Shown here: positions 1-49,220 of the stretch, in pieces
How positions within the stretch are numbered: position 1 is the first letter of the stretch
Layout of the letters: every line of letters starts with the position of its first letter
Source of the DNA: a virus
Strand: one strand, 5' to 3'
Virus record (IMG/VR): IMGVR_UViG_3300030107_004314
Span: 1-49,220 of that record
DNA: 49,220 nt
Program-made: the position numbers and the translations under genes
Notes under the pieces: generated by a model
The model's database searches: none
The model's input: only the letters and a program-made list of their open reading frames with translations
Told to the model about the DNA's origin: nothing

Positions 1-348
1 TTGCTGATTAGGCTGTTGATTCGGCTGTTGATTCGGTTGCTGATTAGGTTGCTGATTAGGTTGCTGGTTTGGTTGCTGGTTTGGTTGCTGGTTTGGTTGT
101 TGATTTGGTTGCTGATTAGGTTGCTGGTTTGGCTGTTGATTGGGTTGCTGATTAGGTTGCTGGTTTGGCTGTTGATTGGGTTGCTGATTAGGCTGTTGGT
201 TTGGTTGTTGGTTTGGTTGTTGGTTTGGTTGCTGGTTTGGTTGCTGGTTTGGTTGCTGATTGGGTTGCTGATTAGGCTGCTGGTTTGGCTGTTGGTTTGG
301 CTGTTGGTTTGGCTGCTGGTTTGGTTGCTGGTTTGGCTGAGTATTAGG
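1..348. repeat. 12-bp tandem repeat, 28 full copies plus one decayed copy
   Basis: The unit on the plus strand is ttgctggtttgg, with variants in which gattagg or gattcgg replaces ggtttgg. Copies run from base 1 to 336, and a decayed unit follows at 337-348. The period is a multiple of three, so it stays in frame with the minus-strand gene and encodes Pro-Asn-Gln-Gln. It touches the window edge, so its true length is unknown. Confidence 0.95.
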
Positions 349-513
349 CGTACCAGTTCTATCATCATCTACTTGCTTGAGCTTTGATCTAGTTACAAAT
401 CCAGATAGATAATCAAAAGCAGGTGAATATCTATTTAATTCCTGATCAACAATATCCATTCCAGCAGGACCGTCAGGCTTGTATTGGTTATATCCGTATT
501 TCTTAGTAGCCAT
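1..513 (-). CDS. PNQQ-repeat protein, C-terminus cut by window edge
   Basis: The reading frame opens at an ATG at 513 and runs leftward off the window without a stop. The first ~55 residues (starting MATKKYGYNQYKPDGP) are non-repetitive and resemble short cyanophage virion proteins. From about residue 56 the protein is a Pro-Asn-Gln-Gln tetrapeptide repeated at least 28 times, from a 12-bp DNA repeat. Both CAG and CAA codons are used. The repeat is hydrophilic and likely disordered or fibrous. I do not recognise the family. A surface, adhesin or linker role is a guess. Repeat number may be wrong, because the edge falls inside the repeat. Confidence 0.75.
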   Translation of the reverse strand, partial: MATKKYGYNQYKPDGPAGMDIVDQELNRYSPAFDYLSGFVTRSKLKQVDDDRTGTPNTQPNQQPNQQPNQQPNQQPNQQPNQQPNQQPNQQPNQQPNQQPNQQPNQQPNQQPNQQPNQQPNQQPNQQPNQQPNQQPNQQPNQQPNQQPNQQPNQQPNQQPNQQPNQQPNQQ

Positions 514-593
514 TAAACTTTCAATATAGTTATAACTATTCTATCTACACTTATATATAGATCATTATAATAAGACAACAAGCATTTTTTTTT

Positions 594-788
594 ATGGACA
601 GTCAAGTTAAAAACATCAATTATTACTTATTCTGGGGGGCTTGTACTGTTGCTGTAGTAGCTGCTCAAGTTAATGTAGGCATGGGCTATGGACGTATGGC
701 GAATGCTCTCGAACGTTTAATGGACACAGCCTTGATTGAAGTGGAGCAGTCATTTGATGTAGGCCGTCCAGATACTATTTATAAATAG
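594..788 (+). CDS. small membrane protein, 64 aa
   Basis: The N-terminal third (about residues 9-30, YYLFWGACTVAVVAAQVNVG) is hydrophobic enough for one membrane segment. The remainder is amphipathic and ends with charged residues. There is no Shine-Dalgarno, and the ATG follows a T-run. It is followed two bases later by another tiny membrane ORF (791-904). A pair of small membrane proteins next to the virion block could be lysis or spanin/holin-like genes, but no family is recognised, so that is inference only. Confidence 0.6.
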   Translation: MDSQVKNINYYLFWGACTVAVVAAQVNVGMGYGRMANALERLMDTALIEVEQSFDVGRPDTIYK

Positions 789-790
789 GT

Positions 791-904
791 ATGACTGTTA
801 ATACATTTTTTTTATTGTTGTTAGTAATAGCTGCTTACAGTAATCTCTATTTAAACTTAAAAGAAAAGAGAAAGGTATGTACAAGGAAAAAGGTTATGAA
901 GTAG
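791..904 (+). CDS. tiny single-pass membrane protein, 37 aa
   Basis: ATG at 791, TAG ending at 904. Residues ~4-22 (TFFLLLLVIAAYSNLYLNL) form one hydrophobic segment, followed by a basic tail (KEKRKVCTRKKVMK). It begins two bases after the stop of the 64-aa membrane protein and overlaps the next gene by 28 bases. Its 3' half therefore carries the ribosome-binding region (aaaagagaaagg) of the oxygenase at 877. The topology, short hydrophobic N-terminus and basic C-terminus, would suit a small holin or signal-anchor protein. It could also be a leader ORF. Confidence 0.45.
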   Translation: MTVNTFFLLLLVIAAYSNLYLNLKEKRKVCTRKKVMK

Positions 905-1446
905 TAAGAGGTTTTATATCAGAAGAGTTAGCTGATTTTTTATGGGGATATTTTGAATTAAATGCTCATAATAAGATTGACCGGATAATACAAGATACAG
1001 ATACACAAGTTGATAGTGCTGACTCTGTTTATGGTGATCCTGCATTTGATCATTTAGGTGCAATTTATATTCTTAAAGTTCAAAAGGTTACTGGTAAAGT
1101 TCTTTTACCTACTTATACCTATGGCAGATTATATAGAAAAGGATCTGAGTTGAAAAAACATAAAGATAGACCAGCATGTGAGCATTCAGTATCAGTATGT
1201 TTGGGAGAAGATATTGTAGAACCTTGGCCTTTAATGTTTAAAGATTTTCAAGGTGAGGTAGGAGGAGCTTATTTAAAACCTGGGGATGCTGTTGTGTATA
1301 AGGGAACAGATTTAGAACATTGGAGAGAACCCTTTAAGGGAAGAAGACAAGGACAATTGTTTTTACATTATGTTGATAAGGATGGTTTATATTCAGATTG
1401 GATTTATGACAAGAGAGAATTTTTAGGTAGACCTGCTTTGAATTAA
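877..1446 (+). CDS. 2OG-Fe(II) oxygenase, 189 aa
   Basis: Probable non-haem iron, 2-oxoglutarate-dependent dioxygenase. The double-stranded beta-helix core is visible as KKHKDR (HxD iron ligands H95 and D97), then GGAYLKPGDAVVYKG and DLEHWREPFKGRRQGQLFLHYV, supplying the distal His (H148) and the Arg (R156/R157) expected to hold 2-oxoglutarate. Length is normal for the small phage type. The start has a purine-rich ribosome site (gagaaagg). Substrate cannot be told from sequence; hydroxylation of a protein or a base is possible. It is one of three such enzymes in the window. Confidence 0.82.
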   Translation: MYKEKGYEVVRGFISEELADFLWGYFELNAHNKIDRIIQDTDTQVDSADSVYGDPAFDHLGAIYILKVQKVTGKVLLPTYTYGRLYRKGSELKKHKDRPACEHSVSVCLGEDIVEPWPLMFKDFQGEVGGAYLKPGDAVVYKGTDLEHWREPFKGRRQGQLFLHYVDKDGLYSDWIYDKREFLGRPALN

Positions 1447-1457
1447 TTTTGCTATCC

Positions 1458-1679
1458 TTAATGTGTCGATGAGCCGTCGCCAAGCGGTAAGGCATCGGGT
1501 TTTGGTCCCGACATTCGTAGGTTCGAATCCTTCCGGCTCAGTTCTTTAATTTTATCTCTCCAGTATTCTCTATCTTCATCGGAGATCCAAGGGGAATGAA
1601 CCATAACGTGCGCTTCTTGAAGCCAGTCTTGTTTAGTCCATTCCTTTTTAGGTCTTTGTATGTGATCTTTAAGTGTCAA
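1458..1679 (-). CDS. small charged protein, tail antisense to tRNA-Gln
   Basis: 73 aa. The first ~46 residues (MTLKDHIQRPKKEWTKQDWL...EDREYWRDKIKEL) look like a genuine helical, charged phage protein. The last ~27 residues are simply the antisense reading of the tRNA-Gln gene, so the original C-terminus was probably replaced or truncated when the tRNA arrived. It follows the DUF2997 gene by 6 bases and is the last gene of the leftward block. Function unknown. Confidence 0.55.
   Translation of the reverse strand: MTLKDHIQRPKKEWTKQDWLQEAHVMVHSPWISDEDREYWRDKIKELSRKDSNLRMSGPKPDALPLGDGSSTH
1470..1541 (+). tRNA. tRNA-Gln (anticodon TTG)
   Basis: A full cloverleaf can be folded. The acceptor TGAGCCG pairs with CGGCTCA (1470-1476 with 1534-1540). 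The anticodon stem TCGGG/CCCGA holds the loop TTTTGGT, giving anticodon TTG. The T-loop is TTCGAAT. CCA is not encoded, as is common in cyanobacteria. The T-stem GTAGG/CCTTC has one mismatch. The body resembles picocyanobacterial tRNA-Gln. It lies antisense to the end of the gene at 1458-1679. It could serve phage translation or be a remnant of an attachment site, but no integrase is seen. Confidence 0.92.
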
Positions 1680-1685
1680 TTGTTT

Positions 1686-1925
1686 TTATAAATTGCATCC
1701 CCAAGTAGTACAAGTACCTACCCAGTCTTCCTCTTCCAATTGTTGTAATCTTTCTTCAGTATCATAAAAATCTGTTGTATAAGCTTTATTAATTAGATTC
1801 CCCAAAGCCTGTTCTATAGGATTAGTAATCATTTCACATTGATTGCCTTTAATTCCTTCTACTTGTTCAGTTATTGTTTTACCATCTGGACTAATGATGT
1901 AACGAACTTTTGTTTGATTAGCCAT
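1686..1925 (-). CDS. DUF2997 family protein, 79 aa
   Basis: The pattern I/V-I-S-P-D-G-K...VEGIKGNQC...PIEQALGNL...FY matches what I remember of DUF2997, a short family common in cyanobacteria and often beside Ycf35/DUF1257. No DUF1257 partner is visible here. An extra acidic tail (LEEEDWVGTCTTWGCNL) adds two cysteines beyond the family core, one of them near the C-terminus. The biochemical role is unknown. A CACACA tract abuts the ATG directly and no Shine-Dalgarno is present. Confidence 0.65.
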   Translation of the reverse strand: MANQTKVRYIISPDGKTITEQVEGIKGNQCEMITNPIEQALGNLINKAYTTDFYDTEERLQQLEEEDWVGTCTTWGCNL

Positions 1926-1959
1926 GTGTGTAGTTGGTAGTGATCCTTTTTATTATGAA

Positions 1960-2766
1960 CTATTTTCCAAGTAAAGGCCAACTTCTCCACCATTTTGTAA
2001 GGATATATTTCTTACCTGATATAGGAGCTAAAGCTTCATGGTCAGTATAAGTATTTCTACTTCCATCTTTATTTAGATTATTCCAGGCAATCAATGTACC
2101 TGCTTTAGGTTTTAATTTAATACCTAATTTTATAAAGTGAGTTTCTCCTCCTTCTTCTACATCATTTAGATATAACATTGTTGTCCAAGTTCTTTGTCCC
2201 ATCCATTTACAATAGGTATCCATTTGATTTTCATTGTAATAATCTATATGTTGTTTATAAAATTGACCTATTTCATATTTTTGACCATGTATATTTCCAC
2301 CCATAAAAGGACTTAAGTTCATTAATCTTACAAATTGATCATCTATATAACTAAAATATGTATGATCAAAACGTGAAAAACCAATTTCACTACTAGTCCG
2401 GTGCTGGCTTATAACATTTTCATCATCTGTCGTATTAGTAGCAAGTTTACATGGTTCTGCTTTTTGATTTATATAACCAATTAACAATTCGCGATCAATA
2501 GGAGATATAAATTCTGGTAAACAATATAATTGAACATGAGGATTATCTATAAAAGATGCCTCCTTTGTAATAGCACAATTGTAAAATTTTAGAGGATCGA
2601 TTTCACTTGGGGCAGAGTTAAAGTTACAGGCTTCTATTAACCATTCAATTTGATCATCATCAAGATTGTAGTTATCTTTATAAAAACGAATAGCACCTAC
2701 AGAAGACCACCCTGATAGAGCATCAAGCTTAAATCTTTTTATTAAACCTTTTTTTGAAAAAACCAT
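1960..2766 (-). CDS. prolyl-4-hydroxylase-like 2OG-Fe(II) oxygenase, 268 aa
   Basis: The C-terminal half carries a textbook P4Hc domain. YEIGQFYKQHIDYY contains the HxD iron ligands (H173, D175). TMLYLNDVEEGGETHF is the core strand, KPKAGTLIAWNN the turn, and TDHEALAPISGKKYILTKWWR contributes the distal His (H243) and the 2-oxoglutarate-binding Lys (K252/K253). The N-terminal ~85 residues are not recognised. It probably hydroxylates a prolyl residue in a host or phage protein, but the substrate is unknown. There is no Shine-Dalgarno; the leader is C-rich (ccuccccc). Confidence 0.88.
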   Translation of the reverse strand: MVFSKKGLIKRFKLDALSGWSSVGAIRFYKDNYNLDDDQIEWLIEACNFNSAPSEIDPLKFYNCAITKEASFIDNPHVQLYCLPEFISPIDRELLIGYINQKAEPCKLATNTTDDENVISQHRTSSEIGFSRFDHTYFSYIDDQFVRLMNLSPFMGGNIHGQKYEIGQFYKQHIDYYNENQMDTYCKWMGQRTWTTMLYLNDVEEGGETHFIKLGIKLKPKAGTLIAWNNLNKDGSRNTYTDHEALAPISGKKYILTKWWRSWPLLGK

Positions 2767-2802
2767 TTAGAGGGGGAGGTCTAAAAACGGAACTAAAAAG
2801 GA

Positions 2803-2991
2803 TTAAACGGAAGTAAATTTACTAACCTTTTCCTTTTCATGTAGACCTTCAAGTTCATCATATATATGCATTAGATATCTTTCAATCTTACTGGTCTCAC
2901 TTAAAGCACCTATTGCTATGAGCATCGTTTCCACTTGTCTCTTACAATCACATACGATGCGACATTCAAGGGTTCCGTACTCATTAGTCAT
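2803..2991 (-). CDS. hypothetical protein, 62 aa
   Basis: Small mixed alpha protein with a C-x-C pair (VCDC, about residues 13-16) and a helical C-terminal half (ETSKIERYLMHIYDELEGLHEKEKV). It starts 3 bases after the stop of the zinc-ribbon gene, so it is in the same operon. No family recognised. Confidence 0.6.
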   Translation of the reverse strand: MTNEYGTLECRIVCDCKRQVETMLIAIGALSETSKIERYLMHIYDELEGLHEKEKVSKFTSV

Positions 2992-2994
2992 AGG

Positions 2995-3291
2995 TTACTT
3001 AACGTTTTTTCTAGTCTTATAAGAGACTATACCTTCAATTGTTTCGATTTCAACATTAAACTTTTCTGCATATTGCTCGTTGCTCAGTCTATAAAGGTTC
3101 TTACGTATCTCTCTGACACCATCATCAGGTATTTTTTTATTTCTTTTGTTATAAAGTTTTGTTACGTGCTGTTCTTTAGTTGTGAATTTAGTAGAACAGT
3201 CTAGACAGTGTTGATATCTATAAGTGAAGATACCTTTTGGGTCAGTCGAGCGAACCCTTGTATTCCTACTGAAACAATTAGGGCAGTACAT
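2995..3291 (-). CDS. zinc-ribbon plus helix-turn-helix protein, 98 aa
   Basis: The N-terminus MYCPNCFSRNTRVRSTD...YRYQHCLDCSTKFTT is a four-cysteine zinc ribbon (CxxC...CxxC) laid out like the N-terminal ribbon of the NrdR repressor. The C-terminal half (VREIRKNLYRLSNEQYAEKFNVEIETIEGIVSYK) looks like the helix-turn-helix that follows HNH or zinc domains in many phage proteins. There is no ATP-cone, so it is not NrdR itself. Probable DNA-binding regulator. It overlaps the ribbon-helix-helix gene upstream by 14 bases, suggesting coupled expression. Confidence 0.7.
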   Translation of the reverse strand: MYCPNCFSRNTRVRSTDPKGIFTYRYQHCLDCSTKFTTKEQHVTKLYNKRNKKIPDDGVREIRKNLYRLSNEQYAEKFNVEIETIEGIVSYKTRKNVK

Positions 3292-3436
3292 TAATAAATT
3301 GTTGTAGGGCTTTTCTTAAAACATCTGATCTAGTTAAACCATTTATTGTTAATTTATCTAAATCTTTAACTAATTCATTGTCTACACGAAAAGCTAAGGT
3401 AGACATATTTGTATATTGTTTTTTATATCTTTTCAT
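3278..3436 (-). CDS. ribbon-helix-helix regulator, 52 aa
   Basis: ATG at 3436, TAA at 3280-3278. The sequence STLAFRVDNELVKDLDKLTINGLTRSDVLRKALQQFI fits the CopG/Arc ribbon-helix-helix fold: a beta strand with alternating residues, helix A (ELVKDLDKL), the turn with GLTRSD, and helix B (VLRKALQQF). A basic N-terminal arm (MKRYKKQY) precedes it. The start overlaps the stop of the upstream gene by one base (TAATG). It probably binds operators as a dimer; a role in early-block control is inferred. Confidence 0.78.
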   Translation of the reverse strand: MKRYKKQYTNMSTLAFRVDNELVKDLDKLTINGLTRSDVLRKALQQFINVLP

Positions 3437-3729
3437 TATTCTCCCTCTAGAGGTTTAATAATTGCTTGCACTCTCCAATCCGCTTTTGGTTCTCCATCAT
3501 AATGAACTAAGTAATGCCACTCGGTTCTTTTTGCTCTGTTTAACTTTTTTTTAATATCCAGGATTGTTCCTTTTCTGTTGTTATCAAATTTTTGTTTACT
3601 CTTACGTGCATCAAGCATCCTTGTGTTTTCACTTCTTATATCTCTATTAGATATTCCAAGTGGTCCTTTGTTTCTTTCTTGAACACGATCATTAATTTTG
3701 TAGTCAGGTGTTGAAATTTTTTTAACCAT
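3436..3729 (-). CDS. basic beta-barrel-like protein, 97 aa
   Basis: The first ~55 residues are very basic (many Arg/Lys, RNKGPLGISNRDIRSENTR). The rest, KGTILDIKKKLNRAKRTEWHYLVHYDGEPKADWRVQAIIKPL, resembles a KOW/SH3-like small barrel of the 'G-V...Y-V-x-WD' type seen in phage proteins. Nucleic-acid binding is plausible. A CACACACA tract lies 11 bases before the ATG. The downstream ribbon-helix-helix gene is translationally coupled to it. Confidence 0.6.
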   Translation of the reverse strand: MVKKISTPDYKINDRVQERNKGPLGISNRDIRSENTRMLDARKSKQKFDNNRKGTILDIKKKLNRAKRTEWHYLVHYDGEPKADWRVQAIIKPLEGE

Positions 3730-3762
3730 GGAGATAAAAATGTGTGTGAATAGAAGGGGGTC

Positions 3763-3867
3763 TTACAAGCGTACACTTACTTGCTGGCCTATGCCCCGAG
3801 TCAATCCTCTCGGTAGGTGCCACCAGCAGTCCTCGATGGGAACCTTATCTCTATCAAGAGGCTTCAT
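3763..3867 (-). CDS. possible 34-aa peptide
   Basis: ATG at 3867, TAA at 3765-3763. The product starts MKPLDRDKVPIEDCWWHLPR. The 223-base gap that holds it (3730-3953) is more G+C-rich than its neighbours. No ribosome-binding site is obvious. It may be a true small protein or a by-product of a structured leader. Confidence 0.3.
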   Translation of the reverse strand: MKPLDRDKVPIEDCWWHLPRGLTRGIGQQVSVRL

Positions 3868-3953
3868 GACTAATACCGCTTGGTCCGAGCAGTATTGAAG
3901 CAATTGAAAGGCAGTGTAGTAAAGGATATATCACATCCAGCTACGCCCCATTA

Positions 3954-4493
3954 TTAGAAAGGAAGTTCGTCTTGTTTCTGGCAATGCTCATCCCAAGGAT
4001 GTACATATATATTGTCCAGACGATCTAAGTCATTGATACTTTGTCTAGGAATTTTGCCAGTACGAGCTTTAGGCATACCAGACTTGACCCATTCTTTGAA
4101 AGCTTCTTTCGTATCTTGATCTAGATCTTCATCCCACATTCTTTCCCATTCATCTTCTCTTTGATGTTTGATAAGAAGTTCAGTAGTTTTAATTAAACCT
4201 TTACTAGCACCTACAGCAGCAGATAAATTTCCTGCATCCCTAGCTGCTAGTCGATCTTCTTTAAGGCATTCCATTGTTTGACATATCATGAAAGTTTTTT
4301 CTGCTGGATCAACAGATTCAACTAACAAGATTTTTCCTTGTGCTACATAGTCTCTGGCTTGTCTCTCTGATACTTCATATTCTTCTGCAAGCATCTTCAC
4401 AACTTGATGAGTTGGTGTACCACGAGATAATAAATCCGCAGCACGTTCGTATCGCTGATCTAACTCAGCGTTGGTTGATCTTTGATTAGTCAT
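3954..4493 (-). CDS. helix-turn-helix protein with SSB-like DELPF tail, 179 aa
   Basis: Residues ~12-50 (RYERAADLLSRGTPTHQVVKMLAEEYEVSERQARDYVAQG) form a clear helix-turn-helix, like small-terminase or phage regulator N-domains. A helical middle follows. The last residues, KQDELPF, match the acidic Asp-x-x-Pro-Phe tip that single-stranded DNA-binding proteins use to recruit partners. No OB-fold is visible, so it is not an SSB. It could be a replication or recombination accessory factor, a terminase-like protein or a regulator. It overlaps its upstream neighbour by one base. Confidence 0.6.
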   Translation of the reverse strand: MTNQRSTNAELDQRYERAADLLSRGTPTHQVVKMLAEEYEVSERQARDYVAQGKILLVESVDPAEKTFMICQTMECLKEDRLAARDAGNLSAAVGASKGLIKTTELLIKHQREDEWERMWDEDLDQDTKEAFKEWVKSGMPKARTGKIPRQSINDLDRLDNIYVHPWDEHCQKQDELPF

Positions 4494-4789
4494 TATTCGA
4501 CTTCTTCCTCCGTAGCTTCTTTTTGTAGGTCTTCAAGAGTTTTACCGTCTTGTTGTGCCTTATGAATATACAACTGATTGTGTGCTCCTATGATGTCATA
4601 GGCTTTGCTCGCAATGATAGAGACTGTATCACCATGTTCGATATGCTCTGCTTCCATTGCCATACGTGCTCCAATAGCAGCACTCTCTGTTGTGGTGTAA
4701 ACACCTTGTATGTAAGGACCAGCTGGATCGAACACGACATATACAAGATCTGTCATGGTTTCATCTTCTTTGTTTTCAATGTTTAGCAT
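4493..4789 (-). CDS. hypothetical protein, 98 aa
   Basis: Contains DLVYVVFDPAGPYIQGVYTTTESAAIGARMAMEAEHIEHGDTVSIIA, a pattern seen in small phage proteins that read like a 'value plus modifier' alpha/beta fold. I cannot name a family. The C-terminal third is acidic and helical. Two starts are possible: ATG at 4789 next to a CACACACA tract (4793-4800), or ATG at 4756 (MTDLVYVV), which sits closer to the recognisable core. Confidence 0.6.
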   Translation of the reverse strand: MLNIENKEDETMTDLVYVVFDPAGPYIQGVYTTTESAAIGARMAMEAEHIEHGDTVSIIASKAYDIIGAHNQLYIHKAQQDGKTLEDLQKEATEEEVE

Positions 4790-4829
4790 GGCGTGTGTGT
4801 AAGAATTGTAAAGTTTTTGTAATTAAGCT

Positions 4830-5342
4830 TTACTTTTTTGAAAGATTTAAAGCACTTTTACTGTGTTCATCAATGTAGTTAGAAAATTCAGAAATAAATC
4901 CATTCCATTTCTGTCTTTCTTTGATGAATTTATCCCAGTCATCAAGACTCCAGAAGTCTCCTGGAAATAAAGTTGTCTTAGATAAGGATTGTTTTACCTT
5001 ATTAAGTAAGTGTTTTGCATCTTCAAAGTTGTTTCCATACTCTTCAGCACGTTTGAAGTCGTTATCGAAGCATGGAAAAGCTCTGTAAGTAAGAGCCAAG
5101 TTTGCTTGTGTAGGTAATTCGTGAGTGAATTTGTTAAACAGATGTTCAATTTCCAAAGGTCGGAAGTTGAATGCGTAAGCTAAGTGTTCTTCTATGTCTT
5201 CTGTTGACCATTTAATTAGGTCACTGAATACACGTTTAAAGATCCTTTGAGCTTGCTCTGGTGTTGCATCATCGTTCAGTAATGAACGGAGCAATCTTTC
5301 ATCTGCTTTGTCTGATGCGGTCTGTAAGTAAGTCATACTCAT
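4830..5342 (-). CDS. hypothetical helical protein, 170 aa
   Basis: Helix-rich, with no recognised domain (ASDKADERLLRSLLNDDATPEQAQRIFKRVF...). The frame extends upstream to 5387, but that extension reads through the 51-aa gene at 5299-5454 in another frame, so I place the start at ATG 5342 (MSMTYLQ) or 5336. The overlap of ~44 bases with the 51-aa gene suggests coupling or, less likely, a frameshifted single gene. Confidence 0.6.
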   Translation of the reverse strand: MSMTYLQTASDKADERLLRSLLNDDATPEQAQRIFKRVFSDLIKWSTEDIEEHLAYAFNFRPLEIEHLFNKFTHELPTQANLALTYRAFPCFDNDFKRAEEYGNNFEDAKHLLNKVKQSLSKTTLFPGDFWSLDDWDKFIKERQKWNGFISEFSNYIDEHSKSALNLSKK

Positions 5343-5454
5343 TAGAATCTTCGGTAGTCCAATCGTAAGTCCCTTCAAGGAAGGCATCTTGTTTTATTGC
5401 GATAACTTTCAATCGTGTTTTAAGATCATCATCGCTGTTAGATTTCTTCGTCAT
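5299..5454 (-). CDS. small acidic protein, 51 aa
   Basis: ATG at 5454 overlaps the stop of the upstream gene (ATGA); TGA at 5301-5299. The product MTKKSNSDDDLKTRLKVIAI... is hydrophilic and helical, with acidic patches (DWTTEDSNEYDLLTD). The coupled start and lack of any gap make it credible. It overlaps the next gene out of frame. Confidence 0.6.
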   Translation of the reverse strand: MTKKSNSDDDLKTRLKVIAIKQDAFLEGTYDWTTEDSNEYDLLTDRIRQSR

Positions 5455-5696
5455 TGATCATGAGGTTGTAGTTGTACTGTCCAATTCTTTAGATTGGTAA
5501 GAGGTACTCCTATAGTTCCCTCCATCAGTTCTCCTTCTCCGTCATACTCCTCTATATGGAGTATTGGTTCAAGGGAATTGTCTGGTGAAATGTTGATAGC
5601 TAAGCCAATACATTTGAACTCAGCACCATGTTCATTAGTAACTAGTGCTCCCTTTAAAGCATCAACGCTGACTGTGGAGTTGTTAGAGAGTTTCAT
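5451..5696 (-). CDS. hypothetical beta-rich protein, 81 aa
   Basis: Strand-rich (STVSVDALKGALVTNEHGAEFKCIGLAINI...LHIEEYDGEGELMEGTIGVPLTNLKNWTV), like a small barrel that could bind nucleic acid or protein. ATGA-type overlaps connect it to both neighbours (5693-6211 upstream and 5299-5454 downstream), so translation is probably coupled across three genes. No family recognised. Confidence 0.6.
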   Translation of the reverse strand: MKLSNNSTVSVDALKGALVTNEHGAEFKCIGLAINISPDNSLEPILHIEEYDGEGELMEGTIGVPLTNLKNWTVQLQPHDQ

Positions 5697-6211
5697 TCTG
5701 TTTCCTCCTCTTGTGTTTCTTCTGCTTCTAATTCAGCCAGTTTTTCTTTTTCTTTTAAATCGTCATAGATAGCTTCAACTTTGTCGCTTTCCATTCTCCA
5801 TATCTTACGTAATCGTTCTTCCTCTTTTTCTAATTTTGGAATTTGATCTTCTAATTCAACAATTTTTCTAAAGTCATTTCTTTTGGCTTGGCGTAAAACC
5901 TCTAGTGACTCAGATATATTTTCATGTAATGTTTCGTCTGCACCCCACATGCCTAAATATTTACGTGCAAATTTCTTTTCTTTCTTACCAATTGGTGAGC
6001 CACATTCAAAATCACATCGTAATTCATTCAAGATGCCTAAAGCTGCATCATGTGTAGTTGAATATTGAGTTAGATTTTCAACTTTATTTTTGACTTCAGA
6101 CAGTTTATCTCTAACAACATTATGTTCCGCATCAGCTTTATCTAAAGCAGGATACTGGCCTTTTGTTTCTTTTCTGTAGTCCCAAAAGTAATCAGGTAGT
6201 TTTTTTGTCAT
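5693..6211 (-). CDS. coiled-coil protein, 172 aa
   Basis: Nearly all helical and strongly charged. Heptad-like stretches run about residues 22-55 (DAEHNVVRDKLSEVKNKVENL) and 105-172 (LRQAKRNDFRKIVELEDQIPKLEKEEERLRKIW...), ending in an acidic EETQEEETE tail. The centre holds one C-rich segment (LRCDFECGSPIGKKEKKFARKYL). Probably an elongated dimer. Role unknown. Confidence 0.6.
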   Translation of the reverse strand: MTKKLPDYFWDYRKETKGQYPALDKADAEHNVVRDKLSEVKNKVENLTQYSTTHDAALGILNELRCDFECGSPIGKKEKKFARKYLGMWGADETLHENISESLEVLRQAKRNDFRKIVELEDQIPKLEKEEERLRKIWRMESDKVEAIYDDLKEKEKLAELEAEETQEEETE

Positions 6212-6215
6212 TGGT

Positions 6216-6533
6216 TTAGTATTCAGAAGAAAATAGAATTGTTGTGTAGCAAAGATCAGGCTCGTTAGTTTTCATGCCATAACCATTAGTGATGATCCAG
6301 AGATCTCTGCCATCATGTACCTCGTTATAAACAGAGTGAAGGCGACCTCCAGATCTTCTCATGAAAGCTGTATCATTTAGCTTTCTGTCATCTTGTGTAA
6401 TGTCACCCCAATCTCCTCGGAAGTGCCTAGCTAAATACCTTTCAACGATATTGTCAGGGACAGTAGCAGCAACCTTATTGGTAGCTACAATTCTTCCAAA
6501 TGCTGGAGAGTAAAGACTAGCGATGTCAGCCAT
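6216..6533 (-). CDS. conserved plasmid/phage 'GDWG-EEY' protein, 105 aa
   Basis: The core ARHFRGDWGDITQDDRKLND...GRLHSVY...DLWIITNGYG...YTTILFSSEY matches a small family I remember from plasmids and phages (HxxGDWG...D...N...R.S.Y...WIIT...TT.LlP.EY), sometimes mislabelled as a restriction subunit. The biochemical role is not known to me. The ATG at 6533 (MADIASLYSP) is chosen because the upstream 53-aa gene ends 2 bases before it; the longer frame to 6581 would overlap that gene. Confidence 0.65.
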   Translation of the reverse strand: MADIASLYSPAFGRIVATNKVAATVPDNIVERYLARHFRGDWGDITQDDRKLNDTAFMRRSGGRLHSVYNEVHDGRDLWIITNGYGMKTNEPDLCYTTILFSSEY

Positions 6534-6535
6534 AA

Positions 6536-6697
6536 CTAGGTGAGGATGTGGTGAATTAAGAGGAAGGTGATACAGATACAAGCAGCGTACAGCTGGAGTT
6601 GTATCCTTTTGATTGTTTCTTCCCTTGTCTCCAGTAGGCAGATTGCTTCCGTAAGGATTTCATCTTTCCTACTGGATTCAGTAGTGGAGTGAGTCAT
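6536..6697 (-). CDS. small membrane protein, 53 aa
   Basis: ATG at 6697 overlaps the stop of the upstream gene (ATGA), TAG at 6538-6536. A charged N-terminal helix (STTESSRKDEILTEAICLLE) is followed by a C-terminal hydrophobic segment (LYAACICITFLLIHHIL, residues ~36-52), giving a tail-anchored topology. Coupled to the gene before and almost abutting the gene after. Function unknown. Confidence 0.6.
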   Translation of the reverse strand: MTHSTTESSRKDEILTEAICLLETREETIKRIQLQLYAACICITFLLIHHILT

Positions 6698-7122
6698 TCA
6701 GGATCTACTGGACTTATGTAAAAGGTTGGATCATTTTCAGCAACACCTGTGTCTTGCTCTAACTCTTGTTCAGTTCTGAGATCCTTTGCCATTCTTTTTG
6801 TTTCTAAAGAGTATGTCCAGTTTGCTCTTGCTTTTAGCTGTACTGCATAGCCATTTTTAATACAATCTAATTTTTCTTTAGCTTGCATATTTGAGTTGAC
6901 CATGTAGTTAGCTATCTGTTTTGAAAGCTTGTCGTATGGCTTTCTTATTTCTTCATCAAAAGTTTTGATTTGTTCTCTCATCTTGTGATGTTGTTCTAGT
7001 AAGGATTGAATAGAAGCTTGTGATAGTTTCTGTTCTCCTTCATAACTAACAACTGTTCTGTCAATATGAGGTACAGCTGGGATTGCTGTCTTTGTTTTCT
7101 TTGTTGATTTAGAGGAGGTCAT
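6694..7122 (-). CDS. hypothetical helical protein, 142 aa
   Basis: The basic, Thr/Lys-rich N-terminus (TSSKSTKKTKTAIP) precedes a helical region (LSQASIQSLLEQHHKMREQIKTFDEEIRKPYDKLSKQIANYM) and an acidic end. The central helix resembles phage proteins found beside recombination genes, but I cannot assign it. A CACACACA tract lies 6 bases before the ATG. Confidence 0.6.
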   Translation of the reverse strand: MTSSKSTKKTKTAIPAVPHIDRTVVSYEGEQKLSQASIQSLLEQHHKMREQIKTFDEEIRKPYDKLSKQIANYMVNSNMQAKEKLDCIKNGYAVQLKARANWTYSLETKRMAKDLRTEQELEQDTGVAENDPTFYISPVDPE

Positions 7123-7138
7123 AAGTAAGTGTGTGTAA

Positions 7139-7870
7139 TTAAGAGCCAGTTAAGGCACGAGTGGGAGAAGTTACGCCCTCGGTCTGCTTACGCAGTCCCA
7201 CACCTTGGGCAGCATCCTGGCCTTCATGGTGACCATGTCCAGCACTGTAACGACTGGTTGAACTGCGAATATCAGGATACTTTTCCAGCATGAATGATAG
7301 TGCAGCCTTTTGCTCTCGTTGGTTATGTTCAACCACTACAAGGGCTGGCTGATTCTCTTGACTTGTCTCTTGAGATTCTTGAATCTTTTTAAGTTCAACT
7401 AATCGTTTGTTTATTGCAAGAGCAAATCCTTTACGGAAGTTTGCACGAAACGATCTTGGAGTATGCTTGTTTTCTTTCTTCGCTTGCTTCGATAGTCTTT
7501 CCATTTCATCAATCAAATACTCAGAGTACAATTCGATCTGAATTTGATTTGATTTACTGGCTATAATTTTTAATTGTTTTCCATCTAAGCGATCATTATC
7601 TATCATTAAGACTCCGTTGTAATACTTAGCGACTGCTGCAATGAGTCTGTAAATTGCTATGTCTCTTTTCTTATATGTTTTTCCAAAAGATGTTTCAATA
7701 ATTACATCTAATTCTGGATCAAAGTCAGCAGTAATATCCTGCTTAGCTACTCCATGTTGCACACATAATGTTTCGAACTTTTGAATTGCAACTGCTGCTT
7801 CATTAGCATTAGAGCTTTTAGAAAGTCGTAGTAACTTAGCTAGTTTTGATTTGATCTCATTTATATTCAT
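7139..7870 (-). CDS. DUF2786-containing protein, 243 aa
   Basis: The start MNINEIKSKLAKLLRLSKSSNANEAAVAIQKFETLCVQHGV is a clear DUF2786 N-domain: a helical pair with the 'LLaLAxSxNxxEAxxAxxKAxxLxxxygl' pattern. The middle (residues ~70-130) is the mixed alpha/beta second part of such proteins, and the Gly/His-rich C-terminus (RYSAGHGHHEGQDAAQG) matches the family's usual G-rich end. The family is widespread in phages and mobile elements with no proven function. It overlaps the gene upstream by 4 bases (ATGA). Confidence 0.78.
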   Translation of the reverse strand: MNINEIKSKLAKLLRLSKSSNANEAAVAIQKFETLCVQHGVAKQDITADFDPELDVIIETSFGKTYKKRDIAIYRLIAAVAKYYNGVLMIDNDRLDGKQLKIIASKSNQIQIELYSEYLIDEMERLSKQAKKENKHTPRSFRANFRKGFALAINKRLVELKKIQESQETSQENQPALVVVEHNQREQKAALSFMLEKYPDIRSSTSRYSAGHGHHEGQDAAQGVGLRKQTEGVTSPTRALTGS

Positions 7871-8085
7871 GACTCTTCCTCCGCAGATTCAAATCTTTCT
7901 TCACAATCGGTTCCTTTTTGAGAGATGATGTCTCTAGTAACAGCATGTTCTCTATAGTTTTTCAAATTATCTAGCTCATAATCTCCATCTTCTAATCCTT
8001 GGAGAGCATTGTCACGTGCTTCTTTTGTATTGAATTCAATCCAGCCATTGTCATGGGTGTAGTAATGGATAAAGAATCTAGTCAT
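7867..8085 (-). CDS. small acidic protein, 72 aa
   Basis: A strand-rich first half (TRFFIHYYTHDNGWIEFNTKEARDNALQGLEDGDYEL) resembles a ferredoxin-like unit, followed by an acidic tail (DCEERFESAEEES). Overlaps with both neighbours make it part of a coupled trio (7139-8324). Acidity would suit a host-protein binder, which is a guess. Confidence 0.6.
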   Translation of the reverse strand: MTRFFIHYYTHDNGWIEFNTKEARDNALQGLEDGDYELDNLKNYREHAVTRDIISQKGTDCEERFESAEEES

Positions 8086-8324
8086 TACTTATCCTCCTCG
8101 AAACTCTTTTCAAATCCTTCAGAGTCTTCCTTAGCTCTACTGAATAGATGGCAGGTCAAAGCACATACAGAATTGAAATGTTCTTCATTTTTTAATTCTT
8201 CTCTGTAAGAATCAATTAGAACTGTGCCTTGATGAGTCAGTTCAATGAAGTTTTCTTTAGCATTTACTTCAGTTACATAAGGTAAAAGAGAGAATACCTT
8301 ATCTCGTAATTCTTTTGATGTCAT
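8085..8324 (-). CDS. hypothetical protein, 79 aa
   Basis: Helix-strand-helix pattern (SKELRDKVFSLLPYVTEVNAKENFIELTHQGTVLIDSYREEL), acidic C-terminus. A single base is shared with the next gene. The leader carries ACACACACA 15 bases upstream of the ATG. No family recognised. Confidence 0.6.
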   Translation of the reverse strand: MTSKELRDKVFSLLPYVTEVNAKENFIELTHQGTVLIDSYREELKNEEHFNSVCALTCHLFSRAKEDSEGFEKSFEEDK

Positions 8325-8364
8325 TTAATTGGGTGGTGATGTGTGTGTAAGAAAGGTAAGATTG

Positions 8365-8607
8365 TTAATCTTCCTTTGCAAGCCTTTGTCTCAAAGCTTT
8401 ACGTATAAAGTCAGCCCCTGGATCGTCTATTAAATCAAATAGATTCATCATTTCAGGTGATGTGCGACACATATGTTCAAGGTGATCTAAGCCAAGTTTG
8501 ACGCATTGCTGCATCAGTTCTTTTCCTTCTTTCTCATCGCCTCTTTCATAAGCTTTTTCTCCTTCGATTCTTAAAGCGTCAAGGAGTTGTGGAGTGAAGT
8601 CAGTCAT
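8365..8607 (-). CDS. hypothetical helical protein, 80 aa
   Basis: All-helical and acidic (PQLLDALRIEGEKAYERGDEKEGKELMQQCVKLGLDHLEHM), with a TPR-like spacing of residues in the middle. Preceded by the longest AC tract in the window (8613-8625). No family recognised. Confidence 0.6.
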   Translation of the reverse strand: MTDFTPQLLDALRIEGEKAYERGDEKEGKELMQQCVKLGLDHLEHMCRTSPEMMNLFDLIDDPGADFIRKALRQRLAKED

Positions 8608-8612
8608 TAATT

Positions 8613-8625
8613 TGTGTGTGTGTGT
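8613..8625 (-). promoter_or_regulatory. AC-repeat leader (longest example)
   Basis: On the coding (minus) strand this reads ACACACACACACA and lies 5 bases before the ATG at 8607, where no Shine-Dalgarno exists. Nine other starts in the block have a shorter copy. It could act in translation initiation or as a transcript-processing or promoter element; sequence alone cannot decide. Confidence 0.5.
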
Positions 8626-8632
8626 GTTTAAT

Positions 8633-8824
8633 TTAGTCAGAGTCTTTTAGCCAAGGCATCATTCTTATATCTTTGAAATATTCATAAGGCTCTTGTTCTA
8701 AAGCAGCCTTGAAGAGAGCAATCATGTCTGTAACTTTGATTGGATCATTAGCATTTGTTTTGCGTTGTCCAAGACTCTCAATTACGTACTTGATTTGATC
8801 ATCTGTGAGTAAGGTTTGCTTCAT
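8633..8824 (-). CDS. hypothetical protein, 63 aa
   Basis: Reads like a small helical bundle (LLTDDQIKYVIESLGQRKTNANDPIKVTDMIALFKAALEQEP), with a C-terminal YFKDIRMMPWLKDSD. The ATG shares a base with the stop of the upstream gene (TAATG). No family recognised. Confidence 0.6.
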   Translation of the reverse strand: MKQTLLTDDQIKYVIESLGQRKTNANDPIKVTDMIALFKAALEQEPYEYFKDIRMMPWLKDSD

Positions 8825-9006
8825 TAATCCTCTTCCTTTGCAGGGTATTTTTCAGGGTGCAATTCAAATTCTATTAGTTTTGCTAGTCGAGCAGGTTGAA
8901 TGTGTAGATCTCTAGCAGCCTTTTCTAATAGTGCTGTCTTGATTAGTTCAAGAGAAGTTCTTGTGAACTCAAGAGGGATGATGTCAGTTGGTGATTTGGT
9001 TTTCAT
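8824..9006 (-). CDS. hypothetical helical protein, 60 aa
   Basis: ATG 9006 (MKTKSPTDI) is preferred because it overlaps the stop of the gene upstream as ATGA; a frame extension to 9024 would overlap more. Helical core (LELIKTALLEKAARDLHIQPARLAKLIEFELHP) could be a small helix-turn-helix, but this is weak. No family recognised. Confidence 0.55.
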   Translation of the reverse strand: MKTKSPTDIIPLEFTRTSLELIKTALLEKAARDLHIQPARLAKLIEFELHPEKYPAKEED

Positions 9007-9239
9007 GGTTGGCATTGGCTCCAATAGCTGTCAAGTGTGTAAGGCATTTTAGATCGCTCTTCCTTTTGAGCGTTGATGATAGTTTGATACTTTTCCTTTT
9101 CTTTGTCGTTGATCAATGATACATAACGCTGTATCACTTCTTCTAATAGCATGACATCGCAGTGACAGGCTTTGATTAGTTGAGTGGAGAAAGATTCATT
9201 CATCGAATCCATAGGATGATCAGGACTAACTGTATCCAT
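9003..9239 (-). CDS. hypothetical acidic helical protein, 78 aa
   Basis: Start set at ATG 9239 (MDTVSPDHPMDSMNESF); an in-frame GTG at 9251 is the alternative. Helical (LIKACHCDVMLLEEVIQRYVSLINDKEKEKYQTIINAQKEE), with C-H-C near residue 27. It is the first gene after the gap that carries the hairpin array. Confidence 0.5.
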   Translation of the reverse strand: MDTVSPDHPMDSMNESFSTQLIKACHCDVMLLEEVIQRYVSLINDKEKEKYQTIINAQKEERSKMPYTLDSYWSQCQP

Positions 9240-9354
9240 AATGCTAGACACTTATACATTGTCCAGCCTTTTTTAATACTTAAGTTATCATTTCTCATAA
9301 GGTTCTTGGTTTAGTTAGATAATTGTCTTTGGTGGTACTGGAGAGAACAAATTA

Positions 9355-9543
9355 TTACTTGTCTAGTATGTTTAGTTCATATATAAGGTGAATAACTTTG
9401 ATACTTACCATTACATAGAAGCTATACATAATAATCATGCCGATTTTGTTATGTCTGGAACCTCGTCTGTAGCTGTGGCATCCTACTGGTCCTCGATCCC
9501 AACCATCAACCATATAGTCTGTGGTTTTAAGTTCTTTGATCAT
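9355..9543 (-). CDS. possible small membrane protein, 62 aa
   Basis: MIKELKTTDYMVDGWDRGPV... has a charged, Gly/Arg-rich first half and a hydrophobic second half (KIGMIIMYSFYVMVSIKVIHLIY). No Shine-Dalgarno, and it is isolated between two gaps, so it might not be expressed. It ends where the hairpin array begins on the other side. Confidence 0.4.
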   Translation of the reverse strand: MIKELKTTDYMVDGWDRGPVGCHSYRRGSRHNKIGMIIMYSFYVMVSIKVIHLIYELNILDK

Positions 9544-9577
9544 GAGTTTAAAAACCAGGAAAAAGTTTAAATTAATA

Positions 9578-9602
9578 GATAGTTCTTAATCGTTGAACTA
9601 TC
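9578..9602 (+). ncRNA. hairpin element, copy 0 (no upstream module)
   Basis: Stem GATAGTTC (9578-9585) pairs with GAACTATC (9595-9602) around loop TTAATCGTT. It is followed by AAGCGAT like the other copies, but the upstream CCCAATCATC module is missing, so it is a partial or divergent copy. Strand is a working choice (see findings). Confidence 0.6.
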
Positions 9603-9652
9603 AAGCGATAGGGCTGAGTCGTGCTGATACGCGAAGAGGGGAAGTGGATTCC

Positions 9653-9720
9653 CAATCATCACTACGTAGAGCTTGATCGAGTTGAAAGTAGTTCTTAATC
9701 GTGGAACTACTAAGCGATTG
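9653..9720 (+). ncRNA. hairpin element, copy 1
   Basis: P2 hairpin AGTAGTTC (9687-9694) with GAACTACT (9704-9711), loop TTAATCGTG. Outer pairing CAATC (9653-9657) with GATTG (9716-9720). TACG (9663-9666) can pair with CGTG (9700-9703) in the loop through one G-U, giving a pseudoknot. Conserved linker CTTGATCGAGTTGAA. Confidence 0.7.
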
Positions 9721-9792
9721 AGGCGTTTCGTTTGGAACCGCGTGGCAAAACAATGAGTCGAGACGAGGTGAGCCAAAATGAGTTAGAAATCC

Positions 9793-9860
9793 CAATCATC
9801 ACCACGAAGGGCTTGATCGAGTTGAAGTCAGTTCTTAATCGTGGAACTGACAAGCGATTG
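9793..9860 (+). ncRNA. hairpin element, copy 2
   Basis: P2 hairpin GTCAGTTC (9827-9834) with GAACTGAC (9844-9851), loop TTAATCGTG. Outer pairing CAATC (9793-9797) with GATTG (9856-9860). CACGA (9803-9807) is complementary to TCGTG (9839-9843) in the loop. After the element, ACCGTA and TGCGGT can form a further stem. Confidence 0.72.
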
Positions 9861-9952
9861 AGTGGAACCGTAGCGAGACGAAATGCGGTGAGATGTGCGA
9901 AGATGCAGGGCATCAATACGAGCCGAAAAGAATCGAATTGAAGCAAGTATCC

Positions 9953-10018
9953 CAGTCATAACCACGTAGGGTGTAACTGAGTTGAAGCTAGTTCTATCGT
10001 GGAACTAGCAAGCGATTG
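9953..10018 (+). ncRNA. hairpin element, copy 3
   Basis: P2 hairpin GCTAGTTC (9987-9994) with GAACTAGC (10002-10009), loop shortened to TATCGTG. Outer pairing CAGTC (9953-9957) with GATTG (10014-10018) keeps a G-U in place of A-U. CACG (9963-9966) is complementary to CGTG (9998-10001). The linker is more diverged (GTGTAACTGAGTTGAA). Confidence 0.7.
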
Positions 10019-10101
10019 AATAGGGTTGTGACGCATAGCAGCGAGCGTAAATGAAACGACCTGCATCGAGTAGGACTTACACCTAATGGATGCCTAAACA
10101 T

Positions 10102-10596
10102 TTACTCATCAGGTGGAGTTAACTTAGGCATCATCCCTCCTTGTAGAGCTTGTTTCCTTGCTCCTTCTGCTGACGCTGCAATAAATGCATGTCTACTTTG
10201 ATGCCCACGTAATTCATCCCTCTGATACTTACTCAGATTTGCTTCATCAACATTTCTAAAAAGTTTTCTAGTAATCTTTTTATGTTGACGTTGCTTTGAG
10301 TTAGCTTTCTTATTCAGGTACTCAACTGCTTCAGCATCAGTGAGGATACGTAGATTACCAGACTCTTGTTTGATAACTAGAGGTTTGTTAATCAGATCTC
10401 TCATATCTTCTAACCAAGCTTTAACTTTTAAAGTCTGGAAAGGTTCAGCCGATGCTGGCATGATAGTGACTTCTTTCTTATCAAAAAGGATTGAATACAT
10501 TTCCAATACCTTTTGATAGTCAATCAATTCACCTTTCTGAATATCACGCCAAGCGATACCAGCAATTTCTAATGGGACTTCGTTTGGATTTTTCAT
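10102..10596 (-). CDS. hypothetical basic protein, 164 aa
   Basis: ATG 10596 (MKNPNEVPLEIAG) overlaps the upstream stop as ATGA, so I prefer it to a longer frame beginning at 10653. The first ~95 residues look like a folded alpha/beta domain (IAGIAWRDIQKGELIDYQKVLEMYSILFDKKEVTIMP). The C-terminal half is basic (KKANSKQRQHKKITRKLFRNVDEANLSKYQRDELRGHQSRHAF), as for nucleic-acid binding. It is coupled to the 214-aa gene upstream, so the two probably work together. Confidence 0.62.
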   Translation of the reverse strand: MKNPNEVPLEIAGIAWRDIQKGELIDYQKVLEMYSILFDKKEVTIMPASAEPFQTLKVKAWLEDMRDLINKPLVIKQESGNLRILTDAEAVEYLNKKANSKQRQHKKITRKLFRNVDEANLSKYQRDELRGHQSRHAFIAASAEGARKQALQGGMMPKLTPPDE

Positions 10597-11237
10597 GAGA
10601 GTTCGATTTCCTCGATTTGGTTTACTTGAAAACGTCCATAGCGTGGCCGCCATGTACCAAGACCAGCAGATTTGCCAGCCATAACGCAGATCTTTTTAAG
10701 GTCTGATACTTCTAACAGTTCCGTATTCAAATTCAATTCATAAGTGCATAGCCAGCCAGCTGGAATACAAATACGATTTACCCACACTCCCCTACTGGTA
10801 CTAGCAGCATGTTGGAGCTTTGGTTCACGACTGTTAAACATTTCAACAGCATCCTTTGGACCATCAAATTCAATTTCAGGATTACTGTAAACAATGATCG
10901 CTGACTTTGAAGTTTTACCTAGCTTCCAGTTGGTAGCAGCATCACGCAAACTACGTTGGAAGTTAGCTCCTGGCAGGTAGGGTGTACTGAAACCATCGAA
11001 GGCAACTGTGTTGTCCTCAGGGTCTACGATGCATGTCCCTTCTTCTTTCCAGTAGCCAGAGTAAAGCCAATCAAGAGTACGTACTACACGATGTACATCA
11101 TCTGTCTTGGCCTTACCCTTCTTATCAGTAAATTGTTTCTTCTGTTTTGCTGGCTCTCCTAAAGGATCGGAGTATTCAACATTGGATAACATGAGAGGGG
11201 CTGTTCCCTCTACTGTCACTGAGTAAGTTTTGTTCAT
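10593..11237 (-). CDS. conserved phage protein with TAPLMLSN and GTWRPRYGRF motifs, 214 aa
   Basis: The N-terminal YSVTVEGTAPLMLSN...DPL and the C-terminal KSAGLGTWRPRYGRFQVNQIEEIE fit a phage/plasmid family I remember as 'VtI.G.tPLLmh...' to 'G.G.wRPrfGRF.V'. The order of motifs, and the middle YLPGANFQRSLRDAATNWKL, recall the RRM-like folds of Cas7/RAMP proteins ('PGSSLRGALR'), but the link is a resemblance only. Function unknown. The leader holds ACACACACACAC (11245-11256) and no Shine-Dalgarno. Confidence 0.6.
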   Translation of the reverse strand: MNKTYSVTVEGTAPLMLSNVEYSDPLGEPAKQKKQFTDKKGKAKTDDVHRVVRTLDWLYSGYWKEEGTCIVDPEDNTVAFDGFSTPYLPGANFQRSLRDAATNWKLGKTSKSAIIVYSNPEIEFDGPKDAVEMFNSREPKLQHAASTSRGVWVNRICIPAGWLCTYELNLNTELLEVSDLKKICVMAGKSAGLGTWRPRYGRFQVNQIEEIELS

Positions 11238-11342
11238 TGAGTTGGTGTGTGTGTGTTCAGAGTGGGACTTACATCACAGTAGTGAATGCCAAGGATTTCT
11301 GTTGTATTAAATGATTGTCATTGGAGTCAAGTTCATTACAAG
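11238..11342. other. gene-free gap, 105 bp
   Basis: It holds the AC tract of the downstream gene (11245-11256). I find no ORF, terminator or hairpin in the rest. Confidence 0.5.
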
Positions 11343-11819
11343 TTAGGTAAATACCATCTCCCCTAGTGGGACTGTGTCTCTGCACATAGGAGTATCAAAG
11401 ACAAGCCACTGAGACTCAAGAGCGTTCTGTTCCATTTGACCTCGTTGATCGGGTTGGAAATACCATTTGCCAGCCTGTCTTTGGGCAAACTCCTTCATTA
11501 CTTTCTGTTCTTTCTTCTTATACCTTTTGAAAAAGTATAAGGCACTAGAAATTTTAACCAGTTGAGTATGTTTCTCATGCTCTGAGACTTTGCTTAGAGC
11601 ACCATGAAGACAGCAATGTTCAAAGTCTTCTGCTGATATTCCTTTATCTACTGAGAAGAAATCATCATAGGCAATCTGTTCACCATCTTGGAAGGTAGCA
11701 ATGTAATTCTGAGCTACCCAAAACCCCTCAATGTTATGAGAGTCTTTGAAGTAAAGATCAATATCTTCAAGATCCTCTACCTTTGTAGGTATTTTGGATT
11801 TCTTATTGTTCTTTGTCAT
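11343..11819 (-). CDS. hypothetical protein, 158 aa
   Basis: Mixed fold with aromatic clusters (IDLYFKDSHNIEGFWVAQNYIATFQDGEQIAYDDFF) and C-terminal WLVFDTPMCRDTVPLGEMVF. It has a good Shine-Dalgarno (AAAGGAG) 6 bases before the ATG as well as an upstream ACACACACA tract, so the two signals can coexist. No family recognised. Confidence 0.62.
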   Translation of the reverse strand: MTKNNKKSKIPTKVEDLEDIDLYFKDSHNIEGFWVAQNYIATFQDGEQIAYDDFFSVDKGISAEDFEHCCLHGALSKVSEHEKHTQLVKISSALYFFKRYKKKEQKVMKEFAQRQAGKWYFQPDQRGQMEQNALESQWLVFDTPMCRDTVPLGEMVFT

Positions 11820-11898
11820 GGTTGACTCCTTTGTGTGTGTACTGATTGTGACAAACGAATTAATTCAGAGTTGAATTTTCGTGCGAAAGACCAAAAGA

Positions 11899-12414
11899 TT
11901 AGTCATCCCAGTTGATGTCAGTAAGATCCCCTACCTCATCAGGAGCACATTCATCTGACCACTCCCATGTAAGAAACTGATACCCTTTCTCTTTGCGTAA
12001 GTAATGAAAGATCTCATCTGGAGGACACCAAGGTGTTTGAAAGTCAAGGATGAGCATGTTGTTTGCTACCTGATGTTCGACATCAACATCATGTGTATCC
12101 CATTTGGTTCCCCAATGCTTTCGACACCAGTCATACCAACGATCATCATTCCTTCCACTACTAGGCCAGTTCCACCAGACTTCTTCTTCACCATTAGCAA
12201 GCTTCATGACTTTCTTTTCTGGTAGCTCACCTTTCTTTGCTTTGACTTCACCTTGAGAGTCTCTTATGTCCTCTGAAGCAGGTGTGTTAGGCCAGTCAGG
12301 TTGAGGTACAAGAGTATTGAATGGTCTCTTAGCCTCGAAGATGTCTGCTAGTTCTTTAAGCTTGCTAGGGTCGTCATGAGTGAGCATGACTGAGTTGCTG
12401 ATCCAATTAGGCAT
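11899..12414 (-). CDS. YubB/DUF1281-like ferredoxin-like protein, 171 aa
   Basis: ATG 12414 begins MPNWISNSVML, the hallmark N-terminus of this plasmid/phage family ('MPNWCSN'). Later come WYDWCRKHWGTKWDTHDV and LDFQTPWCPPDEIFHYLRKE, matching the family's 'nWGTKWdv...f.TaWsPP' core. The C-terminus is acidic (ECAPDEVGDLTDINWDD). The fold is ferredoxin-like and the role unknown. A GGAGG site lies 7 bases before this ATG; the frame extends to 12471 but would overlap the upstream gene. Confidence 0.8.
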   Translation of the reverse strand: MPNWISNSVMLTHDDPSKLKELADIFEAKRPFNTLVPQPDWPNTPASEDIRDSQGEVKAKKGELPEKKVMKLANGEEEVWWNWPSSGRNDDRWYDWCRKHWGTKWDTHDVDVEHQVANNMLILDFQTPWCPPDEIFHYLRKEKGYQFLTWEWSDECAPDEVGDLTDINWDD

Positions 12415-12583
12415 TAGTTTCCTCCTCGATTGAGTGAACAGTTTGTGTGTCGTAATCTGTGAATTCATCACAGTGATCTATAGAACCATCTTTGATAGCG
12501 TTTAAAGCTTCTTCTTTTGAGTCTGCTTCTACTATGTAATCGAAGAATTGATTACATTGCATTGTGATTTCATAAACAGTCAT
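12407..12583 (-). CDS. small acidic protein, 58 aa
   Basis: Start at ATG 12583 (MTVYEITMQCNQFFDYIVEADSKEEALNAI), sharing one base with the upstream stop (TAATG). The pattern 'Y-EI...V-A-S-EEAL' is that of a short ferredoxin-like domain common in phage ORFs. Acidic (DHCDEFTDYD...EEE). It overlaps the next gene by 8 bases. Confidence 0.62.
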   Translation of the reverse strand: MTVYEITMQCNQFFDYIVEADSKEEALNAIKDGSIDHCDEFTDYDTQTVHSIEEETNA

Positions 12584-12975
12584 TAGTTTTCTCCTCTGAT
12601 AGTGAAAGTTTTCCATCCGTCTGGAGTAAAGACATAGAGATACTCACAGTCCATACCACTCCAGAATTTAATAGCTTCTCTCTTTGAGAGGCTGATTCTA
12701 GGCTTACATTGTGACCAACTGTCACCTCTTTCTTTGTGATACAAGGGCTGCGGTTCCCTTGCCTCTGCGAAGTAACCACGTCCTCCTGTTAACCAAGTTG
12801 ATCTTGTCTCAAGTGAGGACATATTCCCTTTCTTTATCAGTTGAACCACTGATGTCTTGTCCTTGTACTTCTTTAACTCTTTCTCTTTGATCCTTGGCTC
12901 GCCATCCCAGTGACAGTAGACAGCTTTGATTCTTCCTGAAGGCATTACGTAGCCTATTGCTGATCGTGTACTCAT
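12583..12975 (-). CDS. conserved phage 'YCHWDG' protein, 130 aa
   Basis: MSTRSAIGYVMPSGRIKAVYCHWDGEP...ELKKY...VVQLIKKGNMSSL is a signature I know from many phages and cyanophages ('TRS.Ig......i..vYCHWDGY'). The C-terminus ends in a strand-rich YLYVFTPDGWKTFTI. Function not established to my knowledge. It has a strong ribosome site (AGGAGGAATC) before the ATG at 12975. Confidence 0.82.
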   Translation of the reverse strand: MSTRSAIGYVMPSGRIKAVYCHWDGEPRIKEKELKKYKDKTSVVQLIKKGNMSSLETRSTWLTGGRGYFAEAREPQPLYHKERGDSWSQCKPRISLSKREAIKFWSGMDCEYLYVFTPDGWKTFTIRGEN

Positions 12976-12983
12976 GATTCCTC

Positions 12984-13289
12984 CTATGTATATGAAGCAG
13001 CATCTTGTGCTGGATCATAATCATCATCTTCATCCTCCTCACGTATCCATTCAACAGGTGAGCCAACTGCAATCTCACCTCCCTCCCCATCAGGCTCTCC
13101 TTCGAAGTAGAAGTCCCTTACATCTATTGCGTGTTGCTTGAGAGACTCTACTGATTCTTCATACTCAGTAGGTATGCACTCATCTCCATAGTTGTAGCGA
13201 CCTCTCTGTAAGTCTTTCTTTTCAAGTTCTTCGATATGCTTGACAAAATCTTCTGTGAGTTTCCAGATGTCTTTGTAGGTTGTTTCCAT
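12984..13289 (-). CDS. very acidic protein, 101 aa
   Basis: Asp/Glu-rich throughout (FEGEPDGEGGEIAVGSPVEW, IREEDEDDDYDPAQDAAS), with a helical first half (YKDIWKLTEDFVKHIEELEKKD). The high negative charge recalls phage DNA-mimic or inhibitor proteins, but no family is recognised. CACACACA lies 11 bases upstream of the ATG. Confidence 0.6.
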   Translation of the reverse strand: METTYKDIWKLTEDFVKHIEELEKKDLQRGRYNYGDECIPTEYEESVESLKQHAIDVRDFYFEGEPDGEGGEIAVGSPVEWIREEDEDDDYDPAQDAASYT

Positions 13290-13328
13290 GATTAGATAAT
13301 TGTGTGTGCTGGTGGTGAGAGGTCAGGA

Positions 13329-13595
13329 TTAATCTACCCACATAACTGGTGCTCCCTCCTCTTTAATTTTCTTAGAGGCGTGAAAGAATTCAAGGCTACC
13401 TCCATCGTTGCCTTCATCGTCCTGTAAAGGAATGATTGTAAGTCCATCGTCTAGTTGTATCAAGAGAGGTTGCTTACACCATCCACTCTCCTTCGCCTCC
13501 TCTGAGGTCATGTAGCGTACTGTCTGGATCTTCTTGCCTACCAATGCTTTGGTCATGCGTGTGTTCCAGCCTTTAACAGTTGTTTTAGTAGTCAT
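13329..13595 (-). CDS. conserved phage protein (VRYMT...DDEGNDGGSL), 88 aa
   Basis: LVGKKIQTVRYMTSEEAKESGW...LLIQLDDGLTIIPLQDDEGNDGGSL matches a short strand-rich family I recall from several phages. Its molecular role is unknown. The tract TACACACAC lies 13 bases before the ATG; here the tract falls in the last codons of the methyltransferase gene upstream. Confidence 0.68.
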   Translation of the reverse strand: MTTKTTVKGWNTRMTKALVGKKIQTVRYMTSEEAKESGWCKQPLLIQLDDGLTIIPLQDDEGNDGGSLEFFHASKKIKEEGAPVMWVD

Positions 13596-13597
13596 GA

Positions 13598-14539
13598 TTA
13601 ATAAAGAAGTGTGTGTAGTTGTTTGATGCGAGCCAAGGGTACGGCTGCGACCTGAGGAACTATGGAGTTACCCACTGCCCTTAGACGAGCCACCCTTCGG
13701 GATAGCCCATCATCTCCAGAGGGAAGGCAGGGTTTAGCCACATATCCTCTCCAGTCAGGGTCGAGTGTGTGTGGTTGAGGACTCCAGCAAGGCGTTTCTT
13801 CTTTGCTGCTTTCTCGTAGTTCATGTTCTCTCCGCAATCCTTGTGATCCCTCGCTGTTGGAGTAGGTAAGTTCAGGGCTATAGCCTCCTCCAAGTTGCCT
13901 TTGTCCCTCCCTCTTTGCTTCACGTTCTTTAAGTTCTCCGCCATTGCTCCTGTTGCTCTTGGAGTTGGTAGAAGTGCTGCTAGTAGTGGCTTCCCTCCCT
14001 GCTTGAAGGGTACTCTCTGCTCCACCTTTGAGGATGCTACTGGCGTAGGCAATGAACCAGAGTCTGGACCTTTTGTGACAGGCTCCCACATCTTTTGCCT
14101 GAATAACTGACCATTCGACAGCATCAAACCCTGAGTTGGTAAGACTGTAGAGGATTTTTTGGAAAGTCTCCCCGTCTTGGTGTGACAACGTATGTCTGAC
14201 ATTTTCGAAAAGGATGAACTTACATTCAGACTCCCGAGCCAGTCTGAGGACTTCAAAAAATAGCCCACTTCTTTCACCCTCGAGTCCCTCCATTCGTCCT
14301 GCCAGACTGAGATCTTGACATGGGAACCCTGCCGTAATGATGTCGAATTGTCCTTTGGTTGCTTTAAATGTTTTAATGTCATTGTGAATAGGTACGTTAG
14401 GAAAGTTTTTGCGTAGGACTGACTGACAGTAGGGATCAATCTCTACAAATTGTGTTGTCTTGAAGCCTCCTACTAGGCTTTCTGAAGCGTAGGCAAACCC
14501 ACCTATACCCGAGAAAAGATCTAAAACTTTTAGTGTCAT
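13598..14539 (-). CDS. C5-cytosine DNA methyltransferase, 313 aa
   Basis: Catalyses transfer of methyl from S-adenosylmethionine to cytosine C5. Motif I is DLFSGIGG (residues 7-14), motif IV is GFPCQDLS with the catalytic Cys74, motif VI is FENVR (111-115), motif VIII is CHKRSRLWFIAY, and motif X ends with GNSIVPQVA. The target-recognition region (~170-280) is Ser/Glu-rich and hydrophilic. No restriction partner is seen next to it, so an orphan phage enzyme protecting DNA from host restriction is likely; specificity cannot be read. It starts by coupling (shared base) with the gene upstream. Confidence 0.93.
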   Translation of the reverse strand: MTLKVLDLFSGIGGFAYASESLVGGFKTTQFVEIDPYCQSVLRKNFPNVPIHNDIKTFKATKGQFDIITAGFPCQDLSLAGRMEGLEGERSGLFFEVLRLARESECKFILFENVRHTLSHQDGETFQKILYSLTNSGFDAVEWSVIQAKDVGACHKRSRLWFIAYASSILKGGAESTLQAGREATTSSTSTNSKSNRSNGGELKEREAKREGQRQLGGGYSPELTYSNSEGSQGLRREHELRESSKEETPCWSPQPHTLDPDWRGYVAKPCLPSGDDGLSRRVARLRAVGNSIVPQVAAVPLARIKQLHTLLY

Positions 14540-14721
14540 TAGTCCTCCCCTCCGTAGTAGTTTGAATAGTGATCAATAGTGTCAAAGACCTCTTGTTGCT
14601 TTTCAGTTAATTTGAAATCTGTTTTTAAAAGAGTGTCATACAGGTCATTAAACTCTTTTATTTGACTCTGATAAATAGGTACATTAATTAATTGATCAGA
14701 GTTACCTTCAACATATCTCAT
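14539..14721 (-). CDS. small acidic protein, 60 aa
   Basis: Helical (QSQIKEFNDLYDTLLKTDFKLTEKQQEVFDTIDHYSNYYGGED), starting at ATG 14721 with a one-base overlap and ending on the methyltransferase start. No family recognised. Confidence 0.58.
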   Translation of the reverse strand: MRYVEGNSDQLINVPIYQSQIKEFNDLYDTLLKTDFKLTEKQQEVFDTIDHYSNYYGGED

Positions 14722-14951
14722 TAGTACCTCCCCCCTGTGTTGTTGATATCTATAAAGATATCGTCTTCTCCCTGTGGGTAGTCTCCCCTCTCTATGATTC
14801 TGTCAGCCCTCTCAGCCGCTAGGGTATGACACCATGAGAGATCATACTGATAGCTATGAGGATCAGAGTATTCAGGGCACTCTTCTAAGACTGCGTCATA
14901 CTCCCTTTCATAGATTGTTGAGTATGTTTCCTCTTGATTGTGTGTACTCAT
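14721..14951 (-). CDS. acidic Tyr-rich protein, 76 aa
   Basis: ATG 14951 (MSTHNQEETYSTIYEREYD) shares a base with the upstream TGA; a GTG three bases earlier is the alternative. Rich in Asp, Glu and Tyr (CPEYSDPHSYQYDLSWCHTL). No family recognised. Confidence 0.57.
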   Translation of the reverse strand: MSTHNQEETYSTIYEREYDAVLEECPEYSDPHSYQYDLSWCHTLAAERADRIIERGDYPQGEDDIFIDINNTGGRY

Positions 14952-15223
14952 CACGCCTCCCCTCCATTTAATTCGGCAGCGATCATATCGTAGAAACTAT
15001 CACCGCTTGTGTAGTCTTCTAGGTCTGTAATAAGTCCATCGAAATCTTCACTAGGAGGCATGAAAGAAATGAAAGCATTTACAGCATCACTCCCGTAGGT
15101 ATCTCTGAGACTGTTGAGGTAGTCTTCCCTATCGTCATAGCCCTTTGATTGATAGACTTTTTTAGGATAAGTTTCCATAGCGTTAGTGTTCTTTGGTAGT
15201 GGTGTAGGAATAGGGTTAATCAT
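14951..15223 (-). CDS. acidic protein, 90 aa
   Basis: The first ~25 residues are Pro/Lys-rich; the rest is acidic and likely helical (LRDTYGSDAVNAFISFMPPSEDFDGLITDLEDYTSGDSFYDMI). ATGA-type overlap with the upstream gene. Function unknown. Confidence 0.57.
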   Translation of the reverse strand: MINPIPTPLPKNTNAMETYPKKVYQSKGYDDREDYLNSLRDTYGSDAVNAFISFMPPSEDFDGLITDLEDYTSGDSFYDMIAAELNGGEA

Positions 15224-15402
15224 TTAATTAATCCGAACTTAAGATCATAGACTTTAGACTCTCCCCTAGTGGATCTTGGTTGAATCTTAGGGCCATATTT
15301 AAAGCTATAGCCTAAGGTTTTGGAGAGTCTCTTTACTAGCCCTAATGTCATAGTTAGATCACTAGCACTTGCCGAGATACTGAATCGAATTTCATTAAGC
15401 AT
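15220..15402 (-). CDS. basic protein, 60 aa
   Basis: Unusual among its acidic neighbours in being basic (VKRLSKTLGYSFKYGPKIQPRSTRGESKVYDLKFGLIK). The first half looks like a short helix after a Ser-rich strand. Could pair with one of the acidic partners, which is a guess. Confidence 0.55.
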   Translation of the reverse strand: MLNEIRFSISASASDLTMTLGLVKRLSKTLGYSFKYGPKIQPRSTRGESKVYDLKFGLIK

Positions 15403-15413
15403 TGGTTTGTACC

Positions 15414-15602
15414 TTAGTGATAGTTAATAGATTTAATGCAGTAGCCTATACAGTCAGAGATCTTATCGACTAATTCTTCTTCGTCTTCTACTTCCCACAC
15501 TCCTAGTGTGTCCTGTATGTGGGCTAGTTTGTCCTCGTTAGATAGTGGATCAAGTGAGGAATCATCGAAGTCAAAAACGATGTTAGTTACGTTAAATTTC
15601 AT
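15414..15602 (-). CDS. acidic protein, 62 aa
   Basis: KFNVTNIVFDFDDSSLDPLSNEDKLAHIQDTLGVWEVEDEEELVDKISDCIGYCI. A strand 'VTNIVFDFDD' and an acidic turn precede helices, a pattern seen in many small phage ORFs. A weak CACACT motif is present upstream but is coding. Confidence 0.57.
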   Translation of the reverse strand: MKFNVTNIVFDFDDSSLDPLSNEDKLAHIQDTLGVWEVEDEEELVDKISDCIGYCIKSINYH

Positions 15603-15606
15603 TGGT

Positions 15607-15804
15607 TTAAATGAAGTTAGTGTGTGGCAAGTCCTCTATGGGCTTGTTGTTAGGGTTTAATTGTTTTTGGATGTGTTTGACTGTGGCGTGGTCTACGTCA
15701 TGCCAAGTATTGTCTAGTAGATGTTCTAAGTAGTTAGCTAGTCTTAGTAGTGATCTACGTTGCCTATTGTCTAGGCTTAGTGTGTGGATAGTTCCCTTAG
15801 TCAT
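15607..15804 (-). CDS. hypothetical helical protein, 65 aa
   Basis: LSLDNRQRRSLLRLANYLEHLLDNTWHDVDHATVKHIQKQLNP. Helical, His-rich and neutral. Overlaps the 48-aa gene upstream by 8 bases. Confidence 0.57.
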   Translation of the reverse strand: MTKGTIHTLSLDNRQRRSLLRLANYLEHLLDNTWHDVDHATVKHIQKQLNPNNKPIEDLPHTNFI

Positions 15805-15943
15805 TGTTTAAATCCTCTAAGTAATCGGCTTCGTAGATGTTTTCACATAGGTGACTACCCATATAAAAGTATTTGTTTGGGTTAGGTGTTGGATCATCCT
15901 CAGATAGTTCGAGGGATTCTTCGAAGGAAATTTTTCTAGTCAT
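15797..15943 (-). CDS. small acidic protein, 48 aa
   Basis: ATG 15943, TAA 15799-15797. MTRKISFEESLELSEDDPTP... ends IYEADYLEDLNND. Overlap with both neighbours and acidic character like the rest of the cluster argue that it is real. Confidence 0.55.
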   Translation of the reverse strand: MTRKISFEESLELSEDDPTPNPNKYFYMGSHLCENIYEADYLEDLNND

Positions 15944-16088
15944 TAGATGCAGTCTGTAATTTGTTTAGTAGGCTTGAATAATCTTTATAGTCCTCAGTGG
16001 ATTCATCATCGTAATCAATAGCCATTTGTTCACAAATGTATAAAGCTTGTGAGATCTCATCCTGAGTAAGGTAAAGTTTTTTAATCAT
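15936..16088 (-). CDS. small acidic protein, 50 aa
   Basis: ATG 16088 shares a base with the upstream stop (TAATG); TAG at 15938-15936. Helical (LTQDEISQALYICEQMAIDYDDESTEDYKDYSSLLNKLQ). No family recognised. Confidence 0.57.
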   Translation of the reverse strand: MIKKLYLTQDEISQALYICEQMAIDYDDESTEDYKDYSSLLNKLQTASND

Positions 16089-16315
16089 TAGTCAATACCT
16101 ATAAATGAATTGATTAGTTTGGTTAACTCTTTACGGTCTCCCATAGTGCCATTTGTTTTAAATAGTGAGGACTCTAGGGTGCTTAATTCATTCTCTAAGT
16201 CAAGAATGATTTGAGAGTCATTTAAAGTCTGGCAATAGTTAATGACTTTACCAAAGCTTTTTAAAAGGTCTTTATCCTTTTGATTTAGTTGGTCTAATTG
16301 ATCCTTTAAAGTCAT
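16088..16315 (-). CDS. helical protein, 75 aa
   Basis: ATG 16315 (MTLKDQLDQLNQKDKDLLKS) overlaps the upstream stop as ATGA; the in-frame extension to 16324 is less likely. Two long helices with heptad-like Leu spacing (DLENELSTLESSLFK). Confidence 0.57.
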   Translation of the reverse strand: MTLKDQLDQLNQKDKDLLKSFGKVINYCQTLNDSQIILDLENELSTLESSLFKTNGTMGDRKELTKLINSFIGID

Positions 16316-16464
16316 GCTGACCACCCTTGATAATCTTTTTCAACATCGTAGTAACCTATCTTTTGACCATTATTTAATTTTAGGTAAAAAGTGTCACTTA
16401 ATCTTGTTGGTTGATCGATGTAAATGTGATCATCGTTAGAGCAAATTAATCTGAAGTTGTTCAT
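16312..16464 (-). CDS. small beta-rich protein, 50 aa
   Basis: ATG 16464, TGA 16314-16312. MNNFRLICSNDDHIYIDQPT... is strand-rich (TFYLKLNNGQKIGYYDVE). No family recognised. Coupled to the gene downstream. Confidence 0.55.
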   Translation of the reverse strand: MNNFRLICSNDDHIYIDQPTRLSDTFYLKLNNGQKIGYYDVEKDYQGWSA

Positions 16465-16496
16465 AGCAATTAGATAGAATTGTTTTTGGTTAGTGG

Positions 16497-17357
16497 TTAA
16501 GCGATGCAGAATGACTTTTTAAGTGCATCGGTCATATTAGGTACACGTTTGAAACGTAACCCAACTATGTAGGTATCATCGTTGAGATCCCCTACACGCC
16601 AGTCTGTCTTATCACCATCCAAGACTCTATAAGTGCGGCCTTTGATAGTGATAGTCTCAGGTAACGGCTTGTTACGGCCAATATCAAAAGCGGCCGCAAG
16701 GTTTAATTGATTGTTTAAAGCAGTCTGTAAGGTATCGAATTTAGAGCCCCAACTAAGTGTCAAGTGATAGCCCATATTTTGAGCTTTCATAAAGTCCCTA
16801 TCAATTCTCTTTGTGTAGTCATAAGGCTTGAGAGTATCCCCTACCCTTGACTCTTTGATATAGTCATAGGCGTTAGTAATAGCTAATAAGATCGAGTCAT
16901 AGCGACCTGAATTAACATTGATATTAAATTTTTTGAGCATGAATTTACTATCATCCTCTGTAATAGTTACAGCAATAGACTCGAAATGATAGTCACTAGT
17001 CCCATTAAGCCGTAACCCTAGTAGGTCATGGTCTCTATTTTTGGAGTAAAACCGCATTACTTCGATAGTTAGCAGTCTTAGAAACTTGTTTGGGGAGTCC
17101 CTGAAAGCTTTATCCCTACGGGCTCTACAAGCTAGTTTGCCTTTGAGATATGCAGGATTACCAGCACGGTTAAGGCACACTAAAACGCATGAACCAGCCG
17201 CAGGACACGCTACCTTAGTTGGTAACATATGTAACACCGCAGTTGGTGCGATACTCTCAGACTTTAAAACTTTAGGATTTGTGAGAGTGAGAAGATTAGA
17301 ACTGTTGAAAGTGTACTCCTTGCGGAATAGGCTTAAGTCCCTTGATAATTTGGTCAT
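16497..17357 (-). CDS. GP88-like Cys-motif phage protein, 286 aa
   Basis: The N-terminal third contains a Cys cluster, ACPAAGSCVLVCLNRAG...LKGKLACRARR (C51, C57, C61, C77), followed by FLRLLTIEVMRFY and LRLNGTSDYHFE (residues ~115-126). This arrangement, 'Cp.a...C...Cl...g' then 'RLNGTSD', is what I recall of the phage/plasmid GP88 family. The cysteines could hold a metal or Fe-S centre. It ends with a basic beta region and KKSFCIA. The precise activity is unknown. It is the largest leftward gene of unknown role. Confidence 0.62.
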   Translation of the reverse strand: MTKLSRDLSLFRKEYTFNSSNLLTLTNPKVLKSESIAPTAVLHMLPTKVACPAAGSCVLVCLNRAGNPAYLKGKLACRARRDKAFRDSPNKFLRLLTIEVMRFYSKNRDHDLLGLRLNGTSDYHFESIAVTITEDDSKFMLKKFNINVNSGRYDSILLAITNAYDYIKESRVGDTLKPYDYTKRIDRDFMKAQNMGYHLTLSWGSKFDTLQTALNNQLNLAAAFDIGRNKPLPETITIKGRTYRVLDGDKTDWRVGDLNDDTYIVGLRFKRVPNMTDALKKSFCIA

Positions 17358-17406
17358 TTGATAGAATGATTGAATAAATTTTCAGGAAGTGGGGAGATAG
17401 ACTCCC

Positions 17407-17679
17407 CTAGTTTTCACTTTTAGGGTGGTAAGGGTGCTCACGAGTGTAAAGCTTTACTTGTGACTGTCCCTTCATTAGTGGAGTAAAGAAGGCACTTCCA
17501 TTAGTAATTTTTTGACCCCTAACCTTTACTACCTCTTCGATTAGTTCGATAGACCATGCAGTCGGCCTACCTTTACCATCATGAAATAGGCAGCCATTAG
17601 ACCCATCCCTCATAGTGCAATCCCAGTAATTGTAGAAATGCTTTTCTATGAATTGTTTAGCTTGATTAGATAGTTTCAT
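17407..17679 (-). CDS. hypothetical protein, 90 aa
   Basis: KQFIEKHFYNYWDCTMRDGSNGCLFHDGKGRPTAWSIELIEEVVKVRGQKI has a C-x13-C-x2-H pattern that might hold a metal, followed by a basic tail. Overlaps the 72-aa gene upstream by 4 bases. Confidence 0.58.
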   Translation of the reverse strand: MKLSNQAKQFIEKHFYNYWDCTMRDGSNGCLFHDGKGRPTAWSIELIEEVVKVRGQKITNGSAFFTPLMKGQSQVKLYTREHPYHPKSEN

Positions 17680-17894
17680 GCCCCTACCCCTTGAATAAGG
17701 CCGCAGCTTTGAAGCTTATATATAGTTTGTAAAGTAACTAATACCTCCGATGCTGTTAGCGTACTGGCTACCCTTGATGTCCTTGTTTCATCTTTGAAAA
17801 TAGTCCAGTGCCTACCCTGCTCATTGACTGGATATAGTGTCAGGTCTAAAGCTTTATTGACCCACTCGGTCTCATGCTTGATCTTTTTGGTCAT
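17676..17894 (-). CDS. hypothetical protein, 72 aa, first gene of the leftward block
   Basis: KHETEWVNKALDLTLYPVNEQGRHWTIFKDETRTSRVASTLTASEVLVTLQTIYKLQ. Strand-helix mix, basic N-terminus. It lies closest to the candidate origin, so its promoter and that of the whole block should sit in 17895-18100. Confidence 0.58.
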   Translation of the reverse strand: MTKKIKHETEWVNKALDLTLYPVNEQGRHWTIFKDETRTSRVASTLTASEVLVTLQTIYKLQSCGLIQGVGA

Positions 17895-18159
17895 TGTTTG
17901 GTTACCTTTGATAGAAGGTTAAATGTGCGGCGTTGTCTGCCGATGTGATTAATATATCAGAGACTTATGGAAGTAGTAGGAAAGTTATTAATTTTGTTAC
18001 GTTCAGTTGTAATGATGTATAAAAAGTTACTAACAATCTATTTGGTAGTTTTCCACGTTCTCTCCATCCACTGCTATAACTACGTTTACAGAATATTTGG
18101 TCGCTCATACATCCTCTAATGTTCTTTATATATAGATATGGGAATTGTTAGGGGAGAAA

Positions 18160-18240
18160 AAGCTAAATAAAAAACCATATTTTGAGCAAAAAAACAACTA
18201 ATTTACACAAATTGAAACAATTTGGAGAAAAAACAAGCAT
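18160..18240. other. A/T-rich stretch, possible unwinding element
   Basis: Runs of A broken by single T or C (aaaaagctaaataaaaaacc, gagcaaaaaaacaactaatt). It lies just upstream of the iterons and DnaA boxes, the usual place for a DNA-unwinding element. Confidence 0.5.
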
Positions 18241-18250
18241 TTCAGCCGCA

Positions 18251-18271
18251 TAACTGTCTAACACACAGTTA
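18251..18271. promoter_or_regulatory. 7-bp perfect inverted repeat
   Basis: TAACTGT (18251-18257) and ACAGTTA (18265-18271) separated by seven bases, a centre-to-centre distance near 1.3 turns. A dimeric protein could bind it. It may be an operator or an origin dyad. Confidence 0.5.
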
Positions 18272-18354
18272 CGCAAGATAAAAAAAGCTAGTTATTGCAA
18301 GGGATTTTAGCGGCTTTTGTGTCCAAATTTAAAACAAAACTGGACATTGACGAC

Positions 18355-18470
18355 AACTACTAGGTAGTAGACGTATTAAGAACGTCATAACTACTGAGTC
18401 GAGACGTATTTTTATGTCATAACTACATGAGAGTAGACGTATTTGATACATATAACTACAAGTAGGAGAC
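18355..18470. repeat. four ~33-bp iterons
   Basis: AACTAC cores start at 18355, 18389, 18421 and 18454, i.e. spaced 34, 32 and 33 bp, close to three helical turns. Copies share CATAACTAC then (variably) GTAGACGTATT. Each contains CTAC facing GTAG or a close variant, and GACGT facing ACGTC-like halves, so the iterons are also imperfect dyads. They abut the DnaA boxes. Confidence 0.75.
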
Positions 18471-18481
18471 AAGCCGGGGCT

Positions 18482-18553
18482 TGTGGAAAAGTTATCCACA
18501 GGTGTAAAACTATGTGCAAAAAGTCCCATTTTATCCACATTTTCTGTGGAAAA
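18482..18553. promoter_or_regulatory. four DnaA boxes
   Basis: TGTGGAAAA at 18482-18490 (reverse of TTTTCCACA), TTATCCACA at 18492-18500, TTATCCACA at 18531-18539 and TGTGGAAAA at 18545-18553. The first two are back to back. TTTTCCACA is the form I associate with cyanobacterial origins and TTATCCACA with the general consensus. A one-mismatch site (TGTGCAAAA) lies between. Another near-match, TTTTCCACG, is at 18049-18057. Confidence 0.8.
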
Positions 18554-18707
18554 CAGGCGTTTCTTTTTTTTGTTCCCACGAAGTTTTGACCACAGGCGGC
18601 GCCAGATACCTACCATTTTTTTTACCCCATTTTTGCTGTTTTTAAGGCTTTTTAGGGGATAAACACCCTTCTAAATATAGTGAATTTAAAATTAAAAGAA
18701 TATATTA

Positions 18708-20165
18708 GTGAAAACTAGGGATATGCCCGTCTCATACCAGGATTTTGTACTCTCTAATCAATACTTTGGCACTCCAATGCCGACAGATCCAAAGATGAAG
18801 ATGGAGTTGACGCCTATAGTTTATGAAAATATGCGTACAATCGGTGCTAGACCGAGCCGTTTGCAGCAGGGATTAAGGGCAGTTGGACGTGGATTGGCTA
18901 TTGCAGGTGGCGCAGGGGTTGCAGTTGGTGTTGCGAACAGTTTATTTAACAAACCATCCGATAATTACGCACAATCTGTCACAAATAACCAAACTACTGG
19001 TGGTAGAAACACCAGAGTAGGTCAATTAGACAGTTTTGATCAATTTTTTGAGACAGATAACGAAAAATATGCAAAAACAGGCGGTTTAGGAGAGTCTTCG
19101 CCCCCAAGTAAGAGCACTACACCAGCCCAAACTGTTTCTATTACCGATAAAGTTGAAAATTTTACAGATAGAACTCAATATGACTCACCTATTGGCCCAC
19201 ATTCATTAGCAAGTGCAACAGGAATAGGTAGAAAACCAAGAATGGCTAAGCTTGGGGGTAGTGAGTTTTCACAAGCTTTAAGATATGGTGATCCAGCAGC
19301 TAATATTGCAGCTGCAAATGCTGAAAATGCCGCTGCCTATGGCCCACAGGAATTAATGGGACAAGGTGGAATGTCTATTAGCAGTGGCGAAGAAGAAGAT
19401 TACAGAAGAAAGACAGGTCAATCTCTTAAGAAATATGGTTTAACCGATAGAACTAAACCAGAGCGTAGAGGGCAATTTAGGACTGATTTAATCCTTGATC
19501 ACGATACTCAAACTGATAAGCAAAGCAGAGCACAGGCTGAGTATGAGGCGTCACCTAGATATCAAGAAGAACAGTTCCGAGAGCGTGTTTCAAGAGATAA
19601 CTATGTTCCAACAACCACTGAACAGGTAGAGCAATTTATTAATAAAACAAAGTCAGGCAAAAATTTACCAGAAAAAAAAACCCCAAAAGTAAGTGACTTA
19701 GGAGAGAGAAGGGGAGATAACGCTTCTGTTGGTATGAAGTCGATAATAGCTGCTGGTGGGGATGTAGCTAAAGCAGCATTAGAGCAGACACCAGAGATTG
19801 ATCTTTCAGAGATTGAAAATGATTCAGCCCTTGCTGATATTGGTAGAAGAGAAGATCCTCAAGATGTATCTCCAAGAGGTATTATTCCTCCAGATAAATC
19901 TGGGACAATAAATAAGACTGACTTAAGCGCAATAGGGGATATCATTGGAGAAAAACAAGCAGATAATCCAATAATCGGGGGATTACAGGGAATTGGTAAA
20001 GCCGCACGAATCGCAGGTAAAATCGGAAAACGTACCGTTGAAGAGCTTGCAGACAAAGGAGCTAAGGATCGTCGCAATTATGCAAAATACAAAGAAACAA
20101 TAAGAAAAGCACAAGCCTTTAAGAAAATAGCGGAAGATCGCGAAAACACTAAAGACTCTGAGTGA
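18708..20165 (+). CDS. first gene of virion block, putative internal virion protein, 485 aa
   Basis: GTG at 18708, or ATG 18723 (MPVSYQDF). Residues ~55-80 are Gly/Ala-rich and hydrophobic (AVGRGLAIAGGAGVAVGVAN). The rest is hydrophilic, low in aromatic residues, and helical with basic C-terminus (KYKETIRKAQAFKKIAE). The Gly-Ala segment and disorder are typical of phage proteins carried inside the capsid or ejected into the host. No named family is recognised. Confidence 0.6.
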   Translation: MKTRDMPVSYQDFVLSNQYFGTPMPTDPKMKMELTPIVYENMRTIGARPSRLQQGLRAVGRGLAIAGGAGVAVGVANSLFNKPSDNYAQSVTNNQTTGGRNTRVGQLDSFDQFFETDNEKYAKTGGLGESSPPSKSTTPAQTVSITDKVENFTDRTQYDSPIGPHSLASATGIGRKPRMAKLGGSEFSQALRYGDPAANIAAANAENAAAYGPQELMGQGGMSISSGEEEDYRRKTGQSLKKYGLTDRTKPERRGQFRTDLILDHDTQTDKQSRAQAEYEASPRYQEEQFRERVSRDNYVPTTTEQVEQFINKTKSGKNLPEKKTPKVSDLGERRGDNASVGMKSIIAAGGDVAKAALEQTPEIDLSEIENDSALADIGRREDPQDVSPRGIIPPDKSGTINKTDLSAIGDIIGEKQADNPIIGGLQGIGKAARIAGKIGKRTVEELADKGAKDRRNYAKYKETIRKAQAFKKIAEDRENTKDSE

Positions 20166-20200
20166 AGAAGGAATAAATTGTATCTAAGTAATTTTTAACG

Positions 20201-20593
20201 ATGTCTTTTTTAGAAGCTGCAATAGCTGCCGTCATTGGTTCAGCTGTCACCGCATTAGCTGTTGCTTTAAAAGCGACCCTTGCTGGTAGAGCCCTCATTG
20301 CTAATGGTGATCTTGTCAAGAAAGCCTTTGATTTAATTGATCCTGTCTTGGATAAGAACATTCAAATGTGGAATGGATCTCAAGTGGAGAAAGCCTTCGA
20401 GTTATGCGTAGAATCAGTAGCTGACGGCAAACTCACCCAAGATGAGATTAAGAAGATTGCGAAGAATATGTCGGACGCTTGGAAGCCTACGGTGGCGGCG
20501 GAGAAAGTGAGACAGCTTGAGAACACTATCTTTCCTCCAGAGTTAAAGAGGAAGGTTTCTATAATTGTTCAAGGAGTACTTAACAACAGTTAA
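20201..20593 (+). CDS. membrane-anchored helical protein, 130 aa
   Basis: Residues ~4-28 (LEAAIAAVIGSAVTALAVALK) are one hydrophobic Ala-rich helix, followed by a soluble helical domain (AFDLIDPVLDKNIQMWNGSQVEKAFELCVESVADGKLTQDEIKKIAKN). Could be an ejected membrane-active virion protein or a holin. Context favours the former. Confidence 0.58.
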   Translation: MSFLEAAIAAVIGSAVTALAVALKATLAGRALIANGDLVKKAFDLIDPVLDKNIQMWNGSQVEKAFELCVESVADGKLTQDEIKKIAKNMSDAWKPTVAAEKVRQLENTIFPPELKRKVSIIVQGVLNNS

Positions 20594-20595
20594 AA

Positions 20596-21081
20596 ATGGT
20601 ACAGTTTGGCAATTTACGTACAAAAAAAGACCTTAAGGAGAAGATTGGTACAGAAGATGCCAATGTAAATCTTTTAACTCCAAAAGATCCTTTTGATTGG
20701 AAAGCGATAAGACCATTTCAAGCAGAACAGATTGATCATCAAGATCCAGAGTTTAAAGACACTGCATTTAGTTTTGATGATGACTCTGCTTTCAATTCTG
20801 AAATGAAGTTTAATGACTTAGCTGCTAGTCCATTTTCAGGTTTTGAATCACCTTTCGACAATGTCAGAATAGACGGTTGGATGGATAAATATGCGTTTTC
20901 AAACTTTGTTAATCCTGACGACAAGATCAGTAATATGACAGTTCCGAAGATAGCTTTTGATGAACCAGTTTTAGAAGAAGAGGAAATAGTTAACACAGCG
21001 TCTGAATCCGCCACAGGAAAGAGTGCAGTTAAAATGGATGATGTGGCTGGTATTACGCCATCATCTGGGGTTGACGTCTAA
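20596..21081 (+). CDS. hypothetical acidic virion-block protein, 161 aa
   Basis: Asp/Phe-rich and probably disordered (PEFKDTAFSFDDDSAFNSEM, ASPFSGFESPFDNVRIDGWM). It starts 2 bases after the previous stop. No domain recognised. Confidence 0.55.
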   Translation: MVQFGNLRTKKDLKEKIGTEDANVNLLTPKDPFDWKAIRPFQAEQIDHQDPEFKDTAFSFDDDSAFNSEMKFNDLAASPFSGFESPFDNVRIDGWMDKYAFSNFVNPDDKISNMTVPKIAFDEPVLEEEEIVNTASESATGKSAVKMDDVAGITPSSGVDV

Positions 21082-21083
21082 CA

Positions 21084-21881
21084 ATGAATCAATTTTACAA
21101 AAAAGCATTAAACGCCTTAGCTAAAGAAGGGATAGATATAGCTGGACGTTATGCAGGAAATTATCTTTTAGACTCACTTACAAAACAAGGACAAGATAAA
21201 CCTGATACGCCTATTGTTTCCGAGACGGCAGACGGTAAGGTTAATGTTTCATATTATCCTGATCTAAGAATGCAACCTGGTCAGTCTGAGAGATCTTTCA
21301 GGAAAGGGGCAGAAGATTTAACACCTAGATTTACTCGTGACAAAGAAAGTGGTTCATATAAGGATTTACCAGAAGGATTTGGGATACAAACCATGTTAGG
21401 ACCTATCGTTGAGAATCCTGTAGATGCGGCGGTGTTTGCTAAAAATATTGCGCCCTACGCAGGAATGGCAGTTGCTGGAACAGCTTTACATGCCCTCTTT
21501 GGAGGAAAACCAAGTAGTGAATATAAAGTCCCAGTTACTCCAAGGTCATATGTACCCGGTGGACGTGTTGTTGACCCAGGTTCAAATCAAAACGTTTTAG
21601 CTTCTAATGTCTCTACTGCGAATGAAGCATATTTGATGAATTTAAAACAGCAACATGCAATAGATCTTATCTATGCAAAACAACAAGCTAGGACTCCAGG
21701 TGTACAAGATTATGGCAGTGCATTAGGAAGTATGTCATCTACAGGAGAGATCCCATCAGAACTAGCTCAATATCAGGCTTTACTTCAGTCTGATTTAGAT
21801 AAAGGCGGTAGACCAGCAATTAATGAAGAAGCGAAGGAAATAGCAAGAGCTTTATATGGAACTGGCCTTAAGGCGTTCTAG
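21084..21881 (+). CDS. putative internal virion protein, 265 aa
   Basis: N-terminal basic helix (MNQFYKKALNALAKEGIDIAGR), a central hydrophobic Ala/Gly segment (~120-140, AKNIAPYAGMAVAGTALHAL) and a helical C-terminus. Organisation resembles the other Gly/Ala-rich proteins in this cluster. Role in genome ejection is inferred from composition and position. Confidence 0.55.
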   Translation: MNQFYKKALNALAKEGIDIAGRYAGNYLLDSLTKQGQDKPDTPIVSETADGKVNVSYYPDLRMQPGQSERSFRKGAEDLTPRFTRDKESGSYKDLPEGFGIQTMLGPIVENPVDAAVFAKNIAPYAGMAVAGTALHALFGGKPSSEYKVPVTPRSYVPGGRVVDPGSNQNVLASNVSTANEAYLMNLKQQHAIDLIYAKQQARTPGVQDYGSALGSMSSTGEIPSELAQYQALLQSDLDKGGRPAINEEAKEIARALYGTGLKAF

Positions 21882-21923
21882 TTGTGAAGGTAATTTATAA
21901 TGTACAAAAAGGTGCTTAGATAG

Positions 21924-22415
21924 ATGTCAAGCTATAGAGGAATCGAAAATGATTCGACAAGAAATGCTTTTAGGATGTCTTTAGCTCCAGATCCAGATAA
22001 GTTTAAATCTTCAAGTTTTTTAGATGCTATAGGAAAAAATCCAGAAGCTGTAGGAACTTTTGCTCAAATGTTAAGCGCAGCAGGTACAGGTAGAGATCGT
22101 GGTTACAATCAGTCAGGAGGCTTCGGTGGATACGGTGGTAGCTCTAGAATGTCAGGTAGCGGTCAATTCATGTCAGATTTAGGTGGTACCCCAGGTTATA
22201 GCAGTTCATCATTATTCATGCCCGACGGTCAAGGTGGTTGGAGTGGAGGTGTTGGGGGTTACGGGGGGAAGAGGACTACAGGACAGAAACTCGCGGCAGG
22301 AGCAGGCGGTGCTCTTACTGGTGCGTTAGCAGGAGCGAAAGCTGGCAGTGCATTAGGACCTCATGGCGCTTTGATAGGTGGTGGTCTTGGTTTCTTAAGT
22401 GGTTTCCTTGGCTAA
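21924..22415 (+). CDS. Gly-rich protein with glycine-zipper C-terminus, 163 aa
   Basis: The middle is Gly/Ser-rich (GGYGGSSRMSGSGQ). The last ~45 residues (AAGAGGALTGALAGAKAGSA...GALIGGGLGFLSGFLG) form a glycine-zipper membrane hairpin, as in pore-forming or ejected phage proteins. No Shine-Dalgarno is evident. Confidence 0.6.
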   Translation: MSSYRGIENDSTRNAFRMSLAPDPDKFKSSSFLDAIGKNPEAVGTFAQMLSAAGTGRDRGYNQSGGFGGYGGSSRMSGSGQFMSDLGGTPGYSSSSLFMPDGQGGWSGGVGGYGGKRTTGQKLAAGAGGALTGALAGAKAGSALGPHGALIGGGLGFLSGFLG

Positions 22416-22468
22416 GAAGTAGACAATTTAAAATAATAACTATATAAGATTTTTAGGTGTAGTTAAAG

Positions 22469-23278
22469 ATGCCACTCCCTTTATTACCTGCGTTAGCTGT
22501 TGGTGGTTCACTTCTAGGTGGAGTACAAGGATATCGTAGAAGCGGTGGAAATTTAGGCGAAGCTGCCTTAGGTGCTGGAATGGGTGCATTAGGTGCATCA
22601 GGTATTGGTGGATTAGGTCGAATGGCTGGTACAAAATTAGTAGGTTTAGCAGGTTTAGGTACAACTGGCATGAGTGCTCAAGCCTTGAAAGGACTTACTG
22701 CAGCTGCGGCAGCAGGTAGTCCAGGCGCTCAGCTTTTAAGAGTTGGTCAAGTTGCACCTAGTGCATTAGGAGCTTTAGCAGGTGGTGGTGCTCTTCTTAC
22801 TGGAAACATTGGTGTACCTCAAACAATGGGCGGAGCAACAAGAGGAATTAATCAAGGTACTAGTGGTTTAGCTAGAGGTTTAGCTGGTACCTACGGATAC
22901 GGAATGCCTCAAGGAGAAACAGGTTATCTACAAAACATAACTCAAGGTTTAGGACCATACGGTAACATTGCTCCAATAGGTAGCGATCCTTTCGCTGTTA
23001 TCGACCCTAGAGGTAGAGATGCAGCTAGACGTTTGATGCAGAGAAAAGAAGGTGAAACTTTAAGAGATAATTTAAATCTTTTATTACCAACAGTCGAGAA
23101 GTTCTCTGATAGAGCCAAGCAAAGAGATTTACAAAGAGGGTTAGCAGCTGAAGGAGTTAAGGCTAATATACAAGCAAATGTAGAACAGTTAATTAGAGCA
23201 CAAAATGCTGTGAACCAATTAGCTACTACAGGAATGGAAGGCGCAACAAACGCCATGCAAACTCAGTACACCTATTAA
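22469..23278 (+). CDS. Gly/Ala-rich protein, 269 aa
   Basis: Residues 1-110 are almost all Gly, Ala, Leu and Val (PLLPALAVGGSLLGGVQGYR, GMGALGASGIGGLGRMAG), consistent with several membrane-seeking helices. The C-terminal half is soluble and helical (QRDLQRGLAAEGVKANIQANVEQLIRAQNAVNQLA). Fits an ejected inner virion protein. Confidence 0.57.
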   Translation: MPLPLLPALAVGGSLLGGVQGYRRSGGNLGEAALGAGMGALGASGIGGLGRMAGTKLVGLAGLGTTGMSAQALKGLTAAAAAGSPGAQLLRVGQVAPSALGALAGGGALLTGNIGVPQTMGGATRGINQGTSGLARGLAGTYGYGMPQGETGYLQNITQGLGPYGNIAPIGSDPFAVIDPRGRDAARRLMQRKEGETLRDNLNLLLPTVEKFSDRAKQRDLQRGLAAEGVKANIQANVEQLIRAQNAVNQLATTGMEGATNAMQTQYTY

Positions 23279-23281
23279 ACA

Positions 23282-23776
23282 ATGTCAATACCAATTGGCG
23301 GAACTATGTTGGATTATGCGAGAGCCTTAGGTGCTCTTGCTAATCAAGGACAATTGACATCCTCTACTGTGAGTCTGCCTAGTTATTCTCAAGTTTATTC
23401 CCCAGATTCAATTTTGGGTGGTACTGTTGGGAACCCTCAAGTCATCACAGGATCAGGAGCCTCTGCTCAATCTCCATTAGGAAGTCTTTATGACACAGGC
23501 CAAAATATCATGGGATTTACTCAAGATATGAGGAACCAAAGTCTTTTTAATCAAGGGCAACAGATAGGTATGACAGCGCAAGCTTTAGATCCAATAATAG
23601 ATAAGAATATAGCTAGAACAAGAGCAGGTATTTTATTTGCTGATAATAGAGATCCAGCAAGACAGCAACAAATAAATAAAGCTAAGGAAGCAGACGCTAA
23701 GCTTAAAGAAGCGCAAGCAACAGCACAAGCAGCTGCTAATCAGTTTGGCGGTTTACAATTAACTCGAAACGTATAG
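23282..23776 (+). CDS. hypothetical virion-block protein, 164 aa
   Basis: Polar, Gln/Ala/Ser-rich (GSGASAQSPLGSLYDTGQNIMG), with a helical C-terminus (INKAKEADAKLKEAQATAQAAANQ). It starts 4 bases after the previous gene. No family recognised. Confidence 0.57.
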   Translation: MSIPIGGTMLDYARALGALANQGQLTSSTVSLPSYSQVYSPDSILGGTVGNPQVITGSGASAQSPLGSLYDTGQNIMGFTQDMRNQSLFNQGQQIGMTAQALDPIIDKNIARTRAGILFADNRDPARQQQINKAKEADAKLKEAQATAQAAANQFGGLQLTRNV

Positions 23777-23786
23777 GAGGTTAACT

Positions 23787-24536
23787 ATGGGCGGTGGCGG
23801 AAGCAGTTCTTCTTCAACAATGGAGAACCTACAAAATACATTACCTCCTAAACAGGTAATCATTCCTGACGAGAGTGCTACTGGTCAGGTAGTTCTAAAT
23901 GAAGCTGCAGCAAAGCAAGCTCAAATAAATTCAGAATATGCAGCAAAATTAGATCGTTATAACAAACAGTTCTTCACCACAGAAGATATTAGAAAGCAAC
24001 AAAGCTTAGGTGATGAAACACGTTTGACACAGAGAACAACTGGTCAAGAAGAAAGAGCAACTCTAGCTGAGACAGGTAATCAACAGAGAGCACTTAGAAG
24101 AGTTGAAGGACAAGAACGTAGAGCCGAAACCGCTGAAGAGGGAGCACAACTAAGAGGTACAGAAAGAGTTAAAGGTCAGGAGACAAGAGCAAATATTGCA
24201 GAAACTGGAGCACAAACAAGAGGAACAGAAAGAGTAAGAGGACAGGAAGACAGAGCAAGAATTGCTGAGACAGGAAGCCAAACAAGAGGTACACGTCGAG
24301 TTGAAGGACAAGAAACAAGACAAACAATAGGGAAAACAGGTACAGAGCAACGTGCAGGAATTAGAACTACAGGAGATGAGACAAGGCAAACAAGAAGAGT
24401 TGAAGGAGATGAAACAAGAAAGACAATTGGTAAAACAGGTCAGGAAACACGATTAACAGACTTGCAAAGAGAGCAGTTCCGTAGGTATAAAGAAGCTAGA
24501 GACTACGCACAAGCTCAAAGTGCCTATCGCGCATGA
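23787..24536 (+). CDS. protein of tandem 22-residue repeats, 249 aa
   Basis: Strong ribosome site (AGGAGG) before the ATG. Residues ~80-230 are about seven units of a 22-residue repeat, itself two 11-residue halves, of the form RVEGQETRA.IAETG.QTRGTE. Eleven-residue (hendecad) periodicity suggests a right-handed or nearly straight coiled coil. Very rich in Arg, Glu, Thr and Gly. Probably an elongated virion rod or linker. The overlap with the next gene is 4 bases (ATGA). Confidence 0.68.
   Translation: MGGGGSSSSSTMENLQNTLPPKQVIIPDESATGQVVLNEAAAKQAQINSEYAAKLDRYNKQFFTTEDIRKQQSLGDETRLTQRTTGQEERATLAETGNQQRALRRVEGQERRAETAEEGAQLRGTERVKGQETRANIAETGAQTRGTERVRGQEDRARIAETGSQTRGTRRVEGQETRQTIGKTGTEQRAGIRTTGDETRQTRRVEGDETRKTIGKTGQETRLTDLQREQFRRYKEARDYAQAQSAYRA
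24060..24470 (+). repeat. 66-bp (22-codon) repeat units
   Basis: Seven diverged copies encode RV(E/R/K)GQE(T/R/D)RA...AETG.Q(T/L)RGTE. The copies differ by many synonymous changes, so this is an old protein-level repeat rather than recent slippage. Confidence 0.7.
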
Positions 24537-25018
24537 ATGAATGGATTAAATCTCTAACTGACAAAGATAGAGAATCCTTCACTACTTTTTGTAAAAAGAC
24601 CTCATCACCTATTCAAATATATTTATATTCCCGTTTCCTTGGGTTCCAAGGGACAATAGTGGAATGTGATGAGTGGTCTACTAAAAAGTTTAAGAAGAGG
24701 AATTTCACTTCTGTATTAGAAGGTGAGATTGATGCCATGCAAATGGACATCTCTAAATTAAGAGAAGCCATAGACATGGGAATGGTTAAACAGGATATGG
24801 GGGCTGCAAGAATTGCAATGCTTCAAAAAGAATTACGAGGTTCGATAAAACAATTGAATGATGAAAAGATACTGATGGACAAACAAGGTCTGATATTAGC
24901 TGGGGCAGATAGGGCTCTCAGAGAGATGCTTTCAATATTCCGTGATGATCCTATTGAGGGTCCATTACAGGAAGCTTCAATGGGAGTTTGGACAAAGATA
25001 TTACAAGAGGAGAGTTAG
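24533..25018 (+). CDS. probable terminase small subunit, 161 aa
   Basis: Position two genes before the large subunit, and a helical make-up with an N-terminal helix (DRESFTTFCKKTSSPIQIYLYSRFLGF) and a long coiled segment (EGEIDAMQMDISKLREAIDMGMVKQDMGAARIAMLQKELRG), resemble small terminases that ring the packaging site. No helix-turn-helix can be pinned down, so this rests mainly on context. The start overlaps the previous stop. Confidence 0.5.
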   Translation: MNEWIKSLTDKDRESFTTFCKKTSSPIQIYLYSRFLGFQGTIVECDEWSTKKFKKRNFTSVLEGEIDAMQMDISKLREAIDMGMVKQDMGAARIAMLQKELRGSIKQLNDEKILMDKQGLILAGADRALREMLSIFRDDPIEGPLQEASMGVWTKILQEES

Positions 25019-25043
25019 AATAGATTGATATTTTATTGAAGAT

Positions 25044-25283
25044 ATGTTTGCGCCTGCTCCACAAGGTCCTCCTCCTGGATCAATTGTAATGAATCCTGTG
25101 AGACCTATGCCCCCAGGAGCAATCATAATGAATCCAGTTGATACGAGAACTCCTCAAGAAAAACAGAAAGAAGAGTTAGCTAAATTTGGTGCTCTTGTAG
25201 GTTTAGCAGGTAATGTTGCAGGTATGATTCCTGGTTTACAACCTTTGAGATATGCAGGAGATATATTCAGCCTAATCACTTAA
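25044..25283 (+). CDS. Pro-rich small protein, 79 aa
   Basis: The start has two copies of a Pro/Met motif (PPPGSIVMNPVRPMPPGAIIMNPV), then a helical acidic stretch and a hydrophobic end (FGALVGLAGNVAGMIPGLQPL). Possibly a small virion or membrane-associated protein. No family recognised. Confidence 0.55.
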   Translation: MFAPAPQGPPPGSIVMNPVRPMPPGAIIMNPVDTRTPQEKQKEELAKFGALVGLAGNVAGMIPGLQPLRYAGDIFSLIT

Positions 25284-25320
25284 TTTAAGTAATTAAAGAT
25301 TCTTCGGCTATGCTACGTGC

Positions 25321-26844
25321 ATGGCAGGAACAAGTATTTACAGTGTTTATCGTCGTACTGCGAGAGCAGCAGCTAAACAACAGGTAGTTAAAAAAACATC
25401 TTCTGTTGATGTTGATAGAGCCAGAACAGATTTTGCTTATTTCTGTGAGGTAGTAGGGGATAAACCTCCAGCTAGGCATCATATTGAATGGCATAAGTAT
25501 TTATGTACTGGAAAGGATAGTGAATGTTTAGTTGGTATAGGTGGTCCGAATATAGATATACTTGCTCCGCGTGGTAGTGCTAAATCCACTATTCTCGGTT
25601 TATACACAGCTTGGGCTGTAGGTATTCACGCTTTAGCAAAGCAACCTCTAAAAGTTTTATATATTTCTTACACTGTTGATGTCGCTAGACCTAAGAGTGC
25701 AGCAATAAAAAGAATTATTGAAGATAGTAAGATCTATCGAGAAATATTTCCCACGGTAAAAATAGCAAAAGGTATAAATTCAAATGAATATTGGAGTATT
25801 GATTGGAAGTTTGCAGGTATCAAATCAACTGGTGAAGAAGAGTTTACTGTTTGTTGTGCAGGTCTAAAAGGTGCTGTGACTTCAAAAAGATCACATCTTT
25901 GCATAATTGATGACGCAATAAAAAGTGCTGATGATATTAAAAATAAAGATATTCGCCAAGCAATGGAAGACAACTGGAACTCAGTCATAGTTCCAACTAT
26001 GTTTGAAGGTGCTAGAGCAATTTGTTTAGGAACACGCTTTAGACATGATGACATTCATAACACTACTTTTATTCCTCCTAATGATTGGGTTCAAATTGTT
26101 CAATCAGCTATAACAGTTGATAAGAATGGAGATGAGATTTCTTATTGGCCTGAGATGTGGTCATTAGATTATTTAAGAGATAGACGAAGACAAGCTCCTG
26201 TTGCTTATAGTTTTCAATATCAGAATCAAATTGTTCAAACAAGTGAATTATCTCTAGCCCCAGATTTAATTGTTAGAGGAGCTATATCAACAGAATTTGA
26301 AAGATTAGGAGTTGGTGTTGATTTATCTGCAGGTGTACGTGAACAAAATGATTACACTGTTTTTGTCATGGGAGGGAGAATAGGGAACAAGATACATGTC
26401 ATTGATTGTAAGAGATTAAGGATTATGGGTAATTTAGATAAATTAGAAGCATTGATGGAAATGATGGAAGAATGGGGAGTTGTACATTCAGATGGAAAAA
26501 GTTATTTCCCTACAGGAAGTAATATTGATATCTGGTCAGAAGCCGTTGCATATCAGGCTTCTTTAGAAGCTGACTTTAGAAGAATATGCCAAGGTGATCA
26601 TGGTTTATACAATATGATCTGGCATCCAGTAAAAGGATTTAAAGGAGATAAAGTTGCACGTTTCAGAGGTATCATGGGTCTTTTTGAACAACGTAAAATC
26701 ATCTTTAATAAGTTTAGGAAGTTTGGTCCATTAACAGATGAAATTGTCAATTTTGGAGTAAGCTCACATGATGATTGTGTAGATGCGTTGGTATGGCTAT
26801 GTAATGGATTAATGACCCGAGGAAAACTAGAGTTAGAGTATTGA
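25321..26844 (+). CDS. terL: terminase large subunit, 507 aa
   Basis: ATP-driven motor that packages DNA into proheads and cuts the genome. Walker A is LAPRGSAKST (residues 81-90), Walker B HLCIIDDA (192-199), and the coupling motif LGTRFRHDD (236-244). The C-terminal nuclease shows the first Asp in GVDLSAG (D334) and the late acidic pair SSHDDCVDALVW (near 485-496). Length is usual. It belongs to the packaging block with the gene at 24533-25018 before it and the portal after it. Confidence 0.93.
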   Translation: MAGTSIYSVYRRTARAAAKQQVVKKTSSVDVDRARTDFAYFCEVVGDKPPARHHIEWHKYLCTGKDSECLVGIGGPNIDILAPRGSAKSTILGLYTAWAVGIHALAKQPLKVLYISYTVDVARPKSAAIKRIIEDSKIYREIFPTVKIAKGINSNEYWSIDWKFAGIKSTGEEEFTVCCAGLKGAVTSKRSHLCIIDDAIKSADDIKNKDIRQAMEDNWNSVIVPTMFEGARAICLGTRFRHDDIHNTTFIPPNDWVQIVQSAITVDKNGDEISYWPEMWSLDYLRDRRRQAPVAYSFQYQNQIVQTSELSLAPDLIVRGAISTEFERLGVGVDLSAGVREQNDYTVFVMGGRIGNKIHVIDCKRLRIMGNLDKLEALMEMMEEWGVVHSDGKSYFPTGSNIDIWSEAVAYQASLEADFRRICQGDHGLYNMIWHPVKGFKGDKVARFRGIMGLFEQRKIIFNKFRKFGPLTDEIVNFGVSSHDDCVDALVWLCNGLMTRGKLELEY

Positions 26845-26872
26845 CGATTTAAACTGGAAAGAACACTACCCA

Positions 26873-27055
26873 ATGTCTACCCACTATCAAACGTTAGAGA
26901 TCGAGCAAGATGCTTACGGTTCTGTAGTCATTCCTTTGCCCGATGAACTTTGTCACGATTTATCTATTCAACCTAATGAAAGGTTTGAAGTAGAAGTTGA
27001 AGACGAAATTATTACCCTCAAACGAATACATGCTGGGTACAACATTGAAGAATAA
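26873..27055 (+). CDS. AbrB/MazE-like small DNA-binding protein, 60 aa
   Basis: TLEIEQDAYGSVVIPLPDELCHDLSIQPNERFEVEVEDEIITLKRI fits the swapped-hairpin SpoVT-AbrB fold ('G.VvIP.elr..l.i..Gd.vev...dg.i.l'). Such proteins are regulators or antitoxins. No toxin gene is beside it. Unusual inside a packaging module. Confidence 0.65.
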   Translation: MSTHYQTLEIEQDAYGSVVIPLPDELCHDLSIQPNERFEVEVEDEIITLKRIHAGYNIEE

Positions 27056-27071
27056 GATTTAATTAAAAACA

Positions 27072-29360
27072 ATGAGCGACAGCAATAGTAAAACTGTTCT
27101 GGATCGAATTTTAAATTCGGTTATTACTAGAGACGGAACAGGACCAGCTGACACCATGCTGGTTAATGCTCATTTATCCCAGATGAAGATGTTTGGGATA
27201 CGTCAAGGTGTAGAGTTTTTTCCTCAACAAGATAACTTTGGAACACAGAGATTTGACTTTATTCAACAAGTAATTAAATTCAATAAATTAGATGCAAGAT
27301 TAGATTCAATTTGGGATAGATTTTTAGCTTATGGTAAAGGTTTGTTTTATATAAGACCTACTAAAAAAACATATAGACTTTACTGGTTTGATAAAGATGC
27401 TTATAGAACATATTATTCTCCAGAAGGAGATCTTGAAGAAGTAATCTTAATCTATCCTTACAAGGTCAAAGCTAATAAAGGTATAAGAAACACTGGTCTA
27501 GGTACTGATAAGAGATACATGCGTTTGAAGATTACGCCACTTGAGATAGAGGAAATCCATACTGAACAAGAGATTAGTTTTGATCAAGAGGTAATGGACG
27601 TACCAACGTTAAATAAGACGGTGGTAAAAAATACAATGCAATTTATTCCATGCGTTGAGGTATTTAATAACCCTGATGCATTTGGAACAGATGGTGCAGG
27701 TGAATTTGAGATGTTAGCTAATCAGATCATCGCTCATGATGAAATGGTTAAAAATATAAGAGCTAACTTATCTTTCTTTGGTAATCCAACTCTTTTATCT
27801 TCTCGACCAAAACAAGATATTGTAGAAAGCGATGCTGAAGGTGCAGTACAACGTCCTAGCATATCGAGTCAATCGGGGTTTGGATCTGAGTCATTACTTT
27901 CTAGTTCTACATATAAACAAGATCCTCTAACACGTCAGCAGCCTGGCTACATAGGTAAACCTGGTAGTGGTATGCGCGTACCAAGGGTTATTGCTAATTT
28001 AGAACCTTCTGATCGTGTGGGTTTCATTACTCCTAATGCTGTAAGTACAGATCAGGCAAGATACTCAGAACAACTTAGAAGTGAGATACGTTTAGCTTTA
28101 GGTGGTATTGATGATTTAAGCGTTAGTAATGTAACTGCGACTGAAATAAAATCTGCTTATGGACGTGTTAGTGCGACAGCTAAAAAGAAATGTCTTCAGT
28201 TATATCAATATGGTATTTGTAAGTGTTTTGAATTAATACTTTTCCAAGAAGAACAAATATTTAGAAAATCACTTGCTTTTGCAACAGGTATCAAATATCC
28301 AGAAGTCCCTGCTGATGAAGAAGATATGGATAAAGCAATGGAAAAATATGAAGAACAGAAGATTAAATATGAGCAAAAATTAGAACAAACAATAGAGGAA
28401 GTTATTAGATCTGGAGAGGTACCTGTAGGTGTTTTAGGTCTTGCTCCTGATGGAGACAGGACTGTTTTATGGCGTTGGATGGGTCCAGTTTATGAGGATA
28501 CTGCTCAAGATAAATTGAACCAATCTATATTTGTCAGAAACCTACAAGAATTAGGCGTTGATAGCATAGAAGCACTGAAGTATTTATTCCCATCTAAAAC
28601 TGACGACGAAATTGCTGGTATGTTATCAGGATTTCCGTTCAGAGTTGTTGGGGAACTACAGAGGGCTTACTCAGGTCTTATTGACTTAGTCAATCAAGAA
28701 ATGAGGACTCCCCATCCGCAACAACCGAATTTACCGATTGCTGCAGATCCGAGATTAAATCTCACCCCGTTTCTATATAGAACACTCGAAAGTTTACAAA
28801 AAGAAGTAACCCATGCCGGACGTTATCGCTCAGCCGACCCAATCGGCACCCCAAGTATCCCAGACCCAGCCGATCAACTCAGGGGCTCCAGTAGCTCAGA
28901 CGGCGGCTCAGGCTCCAACAGTGGCAACAACACCTCAGTGGACAGCAGGCGCCCAGCCGATGGCGGCACCAGCACCACAAGTGGCAGCCCAGATGGGGGT
29001 TCAGGGACTCCAATACAGCCCTACTCCCTCGGCTTACCAGGGATCGCAAGCGCCTCAGGCTCCGCAGCAGCAGCAAGCACAGGCGGAGAATCCTTACAGG
29101 GACGCATTCGACAAGGTAGTGAACCTCCTGAGTTCACCAGTCCAATTCCCGTTCCAGGGTCAACAATCGACAACGACCCCATCAGGCGTTCAGGCCAACT
29201 ACGGTTCCCAAGCGACAACCCAGTACAGCGACCCGGCAGCGCAGACATATATGCCTTCGAGCGCGAGCAACCAGGGCTACTCCAACGCCTCTTCCCAAAC
29301 GTCTACGGAAGTGACAGCGGATCAGCTAAGACAAAACGGAGTAAGCGACGCAAGTCTTGA
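27072..29360 (+). CDS. portal protein, 762 aa
   Basis: Between terminase and capsid genes, as expected of the ring through which DNA enters the head. Residues 1-560 form the conserved body: an N-terminal helix/strand domain (FDFIQQVIKFNKLDARLDSIWDRFLAYGKGLFYIRPT), a wing, and the crown region with AYGRVSATAKKKCLQLYQYGICKCFELILFQEEQ. The last ~180 residues (Ser/Gly/Pro-rich) are encoded in the stretch shared with the scaffold gene and look disordered. The family assignment comes from order and composition, not from a named match. Confidence 0.8.
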   Translation: MSDSNSKTVLDRILNSVITRDGTGPADTMLVNAHLSQMKMFGIRQGVEFFPQQDNFGTQRFDFIQQVIKFNKLDARLDSIWDRFLAYGKGLFYIRPTKKTYRLYWFDKDAYRTYYSPEGDLEEVILIYPYKVKANKGIRNTGLGTDKRYMRLKITPLEIEEIHTEQEISFDQEVMDVPTLNKTVVKNTMQFIPCVEVFNNPDAFGTDGAGEFEMLANQIIAHDEMVKNIRANLSFFGNPTLLSSRPKQDIVESDAEGAVQRPSISSQSGFGSESLLSSSTYKQDPLTRQQPGYIGKPGSGMRVPRVIANLEPSDRVGFITPNAVSTDQARYSEQLRSEIRLALGGIDDLSVSNVTATEIKSAYGRVSATAKKKCLQLYQYGICKCFELILFQEEQIFRKSLAFATGIKYPEVPADEEDMDKAMEKYEEQKIKYEQKLEQTIEEVIRSGEVPVGVLGLAPDGDRTVLWRWMGPVYEDTAQDKLNQSIFVRNLQELGVDSIEALKYLFPSKTDDEIAGMLSGFPFRVVGELQRAYSGLIDLVNQEMRTPHPQQPNLPIAADPRLNLTPFLYRTLESLQKEVTHAGRYRSADPIGTPSIPDPADQLRGSSSSDGGSGSNSGNNTSVDSRRPADGGTSTTSGSPDGGSGTPIQPYSLGLPGIASASGSAAAASTGGESLQGRIRQGSEPPEFTSPIPVPGSTIDNDPIRRSGQLRFPSDNPVQRPGSADIYAFEREQPGLLQRLFPNVYGSDSGSAKTKRSKRRKS

Positions 29361-29838
29361 AGTAATTAATCATTTTGGTGCGGATGCTCCAGCATTGCTT
29401 AATAACTATGCTTGCCAGATAGAAGATTCATTAATACAAAGCAACGGTCAATTACAAGAAGCAACTGGTTTACTACAAGAATTAGTATCTGAGCATAAAG
29501 CTTATCAACAAATTCTTACTAACCCAGATACACTTGCTGATTACACTTGTCAGTTCTTCGGTCCTGAAGGTCCTCATCCTGTAGAACAGGCTGCACCTGC
29601 TGATGGTAGGTTTGTAGGACAACAGTTCCAAAACACTGGTGTACAACAGGCTCCTGCTCCACAGCGTCCAGAGATGCCTGCACCTCCACAGCCACAAGTA
29701 CAACAAGGCAATCCTGAAGAGTTCTGGAATAGCTTTGGCAACTTAGCTGACAGAGATCCTGGACAGGCTTGGAAGTATCTCAATGCTGCTCAGCAGAGTC
29801 CTGAGATATTCCGTCAAAAGCTCCTTGTAATGGAGTAA
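28813..29838 (+). CDS. putative scaffold protein, 341 aa, overlaps portal gene
   Basis: The first ~180 codons lie in a different frame inside the portal gene and give a Pro/Gln/Ala-rich N-terminus (APQVSQTQPINSGAPVAQTA). The unique C-terminal part is helical (TADQLRQNGVSDASLEVINHF...QLQEATGLLQELVSEHKAYQQILTN), ending EFWNSFGNL...AWKYLNAAQQ. Acidic, helical and located just before the capsid gene, it matches tailed-phage scaffolds. It is followed by a terminator. Confidence 0.72.
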   Translation: MPDVIAQPTQSAPQVSQTQPINSGAPVAQTAAQAPTVATTPQWTAGAQPMAAPAPQVAAQMGVQGLQYSPTPSAYQGSQAPQAPQQQQAQAENPYRDAFDKVVNLLSSPVQFPFQGQQSTTTPSGVQANYGSQATTQYSDPAAQTYMPSSASNQGYSNASSQTSTEVTADQLRQNGVSDASLEVINHFGADAPALLNNYACQIEDSLIQSNGQLQEATGLLQELVSEHKAYQQILTNPDTLADYTCQFFGPEGPHPVEQAAPADGRFVGQQFQNTGVQQAPAPQRPEMPAPPQPQVQQGNPEEFWNSFGNLADRDPGQAWKYLNAAQQSPEIFRQKLLVME

Positions 29839-29851
29839 ATATCCAATAAAG

Positions 29852-29887
29852 GGGGTAGTTATTTTCTACCCCTATTATTTTTTTAAT
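29852..29887 (+). terminator. rho-independent terminator after scaffold gene
   Basis: Perfect stem GGGGTAG (29852-29858) with CTACCCC (29866-29872), loop TTATTTT, then a T-rich tail tattattttttt. It lies just after the scaffold stop codon. Confidence 0.85.
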
Positions 29888-29890
29888 TAA

Positions 29891-30055
29891 ATGGACGTTG
29901 CAAAAGTAAAACAAGCACTATTACTCTCTCAGTTGATGAAAGAAGATCAACTTGGAAAGGCACCAGATTTACAACCTGTAGATGGCTATATAAACCCCTA
30001 TGGCAGGATGGGTACTGTTCCTCCTACTGCATATTCTCCATATAACGTCGTATAA
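29891..30055 (+). CDS. small protein, 54 aa
   Basis: ATG 29891 to TAA 30055. MDVAKVKQALLLSQLMKEDQ is helical; the rest is Pro/Gly/Tyr-rich (DGYINPYGRMGTVPPTAY). Similar short ORFs lie beside capsid genes in some cyanophages. It has no good Shine-Dalgarno. Confidence 0.5.
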   Translation: MDVAKVKQALLLSQLMKEDQLGKAPDLQPVDGYINPYGRMGTVPPTAYSPYNVV

Positions 30056-30091
30056 TTTGAGCTAACTTATATAAGTAGCTTTATTAAGTCT

Positions 30092-30109
30092 TGGTATAAT
30101 TTTTATAAT
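30092..30109 (+). promoter_or_regulatory. extended -10 promoter upstream of the capsid gene
   Basis: TGGTATAAT (30092-30100) is an exact extended -10 element (TGnTATAAT). A second TATAAT lies at 30104-30109. No -35 is recognisable at the right distance. It stands between a terminator and the major capsid gene, where a separate strong promoter would make sense. Confidence 0.5.
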
Positions 30110-30180
30110 GGAATTTTTTTCCAGCAATAGAGGATTTAATTCCTCTGGTATCAGCAAATTTCTTGCGCTGAGAAACCAAC

Positions 30181-31326
30181 ATGTTTATTGATAACGATTT
30201 TCCAAAACTCCTGGGGGCCGAACTTTATCGTCCGCACCCAGCGTATGTCGTGGAAATGGCTACTGAGCCAGTAGTAGTACACGACTTTACCAAACAGCCT
30301 GGACAAACGGTCCAACTTGACCGTTACAGGTTCTTTGGCAATCCTGGCACTAAGACCAGCCGTGAGCGTACTCAGGATCAAACCATCGGTACTGCAAACA
30401 GCAGATCTATTGTCAAGGACAAGGTTCTTGTATCTCTTCGTGAGTACACAGGACCTGCAGATCCAGCTAACACAAATCTCCCTAGCACTTTCAAAATTGC
30501 TCGTGAGACATTGATGACAGCGCAGCGACTATTGCTCGATACAGGGAACCTTAATATGTTCCATCAGAGTATTGGTTCGTTGACTCTTCTCGATGATTAT
30601 AGACGTTGGAGAGACAGAGTCTTCTTAGATGAGCTATTCAAGAGTGAATCAAGAGGACAAAGTAGTGATACACAAGGTGGTTACTACTATCCAAATAATA
30701 AAGCTAAAGCTGCTGGTGGAAACCTTAACGCTTATTCAGCTACAGAATATGCTTCTGAGCGATTTAAGTTCAACGTTAAGACTGACCTACTTGAAGTAGT
30801 TAAGAGCTTACGTAAGCGTCACGTACCTGTATTCGGTGACGGATACTATCGCTGTATCGCTGACCCTTCATTCATGAAGGATCTCAGGGCTGATCAGGGA
30901 TTCCGTGAAGTTGCACGTTACCCAGGGATGGGTCAAGGTAACCCTCTAATGGGTGCTGGCGGTCCTAACCAAGCCATCTATGGTGGTGGACAATATGGAC
31001 AGGCACAGTTCGTAGGTGGAGAGCCTACCATGCCATCCGGATTTGTTTTCGAAGGAGTAAGATTCTTTGAATCAACCAACTTCCCTGCTAAATCTATTAC
31101 AGTTAACATTGCCGATGGGCAAGGTGCTGTGAACCATACAACTCCTGCTGGATTATTCTTCGGTCCTCAGGCTATCGGTGTAGGTATTGGTGGTCCAAAC
31201 GCTCAAGTCCTCATTAATAATAATGATGATTTCAGCCGGTTTATCATTCTCATATGGCAGCTATACGCTGGCTTTGCGAACTTGAACAAGGACTTCATCA
31301 CAACCGCCTTCACCATAACTGAGTAA
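30181..31326 (+). CDS. major capsid protein, 381 aa
   Basis: Forms the icosahedral shell. Features match the N4-gp56-like/HK97-fold group: QPGQTVQLDRYRFFG, SLREYTGPADPAN, DYRRWRDRVFLDELF and YRCIADPSFMKDLRADQGFREVARY. The latter recalls the 'HP....LR.d..f' pattern of that family. A Gly-rich insert lies about residues 255-285 (GGGQYGQAQFVGG). Position after portal and scaffold supports the call. Its own promoter lies 80 bp upstream. Confidence 0.82.
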   Translation: MFIDNDFPKLLGAELYRPHPAYVVEMATEPVVVHDFTKQPGQTVQLDRYRFFGNPGTKTSRERTQDQTIGTANSRSIVKDKVLVSLREYTGPADPANTNLPSTFKIARETLMTAQRLLLDTGNLNMFHQSIGSLTLLDDYRRWRDRVFLDELFKSESRGQSSDTQGGYYYPNNKAKAAGGNLNAYSATEYASERFKFNVKTDLLEVVKSLRKRHVPVFGDGYYRCIADPSFMKDLRADQGFREVARYPGMGQGNPLMGAGGPNQAIYGGGQYGQAQFVGGEPTMPSGFVFEGVRFFESTNFPAKSITVNIADGQGAVNHTTPAGLFFGPQAIGVGIGGPNAQVLINNNDDFSRFIILIWQLYAGFANLNKDFITTAFTITE

Positions 31327-31341
31327 GGAGGTACATAACTA

Positions 31342-32157
31342 ATGGCAACTTACAAATCTTCCGCTGGAGCTATTCTTCAGCCAGGTAACCAGATTAATAA
31401 GCTTTCTGGCTTCAACGATGAAGGTGTTTTTGGCTGGCCAGGTGTCGAAGCTTTCGAACTCATAGGGTACGCAAAAGTTTCTAACCTAGAAGCAGCTAAA
31501 GCTTCTAATAAAAGCTTCAGCTTAACTGTTCCTTCTCCTGATCGCCGTGTAGGTGATCGTGTACGTGATGATCGTACAAGCTTAGTAGTAAAAGCAAGTG
31601 CTACACGTCCTGCATATGTCTACGGTGCATCTATTGCATTGGCTCAAGACATTCCTTCAGGTGGTGAGCCTTCTTTCCCTGCTTCTCCTGTTACAGCAGA
31701 CTTAGATGGTACTAACACTGAGGTTCTTCTTCTAGGACCTGATAATGGTGGTGCTCCTCTAGGTATTCCTGGAACTCAATTGAACGGTTTAGCAGCTGCG
31801 TCTGCAAGTCTTACAATTGGTGCTTCAGGTCTTGCTCAAGGTACATCAGCTACAACTTCTGCAAAACTACCTTTCTGGTCAAGTGTTACCAGCACAATCG
31901 CTGCTGGCGATGCTGCTAACTCCATGATGTACAAGGTGACAGCAGATACAACATTTAAGATCTATAACTTGAATGCTGTAGCTAACACCACAGTTACTGG
32001 TGACGGTGTATTCATCAGTGCAGCTGATTCAGATGCTGGACGTGCTGCATACTTGCTCGGACGTGTAACTTATATACGCCCTGCTGCAGATGTATCATGG
32101 AATGATGTTCAAGGCTTTATTGACTTCGCATCACAAGTAGGTGGAAACGACGAGTAA
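31342..32157 (+). CDS. capsid-associated or decoration protein, 271 aa
   Basis: Directly after the capsid gene with a good ribosome site (AAGGAGG). Beta-rich, Ser/Ala/Thr-rich sequence (GASIALAQDIPSGGEPSFPA, TIGASGLAQGTSATTSAKLP). Likely head decoration or a second capsid component. No family recognised. Confidence 0.62.
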   Translation: MATYKSSAGAILQPGNQINKLSGFNDEGVFGWPGVEAFELIGYAKVSNLEAAKASNKSFSLTVPSPDRRVGDRVRDDRTSLVVKASATRPAYVYGASIALAQDIPSGGEPSFPASPVTADLDGTNTEVLLLGPDNGGAPLGIPGTQLNGLAAASASLTIGASGLAQGTSATTSAKLPFWSSVTSTIAAGDAANSMMYKVTADTTFKIYNLNAVANTTVTGDGVFISAADSDAGRAAYLLGRVTYIRPAADVSWNDVQGFIDFASQVGGNDE

Positions 32158-32183
32158 GATATAAATTACTCTTAAGAGAATTG

Positions 32184-32209
32184 AGCGAGTCCTTGTGGCT
32201 CGCTTTTTT
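32184..32209 (+). terminator. rho-independent terminator after capsid genes
   Basis: AGCGAG (32184-32189) pairs with CTCGCT (32199-32204) around a 9-base loop, followed by six T. It ends the capsid transcript. Confidence 0.78.
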
Positions 32210-32221
32210 CTTGCCTATAAT
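32193..32221 (+). promoter_or_regulatory. sigma70-like promoter overlapping the terminator
   Basis: TTGTGG (32193-32198), a 17-bp spacer and TATAAT (32216-32221). The -35 lies inside the terminator loop/stem. It could restart transcription toward the connector genes. Not verified. Confidence 0.4.
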
Positions 32222-32236
32222 TAAGTCATTCGTAAA

Positions 32237-32335
32237 ATGACTATGCAATTAATTACTGTGATACTAATTATGGGTCTCACTTTAGGTTTAATTGGTATAT
32301 TCATGGATAACTCTCACCCCAACCATCCACAGTAG
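32237..32335 (+). CDS. tiny membrane protein, 32 aa
   Basis: ATG 32237 to TAG 32335. MTMQLITVILIMGLTLGLIG... is a single hydrophobic helix with a short polar tail (DNSHPNHPQ). It might be a signal-anchor peptide or random. No Shine-Dalgarno is strong. Confidence 0.35.
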   Translation: MTMQLITVILIMGLTLGLIGIFMDNSHPNHPQ

Positions 32336-32390
32336 AGTTGAAATCAAAGGTGGAGACTGGTATGCTAATCAGAGGTTAAACAATTAAGTT

Positions 32391-32831
32391 ATGTTGTATC
32401 AGTACAAACCAACAGGTGGTTTAGTAGAAGTTATCTCTCAGCATGGGGAAGGTATAAAGATGTGTCTCGATGCCAATGAAGAAGTTCTTTATGCAGATGA
32501 AGAAGATCTAGAACCACATATAGGAGCTACACAGGAAAAAAATAAAAATGAAGAAAAATATACTGCTGAATTAGAAGCAGATGGAGTTAAGCCAGCAAAC
32601 CTAACTTCTAAAGATACTTTCCCCATAGATATGAGGGTGAATATAAATAATGCAAGTGCAAGACAAATAGCTGATGCTTTACCAGGGGTAGGTTTAAAAA
32701 CAGCTAGAGATATAAAGGATTTACAAACTTCATGTTCTGGTGAGAGATTTCAAAAATTAGAACAATTAAGAGCAGTTAAAAGAGTTGATTGGGATCAAAT
32801 ATTTAAAGAGAATCTAGTACGAGTAGACTAG
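32391..32831 (+). CDS. helix-hairpin-helix protein in the head module, 146 aa
   Basis: The N-terminal half (QYKPTGGLVEVISQHGEGIKMCLDANEEVLYADEEDLEPHI) reads like a small barrel. The C-terminal half carries VNINNASARQIADALPGVGLKTARDIKDLQ, a ComEA-type helix-hairpin-helix that binds DNA non-specifically. It sits between capsid and connector genes, so it might be a head-completion protein contacting the packaged DNA. Confidence 0.72.
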   Translation: MLYQYKPTGGLVEVISQHGEGIKMCLDANEEVLYADEEDLEPHIGATQEKNKNEEKYTAELEADGVKPANLTSKDTFPIDMRVNINNASARQIADALPGVGLKTARDIKDLQTSCSGERFQKLEQLRAVKRVDWDQIFKENLVRVD

Positions 32832-32854
32832 TTGTAGGACTTTTCGAGTAGTTA

Positions 32855-33334
32855 ATGAAGCTTGATACTTTTACACAATCTAAGATACGCTGGCACTTAG
32901 GTTACAACATAACGTCGGTTCCTGCTGGTGATATAAGCCGTTTAGAGGAAGCTATGAATAATGTTCAGGATTCTTATTGGTTTAGTAAAATAGTTGAACA
33001 AATTGGAAGATGTGATGAAGCTGAAAAGAGAACTGATATGACAGGTAGTGTCAATAATGATTCAACACCTAAAAGTAGAATTGAGAGTATAGCTGGTGAC
33101 GTTGATCGTACAGTTTCTACTTCTGATTTCAAAGAGACATTAAAGACATGGACACAGATTTATATTTATGAGACAGATCGTTTAGCTTTACATCTATATG
33201 TCCCAAACTATAGAAATCCAGAACAAGCTAGATATAGGTTTAATAGAGAAGGTGCTGAATTTATTCAAGCTCTTCCTGGACCAGCAGATGTAGCAGTCGG
33301 CACAAGACTTTTACTGGAAACTAACTACAGGTAG
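32855..33334 (+). CDS. probable head-tail connector, 159 aa
   Basis: Helical first half (FTQSKIRWHLGYNITSVPAGDISRLEEAMNNVQDSYWFSKIVEQI) then strand-rich LHLYVPNYRNPEQARYRFNREG. The position after the head genes and the size match head-completion or connector proteins. The family cannot be named with certainty. Confidence 0.5.
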   Translation: MKLDTFTQSKIRWHLGYNITSVPAGDISRLEEAMNNVQDSYWFSKIVEQIGRCDEAEKRTDMTGSVNNDSTPKSRIESIAGDVDRTVSTSDFKETLKTWTQIYIYETDRLALHLYVPNYRNPEQARYRFNREGAEFIQALPGPADVAVGTRLLLETNYR

Positions 33335-33383
33335 GACTGACGTTTTTTCCTGTTATTCTTATATTTAGGAGTTATCTTCAACA

Positions 33384-33725
33384 ATGGCAATCACTTATTT
33401 TCAAGATACAATCATAGGAACTGAAACACTGTCGGCTCCTAGTAATGGCACTCCTCTAGAGGTAGCTGTTAATAATTTATTCTCGACTAAAAACTATACT
33501 TGTTTAGTTACAGTTGCAAGTGTTAATACTAATGTAATCGTAAGTTTTGAAGCAAGTTTAGATGGTACAAATTATGTGACGCTTCTTGCTAATAGAACAA
33601 TAACTGCTAATGGCTCTACATATGAGAGTGTGATAAATAAACCCTTTAAATGGATTCGTCCAAAATTTGTTTCCGAATCAGGTGGTACAGCTGCAACGGT
33701 TACTTTTTCTATTGCAGCAGCATAG
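33384..33725 (+). CDS. small beta-rich virion protein, 113 aa
   Basis: Alternating hydrophobic strands (CLVTVASVNTNVIVSFEASLDGTNYVTLLANRTI, FKWIRPKFVSE). It resembles small decoration or fibre-tip proteins seen in cyanophages. A ribosome site (aggag) is present 16 bases upstream of the ATG. Confidence 0.57.
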   Translation: MAITYFQDTIIGTETLSAPSNGTPLEVAVNNLFSTKNYTCLVTVASVNTNVIVSFEASLDGTNYVTLLANRTITANGSTYESVINKPFKWIRPKFVSESGGTAATVTFSIAAA

Positions 33726-34022
33726 ATGTCTATTAAACCTACTACACGTTTAGGTTATAGGCATAGTATTCGTCCTCATAAATGGCGTCTTAGAGAATTA
33801 TTAGATAATAGAGATGAAACTAATGTAGAAAAATTTGTAAGACCTAGAGCACCTAGACGTATGGCAGGTACTCGAATAAATGCTGAATTAATTACAGAAG
33901 GCACTGCACCAACTCCTTACATTAAAGGTGATGAAAATATTAGAAGACAGGATGTAGATTTTATTAGTGAGAATTTAGATCCTGATGATCTTGACGAAAC
34001 TAAATCTAGAGAATATATTTGA
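33726..34022 (+). CDS. small basic virion protein, 98 aa
   Basis: Arg-rich first half (TRLGYRHSIRPHKWRLRELLDNRDET, RPRAPRRMAGTRI) and an acidic end. It follows the previous stop directly. No family recognised. Confidence 0.52.
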   Translation: MSIKPTTRLGYRHSIRPHKWRLRELLDNRDETNVEKFVRPRAPRRMAGTRINAELITEGTAPTPYIKGDENIRRQDVDFISENLDPDDLDETKSREYI

Positions 34023-34029
34023 GTAAAAA

Positions 34030-34548
34030 ATGACTATAGGACTATATGATAATCCTATTATTAATGTCGAGATAACTGAGGCTATCACTGATAATGTAAT
34101 TGAATGCTGGGATAAATATAAAAGTAATCCGATTAATACAATTAACATCACATCTTCAGCTACTTTTGATGGTATTCAAAGTGATAATGCTTTAAATTTA
34201 TCGGATTTTCAAGAAGACTATAAGTTTCAAGGAGCTTTGAAAAATATTTTAGAAATAGTACAATATTTACTCCAAAGCAAGCTGCATTATTATTGGGTTC
34301 ACTTTGTTGAATACCATAGCGGTGGATATCAAGGTTTACATAATCATGCGCATAATGAAGACTATAGTTTGATTTTATATCTCAACACTTGTAAAGGGGG
34401 TGAAACTTGTTTTGAATCAGGAGTTGTTTGTACACCGAAGAAAAATAATATGATGTTGTTCCAAGCTAATATCAATCATAAAGCTAAAGAGACTCAGTCG
34501 TGGGATAATAAAAAGGTTCTAGTATGTGGAATGAGGAGGTCTAAATGA
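34030..34548 (+). CDS. 2OG-Fe(II) oxygenase, 172 aa, in the virion block
   Basis: The C-terminal half has the fold pattern of phage 2OG oxygenases: HFVEYHSGGYQGLHNHAHNEDYSLILYLNT (His cluster H104/H106/H108), CKGGETCF, and LFQANINHKAKE with the distal His at 150. The last Lys/Arg stretch, NKKVLVCGMRRS, would hold 2-oxoglutarate. The exact iron ligands need alignment. Substrate unknown; modification of a virion protein is a possibility because it sits among structural genes. Confidence 0.72.
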   Translation: MTIGLYDNPIINVEITEAITDNVIECWDKYKSNPINTINITSSATFDGIQSDNALNLSDFQEDYKFQGALKNILEIVQYLLQSKLHYYWVHFVEYHSGGYQGLHNHAHNEDYSLILYLNTCKGGETCFESGVVCTPKKNNMMLFQANINHKAKETQSWDNKKVLVCGMRRSK

Positions 34549-34706
34549 GTAAAGGCAAAATGCCACCACAACTTCTTGAATACTTTAAGAAGAAACAAGG
34601 TAAAGCTGAAGACAAAAAAGATGATAAGCCTGATGACAAAGTGAAGAAAGAAGACAAGAAAAAAGAAGCCATAGCTAAGGCAAAAAAACAAAAAGAGAAG
34701 CGATAA
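34545..34706 (+). CDS. small Lys-rich protein, 53 aa
   Basis: ATG 34545 overlaps the previous stop (ATGA) and has a good site (gaggagg). MSKGKMPPQLLEYFKKKQGK starts like short 'MPPQLLExFK' proteins I recall from cyanophages; the rest is Lys/Asp-rich and disordered. Confidence 0.65.
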   Translation: MSKGKMPPQLLEYFKKKQGKAEDKKDDKPDDKVKKEDKKKEAIAKAKKQKEKR

Positions 34707-34750
34707 TATCCTTTAGCTATAATTATTATTAAATTAACTCCTAGATAGAC

Positions 34751-35533
34751 GTGTCAAGTAGTAGCTCCAATAAACAACCGTTAATGGTGGATCGCCCAGC
34801 GAATACCTCCACTCTTCTAACTGTCGCCTCTGGTCAAGCTTTTTCAACAAGTTTGATCCCCACTGCCGTTGGTAATGCTACTAAAGTATTTGATGCTGAT
34901 GCAGCTTTAACAGATACTTCAATCAGTGGTGCATACATTGATGAGATATGGTTTCAATACAGTAAAAAAGATAATTTAACAATCAGCCCTAAAGCGGCAA
35001 CAGGAGGTACTTGGGCAAATACAGCTACTTCATGTGTAGTTACTCCTACAGGTGGTAGCAATGTACGAGTAGGACAAAAAGTTTACGTAGACTTTACTAG
35101 TACTAGTAGTGCTCTACCTGCTGATGGTACTTATACAGTTACAGCAGCGACTGCTACTACGTTTACTTTTGCAATAGCCGCACAAGCTAACTCAAATGGT
35201 AACTGTACAGCACAATTACCAACTGATTTCTGTTTTTATCTTGTATCTGCAGCTTCAGTTACTAATACAAACCAGTTCTTCCCTTTATTCACTTTAAGTA
35301 TTGAATCTTTAGCTGAAAAAGAACGTTTTAGTTTAACAGAAGAAGGTATTCTCCCTTACATAAATCATCCAGTAGCTCAATCAGGTGCAAATATAAATAG
35401 TGCAAACAGTTTGACACTACCAAAACATAGAGGATTGATGTTGAGGAGAGGTCAAGCGTTATTTGTGGCAACTAGTGGTTCAACTGCGCTTACAAACGCA
35501 TTTTATTGCAATGTACAAGGTGGTTTCTATTAA
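34751..35533 (+). CDS. beta-rich structural protein, 260 aa
   Basis: GTG start. Middle part (residues ~95-155) has one copy of the 'V-x-VGQKVYVDFTS...DGTYTVTAATATTFTF' module that is repeated in the next protein. The ends are strand-rich (PKHRGLMLRRGQALFVATSG). A virion or tail-surface role is likely. Confidence 0.57.
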   Translation: MSSSSSNKQPLMVDRPANTSTLLTVASGQAFSTSLIPTAVGNATKVFDADAALTDTSISGAYIDEIWFQYSKKDNLTISPKAATGGTWANTATSCVVTPTGGSNVRVGQKVYVDFTSTSSALPADGTYTVTAATATTFTFAIAAQANSNGNCTAQLPTDFCFYLVSAASVTNTNQFFPLFTLSIESLAEKERFSLTEEGILPYINHPVAQSGANINSANSLTLPKHRGLMLRRGQALFVATSGSTALTNAFYCNVQGGFY

Positions 35534-35538
35534 AAATA

Positions 35539-37842
35539 ATGCCTTTCGGAGTAAATTCTTTTAAGAATCCGTCAAAGATAGGCTTTGATACGAAGTTTAG
35601 TAAGAGTTTTGAAAAAGATAATCAATTTAATAACGATAAAGGCTTCAAAATTACAAAAGATCCTTACAAAGTAGATAGATTAAAGAAAAATTATGGTGCT
35701 AGTGAGGTTGATTTTTATAATAAAGACTCTTTATGGTCTAGATGGCGTAGAGGATACGAATTATATTTAGCAACTCAGAGCATGATGGGTTCTACAGCCT
35801 CAGAAAGGGGTGTTAGAGGAGATTATCGTTTATATTTTACTTTTCAACAGTTTCCAGGTGTGTTTATACCTGCCCGTATTTATATTTATCCATCTACTAA
35901 AGAAGATTTAGGCGAACATATTGTAGGTATGAGAGATACTGATGCTTTTAGCTTCTATGACCAAGGATTACCAATATTAGGTGTCAGATATTTAGGAAAT
36001 GTGGTTAATTCAACATATAATCAATCAGGTACTACTTTAGTTGTTGCAAAACAAGATCACGGTTTATTTCCAGGGGAAAATGTCTTTTTAGATTTTCAAA
36101 CTGGCGCAGCTGTTGACGAAACTCTAACTATTACAAGTACTACACAAAACACATTTACAGTAACAACTTCAAACGCAGCAAATACTGGAGGCAATGTTAA
36201 TTATTATCTATCGACTACTTTTGGGGATTCGCGTTGGACTTTTATTAGAGTTCGCCTTCGTAGTTTGCCTACAGACGTTGCTTTCCTTTCAGGCGAACGG
36301 TTAGGAGATCGTCTTGTTGAGAAAGATCCAGGTATAAATAGTACTTACACCAGATCTTCGAGTACTGTAACAGTGACATGTAGCTCTGTGCATGGTTTAA
36401 GTACAGGTAATACAGTCTTCATTGATGTTTCTAGTGGAGATGTATCTTCTGGTAGATATAAAATTACAGTTACTTCTACAACACAATTTACTTTAACAAC
36501 AATTACAAGTGGTACTACGAATGGCAATTTAAAACTAAGTCGTTTAATAAGAGGGCGTAGATATGATGATTATGTTTCTTATACATGTACAGGAACTGAT
36601 TCAAGTACGAATGAAATTATTGTACAAAAGAAAGATAGTTACGGAGCACAAACAATAAATAATAAAATTGTAACAACAGTACCAGCACATAGAGGTTATG
36701 AAGTTGGTAGATTTTTAAGCACTGATTTACGTTGGCAATGTTCTTGTCAAGATTTTTCTAGAAGAGATAGTTATAACTTACAAAGTGATTTATTAAGTGA
36801 TCGTTTTCCAACAACTGGTGTTAAAGCAACAAGAGAAGGACAAGTATTGAATCCTGATGGTACTTTATCTAATGAAAATGACCAACCAGGTGTGTTTAGA
36901 GATCTAGGTTTTGTTACAATTAATAATTTTTATGAACTTCCTGAATATGAAGATAATGCTGAAAACGCTGTTCAAAATTTAGCTTATTATCAACTCCGTT
37001 GGTGTAAACATATTTACGCAGCAATGTGGGCATTACTTCATGATGAGGGTAATGATCCTATAAATTTGACTGCGGATTACGTACAAAATGGTCCGAATAT
37101 TGTTATAACTTCAACTGATCATGGTCTTGAACAAAATACTAAAATACAAATTACTTTTACCAGTGGTAATGCTATATCGGGCGAGTTTACAATTTCAGAA
37201 GTCCAAGATAAGAATACTTTTGTAATTGTTTATCCTTTTTCTAGTCAATCAAGTGGTTATTGCACAATCAGTAATTTAAAAAAACATGAGTTTGTAGGTT
37301 CATGGTTATTAGAACCTAGCGATAGACCTATAGATAAAGGTCTAGAACATTTTAATAAAAAGTTTGAGAAAGAAAAAGTAAATATTCAGGAAGCTTTTAG
37401 AAATGTTTTACTTGCTAAACAAAATACTAAATGGAGTGGTCAGAAAACAATTACTGGTAATAGAAATCAGCCACAATTAGTAGCAGATTTTGATCCTTCT
37501 ACAATAGGAATGCTTTTAACAGATGATATACGTAGGGATAAAGATGGAAATTTAAAGAGAGACGGACGGCAGGTGAATACTACTAACAGAATGACGATGT
37601 TAATTAATAAATTATTTAACCAAACACCTACAAAATTTCAAGATATAAAACTAGGTATTGTTAATAAACCGTTAGATGAGTACGCGAATGAATTTGAATC
37701 AGGGTTAATTTTTTGTGGTGAATTTTCAGCAGGAGTACCTACTGAAAAAGCTGATACAGTGAGTACAATAGATTGTGGAACCTATAATCCACAAACCGAT
37801 CAGGATACAGTCGTAGACGCTGATCTTTATATCAACGCTTAA
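35539..37842 (+). CDS. large structural protein with SWIM-like Cys motif, 767 aa
   Basis: ATG 35539 (MPFGVNSFKN) is preferred to an upstream in-frame start inside the previous gene. It has three copies of the beta module with HGLxxGxxVxxxFxSG then TxTTxxTFTV (about residues 173-220, 284-330, 527-575). A CxC (401-403) and a WCKHIYA (C489, H491) form a CxC...CxH set like a SWIM zinc finger with a long insert. I recall this arrangement in cyanophage structural proteins. Role in the virion unknown. Confidence 0.72.
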   Translation: MPFGVNSFKNPSKIGFDTKFSKSFEKDNQFNNDKGFKITKDPYKVDRLKKNYGASEVDFYNKDSLWSRWRRGYELYLATQSMMGSTASERGVRGDYRLYFTFQQFPGVFIPARIYIYPSTKEDLGEHIVGMRDTDAFSFYDQGLPILGVRYLGNVVNSTYNQSGTTLVVAKQDHGLFPGENVFLDFQTGAAVDETLTITSTTQNTFTVTTSNAANTGGNVNYYLSTTFGDSRWTFIRVRLRSLPTDVAFLSGERLGDRLVEKDPGINSTYTRSSSTVTVTCSSVHGLSTGNTVFIDVSSGDVSSGRYKITVTSTTQFTLTTITSGTTNGNLKLSRLIRGRRYDDYVSYTCTGTDSSTNEIIVQKKDSYGAQTINNKIVTTVPAHRGYEVGRFLSTDLRWQCSCQDFSRRDSYNLQSDLLSDRFPTTGVKATREGQVLNPDGTLSNENDQPGVFRDLGFVTINNFYELPEYEDNAENAVQNLAYYQLRWCKHIYAAMWALLHDEGNDPINLTADYVQNGPNIVITSTDHGLEQNTKIQITFTSGNAISGEFTISEVQDKNTFVIVYPFSSQSSGYCTISNLKKHEFVGSWLLEPSDRPIDKGLEHFNKKFEKEKVNIQEAFRNVLLAKQNTKWSGQKTITGNRNQPQLVADFDPSTIGMLLTDDIRRDKDGNLKRDGRQVNTTNRMTMLINKLFNQTPTKFQDIKLGIVNKPLDEYANEFESGLIFCGEFSAGVPTEKADTVSTIDCGTYNPQTDQDTVVDADLYINA

Positions 37843-37844
37843 CT

Positions 37845-38270
37845 ATGGCTGTTCAGATTCTGACCAGACGTTCTAGTGTGCTTCATGACAGACCTTTTCC
37901 TATACGTCTTGGCGATGCTGAGCTTGCTGTTAACAACCATGCAACGGAGCCCGGACTCTTTTTTGCTGATAACACAGCTTCTCCTTCTACAGGCTTAGTT
38001 AAAATAGGACCAACTTTTGTTGGTTCAACTAGTCCTAATGCTTCTCCAGTAGGATTTAATTCTTACAGTAAAGGTGAATCTTGGTTAGATACGAGTAGTA
38101 CACAGGTGTTAAAAATATTTGATGGTACAAATTTTGAAACAGTTAAGGCAGTTGTTTCTAATACAGCAGGTTATCCCTCAAATCCAGCTGATGGTCAATT
38201 ACATTACAACAAAACAGCAGGTGCTTTATATATGTGGAATCAAGCTAATACTTCTTGGATAGCTATTTAA
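37845..38270 (+). CDS. fibre-base protein with 'TRRSS...RLGDAELAVN' start, 141 aa
   Basis: AVQILTRRSSVLHDRPFPIRLGDAELAVNNH resembles the N-terminal module of phage receptor-binding proteins ('iqlRRGt...GEia'). The rest is a short beta-rich domain ending GALYMWNQANTSWI. Convergent with the small gene on the other strand (overlap of 4 bases). Confidence 0.6.
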   Translation: MAVQILTRRSSVLHDRPFPIRLGDAELAVNNHATEPGLFFADNTASPSTGLVKIGPTFVGSTSPNASPVGFNSYSKGESWLDTSSTQVLKIFDGTNFETVKAVVSNTAGYPSNPADGQLHYNKTAGALYMWNQANTSWIAI

Positions 38271-38512
38271 CTCTTAGCTAATAAATGATCAAGTATTCTA
38301 TCCAGTTTTGTATGGACAGATTGCATCTCTCGTAGAAAATCTTCTTTCAAAACGTAATCATGAATCACTTCATTCTTAAGTTTACCAAGATCACTCTCTA
38401 TGTTATAAAATCTTCTATCTAATTTTTTATTAAAATTTCCTAGAGCACGTGTTAAACCAGCGAAGACACCGACGCTTCCAGAAATAATAGCAGCGATGAG
38501 TTCGACTTCCAT
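38267..38512 (-). CDS. solitary leftward small membrane protein, 81 aa
   Basis: N-terminal hydrophobic helix (LIAAIISGSVGVFAGLTRAL) followed by a coiled coil (FNKKLDRRFYNIESDLGKLKNEV). Cyanophage genomes I know carry a similar 'small membrane plus coiled coil' gene, often placed as a holin-like accessory. Good Shine-Dalgarno (AAAAAGGAAG). It is the only leftward gene between 18708 and 47190. Confidence 0.68.
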   Translation of the reverse strand: MEVELIAAIISGSVGVFAGLTRALGNFNKKLDRRFYNIESDLGKLKNEVIHDYVLKEDFLREMQSVHTKLDRILDHLLAKS

Positions 38513-38575
38513 CTTTACTTCCTTTTTCTTTATTCTAAAGGGTTTTTACATTTTAAAATATTAAATAGTTAAGAG

Positions 38576-39112
38576 ATGAGTATGGCAACAGGATATGAAC
38601 CGAATGTGGAAGGTGCTATAGCAGTTTTAGTTGATCTAATGACTGCTAATAACTTTACTATGACACGTCAACCATATGAACCTAATTATCGAGGTTTAGT
38701 AGACGCTGTTATTGATGTAAAGGATGGATTTCCTGTATTCTCTCCAACTCGTGTTGGTTTTGATGTAACTACTTTTGAAGCTGTAGCTGATGGGGATGCA
38801 CTTTATATGAGATCTAGTGACGGTAAGGTTGGAAAGGCTAGTGCTGCAAATGGTGCTCTTGAAAACGCACATGTTGTAGGTTTTGCGGACGCCGCTGCTT
38901 CTTCTGGTAATGAAGTTAAAGTTCTAGTAGCAGGGATGAAAACAATGTCATCAATAGATGCTGGAGATTTATATTTTTTAAGTCCAACTACAGCAGGAGC
39001 TATTACAACTACTGCACCTACTGGCTCAGGCCAAGCAGTTACAAGAGTAGGAGAGGGAGCTACGACTACTTCCTTTAGTATTTACGTTGAACCTCCTGTG
39101 AAGTTAGCATAA
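38576..39112 (+). CDS. tail/decoration protein, paralogue 1, 178 aa
   Basis: Shares order and motifs with the next gene: YEPN...L.DAVIDVKD, TTFEAVADGDALYMRSSDGKVG, VVGFADA, MSSIDAGDLYFLSPTTAGAIT and YVEPPVKLA. The pair looks like a tandem duplication. The fold is probably all-beta. It overlaps the next gene by one base. Confidence 0.65.
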   Translation: MSMATGYEPNVEGAIAVLVDLMTANNFTMTRQPYEPNYRGLVDAVIDVKDGFPVFSPTRVGFDVTTFEAVADGDALYMRSSDGKVGKASAANGALENAHVVGFADAAASSGNEVKVLVAGMKTMSSIDAGDLYFLSPTTAGAITTTAPTGSGQAVTRVGEGATTTSFSIYVEPPVKLA

Positions 39113-39573
39113 TGTCTGGTACAAGTAATTATTCTCCGTATGAGCCTAATGCTAAGGGTTTTACAGAGGCTCTTATTGATTTAAAAGACACATTAGGAAA
39201 TCGAACTGTATATTCTGTGGCTGGTTTTGAAGCTGTTGCTTTTGAAAATGTTAATCAAGGACAGCCTTTATATGCAAGATCAAGTGATGGAAAATTGGGG
39301 TTAGCTAGAGCAGCAGGTACTGAAGATGAAGCTCGGGTTGTTGGTTTTGCACAGACAAATAAAAATGCAGGTGGTACTGTTCGTTGTCTTGTATTTGGTA
39401 GTTTAGCTACTTCAGGATTAGACGCAGGAGAATTATATTTTCTCAGCGTGGGTTATGGAGCAATAACGGCTACGCCACCTTCTAGTTCTGGACAATATAT
39501 AACACGAGTTGGTGAAGCTATATCAGGTGCTTCTTTGCACGTAAGTTTAGAGCCCCCAATTAAGGTTAGTTAA
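39112..39573 (+). CDS. tail/decoration protein, paralogue 2, 153 aa
   Basis: Paralogue of the previous protein without its first ~25 residues. Shared motifs are SPYEPNAKGFTEALIDLKD, GFEAVAFENVNQGQPLYARSSDGKLGLA, VVGFAQT and SLEPPIKVS. Likely forms similar trimers or hetero-oligomers with its neighbour. Confidence 0.65.
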   Translation: MSGTSNYSPYEPNAKGFTEALIDLKDTLGNRTVYSVAGFEAVAFENVNQGQPLYARSSDGKLGLARAAGTEDEARVVGFAQTNKNAGGTVRCLVFGSLATSGLDAGELYFLSVGYGAITATPPSSSGQYITRVGEAISGASLHVSLEPPIKVS

Positions 39574-39582
39574 AATTAAGAC

Positions 39583-40812
39583 ATGGCAACAAGAAAATCC
39601 CTTGTAATAGTTAGTGGTCTGTTTCAGGAGTTAAATACTTCTTCAGACAAGTTAGATATTGCTGGTAATACTACAGCTGATTTAACTGAAAATACTAATC
39701 TTTATTATACAAATGCACGAGCTAGAGGTGCTGTTTCTGTAACAGATTCTGGCGGTTTAGGAAGTTTAGCTTACAACAATAGTTCTGGTGTTATCACATA
39801 TACAGGACCATCTAACTCAGATGTTACAGGACTAATTAGTGTTGCTAGTGGCTCTGGTTTAACGTATAGCGGAGGAGAGATAGGTACGAATGCTATTCCT
39901 AACAGTAAGTTAGCTAATAGTTCATTAACTGTTGGTAGTACATCGATTGCTCTAGGTGCTACAGCATCAACGATTGCTGGATTAACTTCTTTAACTGCTA
40001 CTACTCTTTATTCTGGAGTTGCTGACGCTGCTAATTCAATATCAATAGCTAGTGGAAATATAGTTTTTGAAGGATCAACAGCTAACGCTTATGAGACAAC
40101 TCTGACCGTAACAGATCCAACTGCTGATCGTACTCTTACATTACCAAATGAGACGGGTACTATTTTAACGTCAGCTTCTACGATTACTCCTACAGTTAAC
40201 TCTTTAACAATTGGTAGTACATCTATAACTTTAGGAGCTACAGCATCAACTATTGCAGGTTTAACATCACTCACGGCTACAACTTTATATGCAGGTGCAG
40301 ACGGTGTTGCTAATGCAGTATCTATAGGAACTGCTGGTTTAGTATTCGAAGGTTCAACAGCAGACGGATATGAAACGACGATAAGTGTTGTAGATCCTAC
40401 TGCGGATAGAGCAATTAATTTTCCTAATGCCGCAGGAACTGTTGCTTTATTAACTTCTTTAAGTGCTACTGCTGGTTCAGGATTGACATATAACTCATCT
40501 ACAGGTGCATTTGGAACCAGTTCTATACCTAATACTCAGTTAGCTAATAGCACTGTAACAATTGGTAGTTCTTCTGTAGCTCTAGGATCAACTTTAAGTA
40601 GTATTGCAGGAATAAGTTCATTCAGTTGTGATCAAATCACTACTAAAGACAATGGTTTTAGAATACAAGACAATGCTGATACTTCGAAGCAATTAGCTTT
40701 TGAGTGTTCAGGCATTTCGGGTAGTACAACTCGAACTTTAACGGTACCAAATGATTCAGGGACAATATCCACTGAAAGTTTTGCTACCGCAATAGCAGTT
40801 GCATTAGGATAG
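39583..40812 (+). CDS. tail fibre-like protein with internal repeats, 409 aa
   Basis: Starts with NLYYTNARARGAVSVTDSGG, a module common in cyanophage fibres, then three units (residues 114-195, 207-288, 325-395) of LTIGSTSI.LGATASTIAGL...FEGST...DPTADRTLTLPN. Ser/Thr-rich, typical of a beta-helical shaft. Likely part of the host-binding fibre. Confidence 0.72.
   Translation: MATRKSLVIVSGLFQELNTSSDKLDIAGNTTADLTENTNLYYTNARARGAVSVTDSGGLGSLAYNNSSGVITYTGPSNSDVTGLISVASGSGLTYSGGEIGTNAIPNSKLANSSLTVGSTSIALGATASTIAGLTSLTATTLYSGVADAANSISIASGNIVFEGSTANAYETTLTVTDPTADRTLTLPNETGTILTSASTITPTVNSLTIGSTSITLGATASTIAGLTSLTATTLYAGADGVANAVSIGTAGLVFEGSTADGYETTISVVDPTADRAINFPNAAGTVALLTSLSATAGSGLTYNSSTGAFGTSSIPNTQLANSTVTIGSSSVALGSTLSSIAGISSFSCDQITTKDNGFRIQDNADTSKQLAFECSGISGSTTRTLTVPNDSGTISTESFATAIAVALG
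39922..40767 (+). repeat. three ~80-codon repeat units in the fibre gene
   Basis: The first two units are clearly similar at DNA level (e.g. ggtagtacatc and gctacagcatcaac shared), the third only partly. They encode the shaft repeats of the 409-aa fibre protein. Copy number in relatives may vary. Confidence 0.6.
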
Positions 40813-40816
40813 TATT

Positions 40817-41215
40817 ATGGCAACACAAGTACAATTCCGTAGAGGCACATCGAGTCAGACTCAGACCTTCATCGGTGCTCTTGGCGAGATAACAGTAGAC
40901 ACAAGTATCAGTACAGCTGTCATACATGATGGTTCAACAGCCGGTGGATTTTCATTATTAAAGAGTGATGGAAGTAATTCTTCATTGCTAACTGGAACAG
41001 GTGCCAATCCTTCTCTTACTTTTGTTGGGGATTCGAATACAGGTTTATTTTCAGGTGGAGCAGATCAAATAGGTCTTGCCACTGCAGGGAATGCTAGACT
41101 TACAATAGATTCATCGGGTGTTGCAACTTTTAATGGAAACGTCTCCGTTCAAGGAGATTTATCTGTAACTGGTTCATCCCCAGACAACCTCGCTCTTATT
41201 GTTGCTTTAAGTTGA
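40817..41215 (+). CDS. 'RRGTSSQTQTFIGALGEITVD' fibre protein, 132 aa
   Basis: MATQVQFRRGTSSQTQTFIG, then GEITVDTSISTAVIHDGSTAGG, is the Mtd-like N-terminal module of phage receptor-binding proteins. The rest is a short beta domain. Likely a fibre adaptor or tip. Confidence 0.75.
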   Translation: MATQVQFRRGTSSQTQTFIGALGEITVDTSISTAVIHDGSTAGGFSLLKSDGSNSSLLTGTGANPSLTFVGDSNTGLFSGGADQIGLATAGNARLTIDSSGVATFNGNVSVQGDLSVTGSSPDNLALIVALS

Positions 41216-41216
41216 T

Positions 41217-41558
41217 ATGGCAAATACCTTCAAACAAGCTACCAAATCTGGCCTCGTTACGACAGTCATTAGTAACTCTGGCACAAATATTCTTACTGCT
41301 GGAGGCTCTTCTACGCTTATTCTTCTTAGTGCTTTGGTCGCTAATAAGACTTCGAGTAGCGCAAATGTGGATATCTATCTAAAACCTAGTAGTGGAGATG
41401 AGGTTTACTTTTTAAAAGCAGTTCCAGTTCCTGCAGGGTCATCATTAGAACTCATCAGTGGAAGTAAGATTATCTTAGAATCTGGTGATATTTTAAGAGC
41501 CAGATGTGATACAGCTTCTGCTGCAGATCTTACTGTTAGCTACCTAGATCAGACTTAA
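41217..41558 (+). CDS. small beta-rich virion protein, 113 aa
   Basis: ANVDIYLKPSSGDEVYFLKAVPVPAGSSLELISGSKIILESGDILRA is a pattern of short decoration/fibre proteins from cyanophages. Starts 1 base after the previous stop. Function in the virion unknown. Confidence 0.62.
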   Translation: MANTFKQATKSGLVTTVISNSGTNILTAGGSSTLILLSALVANKTSSSANVDIYLKPSSGDEVYFLKAVPVPAGSSLELISGSKIILESGDILRARCDTASAADLTVSYLDQT

Positions 41559-41562
41559 GATT

Positions 41563-41874
41563 ATGGGATTAACACTCATTGGTGACATTGCTGCTTTGCA
41601 GGCGCAATTTACAGCGATTAAAGAGGAGATTGATAAGCAATTTGATAAGACAATATTGAATTTAGAGGAGACAAGTTGGGCAATTATTCGTAAGAAAAGA
41701 GATTTTCTTTTAAGGACTACTGATTGGACAATGACAGTTGGTTGTACTGTTGATCAAAGTGCTTGGGCAGCGTATCGCCAATCGTTAAGAGATGTTCCAC
41801 AAACATTTACAGAGTATACAAACGTAACTTGGCCTACTCAACCATCGACGAAAGGACCAAATACATCTGAGTAG
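41563..41874 (+). CDS. phage tail assembly chaperone-like protein (APC type), 103 aa
   Basis: KRDFLLRTTDWTMTVGCTVDQSAWAAYRQSLRDVPQTF...VTWPTQP fits the short 'R..LL..tDW...W..YRq.LRdip...WP..P' motif of phage tail fibre assembly chaperones. The N-terminal helix (ALQAQFTAIKEEIDKQFDKTIL) is coiled. It would assist folding of the fibres encoded next to it. Confidence 0.7.
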   Translation: MGLTLIGDIAALQAQFTAIKEEIDKQFDKTILNLEETSWAIIRKKRDFLLRTTDWTMTVGCTVDQSAWAAYRQSLRDVPQTFTEYTNVTWPTQPSTKGPNTSE

Positions 41875-41925
41875 CTGTATAAGGGCAGAATACAATAGAA
41901 GATAATAAGTTACTAAATACTAAAG

Positions 41926-43683
41926 ATGTATATTGGGAACGATCTGCAGATTGCACATCCTAGCTATAAGATAATTGACGATATTAGTTCAGGGTTTAAC
42001 GGAAGTACTACTTCATTTGCTTTACAGGTAAGCGGAGAGACACCAGTCCCATTCCCGATCAGTACACAGCAGGTAATGATATCTGTTAATGGTGTTGTTC
42101 AGGAACCAGATCCTAGTGGTAGTGCAGGTTTTAAATTATTAGGTTCAAATATAGTATTTAGTTCTGCTCCAGCTAACGGACATGCTTTCTTTGGTGTCAT
42201 CAATGCAGGTGCTGACTATGTAACAGCAGGTTCAGAGTTCCCAGATGGTTCAGCTACTGCACCTAGTTTTACATTCCAAGATGACCAAGATACTGGTTGG
42301 TTCCGTAGTGGCTCTGGGGCTGTAGGTTATAGCGCTAACGGTGCTCAGACTTTAACTTTTGATGGTAATGGATTAACTGTTACTGGAGATGCCTCATTTG
42401 TTGGAGATTCCAGTAAGAATTTGTTATGGGATAAGTCAGATGGTCAACTTGAATTTGCGGATAATGCTAAGGCTGTTTTCGGAACTGGATCGGATCTAAG
42501 TATCTACCATGATACAAATAACTCCTTTATAAGTAGTAGTACAGGTAACTTAAAACTGGTAGGTAATGCAAACATTCTTATTGAAGATAACAATGGAGAA
42601 ACCTTAGCAAGTTTTAATCCTAACTCATCAGTAGACCTTTATCACAATAACGTCAAAAAATTTGAAACTGGTAGTGGTGGCATAATTGTTCAAGGTCAAG
42701 TAAGTGTTGCAGGTAGTGGTGTAAGTTTATCCCTAGCAGATAGTGGTAAAGCTGCTTTCGGAGCAGGAGATGACCTCCAGATCTATCACAATGGGACCAA
42801 TACATACATTGATAACAATACAGGTCACTTTACCATTAGAACTAATGTAGCTTCAGATGTTGGTAGCAATATCTATTTACAACCACATGACAATGAAGAT
42901 GGTATTGTCATTGTCCATGACGGCGCCGTACAGTTATTTTACGATAATTTTAAATGTTTTGAGACTTATGACCGTGGCATAACAGTTTACGGCCCAGAAG
43001 GTAATAACGGAGAAGTATATATTTATGCAGATGAAGGTGATGATAACGCTGATAAATGGAGATTACAAGCAAATACAGGCGGTACTTTTAATATAGGTAA
43101 CTACTCAACAGGGTCTTGGGTAAACGGTTTAACTTTAGACGGATCAAATAACGCCACGGTTGCTGGAAGATTAAATATATCTCATGATCTTACAATTACT
43201 GGTACGGCCCCAAGGGTAATTCTTACTGATTCTAATAATGACTCTGATTTCCGAATTAATGTAGATGGAGGTTCTTTCCAAATACAAGATGCTACAAATA
43301 GTTATGCAAATAGATTAGCAATAGATTCGAGTGGAAACTCCGTCTTTGGTGGAACGGTATCAGACAGCAAAGGCAACCTGCGTTCTATACCTAATGTAGA
43401 TAAAACTTCGGCTCATACAATATCTGCTGCTAATGCTGGTAGAGCTATATACATATCATCTGGTGGTGTTACTGTTCCTAATTCAGTTATGTCTGCTGGT
43501 GATGCAGTAACCATCATAAATAATAGTGGTTCAGATCAAACAATAACTCAGGGATCAGGATTAACTATTTACAACACGGCTGATGCAAGTACCGGGAATA
43601 GGACTTTAGCTGGTAGAGGAATGGCTACTATTTGGTTTCATTCGGCTAGTACTGCCTACATCTCAGGTGCAGGGTTGTCATAA
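41926..43683 (+). CDS. tail fibre protein, 585 aa
   Basis: N-terminal region (ISSGFNGSTTSFALQVSGE...QQVMISVNGVVQEPD) is a known module of cyanophage fibres. The middle has repeated 'FGTGSDLSIYHDTNNSFIS' and 'FGAGDDLQIYHNGTNTYID' units of a beta-helix shaft. The C-terminus (GDAVTIINNSGSDQTITQ, GRGMATIWFHSASTAYISGAG) is also beta. Host recognition is likely. Confidence 0.78.
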   Translation: MYIGNDLQIAHPSYKIIDDISSGFNGSTTSFALQVSGETPVPFPISTQQVMISVNGVVQEPDPSGSAGFKLLGSNIVFSSAPANGHAFFGVINAGADYVTAGSEFPDGSATAPSFTFQDDQDTGWFRSGSGAVGYSANGAQTLTFDGNGLTVTGDASFVGDSSKNLLWDKSDGQLEFADNAKAVFGTGSDLSIYHDTNNSFISSSTGNLKLVGNANILIEDNNGETLASFNPNSSVDLYHNNVKKFETGSGGIIVQGQVSVAGSGVSLSLADSGKAAFGAGDDLQIYHNGTNTYIDNNTGHFTIRTNVASDVGSNIYLQPHDNEDGIVIVHDGAVQLFYDNFKCFETYDRGITVYGPEGNNGEVYIYADEGDDNADKWRLQANTGGTFNIGNYSTGSWVNGLTLDGSNNATVAGRLNISHDLTITGTAPRVILTDSNNDSDFRINVDGGSFQIQDATNSYANRLAIDSSGNSVFGGTVSDSKGNLRSIPNVDKTSAHTISAANAGRAIYISSGGVTVPNSVMSAGDAVTIINNSGSDQTITQGSGLTIYNTADASTGNRTLAGRGMATIWFHSASTAYISGAGLS

Positions 43684-43726
43684 TGCGCCATTACATCTAC
43701 TTTATACACAGAGAGGTTAGTTAATT

Positions 43727-46321
43727 ATGTCACCAATGCAGCAGATGTTACTTGGAGTTGGTAAACCTATTACGAGAACATACATTGATGATGTGTATAG
43801 CACAAACGTCTATACAGGTGCTGGTAGTGGTCAAGTTATAAATAACGGAATCGATAATTCCACAGAAGGAGGTATGGTTTGGTTTAAGAGAAGAGATGGA
43901 ACGTATGATCATCAATTAGTAGATACTGTGAGAGGTGGAAGTAAAGGAGTTCAATCAAACACTCAAAATGGTACTGTTAACACACAGTACATAAGTTCCT
44001 TTAATACTAATGGTTATACGTTAGGCAGTGAAGCTGCTGCAAGTCAGTCTGGGTTGTCTTTTGCTGCTTGGAATTTCCGCAAAACACCTGGGTTCTTTGA
44101 TGTTGTTACCTACTCCGGGAACGATAGTTCTGGTCGCCAAGTTTCACATAATCTTGGTTCAGTTCCTGGATTAATCCTTATAAAAAAAACTAGTTCTACG
44201 TCAGATTGGTGCGTTTACCATCGCTCACTAGGTGCTACGAAATTCTTAATATTAAATGAGCCTAATAATGCAGGTACAACTAGTAATAGATGGAATGATA
44301 CTACCCCAACCGCTACTAATTTCACTTTAGGTAGTCATAACATTGTTAATGGTAGTGGTCAAACCTATGTAGCCTACCTATTCGCAGGAGGTGAGTCCAC
44401 AGCCGCTACTGCAAGGTCTGTTGATTTTGATGGTAGTGATGATGCGTTGCTAATAGGTGGTAGCTCAGGTCATAATGATTTATATGGTCCTGGTGATTTT
44501 ACACTTGAGGCATGGATAAAACCTCATAACTGGAGTCATGGGTCGTATCAAAAGATATATGAAAACTCCGCAACTGGTGGGATGATTTTAGGCCAAAATT
44601 CAAATGATTTCGGATTTCGCACTTACGGAACTAGCGGTAATAACCCAAAGATAAACTTTGATCTTTCAGACATACCAGAACATCAATGGTCACATATAGC
44701 TGTTACAAGATCAGGAACGACTATAAAATTATTTCTAAATGGTGTAGAAAAAGGCAACGTAACAAGTAGTTATTCTTTTTTGGCTGATGGTCAAACAACC
44801 ATAGGTACAGATATATGGGATAGTGATTTCGATGGTGAAATATCAAACTTACGTTATGTAAAAGGAACAGCAGTTTATACATCATCATTTAGACCACCAA
44901 CTGAGCCATTAACAAACATAACGAATACCAAACTTTTATGTTGCAACAATAGTTCTACAACAGGATCAACTGTAACTCCAGCAACAATCACTACTGCTGG
45001 AAATCCAACAGCATCAACAGATAGCCCCTTCGATGACCCTGCGGCACAGGTGTTCGGAGCGTCGGGATCAGAATCCGTAATTAAGTGCGGTAGTTATGTT
45101 GGAAATGGATCGAATAATGGCCCAGAGGTTAATTTAGGATTCGAGCCTCAGTGGTTATTGTTAAAAAGTACGGGACCTGTTGGTAGTGAGAACTGGCGTT
45201 TATATGACAACATGAGAGGTGTCCCTGTTGAGGGGGATGATAAAGCTTTATTACCTAGTACTTCTCATGCAGAACTTAGTTACTCAAATCGAATAAATTT
45301 TACGTCTACAGGTTTTCAAATAACAACTAATAATAGTGCTATTAACCGTAACGATGACCCAGTAGTTTATTGTGCAATTAGAAGGCCCGATGGCTACGTT
45401 GGCAAGCCTCCCGAACTTGGTACGGGTGTACTCAGTCTTGCGACTGGAACAAATAATACTATCCCTGGATTTGTTAGTGGCTTCCCTGTTGATTTCAGTC
45501 TTAGAAAAATATATGCAAGTTCAGGTGATTGGTTTGCAGCATCAAGATTAACAGGAACAAGATATCTGATAACTAACGCCACTAGTGCAGAAAATAGTAA
45601 TAGTAATCAAACATTTGATTTCCAAAATGGGATTGGCAAGTGGGGAGGTAACTTAACAACTTATATGAGTTGGCAATGGAAACGCCACGCTGGTTTTGAT
45701 GTGGTGACTTATACAGGTTTAGGTGCTTCATCTGCACCTAGATCTTTTGCACATTCTCTCGGAAAAACACCAGAGATGATTTGGACTAAAGGTCGGAATT
45801 CTACTTATAGTTGGAGGGTATGGCATAAAGATCTAGGTAGTGGTGGTACTAGTGCTGCTCCTTACTATCTAGTTTTAAATGCTACTGATGCTCAAACTGC
45901 CAATGGTGATGTTTTTGGTGGTTCTGGTAATGCTTTACCAACATCTACTCACTGGACTACAGGAGGTAATGCTGCAATTAATGAAAATGGCACTGATCAA
46001 ATAACTATGCTCTTCGCCAGCGTTAATGGTATCAGCAAGGTTGGTAGTTATACAGGAACGGCATCAACACAAACCATAACAACTGGATTCCAACCTAGAT
46101 TTTTAATTATAAAAGCAGCTGCTCATAGTAGTTCTTGGGGGGTTCATGACACAGTAAGAGGATGGGGTGCAGGTGATGATCCCTACGTAAGACTTAATAA
46201 CAGTAATGCTGAAGTTGATATAGATATTGGTGCTCCAACTTCCACTGGATTTACATTAACTACTGATCATTCTTCTTATAACGGTAACGGATATAAATAC
46301 ATTTATTATGCACACGCCTAG
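43727..46321 (+). CDS. large fibre/adhesin with LamG and DUF7483-like domains, 864 aa
   Basis: Residues ~25-225 and ~440-860 are similar units (FKRRDGTYDHQLVDTVRGG, SFNTNGYTLGS, GFFDVVTYSGN, ...) matching DUF7483-type repeats. Between them lies a LamG/concanavalin-A-like jelly roll (VDFDGSDDALLIGG...DFTLEAWIKP...HQWSHIAVTRSGTTIKLFLNG, ~229-400). It has a decent ribosome site (agagagg). Probably the distal host-binding protein that recognises a cell-surface sugar. Confidence 0.82.
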   Translation: MSPMQQMLLGVGKPITRTYIDDVYSTNVYTGAGSGQVINNGIDNSTEGGMVWFKRRDGTYDHQLVDTVRGGSKGVQSNTQNGTVNTQYISSFNTNGYTLGSEAAASQSGLSFAAWNFRKTPGFFDVVTYSGNDSSGRQVSHNLGSVPGLILIKKTSSTSDWCVYHRSLGATKFLILNEPNNAGTTSNRWNDTTPTATNFTLGSHNIVNGSGQTYVAYLFAGGESTAATARSVDFDGSDDALLIGGSSGHNDLYGPGDFTLEAWIKPHNWSHGSYQKIYENSATGGMILGQNSNDFGFRTYGTSGNNPKINFDLSDIPEHQWSHIAVTRSGTTIKLFLNGVEKGNVTSSYSFLADGQTTIGTDIWDSDFDGEISNLRYVKGTAVYTSSFRPPTEPLTNITNTKLLCCNNSSTTGSTVTPATITTAGNPTASTDSPFDDPAAQVFGASGSESVIKCGSYVGNGSNNGPEVNLGFEPQWLLLKSTGPVGSENWRLYDNMRGVPVEGDDKALLPSTSHAELSYSNRINFTSTGFQITTNNSAINRNDDPVVYCAIRRPDGYVGKPPELGTGVLSLATGTNNTIPGFVSGFPVDFSLRKIYASSGDWFAASRLTGTRYLITNATSAENSNSNQTFDFQNGIGKWGGNLTTYMSWQWKRHAGFDVVTYTGLGASSAPRSFAHSLGKTPEMIWTKGRNSTYSWRVWHKDLGSGGTSAAPYYLVLNATDAQTANGDVFGGSGNALPTSTHWTTGGNAAINENGTDQITMLFASVNGISKVGSYTGTASTQTITTGFQPRFLIIKAAAHSSSWGVHDTVRGWGAGDDPYVRLNNSNAEVDIDIGAPTSTGFTLTTDHSSYNGNGYKYIYYAHA

Positions 46322-46370
46322 TAGTAAAGTTAAGGACTCATACAATTAGACAGAATCTAAAGGTACAAAA

Positions 46371-46592
46371 ATGCAAAAGATAATCAATGTACTTTCTATT
46401 GCGTCTTTCGTTATATCTGCTTCCATTGCTGGTGCTGGTGTTTACGTATATGCAAATAAGGATGCACTCATAGAAAGTGCTAAGGAAAAGATTATGAAGC
46501 AAGTAGGAGAAGCAGCAACAGGAGCCGTTTTAAAGAATTTACCAACACCATCTTTACCTAGCTCTACAGGATTAGCGATACCTCCTTTCTAA
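46371..46592 (+). CDS. small membrane protein conserved in cyanophages, 73 aa
   Basis: MQKIINVLSIASFVISASIAGAGVYVYANKDALIESAKEK has an N-terminal membrane helix and a short helix, then SLPSSTGLAIPPF. I recall closely similar short ORFs near fibre genes in Prochlorococcus/Synechococcus phages. Shares one base with the next gene. Confidence 0.75.
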   Translation: MQKIINVLSIASFVISASIAGAGVYVYANKDALIESAKEKIMKQVGEAATGAVLKNLPTPSLPSSTGLAIPPF

Positions 46593-47416
46593 TGGAGCCC
46601 ATTCCTGATATAGATATCGGGACTAATATAAATATTAGAAATCCTCAAGTAGCTCGTATACCTGAGTTTTCTTTTCCTTTAACATACCCGACTCCTCAAG
46701 CTCCTCCTGTAAGTCTTTCTTTAGGTACTCCAATTATTGATTTACCTGGTTGTGTTGAATATAACCGTGCAAATAAAGAATCAAAAAATTTAGTAGATGA
46801 TGATCCAAAAGGGAATGTAGTTTTATGTGATGGTTCAATGCCAAGTTTTAATCCTATTGATTTTGAACCTGAACAAATAGTACCTACAAAAGAAGCTAAA
46901 GTACCTGTTATACCTAATACTGAGACTTCAAAAAAGAAAGAAGAGGACACGAGTGACAGTACTGAAACACCTGCAACTCAAACAGGAAATATACCTACTA
47001 ATACATCAAATATTATTTGCCCTCCAAGAGAGGCTCCTATAGTAGGAACTTTAGTTGATGGAGGAAAACAAGAAGTTAGTGGATATGAAATTCAAAATAA
47101 TAGATGTATTACTCTTTACGAAGATGTTCCTATTATTAACCAAGTTATAGCTTCATTACCTAGTGCTGGTGCTGTAACGACTACTGCTTCTATTGCTGTT
47201 GTTGCGACTTCATCCGCCCTATTTGCCAAACCCCTAGCGGAGATTCTTCTGAAGGCGATAAAGCCGACGATAAAGACTTTAATGAAGAAGCTTCAGAAAC
47301 TTCTTGGGAAGAATCCGAGGAAGTTGACTCAATCTGAGATTGCTGCGAATCAGTATCGAGAGAAGAAAGGTCTTCCTGCTCTGAAGGAACCAAAGAAGAA
47401 GAAGGAGAAGAAATAG
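46592..47416 (+). CDS. cyanophage-type protein with basic C-terminal tail, 274 aa
   Basis: Pro-rich N-terminus (IPEFSFPLTYPTPQAPPVSL), a Cys-bearing domain (DLPGCVEYNRANKESKN, NNRCITLYEDVPII), a membrane-like helix (VTTTASIAVVATSSALFAKPLAEILLKAIKP) and a Lys-rich tail (KEPKKKKEKK). I recall the order from cyanophages. The last 227 bases overlap the gene on the other strand (47190-48050) in an antisense frame. Confidence 0.72.
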   Translation: MEPIPDIDIGTNINIRNPQVARIPEFSFPLTYPTPQAPPVSLSLGTPIIDLPGCVEYNRANKESKNLVDDDPKGNVVLCDGSMPSFNPIDFEPEQIVPTKEAKVPVIPNTETSKKKEEDTSDSTETPATQTGNIPTNTSNIICPPREAPIVGTLVDGGKQEVSGYEIQNNRCITLYEDVPIINQVIASLPSAGAVTTTASIAVVATSSALFAKPLAEILLKAIKPTIKTLMKKLQKLLGKNPRKLTQSEIAANQYREKKGLPALKEPKKKKEKK

Positions 47417-48050
47417 TATGTTTGTGTTGCTGAATGACGTTTACATTCTGAACAACAATATCTGCACAAATAGAAGCGTAAGGTGACTTGGGATGGAAAG
47501 TTACACCTAATTTTGTTTGTTCACCACAGTGTTTAAGCCTAGCCATTTCAAAATCTAAACGTTTATTAGCTAATAATTGTTGATTTAAATCTGTTTGGGT
47601 TTTAGCTGCTTTAATACATCCTCTTTGTAAACGTCTATCAAGTGGTACAGATAAAGTAGCAGACAAACCTAAACTAATATTGCTATTTTGTTTTTGTCCT
47701 GTTCTTGTAGGCATATAGTAAAGAACATCTCCAGGATTTGCTAAATTACCATCAGCATCAGTAGACGTGTCGTACACTGGATCGTCATAATATTCCTCGT
47801 ATGGTGTCTTAAAAGAGTGCAGGCCAGTCAAGAAAGGGGTAAAATTAAGCGTAGGTCCTTGGCATGATACTCCACCACCATAAGTATTAGTTATATACGG
47901 ACCCTGAAGAACTTGAATTGCTTGATTCGTTACCGAGCCAGATGAGTTAGCAACTGGATTAGCGGTAGCCGATACGCCTCCTACTGTCTCTGCTTTTGAG
48001 GTATAAAAAAAATTATTAGCTCCTATTAGTAGTATTAATAGATATTTTAT
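47190..48050 (-). CDS. secreted cyanophage protein, probable non-ATG start, ~286 aa
   Basis: A clear signal peptide (IKYLLILLIGANNFFYTSKA) is followed by ETVGGVSATANPVANSSG, a sequence I know from cyanophage genomes, then a Cys-containing domain (GCIKAAKTQTDLNQQLLANK, SPYASICADIVVQN) and a ~75-residue Ser/Glu tail. The signal begins at an ATA codon (48050-48048) that overlaps the upstream stop like a normal ATGA pair. The only ATG in frame, at 48158, would add 36 residues read out of frame over the previous gene. Confidence 0.68.
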   Translation of the reverse strand: MKYLLILLIGANNFFYTSKAETVGGVSATANPVANSSGSVTNQAIQVLQGPYITNTYGGGVSCQGPTLNFTPFLTGLHSFKTPYEEYYDDPVYDTSTDADGNLANPGDVLYYMPTRTGQKQNSNISLGLSATLSVPLDRRLQRGCIKAAKTQTDLNQQLLANKRLDFEMARLKHCGEQTKLGVTFHPKSPYASICADIVVQNVNVIQQHKHTISSPSSSLVPSEQEDLSSLDTDSQQSQIESTSSDSSQEVSEASSLKSLSSALSPSEESPLGVWQIGRMKSQQQQ

Positions 48051-48472
48051 TGACTGAAAGTTGAAACTGTGTCTGTTACACTCGTCATTTCTGTCGTGCG
48101 ATTTATTATTGTTTGATTTACCAAGCCTGGTTGAGATAGTGTTGTAGTAAATTGCCATGATTGGTCTGCATTCTTTATTGAGAAGTTAGGCACATTATTT
48201 GCATCTAATCCACTCCATGTTGAAGTCACGCCATCAAGTGTGTTACTCACTGATGTAGACGGCGGTAATAGCGTAGCACCATCAGCCTTTATATTTGTTC
48301 CTGTGACTGTATATTCCCACCCTGTTTTATAATCTATAGAATTTATGACCTCCGTGACTTTTGTAGTCGTTTCCGTATGGCTGGTCATAGATCCACTTTG
48401 GAAATTTGGGACCACTGGGACTGCATTAGCAGTCGTTGGGAATAATAAAAACAGCCATAAAAGCCGTTTCAT
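48047..48472 (-). CDS. secreted cyanophage protein, 141 aa
   Basis: MKRLLWLFLLFPTTANAVPVVPNFQSG... has a signal peptide with cleavage after ANA. The mature part (TETTTKVTEVINSIDYKTGWEYTVTGTNI) resembles cyanophage proteins I recall, beta-rich and Ser/Thr-rich. ATG 48472 lies 2 bases after the upstream stop; a TTG two codons earlier is the alternative. Confidence 0.75.
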   Translation of the reverse strand: MKRLLWLFLLFPTTANAVPVVPNFQSGSMTSHTETTTKVTEVINSIDYKTGWEYTVTGTNIKADGATLLPPSTSVSNTLDGVTSTWSGLDANNVPNFSIKNADQSWQFTTTLSQPGLVNQTIINRTTEMTSVTDTVSTFSQ

Positions 48473-48474
48473 AA

Positions 48475-48960
48475 TCAATCTACTACAATTTCTGAGACGA
48501 ATTGTCCAGTTGCCGTGGTGCCTGCTCCTCCAGCGGTCAGGGTCATTACACCTTGTGAGGTTATAGTTCCTGCAAGCGATCCCGCTACTCCAGCTGCGTG
48601 AGACGTTACGTCAGAGAAGTTAGCAACGGCTCCAACTGCAGGTGCTGATGTAGGTACGGCGTCAGCTTGAGTGTAGCTTTGTGTGAAAGAAAATGAGGCC
48701 CCTGGAACATCCTGAGTAGCTGCAATAGTACCAGGTGCATAAACTCCCGACGTTATTGTACCAACGGATACTGTATTGGCAGTTGTTCCATCAGTTGTAT
48801 CTACTCCATTACCGCTGATAGAAAAGGAGCTTCCTATTCTTTCGGTTTGAGTTATTCCGGCGTTTACCGTAAGCTGTGTTGATGTACTTAGTTTATGCGT
48901 CAAATCTGCACGAGCTACTGGAGCACTAAACAAAAATATTATTGGCAATAATTTCCACAT
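48475..48960 (-). CDS. secreted cyanophage protein, 161 aa
   Basis: Signal peptide MWKLLPIIFLFSAPVARA, then DLTHKLSTSTQLTVNAG, GTTANTVSV and GGAGTTATGQFVSEIVVD, which match a protein I recall from several cyanophages. All-beta and Ala/Thr/Ser-rich. First gene of the leftward trio, so its promoter should sit at 48961-49030. Confidence 0.75.
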   Translation of the reverse strand: MWKLLPIIFLFSAPVARADLTHKLSTSTQLTVNAGITQTERIGSSFSISGNGVDTTDGTTANTVSVGTITSGVYAPGTIAATQDVPGASFSFTQSYTQADAVPTSAPAVGAVANFSDVTSHAAGVAGSLAGTITSQGVMTLTAGGAGTTATGQFVSEIVVD

Positions 48961-48991
48961 TTTTTTTGAGGTAATTAGTGTAACGTTTCTA

Positions 48992-49015
48992 TAAGTTTAC
49001 TAAGGGGTAAACTTA
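48992..49015. promoter_or_regulatory. 9-bp inverted repeat between divergent genes
   Basis: TAAGTTTAC (48992-49000) and GTAAACTTA (49007-49015) with a 6-base loop. It lies between a leftward and a rightward gene, so it could be an operator for both. There is no T-tract, so a terminator is unlikely. Confidence 0.5.
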
Positions 49016-49035
49016 GTAGGTATTGCTATCATACG

Positions 49036-49220
49036 ATGACTGAAGATGTAACAAAGTCTCCTACAACACCATCTAAAAAAGAGGAGAAAAAGAAAAACGT
49101 TTTTACAAAAATAAAAGAAGGTATTGATGACAAAGAAGAACAGTTAGTAATTTTGTCCACTTTCGTGAGGCTTGGGGTTGTTGTTTGGTCCGGATTTATC
49201 ATTTCATTAAATTACATTAC
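49036..49220 (+). CDS. membrane protein cut by right edge, at least 61 aa
   Basis: ATG 49036; no stop before the edge. MTEDVTKSPTTPSKKEEKKK is a Lys-rich head, then DKEEQLVILSTFVRLGVVVWSGFIISLNYIT, a membrane helix. The topology, charged N-terminus and hydrophobic C-terminal segment, resembles small cyanophage membrane proteins near the fibre genes. Holin-like function is a guess. Confidence 0.65.
   Translation, partial: MTEDVTKSPTTPSKKEEKKKNVFTKIKEGIDDKEEQLVILSTFVRLGVVVWSGFIISLNYI

Follow-up and report, generated by a model that had tools for sequence, protein, structure and literature searches.

In the window, the whole 49,220-nt stretch of DNA analysed and a contig from an S-EIVl-related cyanophage, short runs of alternating A and C stand just ahead of gene starts that are not coupled to a preceding gene in the leftward, non-structural block. 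Judged from the sequence, these AC tracts are probably translation-initiation leaders that work independently of a Shine-Dalgarno (SD) sequence and serve early, non-structural genes with neither an SD nor coupling.

AC tracts in the leaders of the leftward block

The block and its tracts are as follows.

1650-17900, minus strand: leftward non-structural gene block; start-associated tracts are confined to it, within 1.9-15.6 kb
1925-1931, minus strand: ACACACA; gap of 0, its last A being the A of the ATG of gene 1686-1925; no SD
3741-3748, minus strand: CACACACA; 11 nt to the ATG of gene 3436-3729, at the end of a 224-nt gap
4793-4800, minus strand: ACACACAC; 3 nt to the ATG of gene 4493-4789
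7129-7136, minus strand: ACACACAC; directly past the stop of gene 7139-7870, 6 nt to the ATG of gene 6694-7122
8340-8348, minus strand: ACACACACA; 15 nt to the ATG of gene 8085-8324
8613-8627, minus strand: ACACACACACACACA, 15 nt long; 5 nt to the ATG of gene 8365-8607
11245-11256, minus strand: (AC)6, 12 nt; 7 nt to the ATG of gene 10593-11237
11832-11840, minus strand: ACACACACA; 12 nt to the ATG of gene 11343-11819, with a good SD (AAAGGAG) after the tract
13301-13308, minus strand: CACACACA, in the leader TCTCACCACCAG-CACACACA-ATTATCTAATC-ATG; 11 nt to the ATG of gene 12984-13289
13609-13616, minus strand: ACACACAC; inside the final codons of methyltransferase gene 13598-14539, 13 nt to the ATG of gene 13329-13595
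15620-15626, minus strand: CACACAC, a weaker eleventh tract; 17 nt to the ATG of gene 15414-15602

The tracts are 7-15 nt long, and the ten main ones lie 0-15 nt ahead of their starts, where the sequence-only reading had given 0-17 nt. All ten minus-strand tracts of that reading are present, nine exactly as it placed them; the one given as 8613-8625 extends to 8627, and the eleventh, weaker case was overlooked. It had rightly stated that most tracts follow T (7 of 10; A precedes the 8627 and 11256 tracts, and G the 13308 tract) and that the tenth lies in the end of the methyltransferase gene.

AC runs of at least 7 nt number 15 in the block, and 11 of them fall within 660 nt of uncoupled-gene leader, against 0.17 expected (Poisson P~7e-17). 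The remaining ~15.6 kb holds only four, and the density in leaders is ~65-fold higher than in the rest of the block; the equal density elsewhere on the strand that the sequence-only reading had named as an objection is thus not what we found. The comparison with shuffled sequence that it had proposed likewise supports enrichment: the pooled leaders contain nine runs of at least 8 nt, versus a mean of 0.37 and a maximum of 3 in 500 dinucleotide shuffles. Among dinucleotides, AC alone forms runs of at least 7 nt in these leaders. The plus strand has two AC runs of at least 7 nt and none of at least 8 nt, and AC runs of at least 6 nt occur in 0 of 31 leaders of the rightward structural block. Because four runs of 7-9 nt sit within genes (12444-12450, 13765-13773, 14939-14945 and 15780-15786), the tract is not exclusive to leaders.

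Coupling, Shine-Dalgarno sequences and tract position

Coupling was scored in a curated set of 46 leftward starts, with a tract defined as an AC run of at least 7 nt at most 30 nt ahead of the start, an uncoupled start as one with a gap of at least 1 nt and a coupled start as an overlapping one. Tracts precede 11 of the 46 starts, every one uncoupled, versus 0 of 24 coupled starts (Fisher P=5e-5), in line with the earlier statement that overlap-joined genes lack them. An SD is missing at 10 of the 11 tract starts; the single start with a clear SD, which that reading had also counted, is the one at 11819. Among coupled starts, 16 of 24 have an SD of -5 kcal/mol or lower. The tract is not required at uncoupled starts, since AC runs of at least 6 nt occur at nine of the 16 with gaps of at least 10 nt and are absent from the other seven.

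The uncoupled leaders of the block are CA-rich, nearly G-free and weakly structured, and about half of them, in the window phage and its nearest relative, contain the (AC)n core. G content is 4.4% in tract leaders versus 23% ahead of coupled genes. The energy needed to open the start site is lowest for tract leaders (3.8 vs 7.3 kcal/mol; P=0.003 against all others), while the difference between tract starts and uncoupled starts without a tract is not significant (P=0.12, n=11 each).

In two genes, the signal is exchanged between orthologues. The window carries the SD-bearing versions.

12976-12989, minus strand: SD-bearing leader TAGGAGGAATC of gene 12583-12975 (MSTRSAIGY gene)
4494-4515, minus strand: SD-bearing end of the upstream gene, ahead of coupled gene 3954-4493 (MTNQRS gene)

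The MSTRSAIGY gene has this SD leader in the window versus an AC-tract leader in its orthologue in relative G007. The MTNQRS gene is coupled with an SD in the window and G007, and has the CA-rich leader TTACTTACACACCACC in relatives G009 and G013. In both cases, coupling goes with an SD and first position with a CA tract.

The tract starts 17-25 nt from the ATG in 18 of 25 cases. Its end lies 0-21 nt from the ATG across relatives, and the spacing is not fixed. In all six tract-holding gaps of 39-224 nt, no more than 25 nt separate the tract from the ATG (naive P 0.002). We consider it unlikely that the tracts are instead transcription elements, marking transcription starts or a phage-specific promoter at cluster heads with leaders of ~20 nt. 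Cluster heads, where the tracts sit, are indeed where promoters are expected, and the ~20 nt from tract start to ATG would suit short leaders. Moreover, TANNNT lies 3-25 nt upstream of 6 of 10 tracts versus 2.0 at random block positions (P 0.006), although its offsets are scattered and AT-rich gaps are here compared with mostly coding controls. However, the tract stays beside the ATG even in gaps of 79-224 nt, and in 27 tracts none of the columns 1-45 nt upstream is strongly conserved. Tract starts are not preceded by better TATAAT matches than other positions, the block holds fewer sigma-70-like sites than its shuffles (33 vs 45.9), and the DNA upstream of the 7136 and 13616 tracts belongs to a conserved gene, of which it forms the 3' end. 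A sigma-70-type promoter was rejected, as the sequences upstream of the tracts lack -10 and -35 hexamers at a fixed distance. Collectively, the missing upstream element, the ATG-tied offset, the low structure and the SD swaps favour translation over transcription, as far as sequence evidence goes.

Conservation in related phages

Relative G007 (L009) keeps the tract at 7 of 8 comparable starts, and G009 and G013 at fewer; the lack of conservation at orthologous starts that the sequence-only reading had set against its own proposal is thus not borne out. In G007, the 8340-8348 tract is kept at 8228, the 4793-4800 tract reads CACACAC at 11754, the 8613-8627 tract is shortened to 8 nt at 7952, and the 3741-3748 tract is degraded to TTCACTCAAC. 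The 7129-7136 tract is kept in G007, G009 and G013 with a varying spacer to the ATG, even though the preceding gene in G009 and G013 is only 43-45% identical. For gene 10593-11237, homologues in other, unrelated phages (L003-L008) have no tract, which is found only in the window. The description of the tracts as a repeated initiation signal therefore stands in that they are restricted to uncoupled starts, nearly exclusive with an SD, conserved at those 7 of 8 starts and absent upon coupling; that the signal acts in translation rather than transcription is probable.

The leaders of cultured S-EIVl and of relatives farther removed are CA-rich and G-poor in a looser way, and the repeat is thus a lineage-specific form. 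Across the genomes compared, only the window phage and its nearest relative have it as pure (AC)n. G007 is the sole relative with a strong pure repeat, and part of its conservation may come from shared ancestry. G012 is probably the same phage as G007 because both have an identical hli cluster; its sequence ends inside the 16497 gene and yields no information on the early block. A scan for wider relatives of gene 6694-7122 found none, a profile search with the 7139 gene added only distant DUF2786-like proteins, and a scan with a fixed leader pattern matched only G007 and G009.

Two broader origins were rejected. A host-wide signal does not fit 201 picocyanobacterial genomes, in which 67 forward matches before an ATG compare with 66 for the reversed-pattern controls (the sum of two control columns). 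Nor are the tracts a general cyanophage habit, as Syn5, P-SSP7 and PSS2 have no AC run of at least 7 nt ahead of called starts, although Syn5 too is depleted of G near its starts. The gene calls behind both results are heuristic and noisy, and serve for trends only.

The history of individual leaders also bears on whether the tracts have any function of their own. They might be slippage-expanded or copied spacer, or short border sequences easing recombination, which we judge very unlikely. Leaders are indeed copied between genes: the 13301-13308 leader has near-identical copies at two places in G007 (3825 and 4055), G013 has a related leader at 13828, and the 4793 and 8341 leaders are 81% alike over 26 nt. 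Tract lengths vary among orthologues, and the 13609-13616 tract with its following TATTAATCATG is kept in G007 and G009 while the downstream gene differs in G007. In contrast, neutral spacer would predict neither the absence at all coupled starts, the single strand and orientation, the placement at the ATG in long gaps nor the near-exclusivity with an SD. The 1925-1931 tract is retained in G007 at 14312 as ACACACATGGC despite a diverged upstream flank, and AC is the sole dinucleotide repeat of these leaders.

Proposed mode of action and comparable systems

As translation-initiation leaders, the tracts would belong to short 5' leaders through which ribosomes can begin on uncoupled, SD-less genes, with the (AC)n core most often beginning ~20 nt ahead of the ATG; coupled genes would mostly rely instead on an SD within the end of the preceding gene. 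We infer that the tract acts in the mRNA, where the 30S subunit would land on an unstructured, ACA-rich stretch, with ribosomal protein S1 as a possible mediator, as proposed for Salmonella ACA enhancers. Any host factor would have to recognise the motif without wide host use, because cyanobacterial genomes show no enrichment.

Direct pairing of the tract with 16S rRNA outside the anti-SD is extremely unlikely. The scanned picocyanobacterial rDNA has GUGUG and UGUGU segments, and the best (AC)5 duplex reaches about -8 kcal/mol; since the scan also took in flanking rRNA-operon DNA, the best duplexes need not lie in 16S. The scan did not point to any site in the 3' tail; judging by position and 16S structure, the sites inside the 16S gene fall in internal helices rather than in the free 3' tail. 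CA-rich, G-poor leaders, among them the TMV omega leader with its CAA repeats, are active in bacteria and raise translation. Unlike the phage tracts, omega is a single leader with a different repeat, from a plant virus.

The sequence-only reading had pointed to CA repeats near a start codon that boost translation in E. coli, and an enterobacterial precedent does exist. There, translation is enhanced by ACA motifs that lie upstream of the SD at no strict distance and suffer most from changes to G (PMC3879156, which in turn cites CA repeats that work downstream of the start codon). Like the enhancers of the yifK, dppA and gltI leaders, which are GcvB targets, the tracts are ACA-rich stretches upstream of the start, loosely spaced and G-poor. 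In contrast, the enhancers work beside an SD in single host genes (yifK, dppA), and the phage tracts recur across a gene block and lack an SD at 10 of 11 starts.

Since GcvB silences ACA enhancers through pairing (PMC3879156), the tracts might be coordinating sites at which an RNA-binding protein of the phage or its host, or a small RNA rich in GU, switches the gene set together, as GcvB does on CA-rich leaders; this seems quite improbable. At 18248-18274, between the blocks, lies a conserved 27-nt hairpin whose loop reads UGUGU in the window, G012 and G009 but differs in G010, G011 and G220; a search of tract-bearing G013 found no such hairpin. A small RNA from this 18.25-kb hairpin is not favoured, as its UGUGU loop is conserved in only part of the family. 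Furthermore, the variable tract length of 7-15 nt is unlike a fixed protein site, and Rfam matches here are tRNA only.

With regard to placement, the tracts used as translation leaders resemble the SAS/ESAS of cluster K mycobacteriophages (PMC3203893): a short, one-orientation repeat upstream of many uncoupled starts in the non-structural half, not common in the host and conserved at the same gene families of related phages. Unlike the tracts, which are (AC)n of variable length with an SD at one only, SAS is a fixed 13-bp GGGATAGGAGCCC containing an SD (AGGAG core). The stoperators of cluster A mycobacteriophages (PMC3203893) are also repeated one-orientation sites in intergenic gaps; in contrast to the variable, start-tied tracts, they are fixed 13-bp sites acting on transcription. 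Similar to cyanobacterial SD-independent starts, in which weak 5' structure compensates for a missing SD (PMC6847405), the tract leaders are weakly structured; the part of that study consulted describes no repeated CA motif, and the 201 host genomes show no enrichment. The best reading by analogy is that the tracts work like ACA/CA enhancers and are placed like mycobacteriophage SAS.

How ribosomes start on SD-less bacterial and phage genes is still poorly understood. The block is a natural experiment: between paired related phages, one and the same gene has an SD where it is coupled and a CA tract where it comes first; the statement that a CA tract can stand in for an SD is therefore directly testable. 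Going further, the early-block (AC)n might be the phage family's own start signal, replacing the SD at cluster heads and read by a dedicated phage or host factor for selective early translation in infection, a speculative idea to which we give little weight. With the tracts, mycobacteriophage SAS is joined by a second phage-specific, start-associated repeat.

AC tracts and Shine-Dalgarno pairing at leftward starts

The tracts lie on the coding strand of one gene block:

about 1.65–17.9 kb, minus strand: leftward block of small genes, function mostly unassigned

Each AC tract named in the sequence-only reading was found in the window sequence. With a tract defined as A/C alternation over 7 nt or more, no farther than 30 nt from the start, a definition made after tracts had been seen, 11 of the 46 leftward starts that we curated by reading the block carry one, namely the ten of that reading and 15602. 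In every one of these 11 cases the gene is uncoupled (gap of 1 nt or more), and, as had been claimed, coupled genes lack the tract (0 of 24 overlapping starts; Fisher P = 5e-5). The block holds 15 runs of at least 7 nt in all; 11 fall inside the 660 nt of leader before 22 uncoupled genes, where the density in the rest of the block would predict 0.17, an excess that bears out the proposed enrichment near starts. Similarly, pooled leaders contain nine runs of at least 8 nt, versus a mean of 0.37 (maximum 3) in 500 dinucleotide-preserving shuffles. No other dinucleotide repeat formed a run of 7 in the uncoupled-gene leaders of the block, and no AC runs were found before genes of the rightward structural block of the window. 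The methyltransferase gene itself contains a 9-nt CACACACAC run (13765–13773, PHTLD codons), which is also kept in contigs G007, G009, and G015 and probably reflects protein sequence.

Among the 46 curated starts, the mean Shine-Dalgarno (SD) pairing energy is +1.9 kcal/mol at tract starts versus −4.4 kcal/mol at the others; values of −5 kcal/mol or better occur at 1 of 11 tract starts and 17 of 35 other starts, consistent with the SD scarcity noted earlier. A good SD is located within the 3′ end of the upstream gene at 16 of the 24 coupled starts. Moreover, G makes up 4.4% of the last 25 nt of the leader at tract starts versus 23% at coupled starts, and the start-site opening energy is lowest at tract starts (3.8 versus 7.3 kcal/mol for coupled starts); the difference has P = 0.003 when all other starts are the reference and P = 0.12 when only uncoupled starts lacking a tract are. 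Collectively, these contrasts indicate that a tract marks a start at the head of its own gene or of a small coupled cluster.

Conservation and exchange of start signals

The nearest tract-bearing relative, G007 (IMGVR_UViG_3300030331_004188), has early proteins mostly 60–95% identical to those of the window where alignable. Two of the ten window tracts (those before the genes starting at 11819 and 11237) were left out because their genes have no G007 counterpart; at the eight comparable sites, a run of 7 nt or more persists at seven, as expected for a signal conserved at orthologous starts, and tract 3748 has decayed. The kept minus-strand tracts, by upper plus-strand position, are:

13616
13308
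8627
8348
7136
4800
1931

At 1931, ACACACATGGC is intact while the upstream flank is considerably changed. The tract behind gene 7139–7870 is common to four phages (window, G007, G009, and G013), in two of which the protein is just 43–45% identical.

Two genes exchange start signals between phages. In the window, the MSTRSAIGY gene (12975) begins 8 nt past its neighbour with TAGGAGG, and its G007 orthologue (83% identity) has an ACACACACA leader instead. In the window (4493) and G007, the MTNQRS gene is coupled and SD-bearing, and in G009 and G013 a TTACTTACACACCACC leader precedes it. Furthermore, homologues of gene 10593–11237 (57–63% identity) in other phage contigs have different leaders and no tract. 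These swaps and tract-free homologues indicate that the signal belongs to the resident genome rather than to the gene. The contigs holding these homologues are environmental phages otherwise different from the window; homologues at 28–30% identity occur in Gordonia and Mycobacterium phages, and the gene has probably moved horizontally.

On the coding strand, an ORF start lies within 22 nt of 11 of 15 AC runs of at least 7 nt in the window and 10 of 14 in G007; the association is weaker in G009 (3 of 5) and G013 (2 of 4), strict tracts before starts are rare beyond, and the conservation evidence for the strict repeat comes from a small number of independent relatives. Looser CA-rich, G-poor leaders extend to more distant relatives, and minus-strand early genes of the cultured phage S-EIVl (KJ410740) have leaders such as CTCACCTAACCAACTCATTACTAACTCACC-ATG. 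Between 25.7 and 44.0 kb of that genome, C/A/T leaders almost without G stand at many early genes, for example before 36999–38756 and 41277–41408. In G009 and G013, for which automatic gene calls are noisy, C rises and G falls in the last 30 nt on the early-block strand, with no such shift before late-strand starts. Syn5 likewise shows reduced G near starts, so this reduction is general. A host-wide signal was rejected, since TACACACACN{2,16}ATG gave 67 matches across 201 WH7803-family genomes versus 66 for the reversed control pattern.

The phage, its likely host and other elements

The window is a linear IMG/VR virus record of 49,220 bases. Its plus-strand block encodes a terminase, a portal-like protein, and a major head protein, and its minus-strand block also encodes a 2OG-Fe(II) oxygenase-like protein, a DNA methyltransferase, and a GP88-family protein. 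S-EIVl, a Synechococcus phage in culture from a high-arctic lake, has one protein that shares 55% identity with the portal-like protein. Close relatives of the head genes are present in other IMG/VR contigs, and hli-like genes occur in two of these contigs, G007 and G012; a 50-aa copy matches Pfam Chloroa_b-bind (E=2e-4, just under the family cut-off). Based on this kinship and these genes, the host is likely a picocyanobacterium. G007 and G012, from different metagenomes, have an identical hli cluster (L020–L021 and L025–L028) and meet within the orthologue of the 16497 gene; they are likely parts of a single cyanophage population that has three hli-like genes.

Other repeats of the window are as follows:

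18248–18274: 27-nt imperfect palindrome, GCGTAACTG-(9 nt)-CAGTTATGC, between the divergent leftward and rightward blocks
18370–18580: DnaA-box-like TGTGGATAA/TTTTCCACA and about three iteron-like repeats, AATACGTCTAC..TAGTTATGAC or similar, from visual reading; a possible replication origin
9567–10100: three to four diverged copies of AGTTCTTAATCGTGGAACTAxxAAGCGATTGAG, spaced 109–158 nt, in an apparently non-coding stretch
1–513, minus strand: reading frame from about 513 to the contig edge, open at the record end, with a long PNQQ repeat (MATKKYGYNQYKPDG...NQQPNQQP), from visual reading

Across the window, G012, G008/G009, G010, and G011, the palindrome keeps its arms unchanged and varies in its loop, and G220 has a variant; a loop starting UGUGU is shared by the window, G012, and G008/G009.

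Translational reading and precedents

The head-of-cluster position is expected whether tracts act in transcription or translation. A promoter or transcription-start element is the less likely of the two: a loose TANNNT count is raised upstream of tracts (6/10 versus 2.0), but its offsets are scattered, TATAAT matches are no better than upstream of other genes, shuffled sequence contains more sigma-70-like sites than the block does, and no position within 45 nt upstream is strongly conserved among 27 tract instances from four phages. Within six tract-holding gaps of 39–224 nt, the tract is always at most 25 nt from the ATG (naive P = 0.002), and it begins 17–25 nt from the ATG in 18 of 25 cases. 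This nearness and offset count for a ribosome role, and a role in translation appears more likely.

In genome arrangement, the closest likeness is to the start-associated sequences known from cluster K mycobacteriophages (PMC3203893), which similarly have a single orientation, precede uncoupled genes of the non-structural half, are conserved by gene family, and are rare in the host. In contrast, they are a fixed 13-bp sequence with the SD inside, and membership of the tracts was therefore rejected.

In action, the closest likeness would be the ACA enhancer, from which the tracts differ in lacking an SD. In Salmonella, ACA motifs lying 5′ of the SD enhance translation (Yang et al., PMC3879156); replacing all four in dppA lowered expression over 100-fold, variable spacing was tolerated, and G was the most harmful substitution. 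The same authors proposed that protein S1 might be a partner and pointed to ACAA repeats active without an SD (PMC3879156). Cyanobacterial genes without an SD reportedly compensate by weaker 5′ structure (PMC6847405). By analogy, the phage tract leaders may act like ACA enhancers or weakly structured SD-less starts; an unstructured ACA-rich stretch would provide a landing site for the 30S subunit where an SD is unavailable.

Follow-up and report, generated by a model that had tools for sequence, protein, structure and literature searches.

What is the array of four related hairpins at positions 9578-10009 of this viral DNA, and what purpose could it serve? An earlier note on the window, by which we mean the whole 49,220-nt stretch analysed, had read the hairpins as a candidate undescribed class of structured RNA. 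Our analysis indicates that 9578-10101 holds the guide RNAs of a VIPR (Viral Interference Programmable Repeat) system in a cyanophage, a reading to which we assign a probability of about 0.93. VIPR, by which phages recognise DNA under RNA guidance, entered the literature in 2026 as a possible CRISPR ancestor with a gapped DNA-reading code (bioRxiv 2026.04.26.720920), and the preprint describes a RAMP protein, Vipr, a vap gene and guide RNAs in which GGY and NN alternate (PMC13142463; bioRxiv 2026.04.26.720920). The information of the array sits between the hairpins, as tandem pentanucleotide tracts, and the layout is as follows.

9578-9609 (+): element B1, first element of the array; stem GATAGTTC/GAACTATC (9578-9585/9595-9602, 8 bp intact), loop TTAATCGTT, then AAGCGAT; pairing and covariation
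9613-9646 (+): T1, possible guide tract of 7 pentamers, NN letters CT TC CT AC AA GG GT; score 9.7, within chance, doubtful
9650-9686 (+): element A, probable 3' tail of guide 1, and linker GAGTTGAA; repeat family D2, not thermodynamically distinct
9687-9720 (+): element B2; stem AGTAGTTC/GAACTACT (9687-9694/9704-9711, 8 bp intact), with AAGCGATTG; pairing and covariation
9717-9784 (+): T2, guide tract of 14 pentamers, NN letters TT GC TC TG CC TG AA AT TC AC GT CC AT TT; score 20.9
9790-9826 (+): second element A and linker; repeat family
9827-9860 (+): element B3; stem GTCAGTTC/GAACTGAC (9827-9834/9844-9851, 8 bp intact), with AAGCGATTG; pairing, covariation and fold z
9857-9948 (+): T3, guide tract of 18 pentamers, NN letters TT TG CC GC AC AT GT AT CG AT GG TC AC CC AA TC TT GC; score 27.6
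9950-9986 (+): third element A and linker; from sequence
9987-10018 (+): element B4; stem GCTAGTTC/GAACTAGC (9987-9994/10002-10009, 8 bp intact), loop TATCGTG, with AAGCGATTG; pairing
10015-10073 (+): T4, guide tract of 12 pentamers, NN letters TT TA TT AC TA GC CG AT AC CT TC TA; score 15.0

An element B thus precedes each tract, and a weakly folded element A follows every tract except the last. Ahead of the array no promoter-like site above chance was found. Into the interval 9544-10101, described earlier as free of genes, extends a plus-strand ORF (9388-9570, 60 aa); this ORF lies directly before the array, has no family match and could be the remnant of a longer gene.

All four hairpins were recovered where the earlier note had placed them, with eight of eight stem pairs intact in each copy. 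The core hairpin pattern matches three times in the window against 0.15 matches expected (0 of 100 shuffles), and the fold of element B3, which holds hairpin 3, has a z-score of -3.6. The loop is 7 nt long in copy 4 and 9 nt in the other three. Conserved blocks had also been reported before and after copies 1-3; CTTGATCGAGTTGAA is indeed found before copies 2 and 3 but is absent before copy 1, which is followed by AAGCGATA. Covariation was measured on 23 distinct copies, 20 of them from other contigs, which were collected by loop and tail anchors with pairing not required. In the structure comprising stem and pseudoknot, 28 cells changed on both sides, compared with 7.7 +/- 2.1 after shuffling (0 of 500), and its pairing held in 92% of cases in register and in at most 46% when slid. 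Selection on base pairing in an array of structured RNA, as originally proposed, is therefore supported by strong stem covariation across contigs, and a scan of the window and the array region against Rfam gave no match at the gathering score for the array. Nothing in the analysis points to a folded single-stranded DNA, the other form that had been suggested. The sole Rfam match in the window is a tRNA-Gln (TTG) at 1470-1541 (+), and a 2OG-Fe(II) oxygenase gene lies at 1960-2766 (-).

The loop letters ATCG are complementary to a CGAT located just downstream of the stem, a complementarity that had been overlooked and that makes a pseudoknot possible at the sequence level. Across the 23 copies these letters are conserved and do not covary, so that the pseudoknot is unproven. 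Moreover, only 2-4 nt are available to bridge the 8-bp stem, perhaps too few to let the stem and pseudoknot helices coexist.

Between the hairpins, the window shows a 5-nt periodicity that had likewise escaped the first reading; it was recognised because actinophage homologues of Vipr showed tracts of GGCNN repeats, and autocorrelation in these arrays peaks at 5, 10 and 15. Seventy-two arrays supplied 154 distinct tracts, to which a five-position hidden Markov model was fitted. Period 5 gained 2421 log units and period 10, its multiple, 2456, whereas periods 3, 4, 6 and 7 gained at most 13. The consensus consists of G (or A), A (or C), a purine and two free letters, i.e., a constant triplet G(A/C)R followed by NN; GGY itself is not what the cyanophage tracts carry. 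In the window the tracts contain 7 (doubtful), 14, 18 and 12 such pentamers. When a model trained on 151 tracts with the window excluded was applied to the 49 kb, T3 (27.6), T2 (20.9) and T4 (15.0) were the first, second and third best stretches. The maximum over 30 Markov copies of the window, used as background, was 13.4, so that T3 and T2 are far above chance, T4 taken alone is only just above it and T1, at 9.7, is not distinct. A period-5 scan blind to the consensus returned T3 as its only match in the window and recovered the guides of Escherichia phage SUSP1 as a positive control. The hairpins thus divide a VIPR guide-RNA array, with pentanucleotide tracts between them and a Vipr homologue adjoining, and the reading as an undescribed class is not supported.

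The same fit yielded GGT/NN for SUSP1 and GGC/NN for actinophages. Fits to single loci gave GCA/NN for a Vibrio phage and, for the GC-rich cyanophage loci L136 and L137 (minus strand), GC with a mostly purine third letter and then NN. The Vibrio tracts belong to phage 1.266.O (L268, 3591-3800) and stand beside a distant Vipr homologue. In actinophage Vipr arrays (L058, 6206-6247 and 6350-6392; L059, 2984-3024), T-arm-like minihelices with an acceptor-like stem and a TTCGANT loop lie between the GGC/NN tracts and may be cut by host tRNA-processing enzymes. Substitution rates between related tracts did not differ clearly between NN (11.2%) and constant positions (12.4%, p=0.17); with more, overlapping tract pairs the values were 11.4% and 13.4% (p=0.002). 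Changes at the first constant position were mostly between A and G. Guides appear to recombine, because related tracts have parts in common. In loci L107, L113, L127 and L138 the guides have identical last nine NN pairs and differ before them, as if the tracts had recombined internally.

Two genes adjoin the array and are convergent to it, forming a two-gene operon.

10102-10596 (-): probable vap (accessory) gene, ~164 aa from an inner ATG as in homologues; the ORF reaches 10653
10593-11237 (-): vipr, 214-aa RAMP-fold protein; phrog_4652 (E=7.4e-25), profile match to PDB 36pp, fold match to Csm3

The Vipr profile matched one PDB sequence, the SUSP1 Vipr protein 36pp, with E=4.5e-48 for a mixed alignment and 8.7e-25 for a profile built from cyanophage sequences alone. 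An AlphaFold model of the window's Vipr homologue (pLDDT 89.3) matches RAMPs of the Csm3/Cas7 family (best E 2e-6), and its homologues show little or no variation in the motif GLGTWRPRxGRF. At the array loci the Vipr protein (phrog_4652) measures 213-232 aa and the accessory protein ~165 aa. Comparison of the latter with SUSP1 vap1 revealed no significant relationship, its model matched no known fold in the PDB, and PADLOC gave no match for the two neighbouring proteins. Cyanophage Vipr proteins group as a single clade in the tree (100/99), separate from the proteins of actinophages, SUSP1 and Pseudomonas; the Vibrio branch is too long to be placed.

Searching viral contigs with the hairpin pattern gave ~30 true homologues, to which a second pattern added more, and complete arrays elsewhere comprise ~3-8 units. 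A unit opens with an element B, made up of hairpin, loop and ACGAT. Some 75-175 nt rich in purines follow, then an element A, which has a 6-bp stem in many units, and a linker near GTTRARR that leads to the next B. The same hairpin scan of a genome contig collection gave two matches, both due to chance, as were two loci found by an element A pattern with the wrong gap. The window phage is related to Synechococcus phage S-EIV1 (terminase 64%), and the largest other group of arrays is near Prochlorococcus phage MED4-184. Neither of these two array-less relatives has a Vipr match. A Vipr relative is encoded by 131 viral contigs; among the fetched ones the accessory gene is present in ~70 of 80, with B hairpins just after it where the sequence suffices. 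Array, vipr and accessory gene thus recur as a trio in ~70 cyanophage contigs besides the window. Conversely, every array locus with enough sequence has the same gene pair on its other side, the exception being a few GC-rich contigs in which no accessory gene was recognised.

Arrays start with a B and often overlap the final codons of the gene upstream, which is phrog_570 in one group and a tyrosine recombinase in another. In L019 (1673-2323) and ~25 other loci the last codons and stop of phrog_570 (TSS*) lie inside the first hairpin, and phrog_570 relatives without an array have different gene ends. In L040 and L046 the array is nearly the same but its left flank differs, with the changeover at the foot of the first hairpin, so that the array module appears to move or recombine at this point.

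On homology with the SUSP1 system, a mechanism can be proposed. The homology and fold of Vipr, the repeats of period 5 with their consensus, the stem covariation and the co-conservation of array, vipr and accessory gene were all computed here; that the array is transcribed, that its RNA is processed at A and B and enters an RNP, that pairing follows a one-base skip rule and that there are targets is inferred. The plus strand of 9578-10101 would be transcribed, necessarily from the left because the array is on the strand opposite vipr, and cut into guide RNAs, each a pentamer tract with the constant G(A/C)R triplet and free NN. Vipr subunits would assemble along the tract, with roughly one subunit for every five nucleotides, presenting the NN letters, which would pair with double-stranded target DNA while skipping one target base between pairs. 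The preprint reports such reading of double-stranded DNA, with one base skipped, for VIPR guides, and shows that the system binds DNA (PMC13142463). The bound RNP would silence genes of competing phages by blocking their transcription, and comparison with SUSP1, in which every tract has one element ahead of it and one behind, suggests that elements B and A around the tracts are processing or capping signals. The array very probably arms the Vipr protein, enabling it to locate the DNA of rival viruses and silence it.

Targets were sought by comparing 281 decoded guides with 2.4 Mb (the loci and five cyanophage records), a small target space, at skips of 0, 1 and 2; nothing exceeded scrambled controls, except for matches in loci that had been fetched with the guide's own pattern. 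Three guide cores scanned through the viral collection gave no extended match among the matches listed. A 10-pair match in L142 was rejected as a product of the search pattern and was not aligned with codon wobble positions.

These null searches leave some room for the array RNA being bound by the Vipr homologue without DNA guidance, the RNP having another job such as RNA targeting or self-regulation. The change of the constant triplet from GGY, the long separate branch of the cyanophage Vipr and the nearest solved folds, those of Csm3, subunits of an RNA-targeting complex, would agree with such a role. However, free NN letters next to a fixed triplet follow the same logic as in SUSP1, a system already shown to bind DNA has the same Vipr family and architecture (PMC13142463), and the space searched was small; we regard a role without DNA guidance as unlikely.

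The remaining alternatives are weaker. That the hairpins are a free-standing structured RNA, e.g., a decoy or a 3' UTR stabiliser unlinked to Vipr, would agree with the strong covariation, the lack of an Rfam match and the fact that many contigs have the array within the 3' end of a late gene. It is nevertheless very improbable, being largely refuted by co-occurrence: vipr and the accessory gene adjoin the array in all loci with enough sequence, array-less relatives have no Vipr, and the pentamer code is left over. An integron-like array of attC-like recombination sites with non-coding cassettes is still less probable. In its favour, the array starts within the 3' end of a tyrosine recombinase gene in L028 (2036-3253), L045, L055 and L056, and contigs differ in how hairpin types and spacers are combined. 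Against it, the window and most contigs have no recombinase next to the array, unit order is largely conserved, consistent attC boxes are lacking (a GTTRRRY-like motif is missing in several junctions) and the tracts carry a 5-nt code. Least credible of all is a bidirectional transcription terminator between convergent operons, which the convergent placement and the pyrimidine-rich minus strand might suggest; no terminator-like site was found at the array, and pentamer code and Vipr would be unexplained. A single-strand hairpin promoter and an intrinsic terminator found no support, and a known transfer RNA or tmRNA was discarded, the window having only the tRNA-Gln at 1470. The repeat families, and PADLOC applied to the two neighbouring proteins, did not reveal the near-identical direct repeats, ~30-nt spacers or cas genes of a CRISPR-Cas array.

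Returning to the VIPR reading, the system itself has been known since 2026. Judged by the main text of the preprint, the candidate novelties are that cyanophages have a clade of their own, that the triplet is changed, that the array runs antisense and that its dividers covary. That main text makes no mention of cyanophages (PMC13142463), but it does refer to VIPR types with a "related consensus" in place of GGY in fig. S17, and the cyanophage clade and the G(A/C)R consensus may already be included there. We tentatively propose a separate cyanophage VIPR lineage in which the triplet shifted from GGY to G(A/C)R in step with Vipr, and in which the hairpin-pseudoknot of element B is an undescribed, possibly self-cleaving, processing signal. 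VIPR loci occur in many phage contigs, and the isolates nearest to these are phages of marine and freshwater picocyanobacteria. A supposedly fixed part of the code can change, being GGY in SUSP1 and actinophage loci and GAR or GCR in cyanophages, and the protein-RNA half of the code is therefore testable by swapping triplets and Vipr proteins. As long, recombining catalogues of putative viral targets, the arrays could record the viruses that compete in ocean cyanobacteria.

Compared with VIPR type II of Escherichia phage SUSP1 (PMC13142463; PDB 36pp), the window has in common a Vipr homologue in a minimal set of vipr and a small second gene, an adjoining non-coding array whose tandem pentanucleotides combine a constant triplet with NN, and structured elements before and after the tracts. 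The VIPR description also includes a 3' tail that is structured and, in the SUSP1 clade, contains a pseudoknot (PMC13142463). The window differs in its triplet, G(A/C)R instead of GGY, in an array antisense and convergent to vipr, in dividers that are covarying hairpins with a possible ATCG/CGAT pseudoknot, in an accessory protein not detectably related and in a Vipr of a separate clade. Mycobacterium phage LittleE (gp34/gp33) and Gordonia phage MakoManhole (gp78/gp77) also have a Vipr homologue, a second gene and adjoining period-5 tracts, but with a GGC/NN code, T-arm-like minihelices between tracts and the array on the vipr strand. Finally, Class 1 CRISPR-Cas (Csm3/Cas7 RAMPs) resembles the window in its RAMP fold and in an RNA array of structured elements and variable stretches, whereas the window has no identical repeats with ~30-nt spacers, no cas genes were seen adjoining, and the contiguous guide of CRISPR-Cas is replaced here by a five-nucleotide code.
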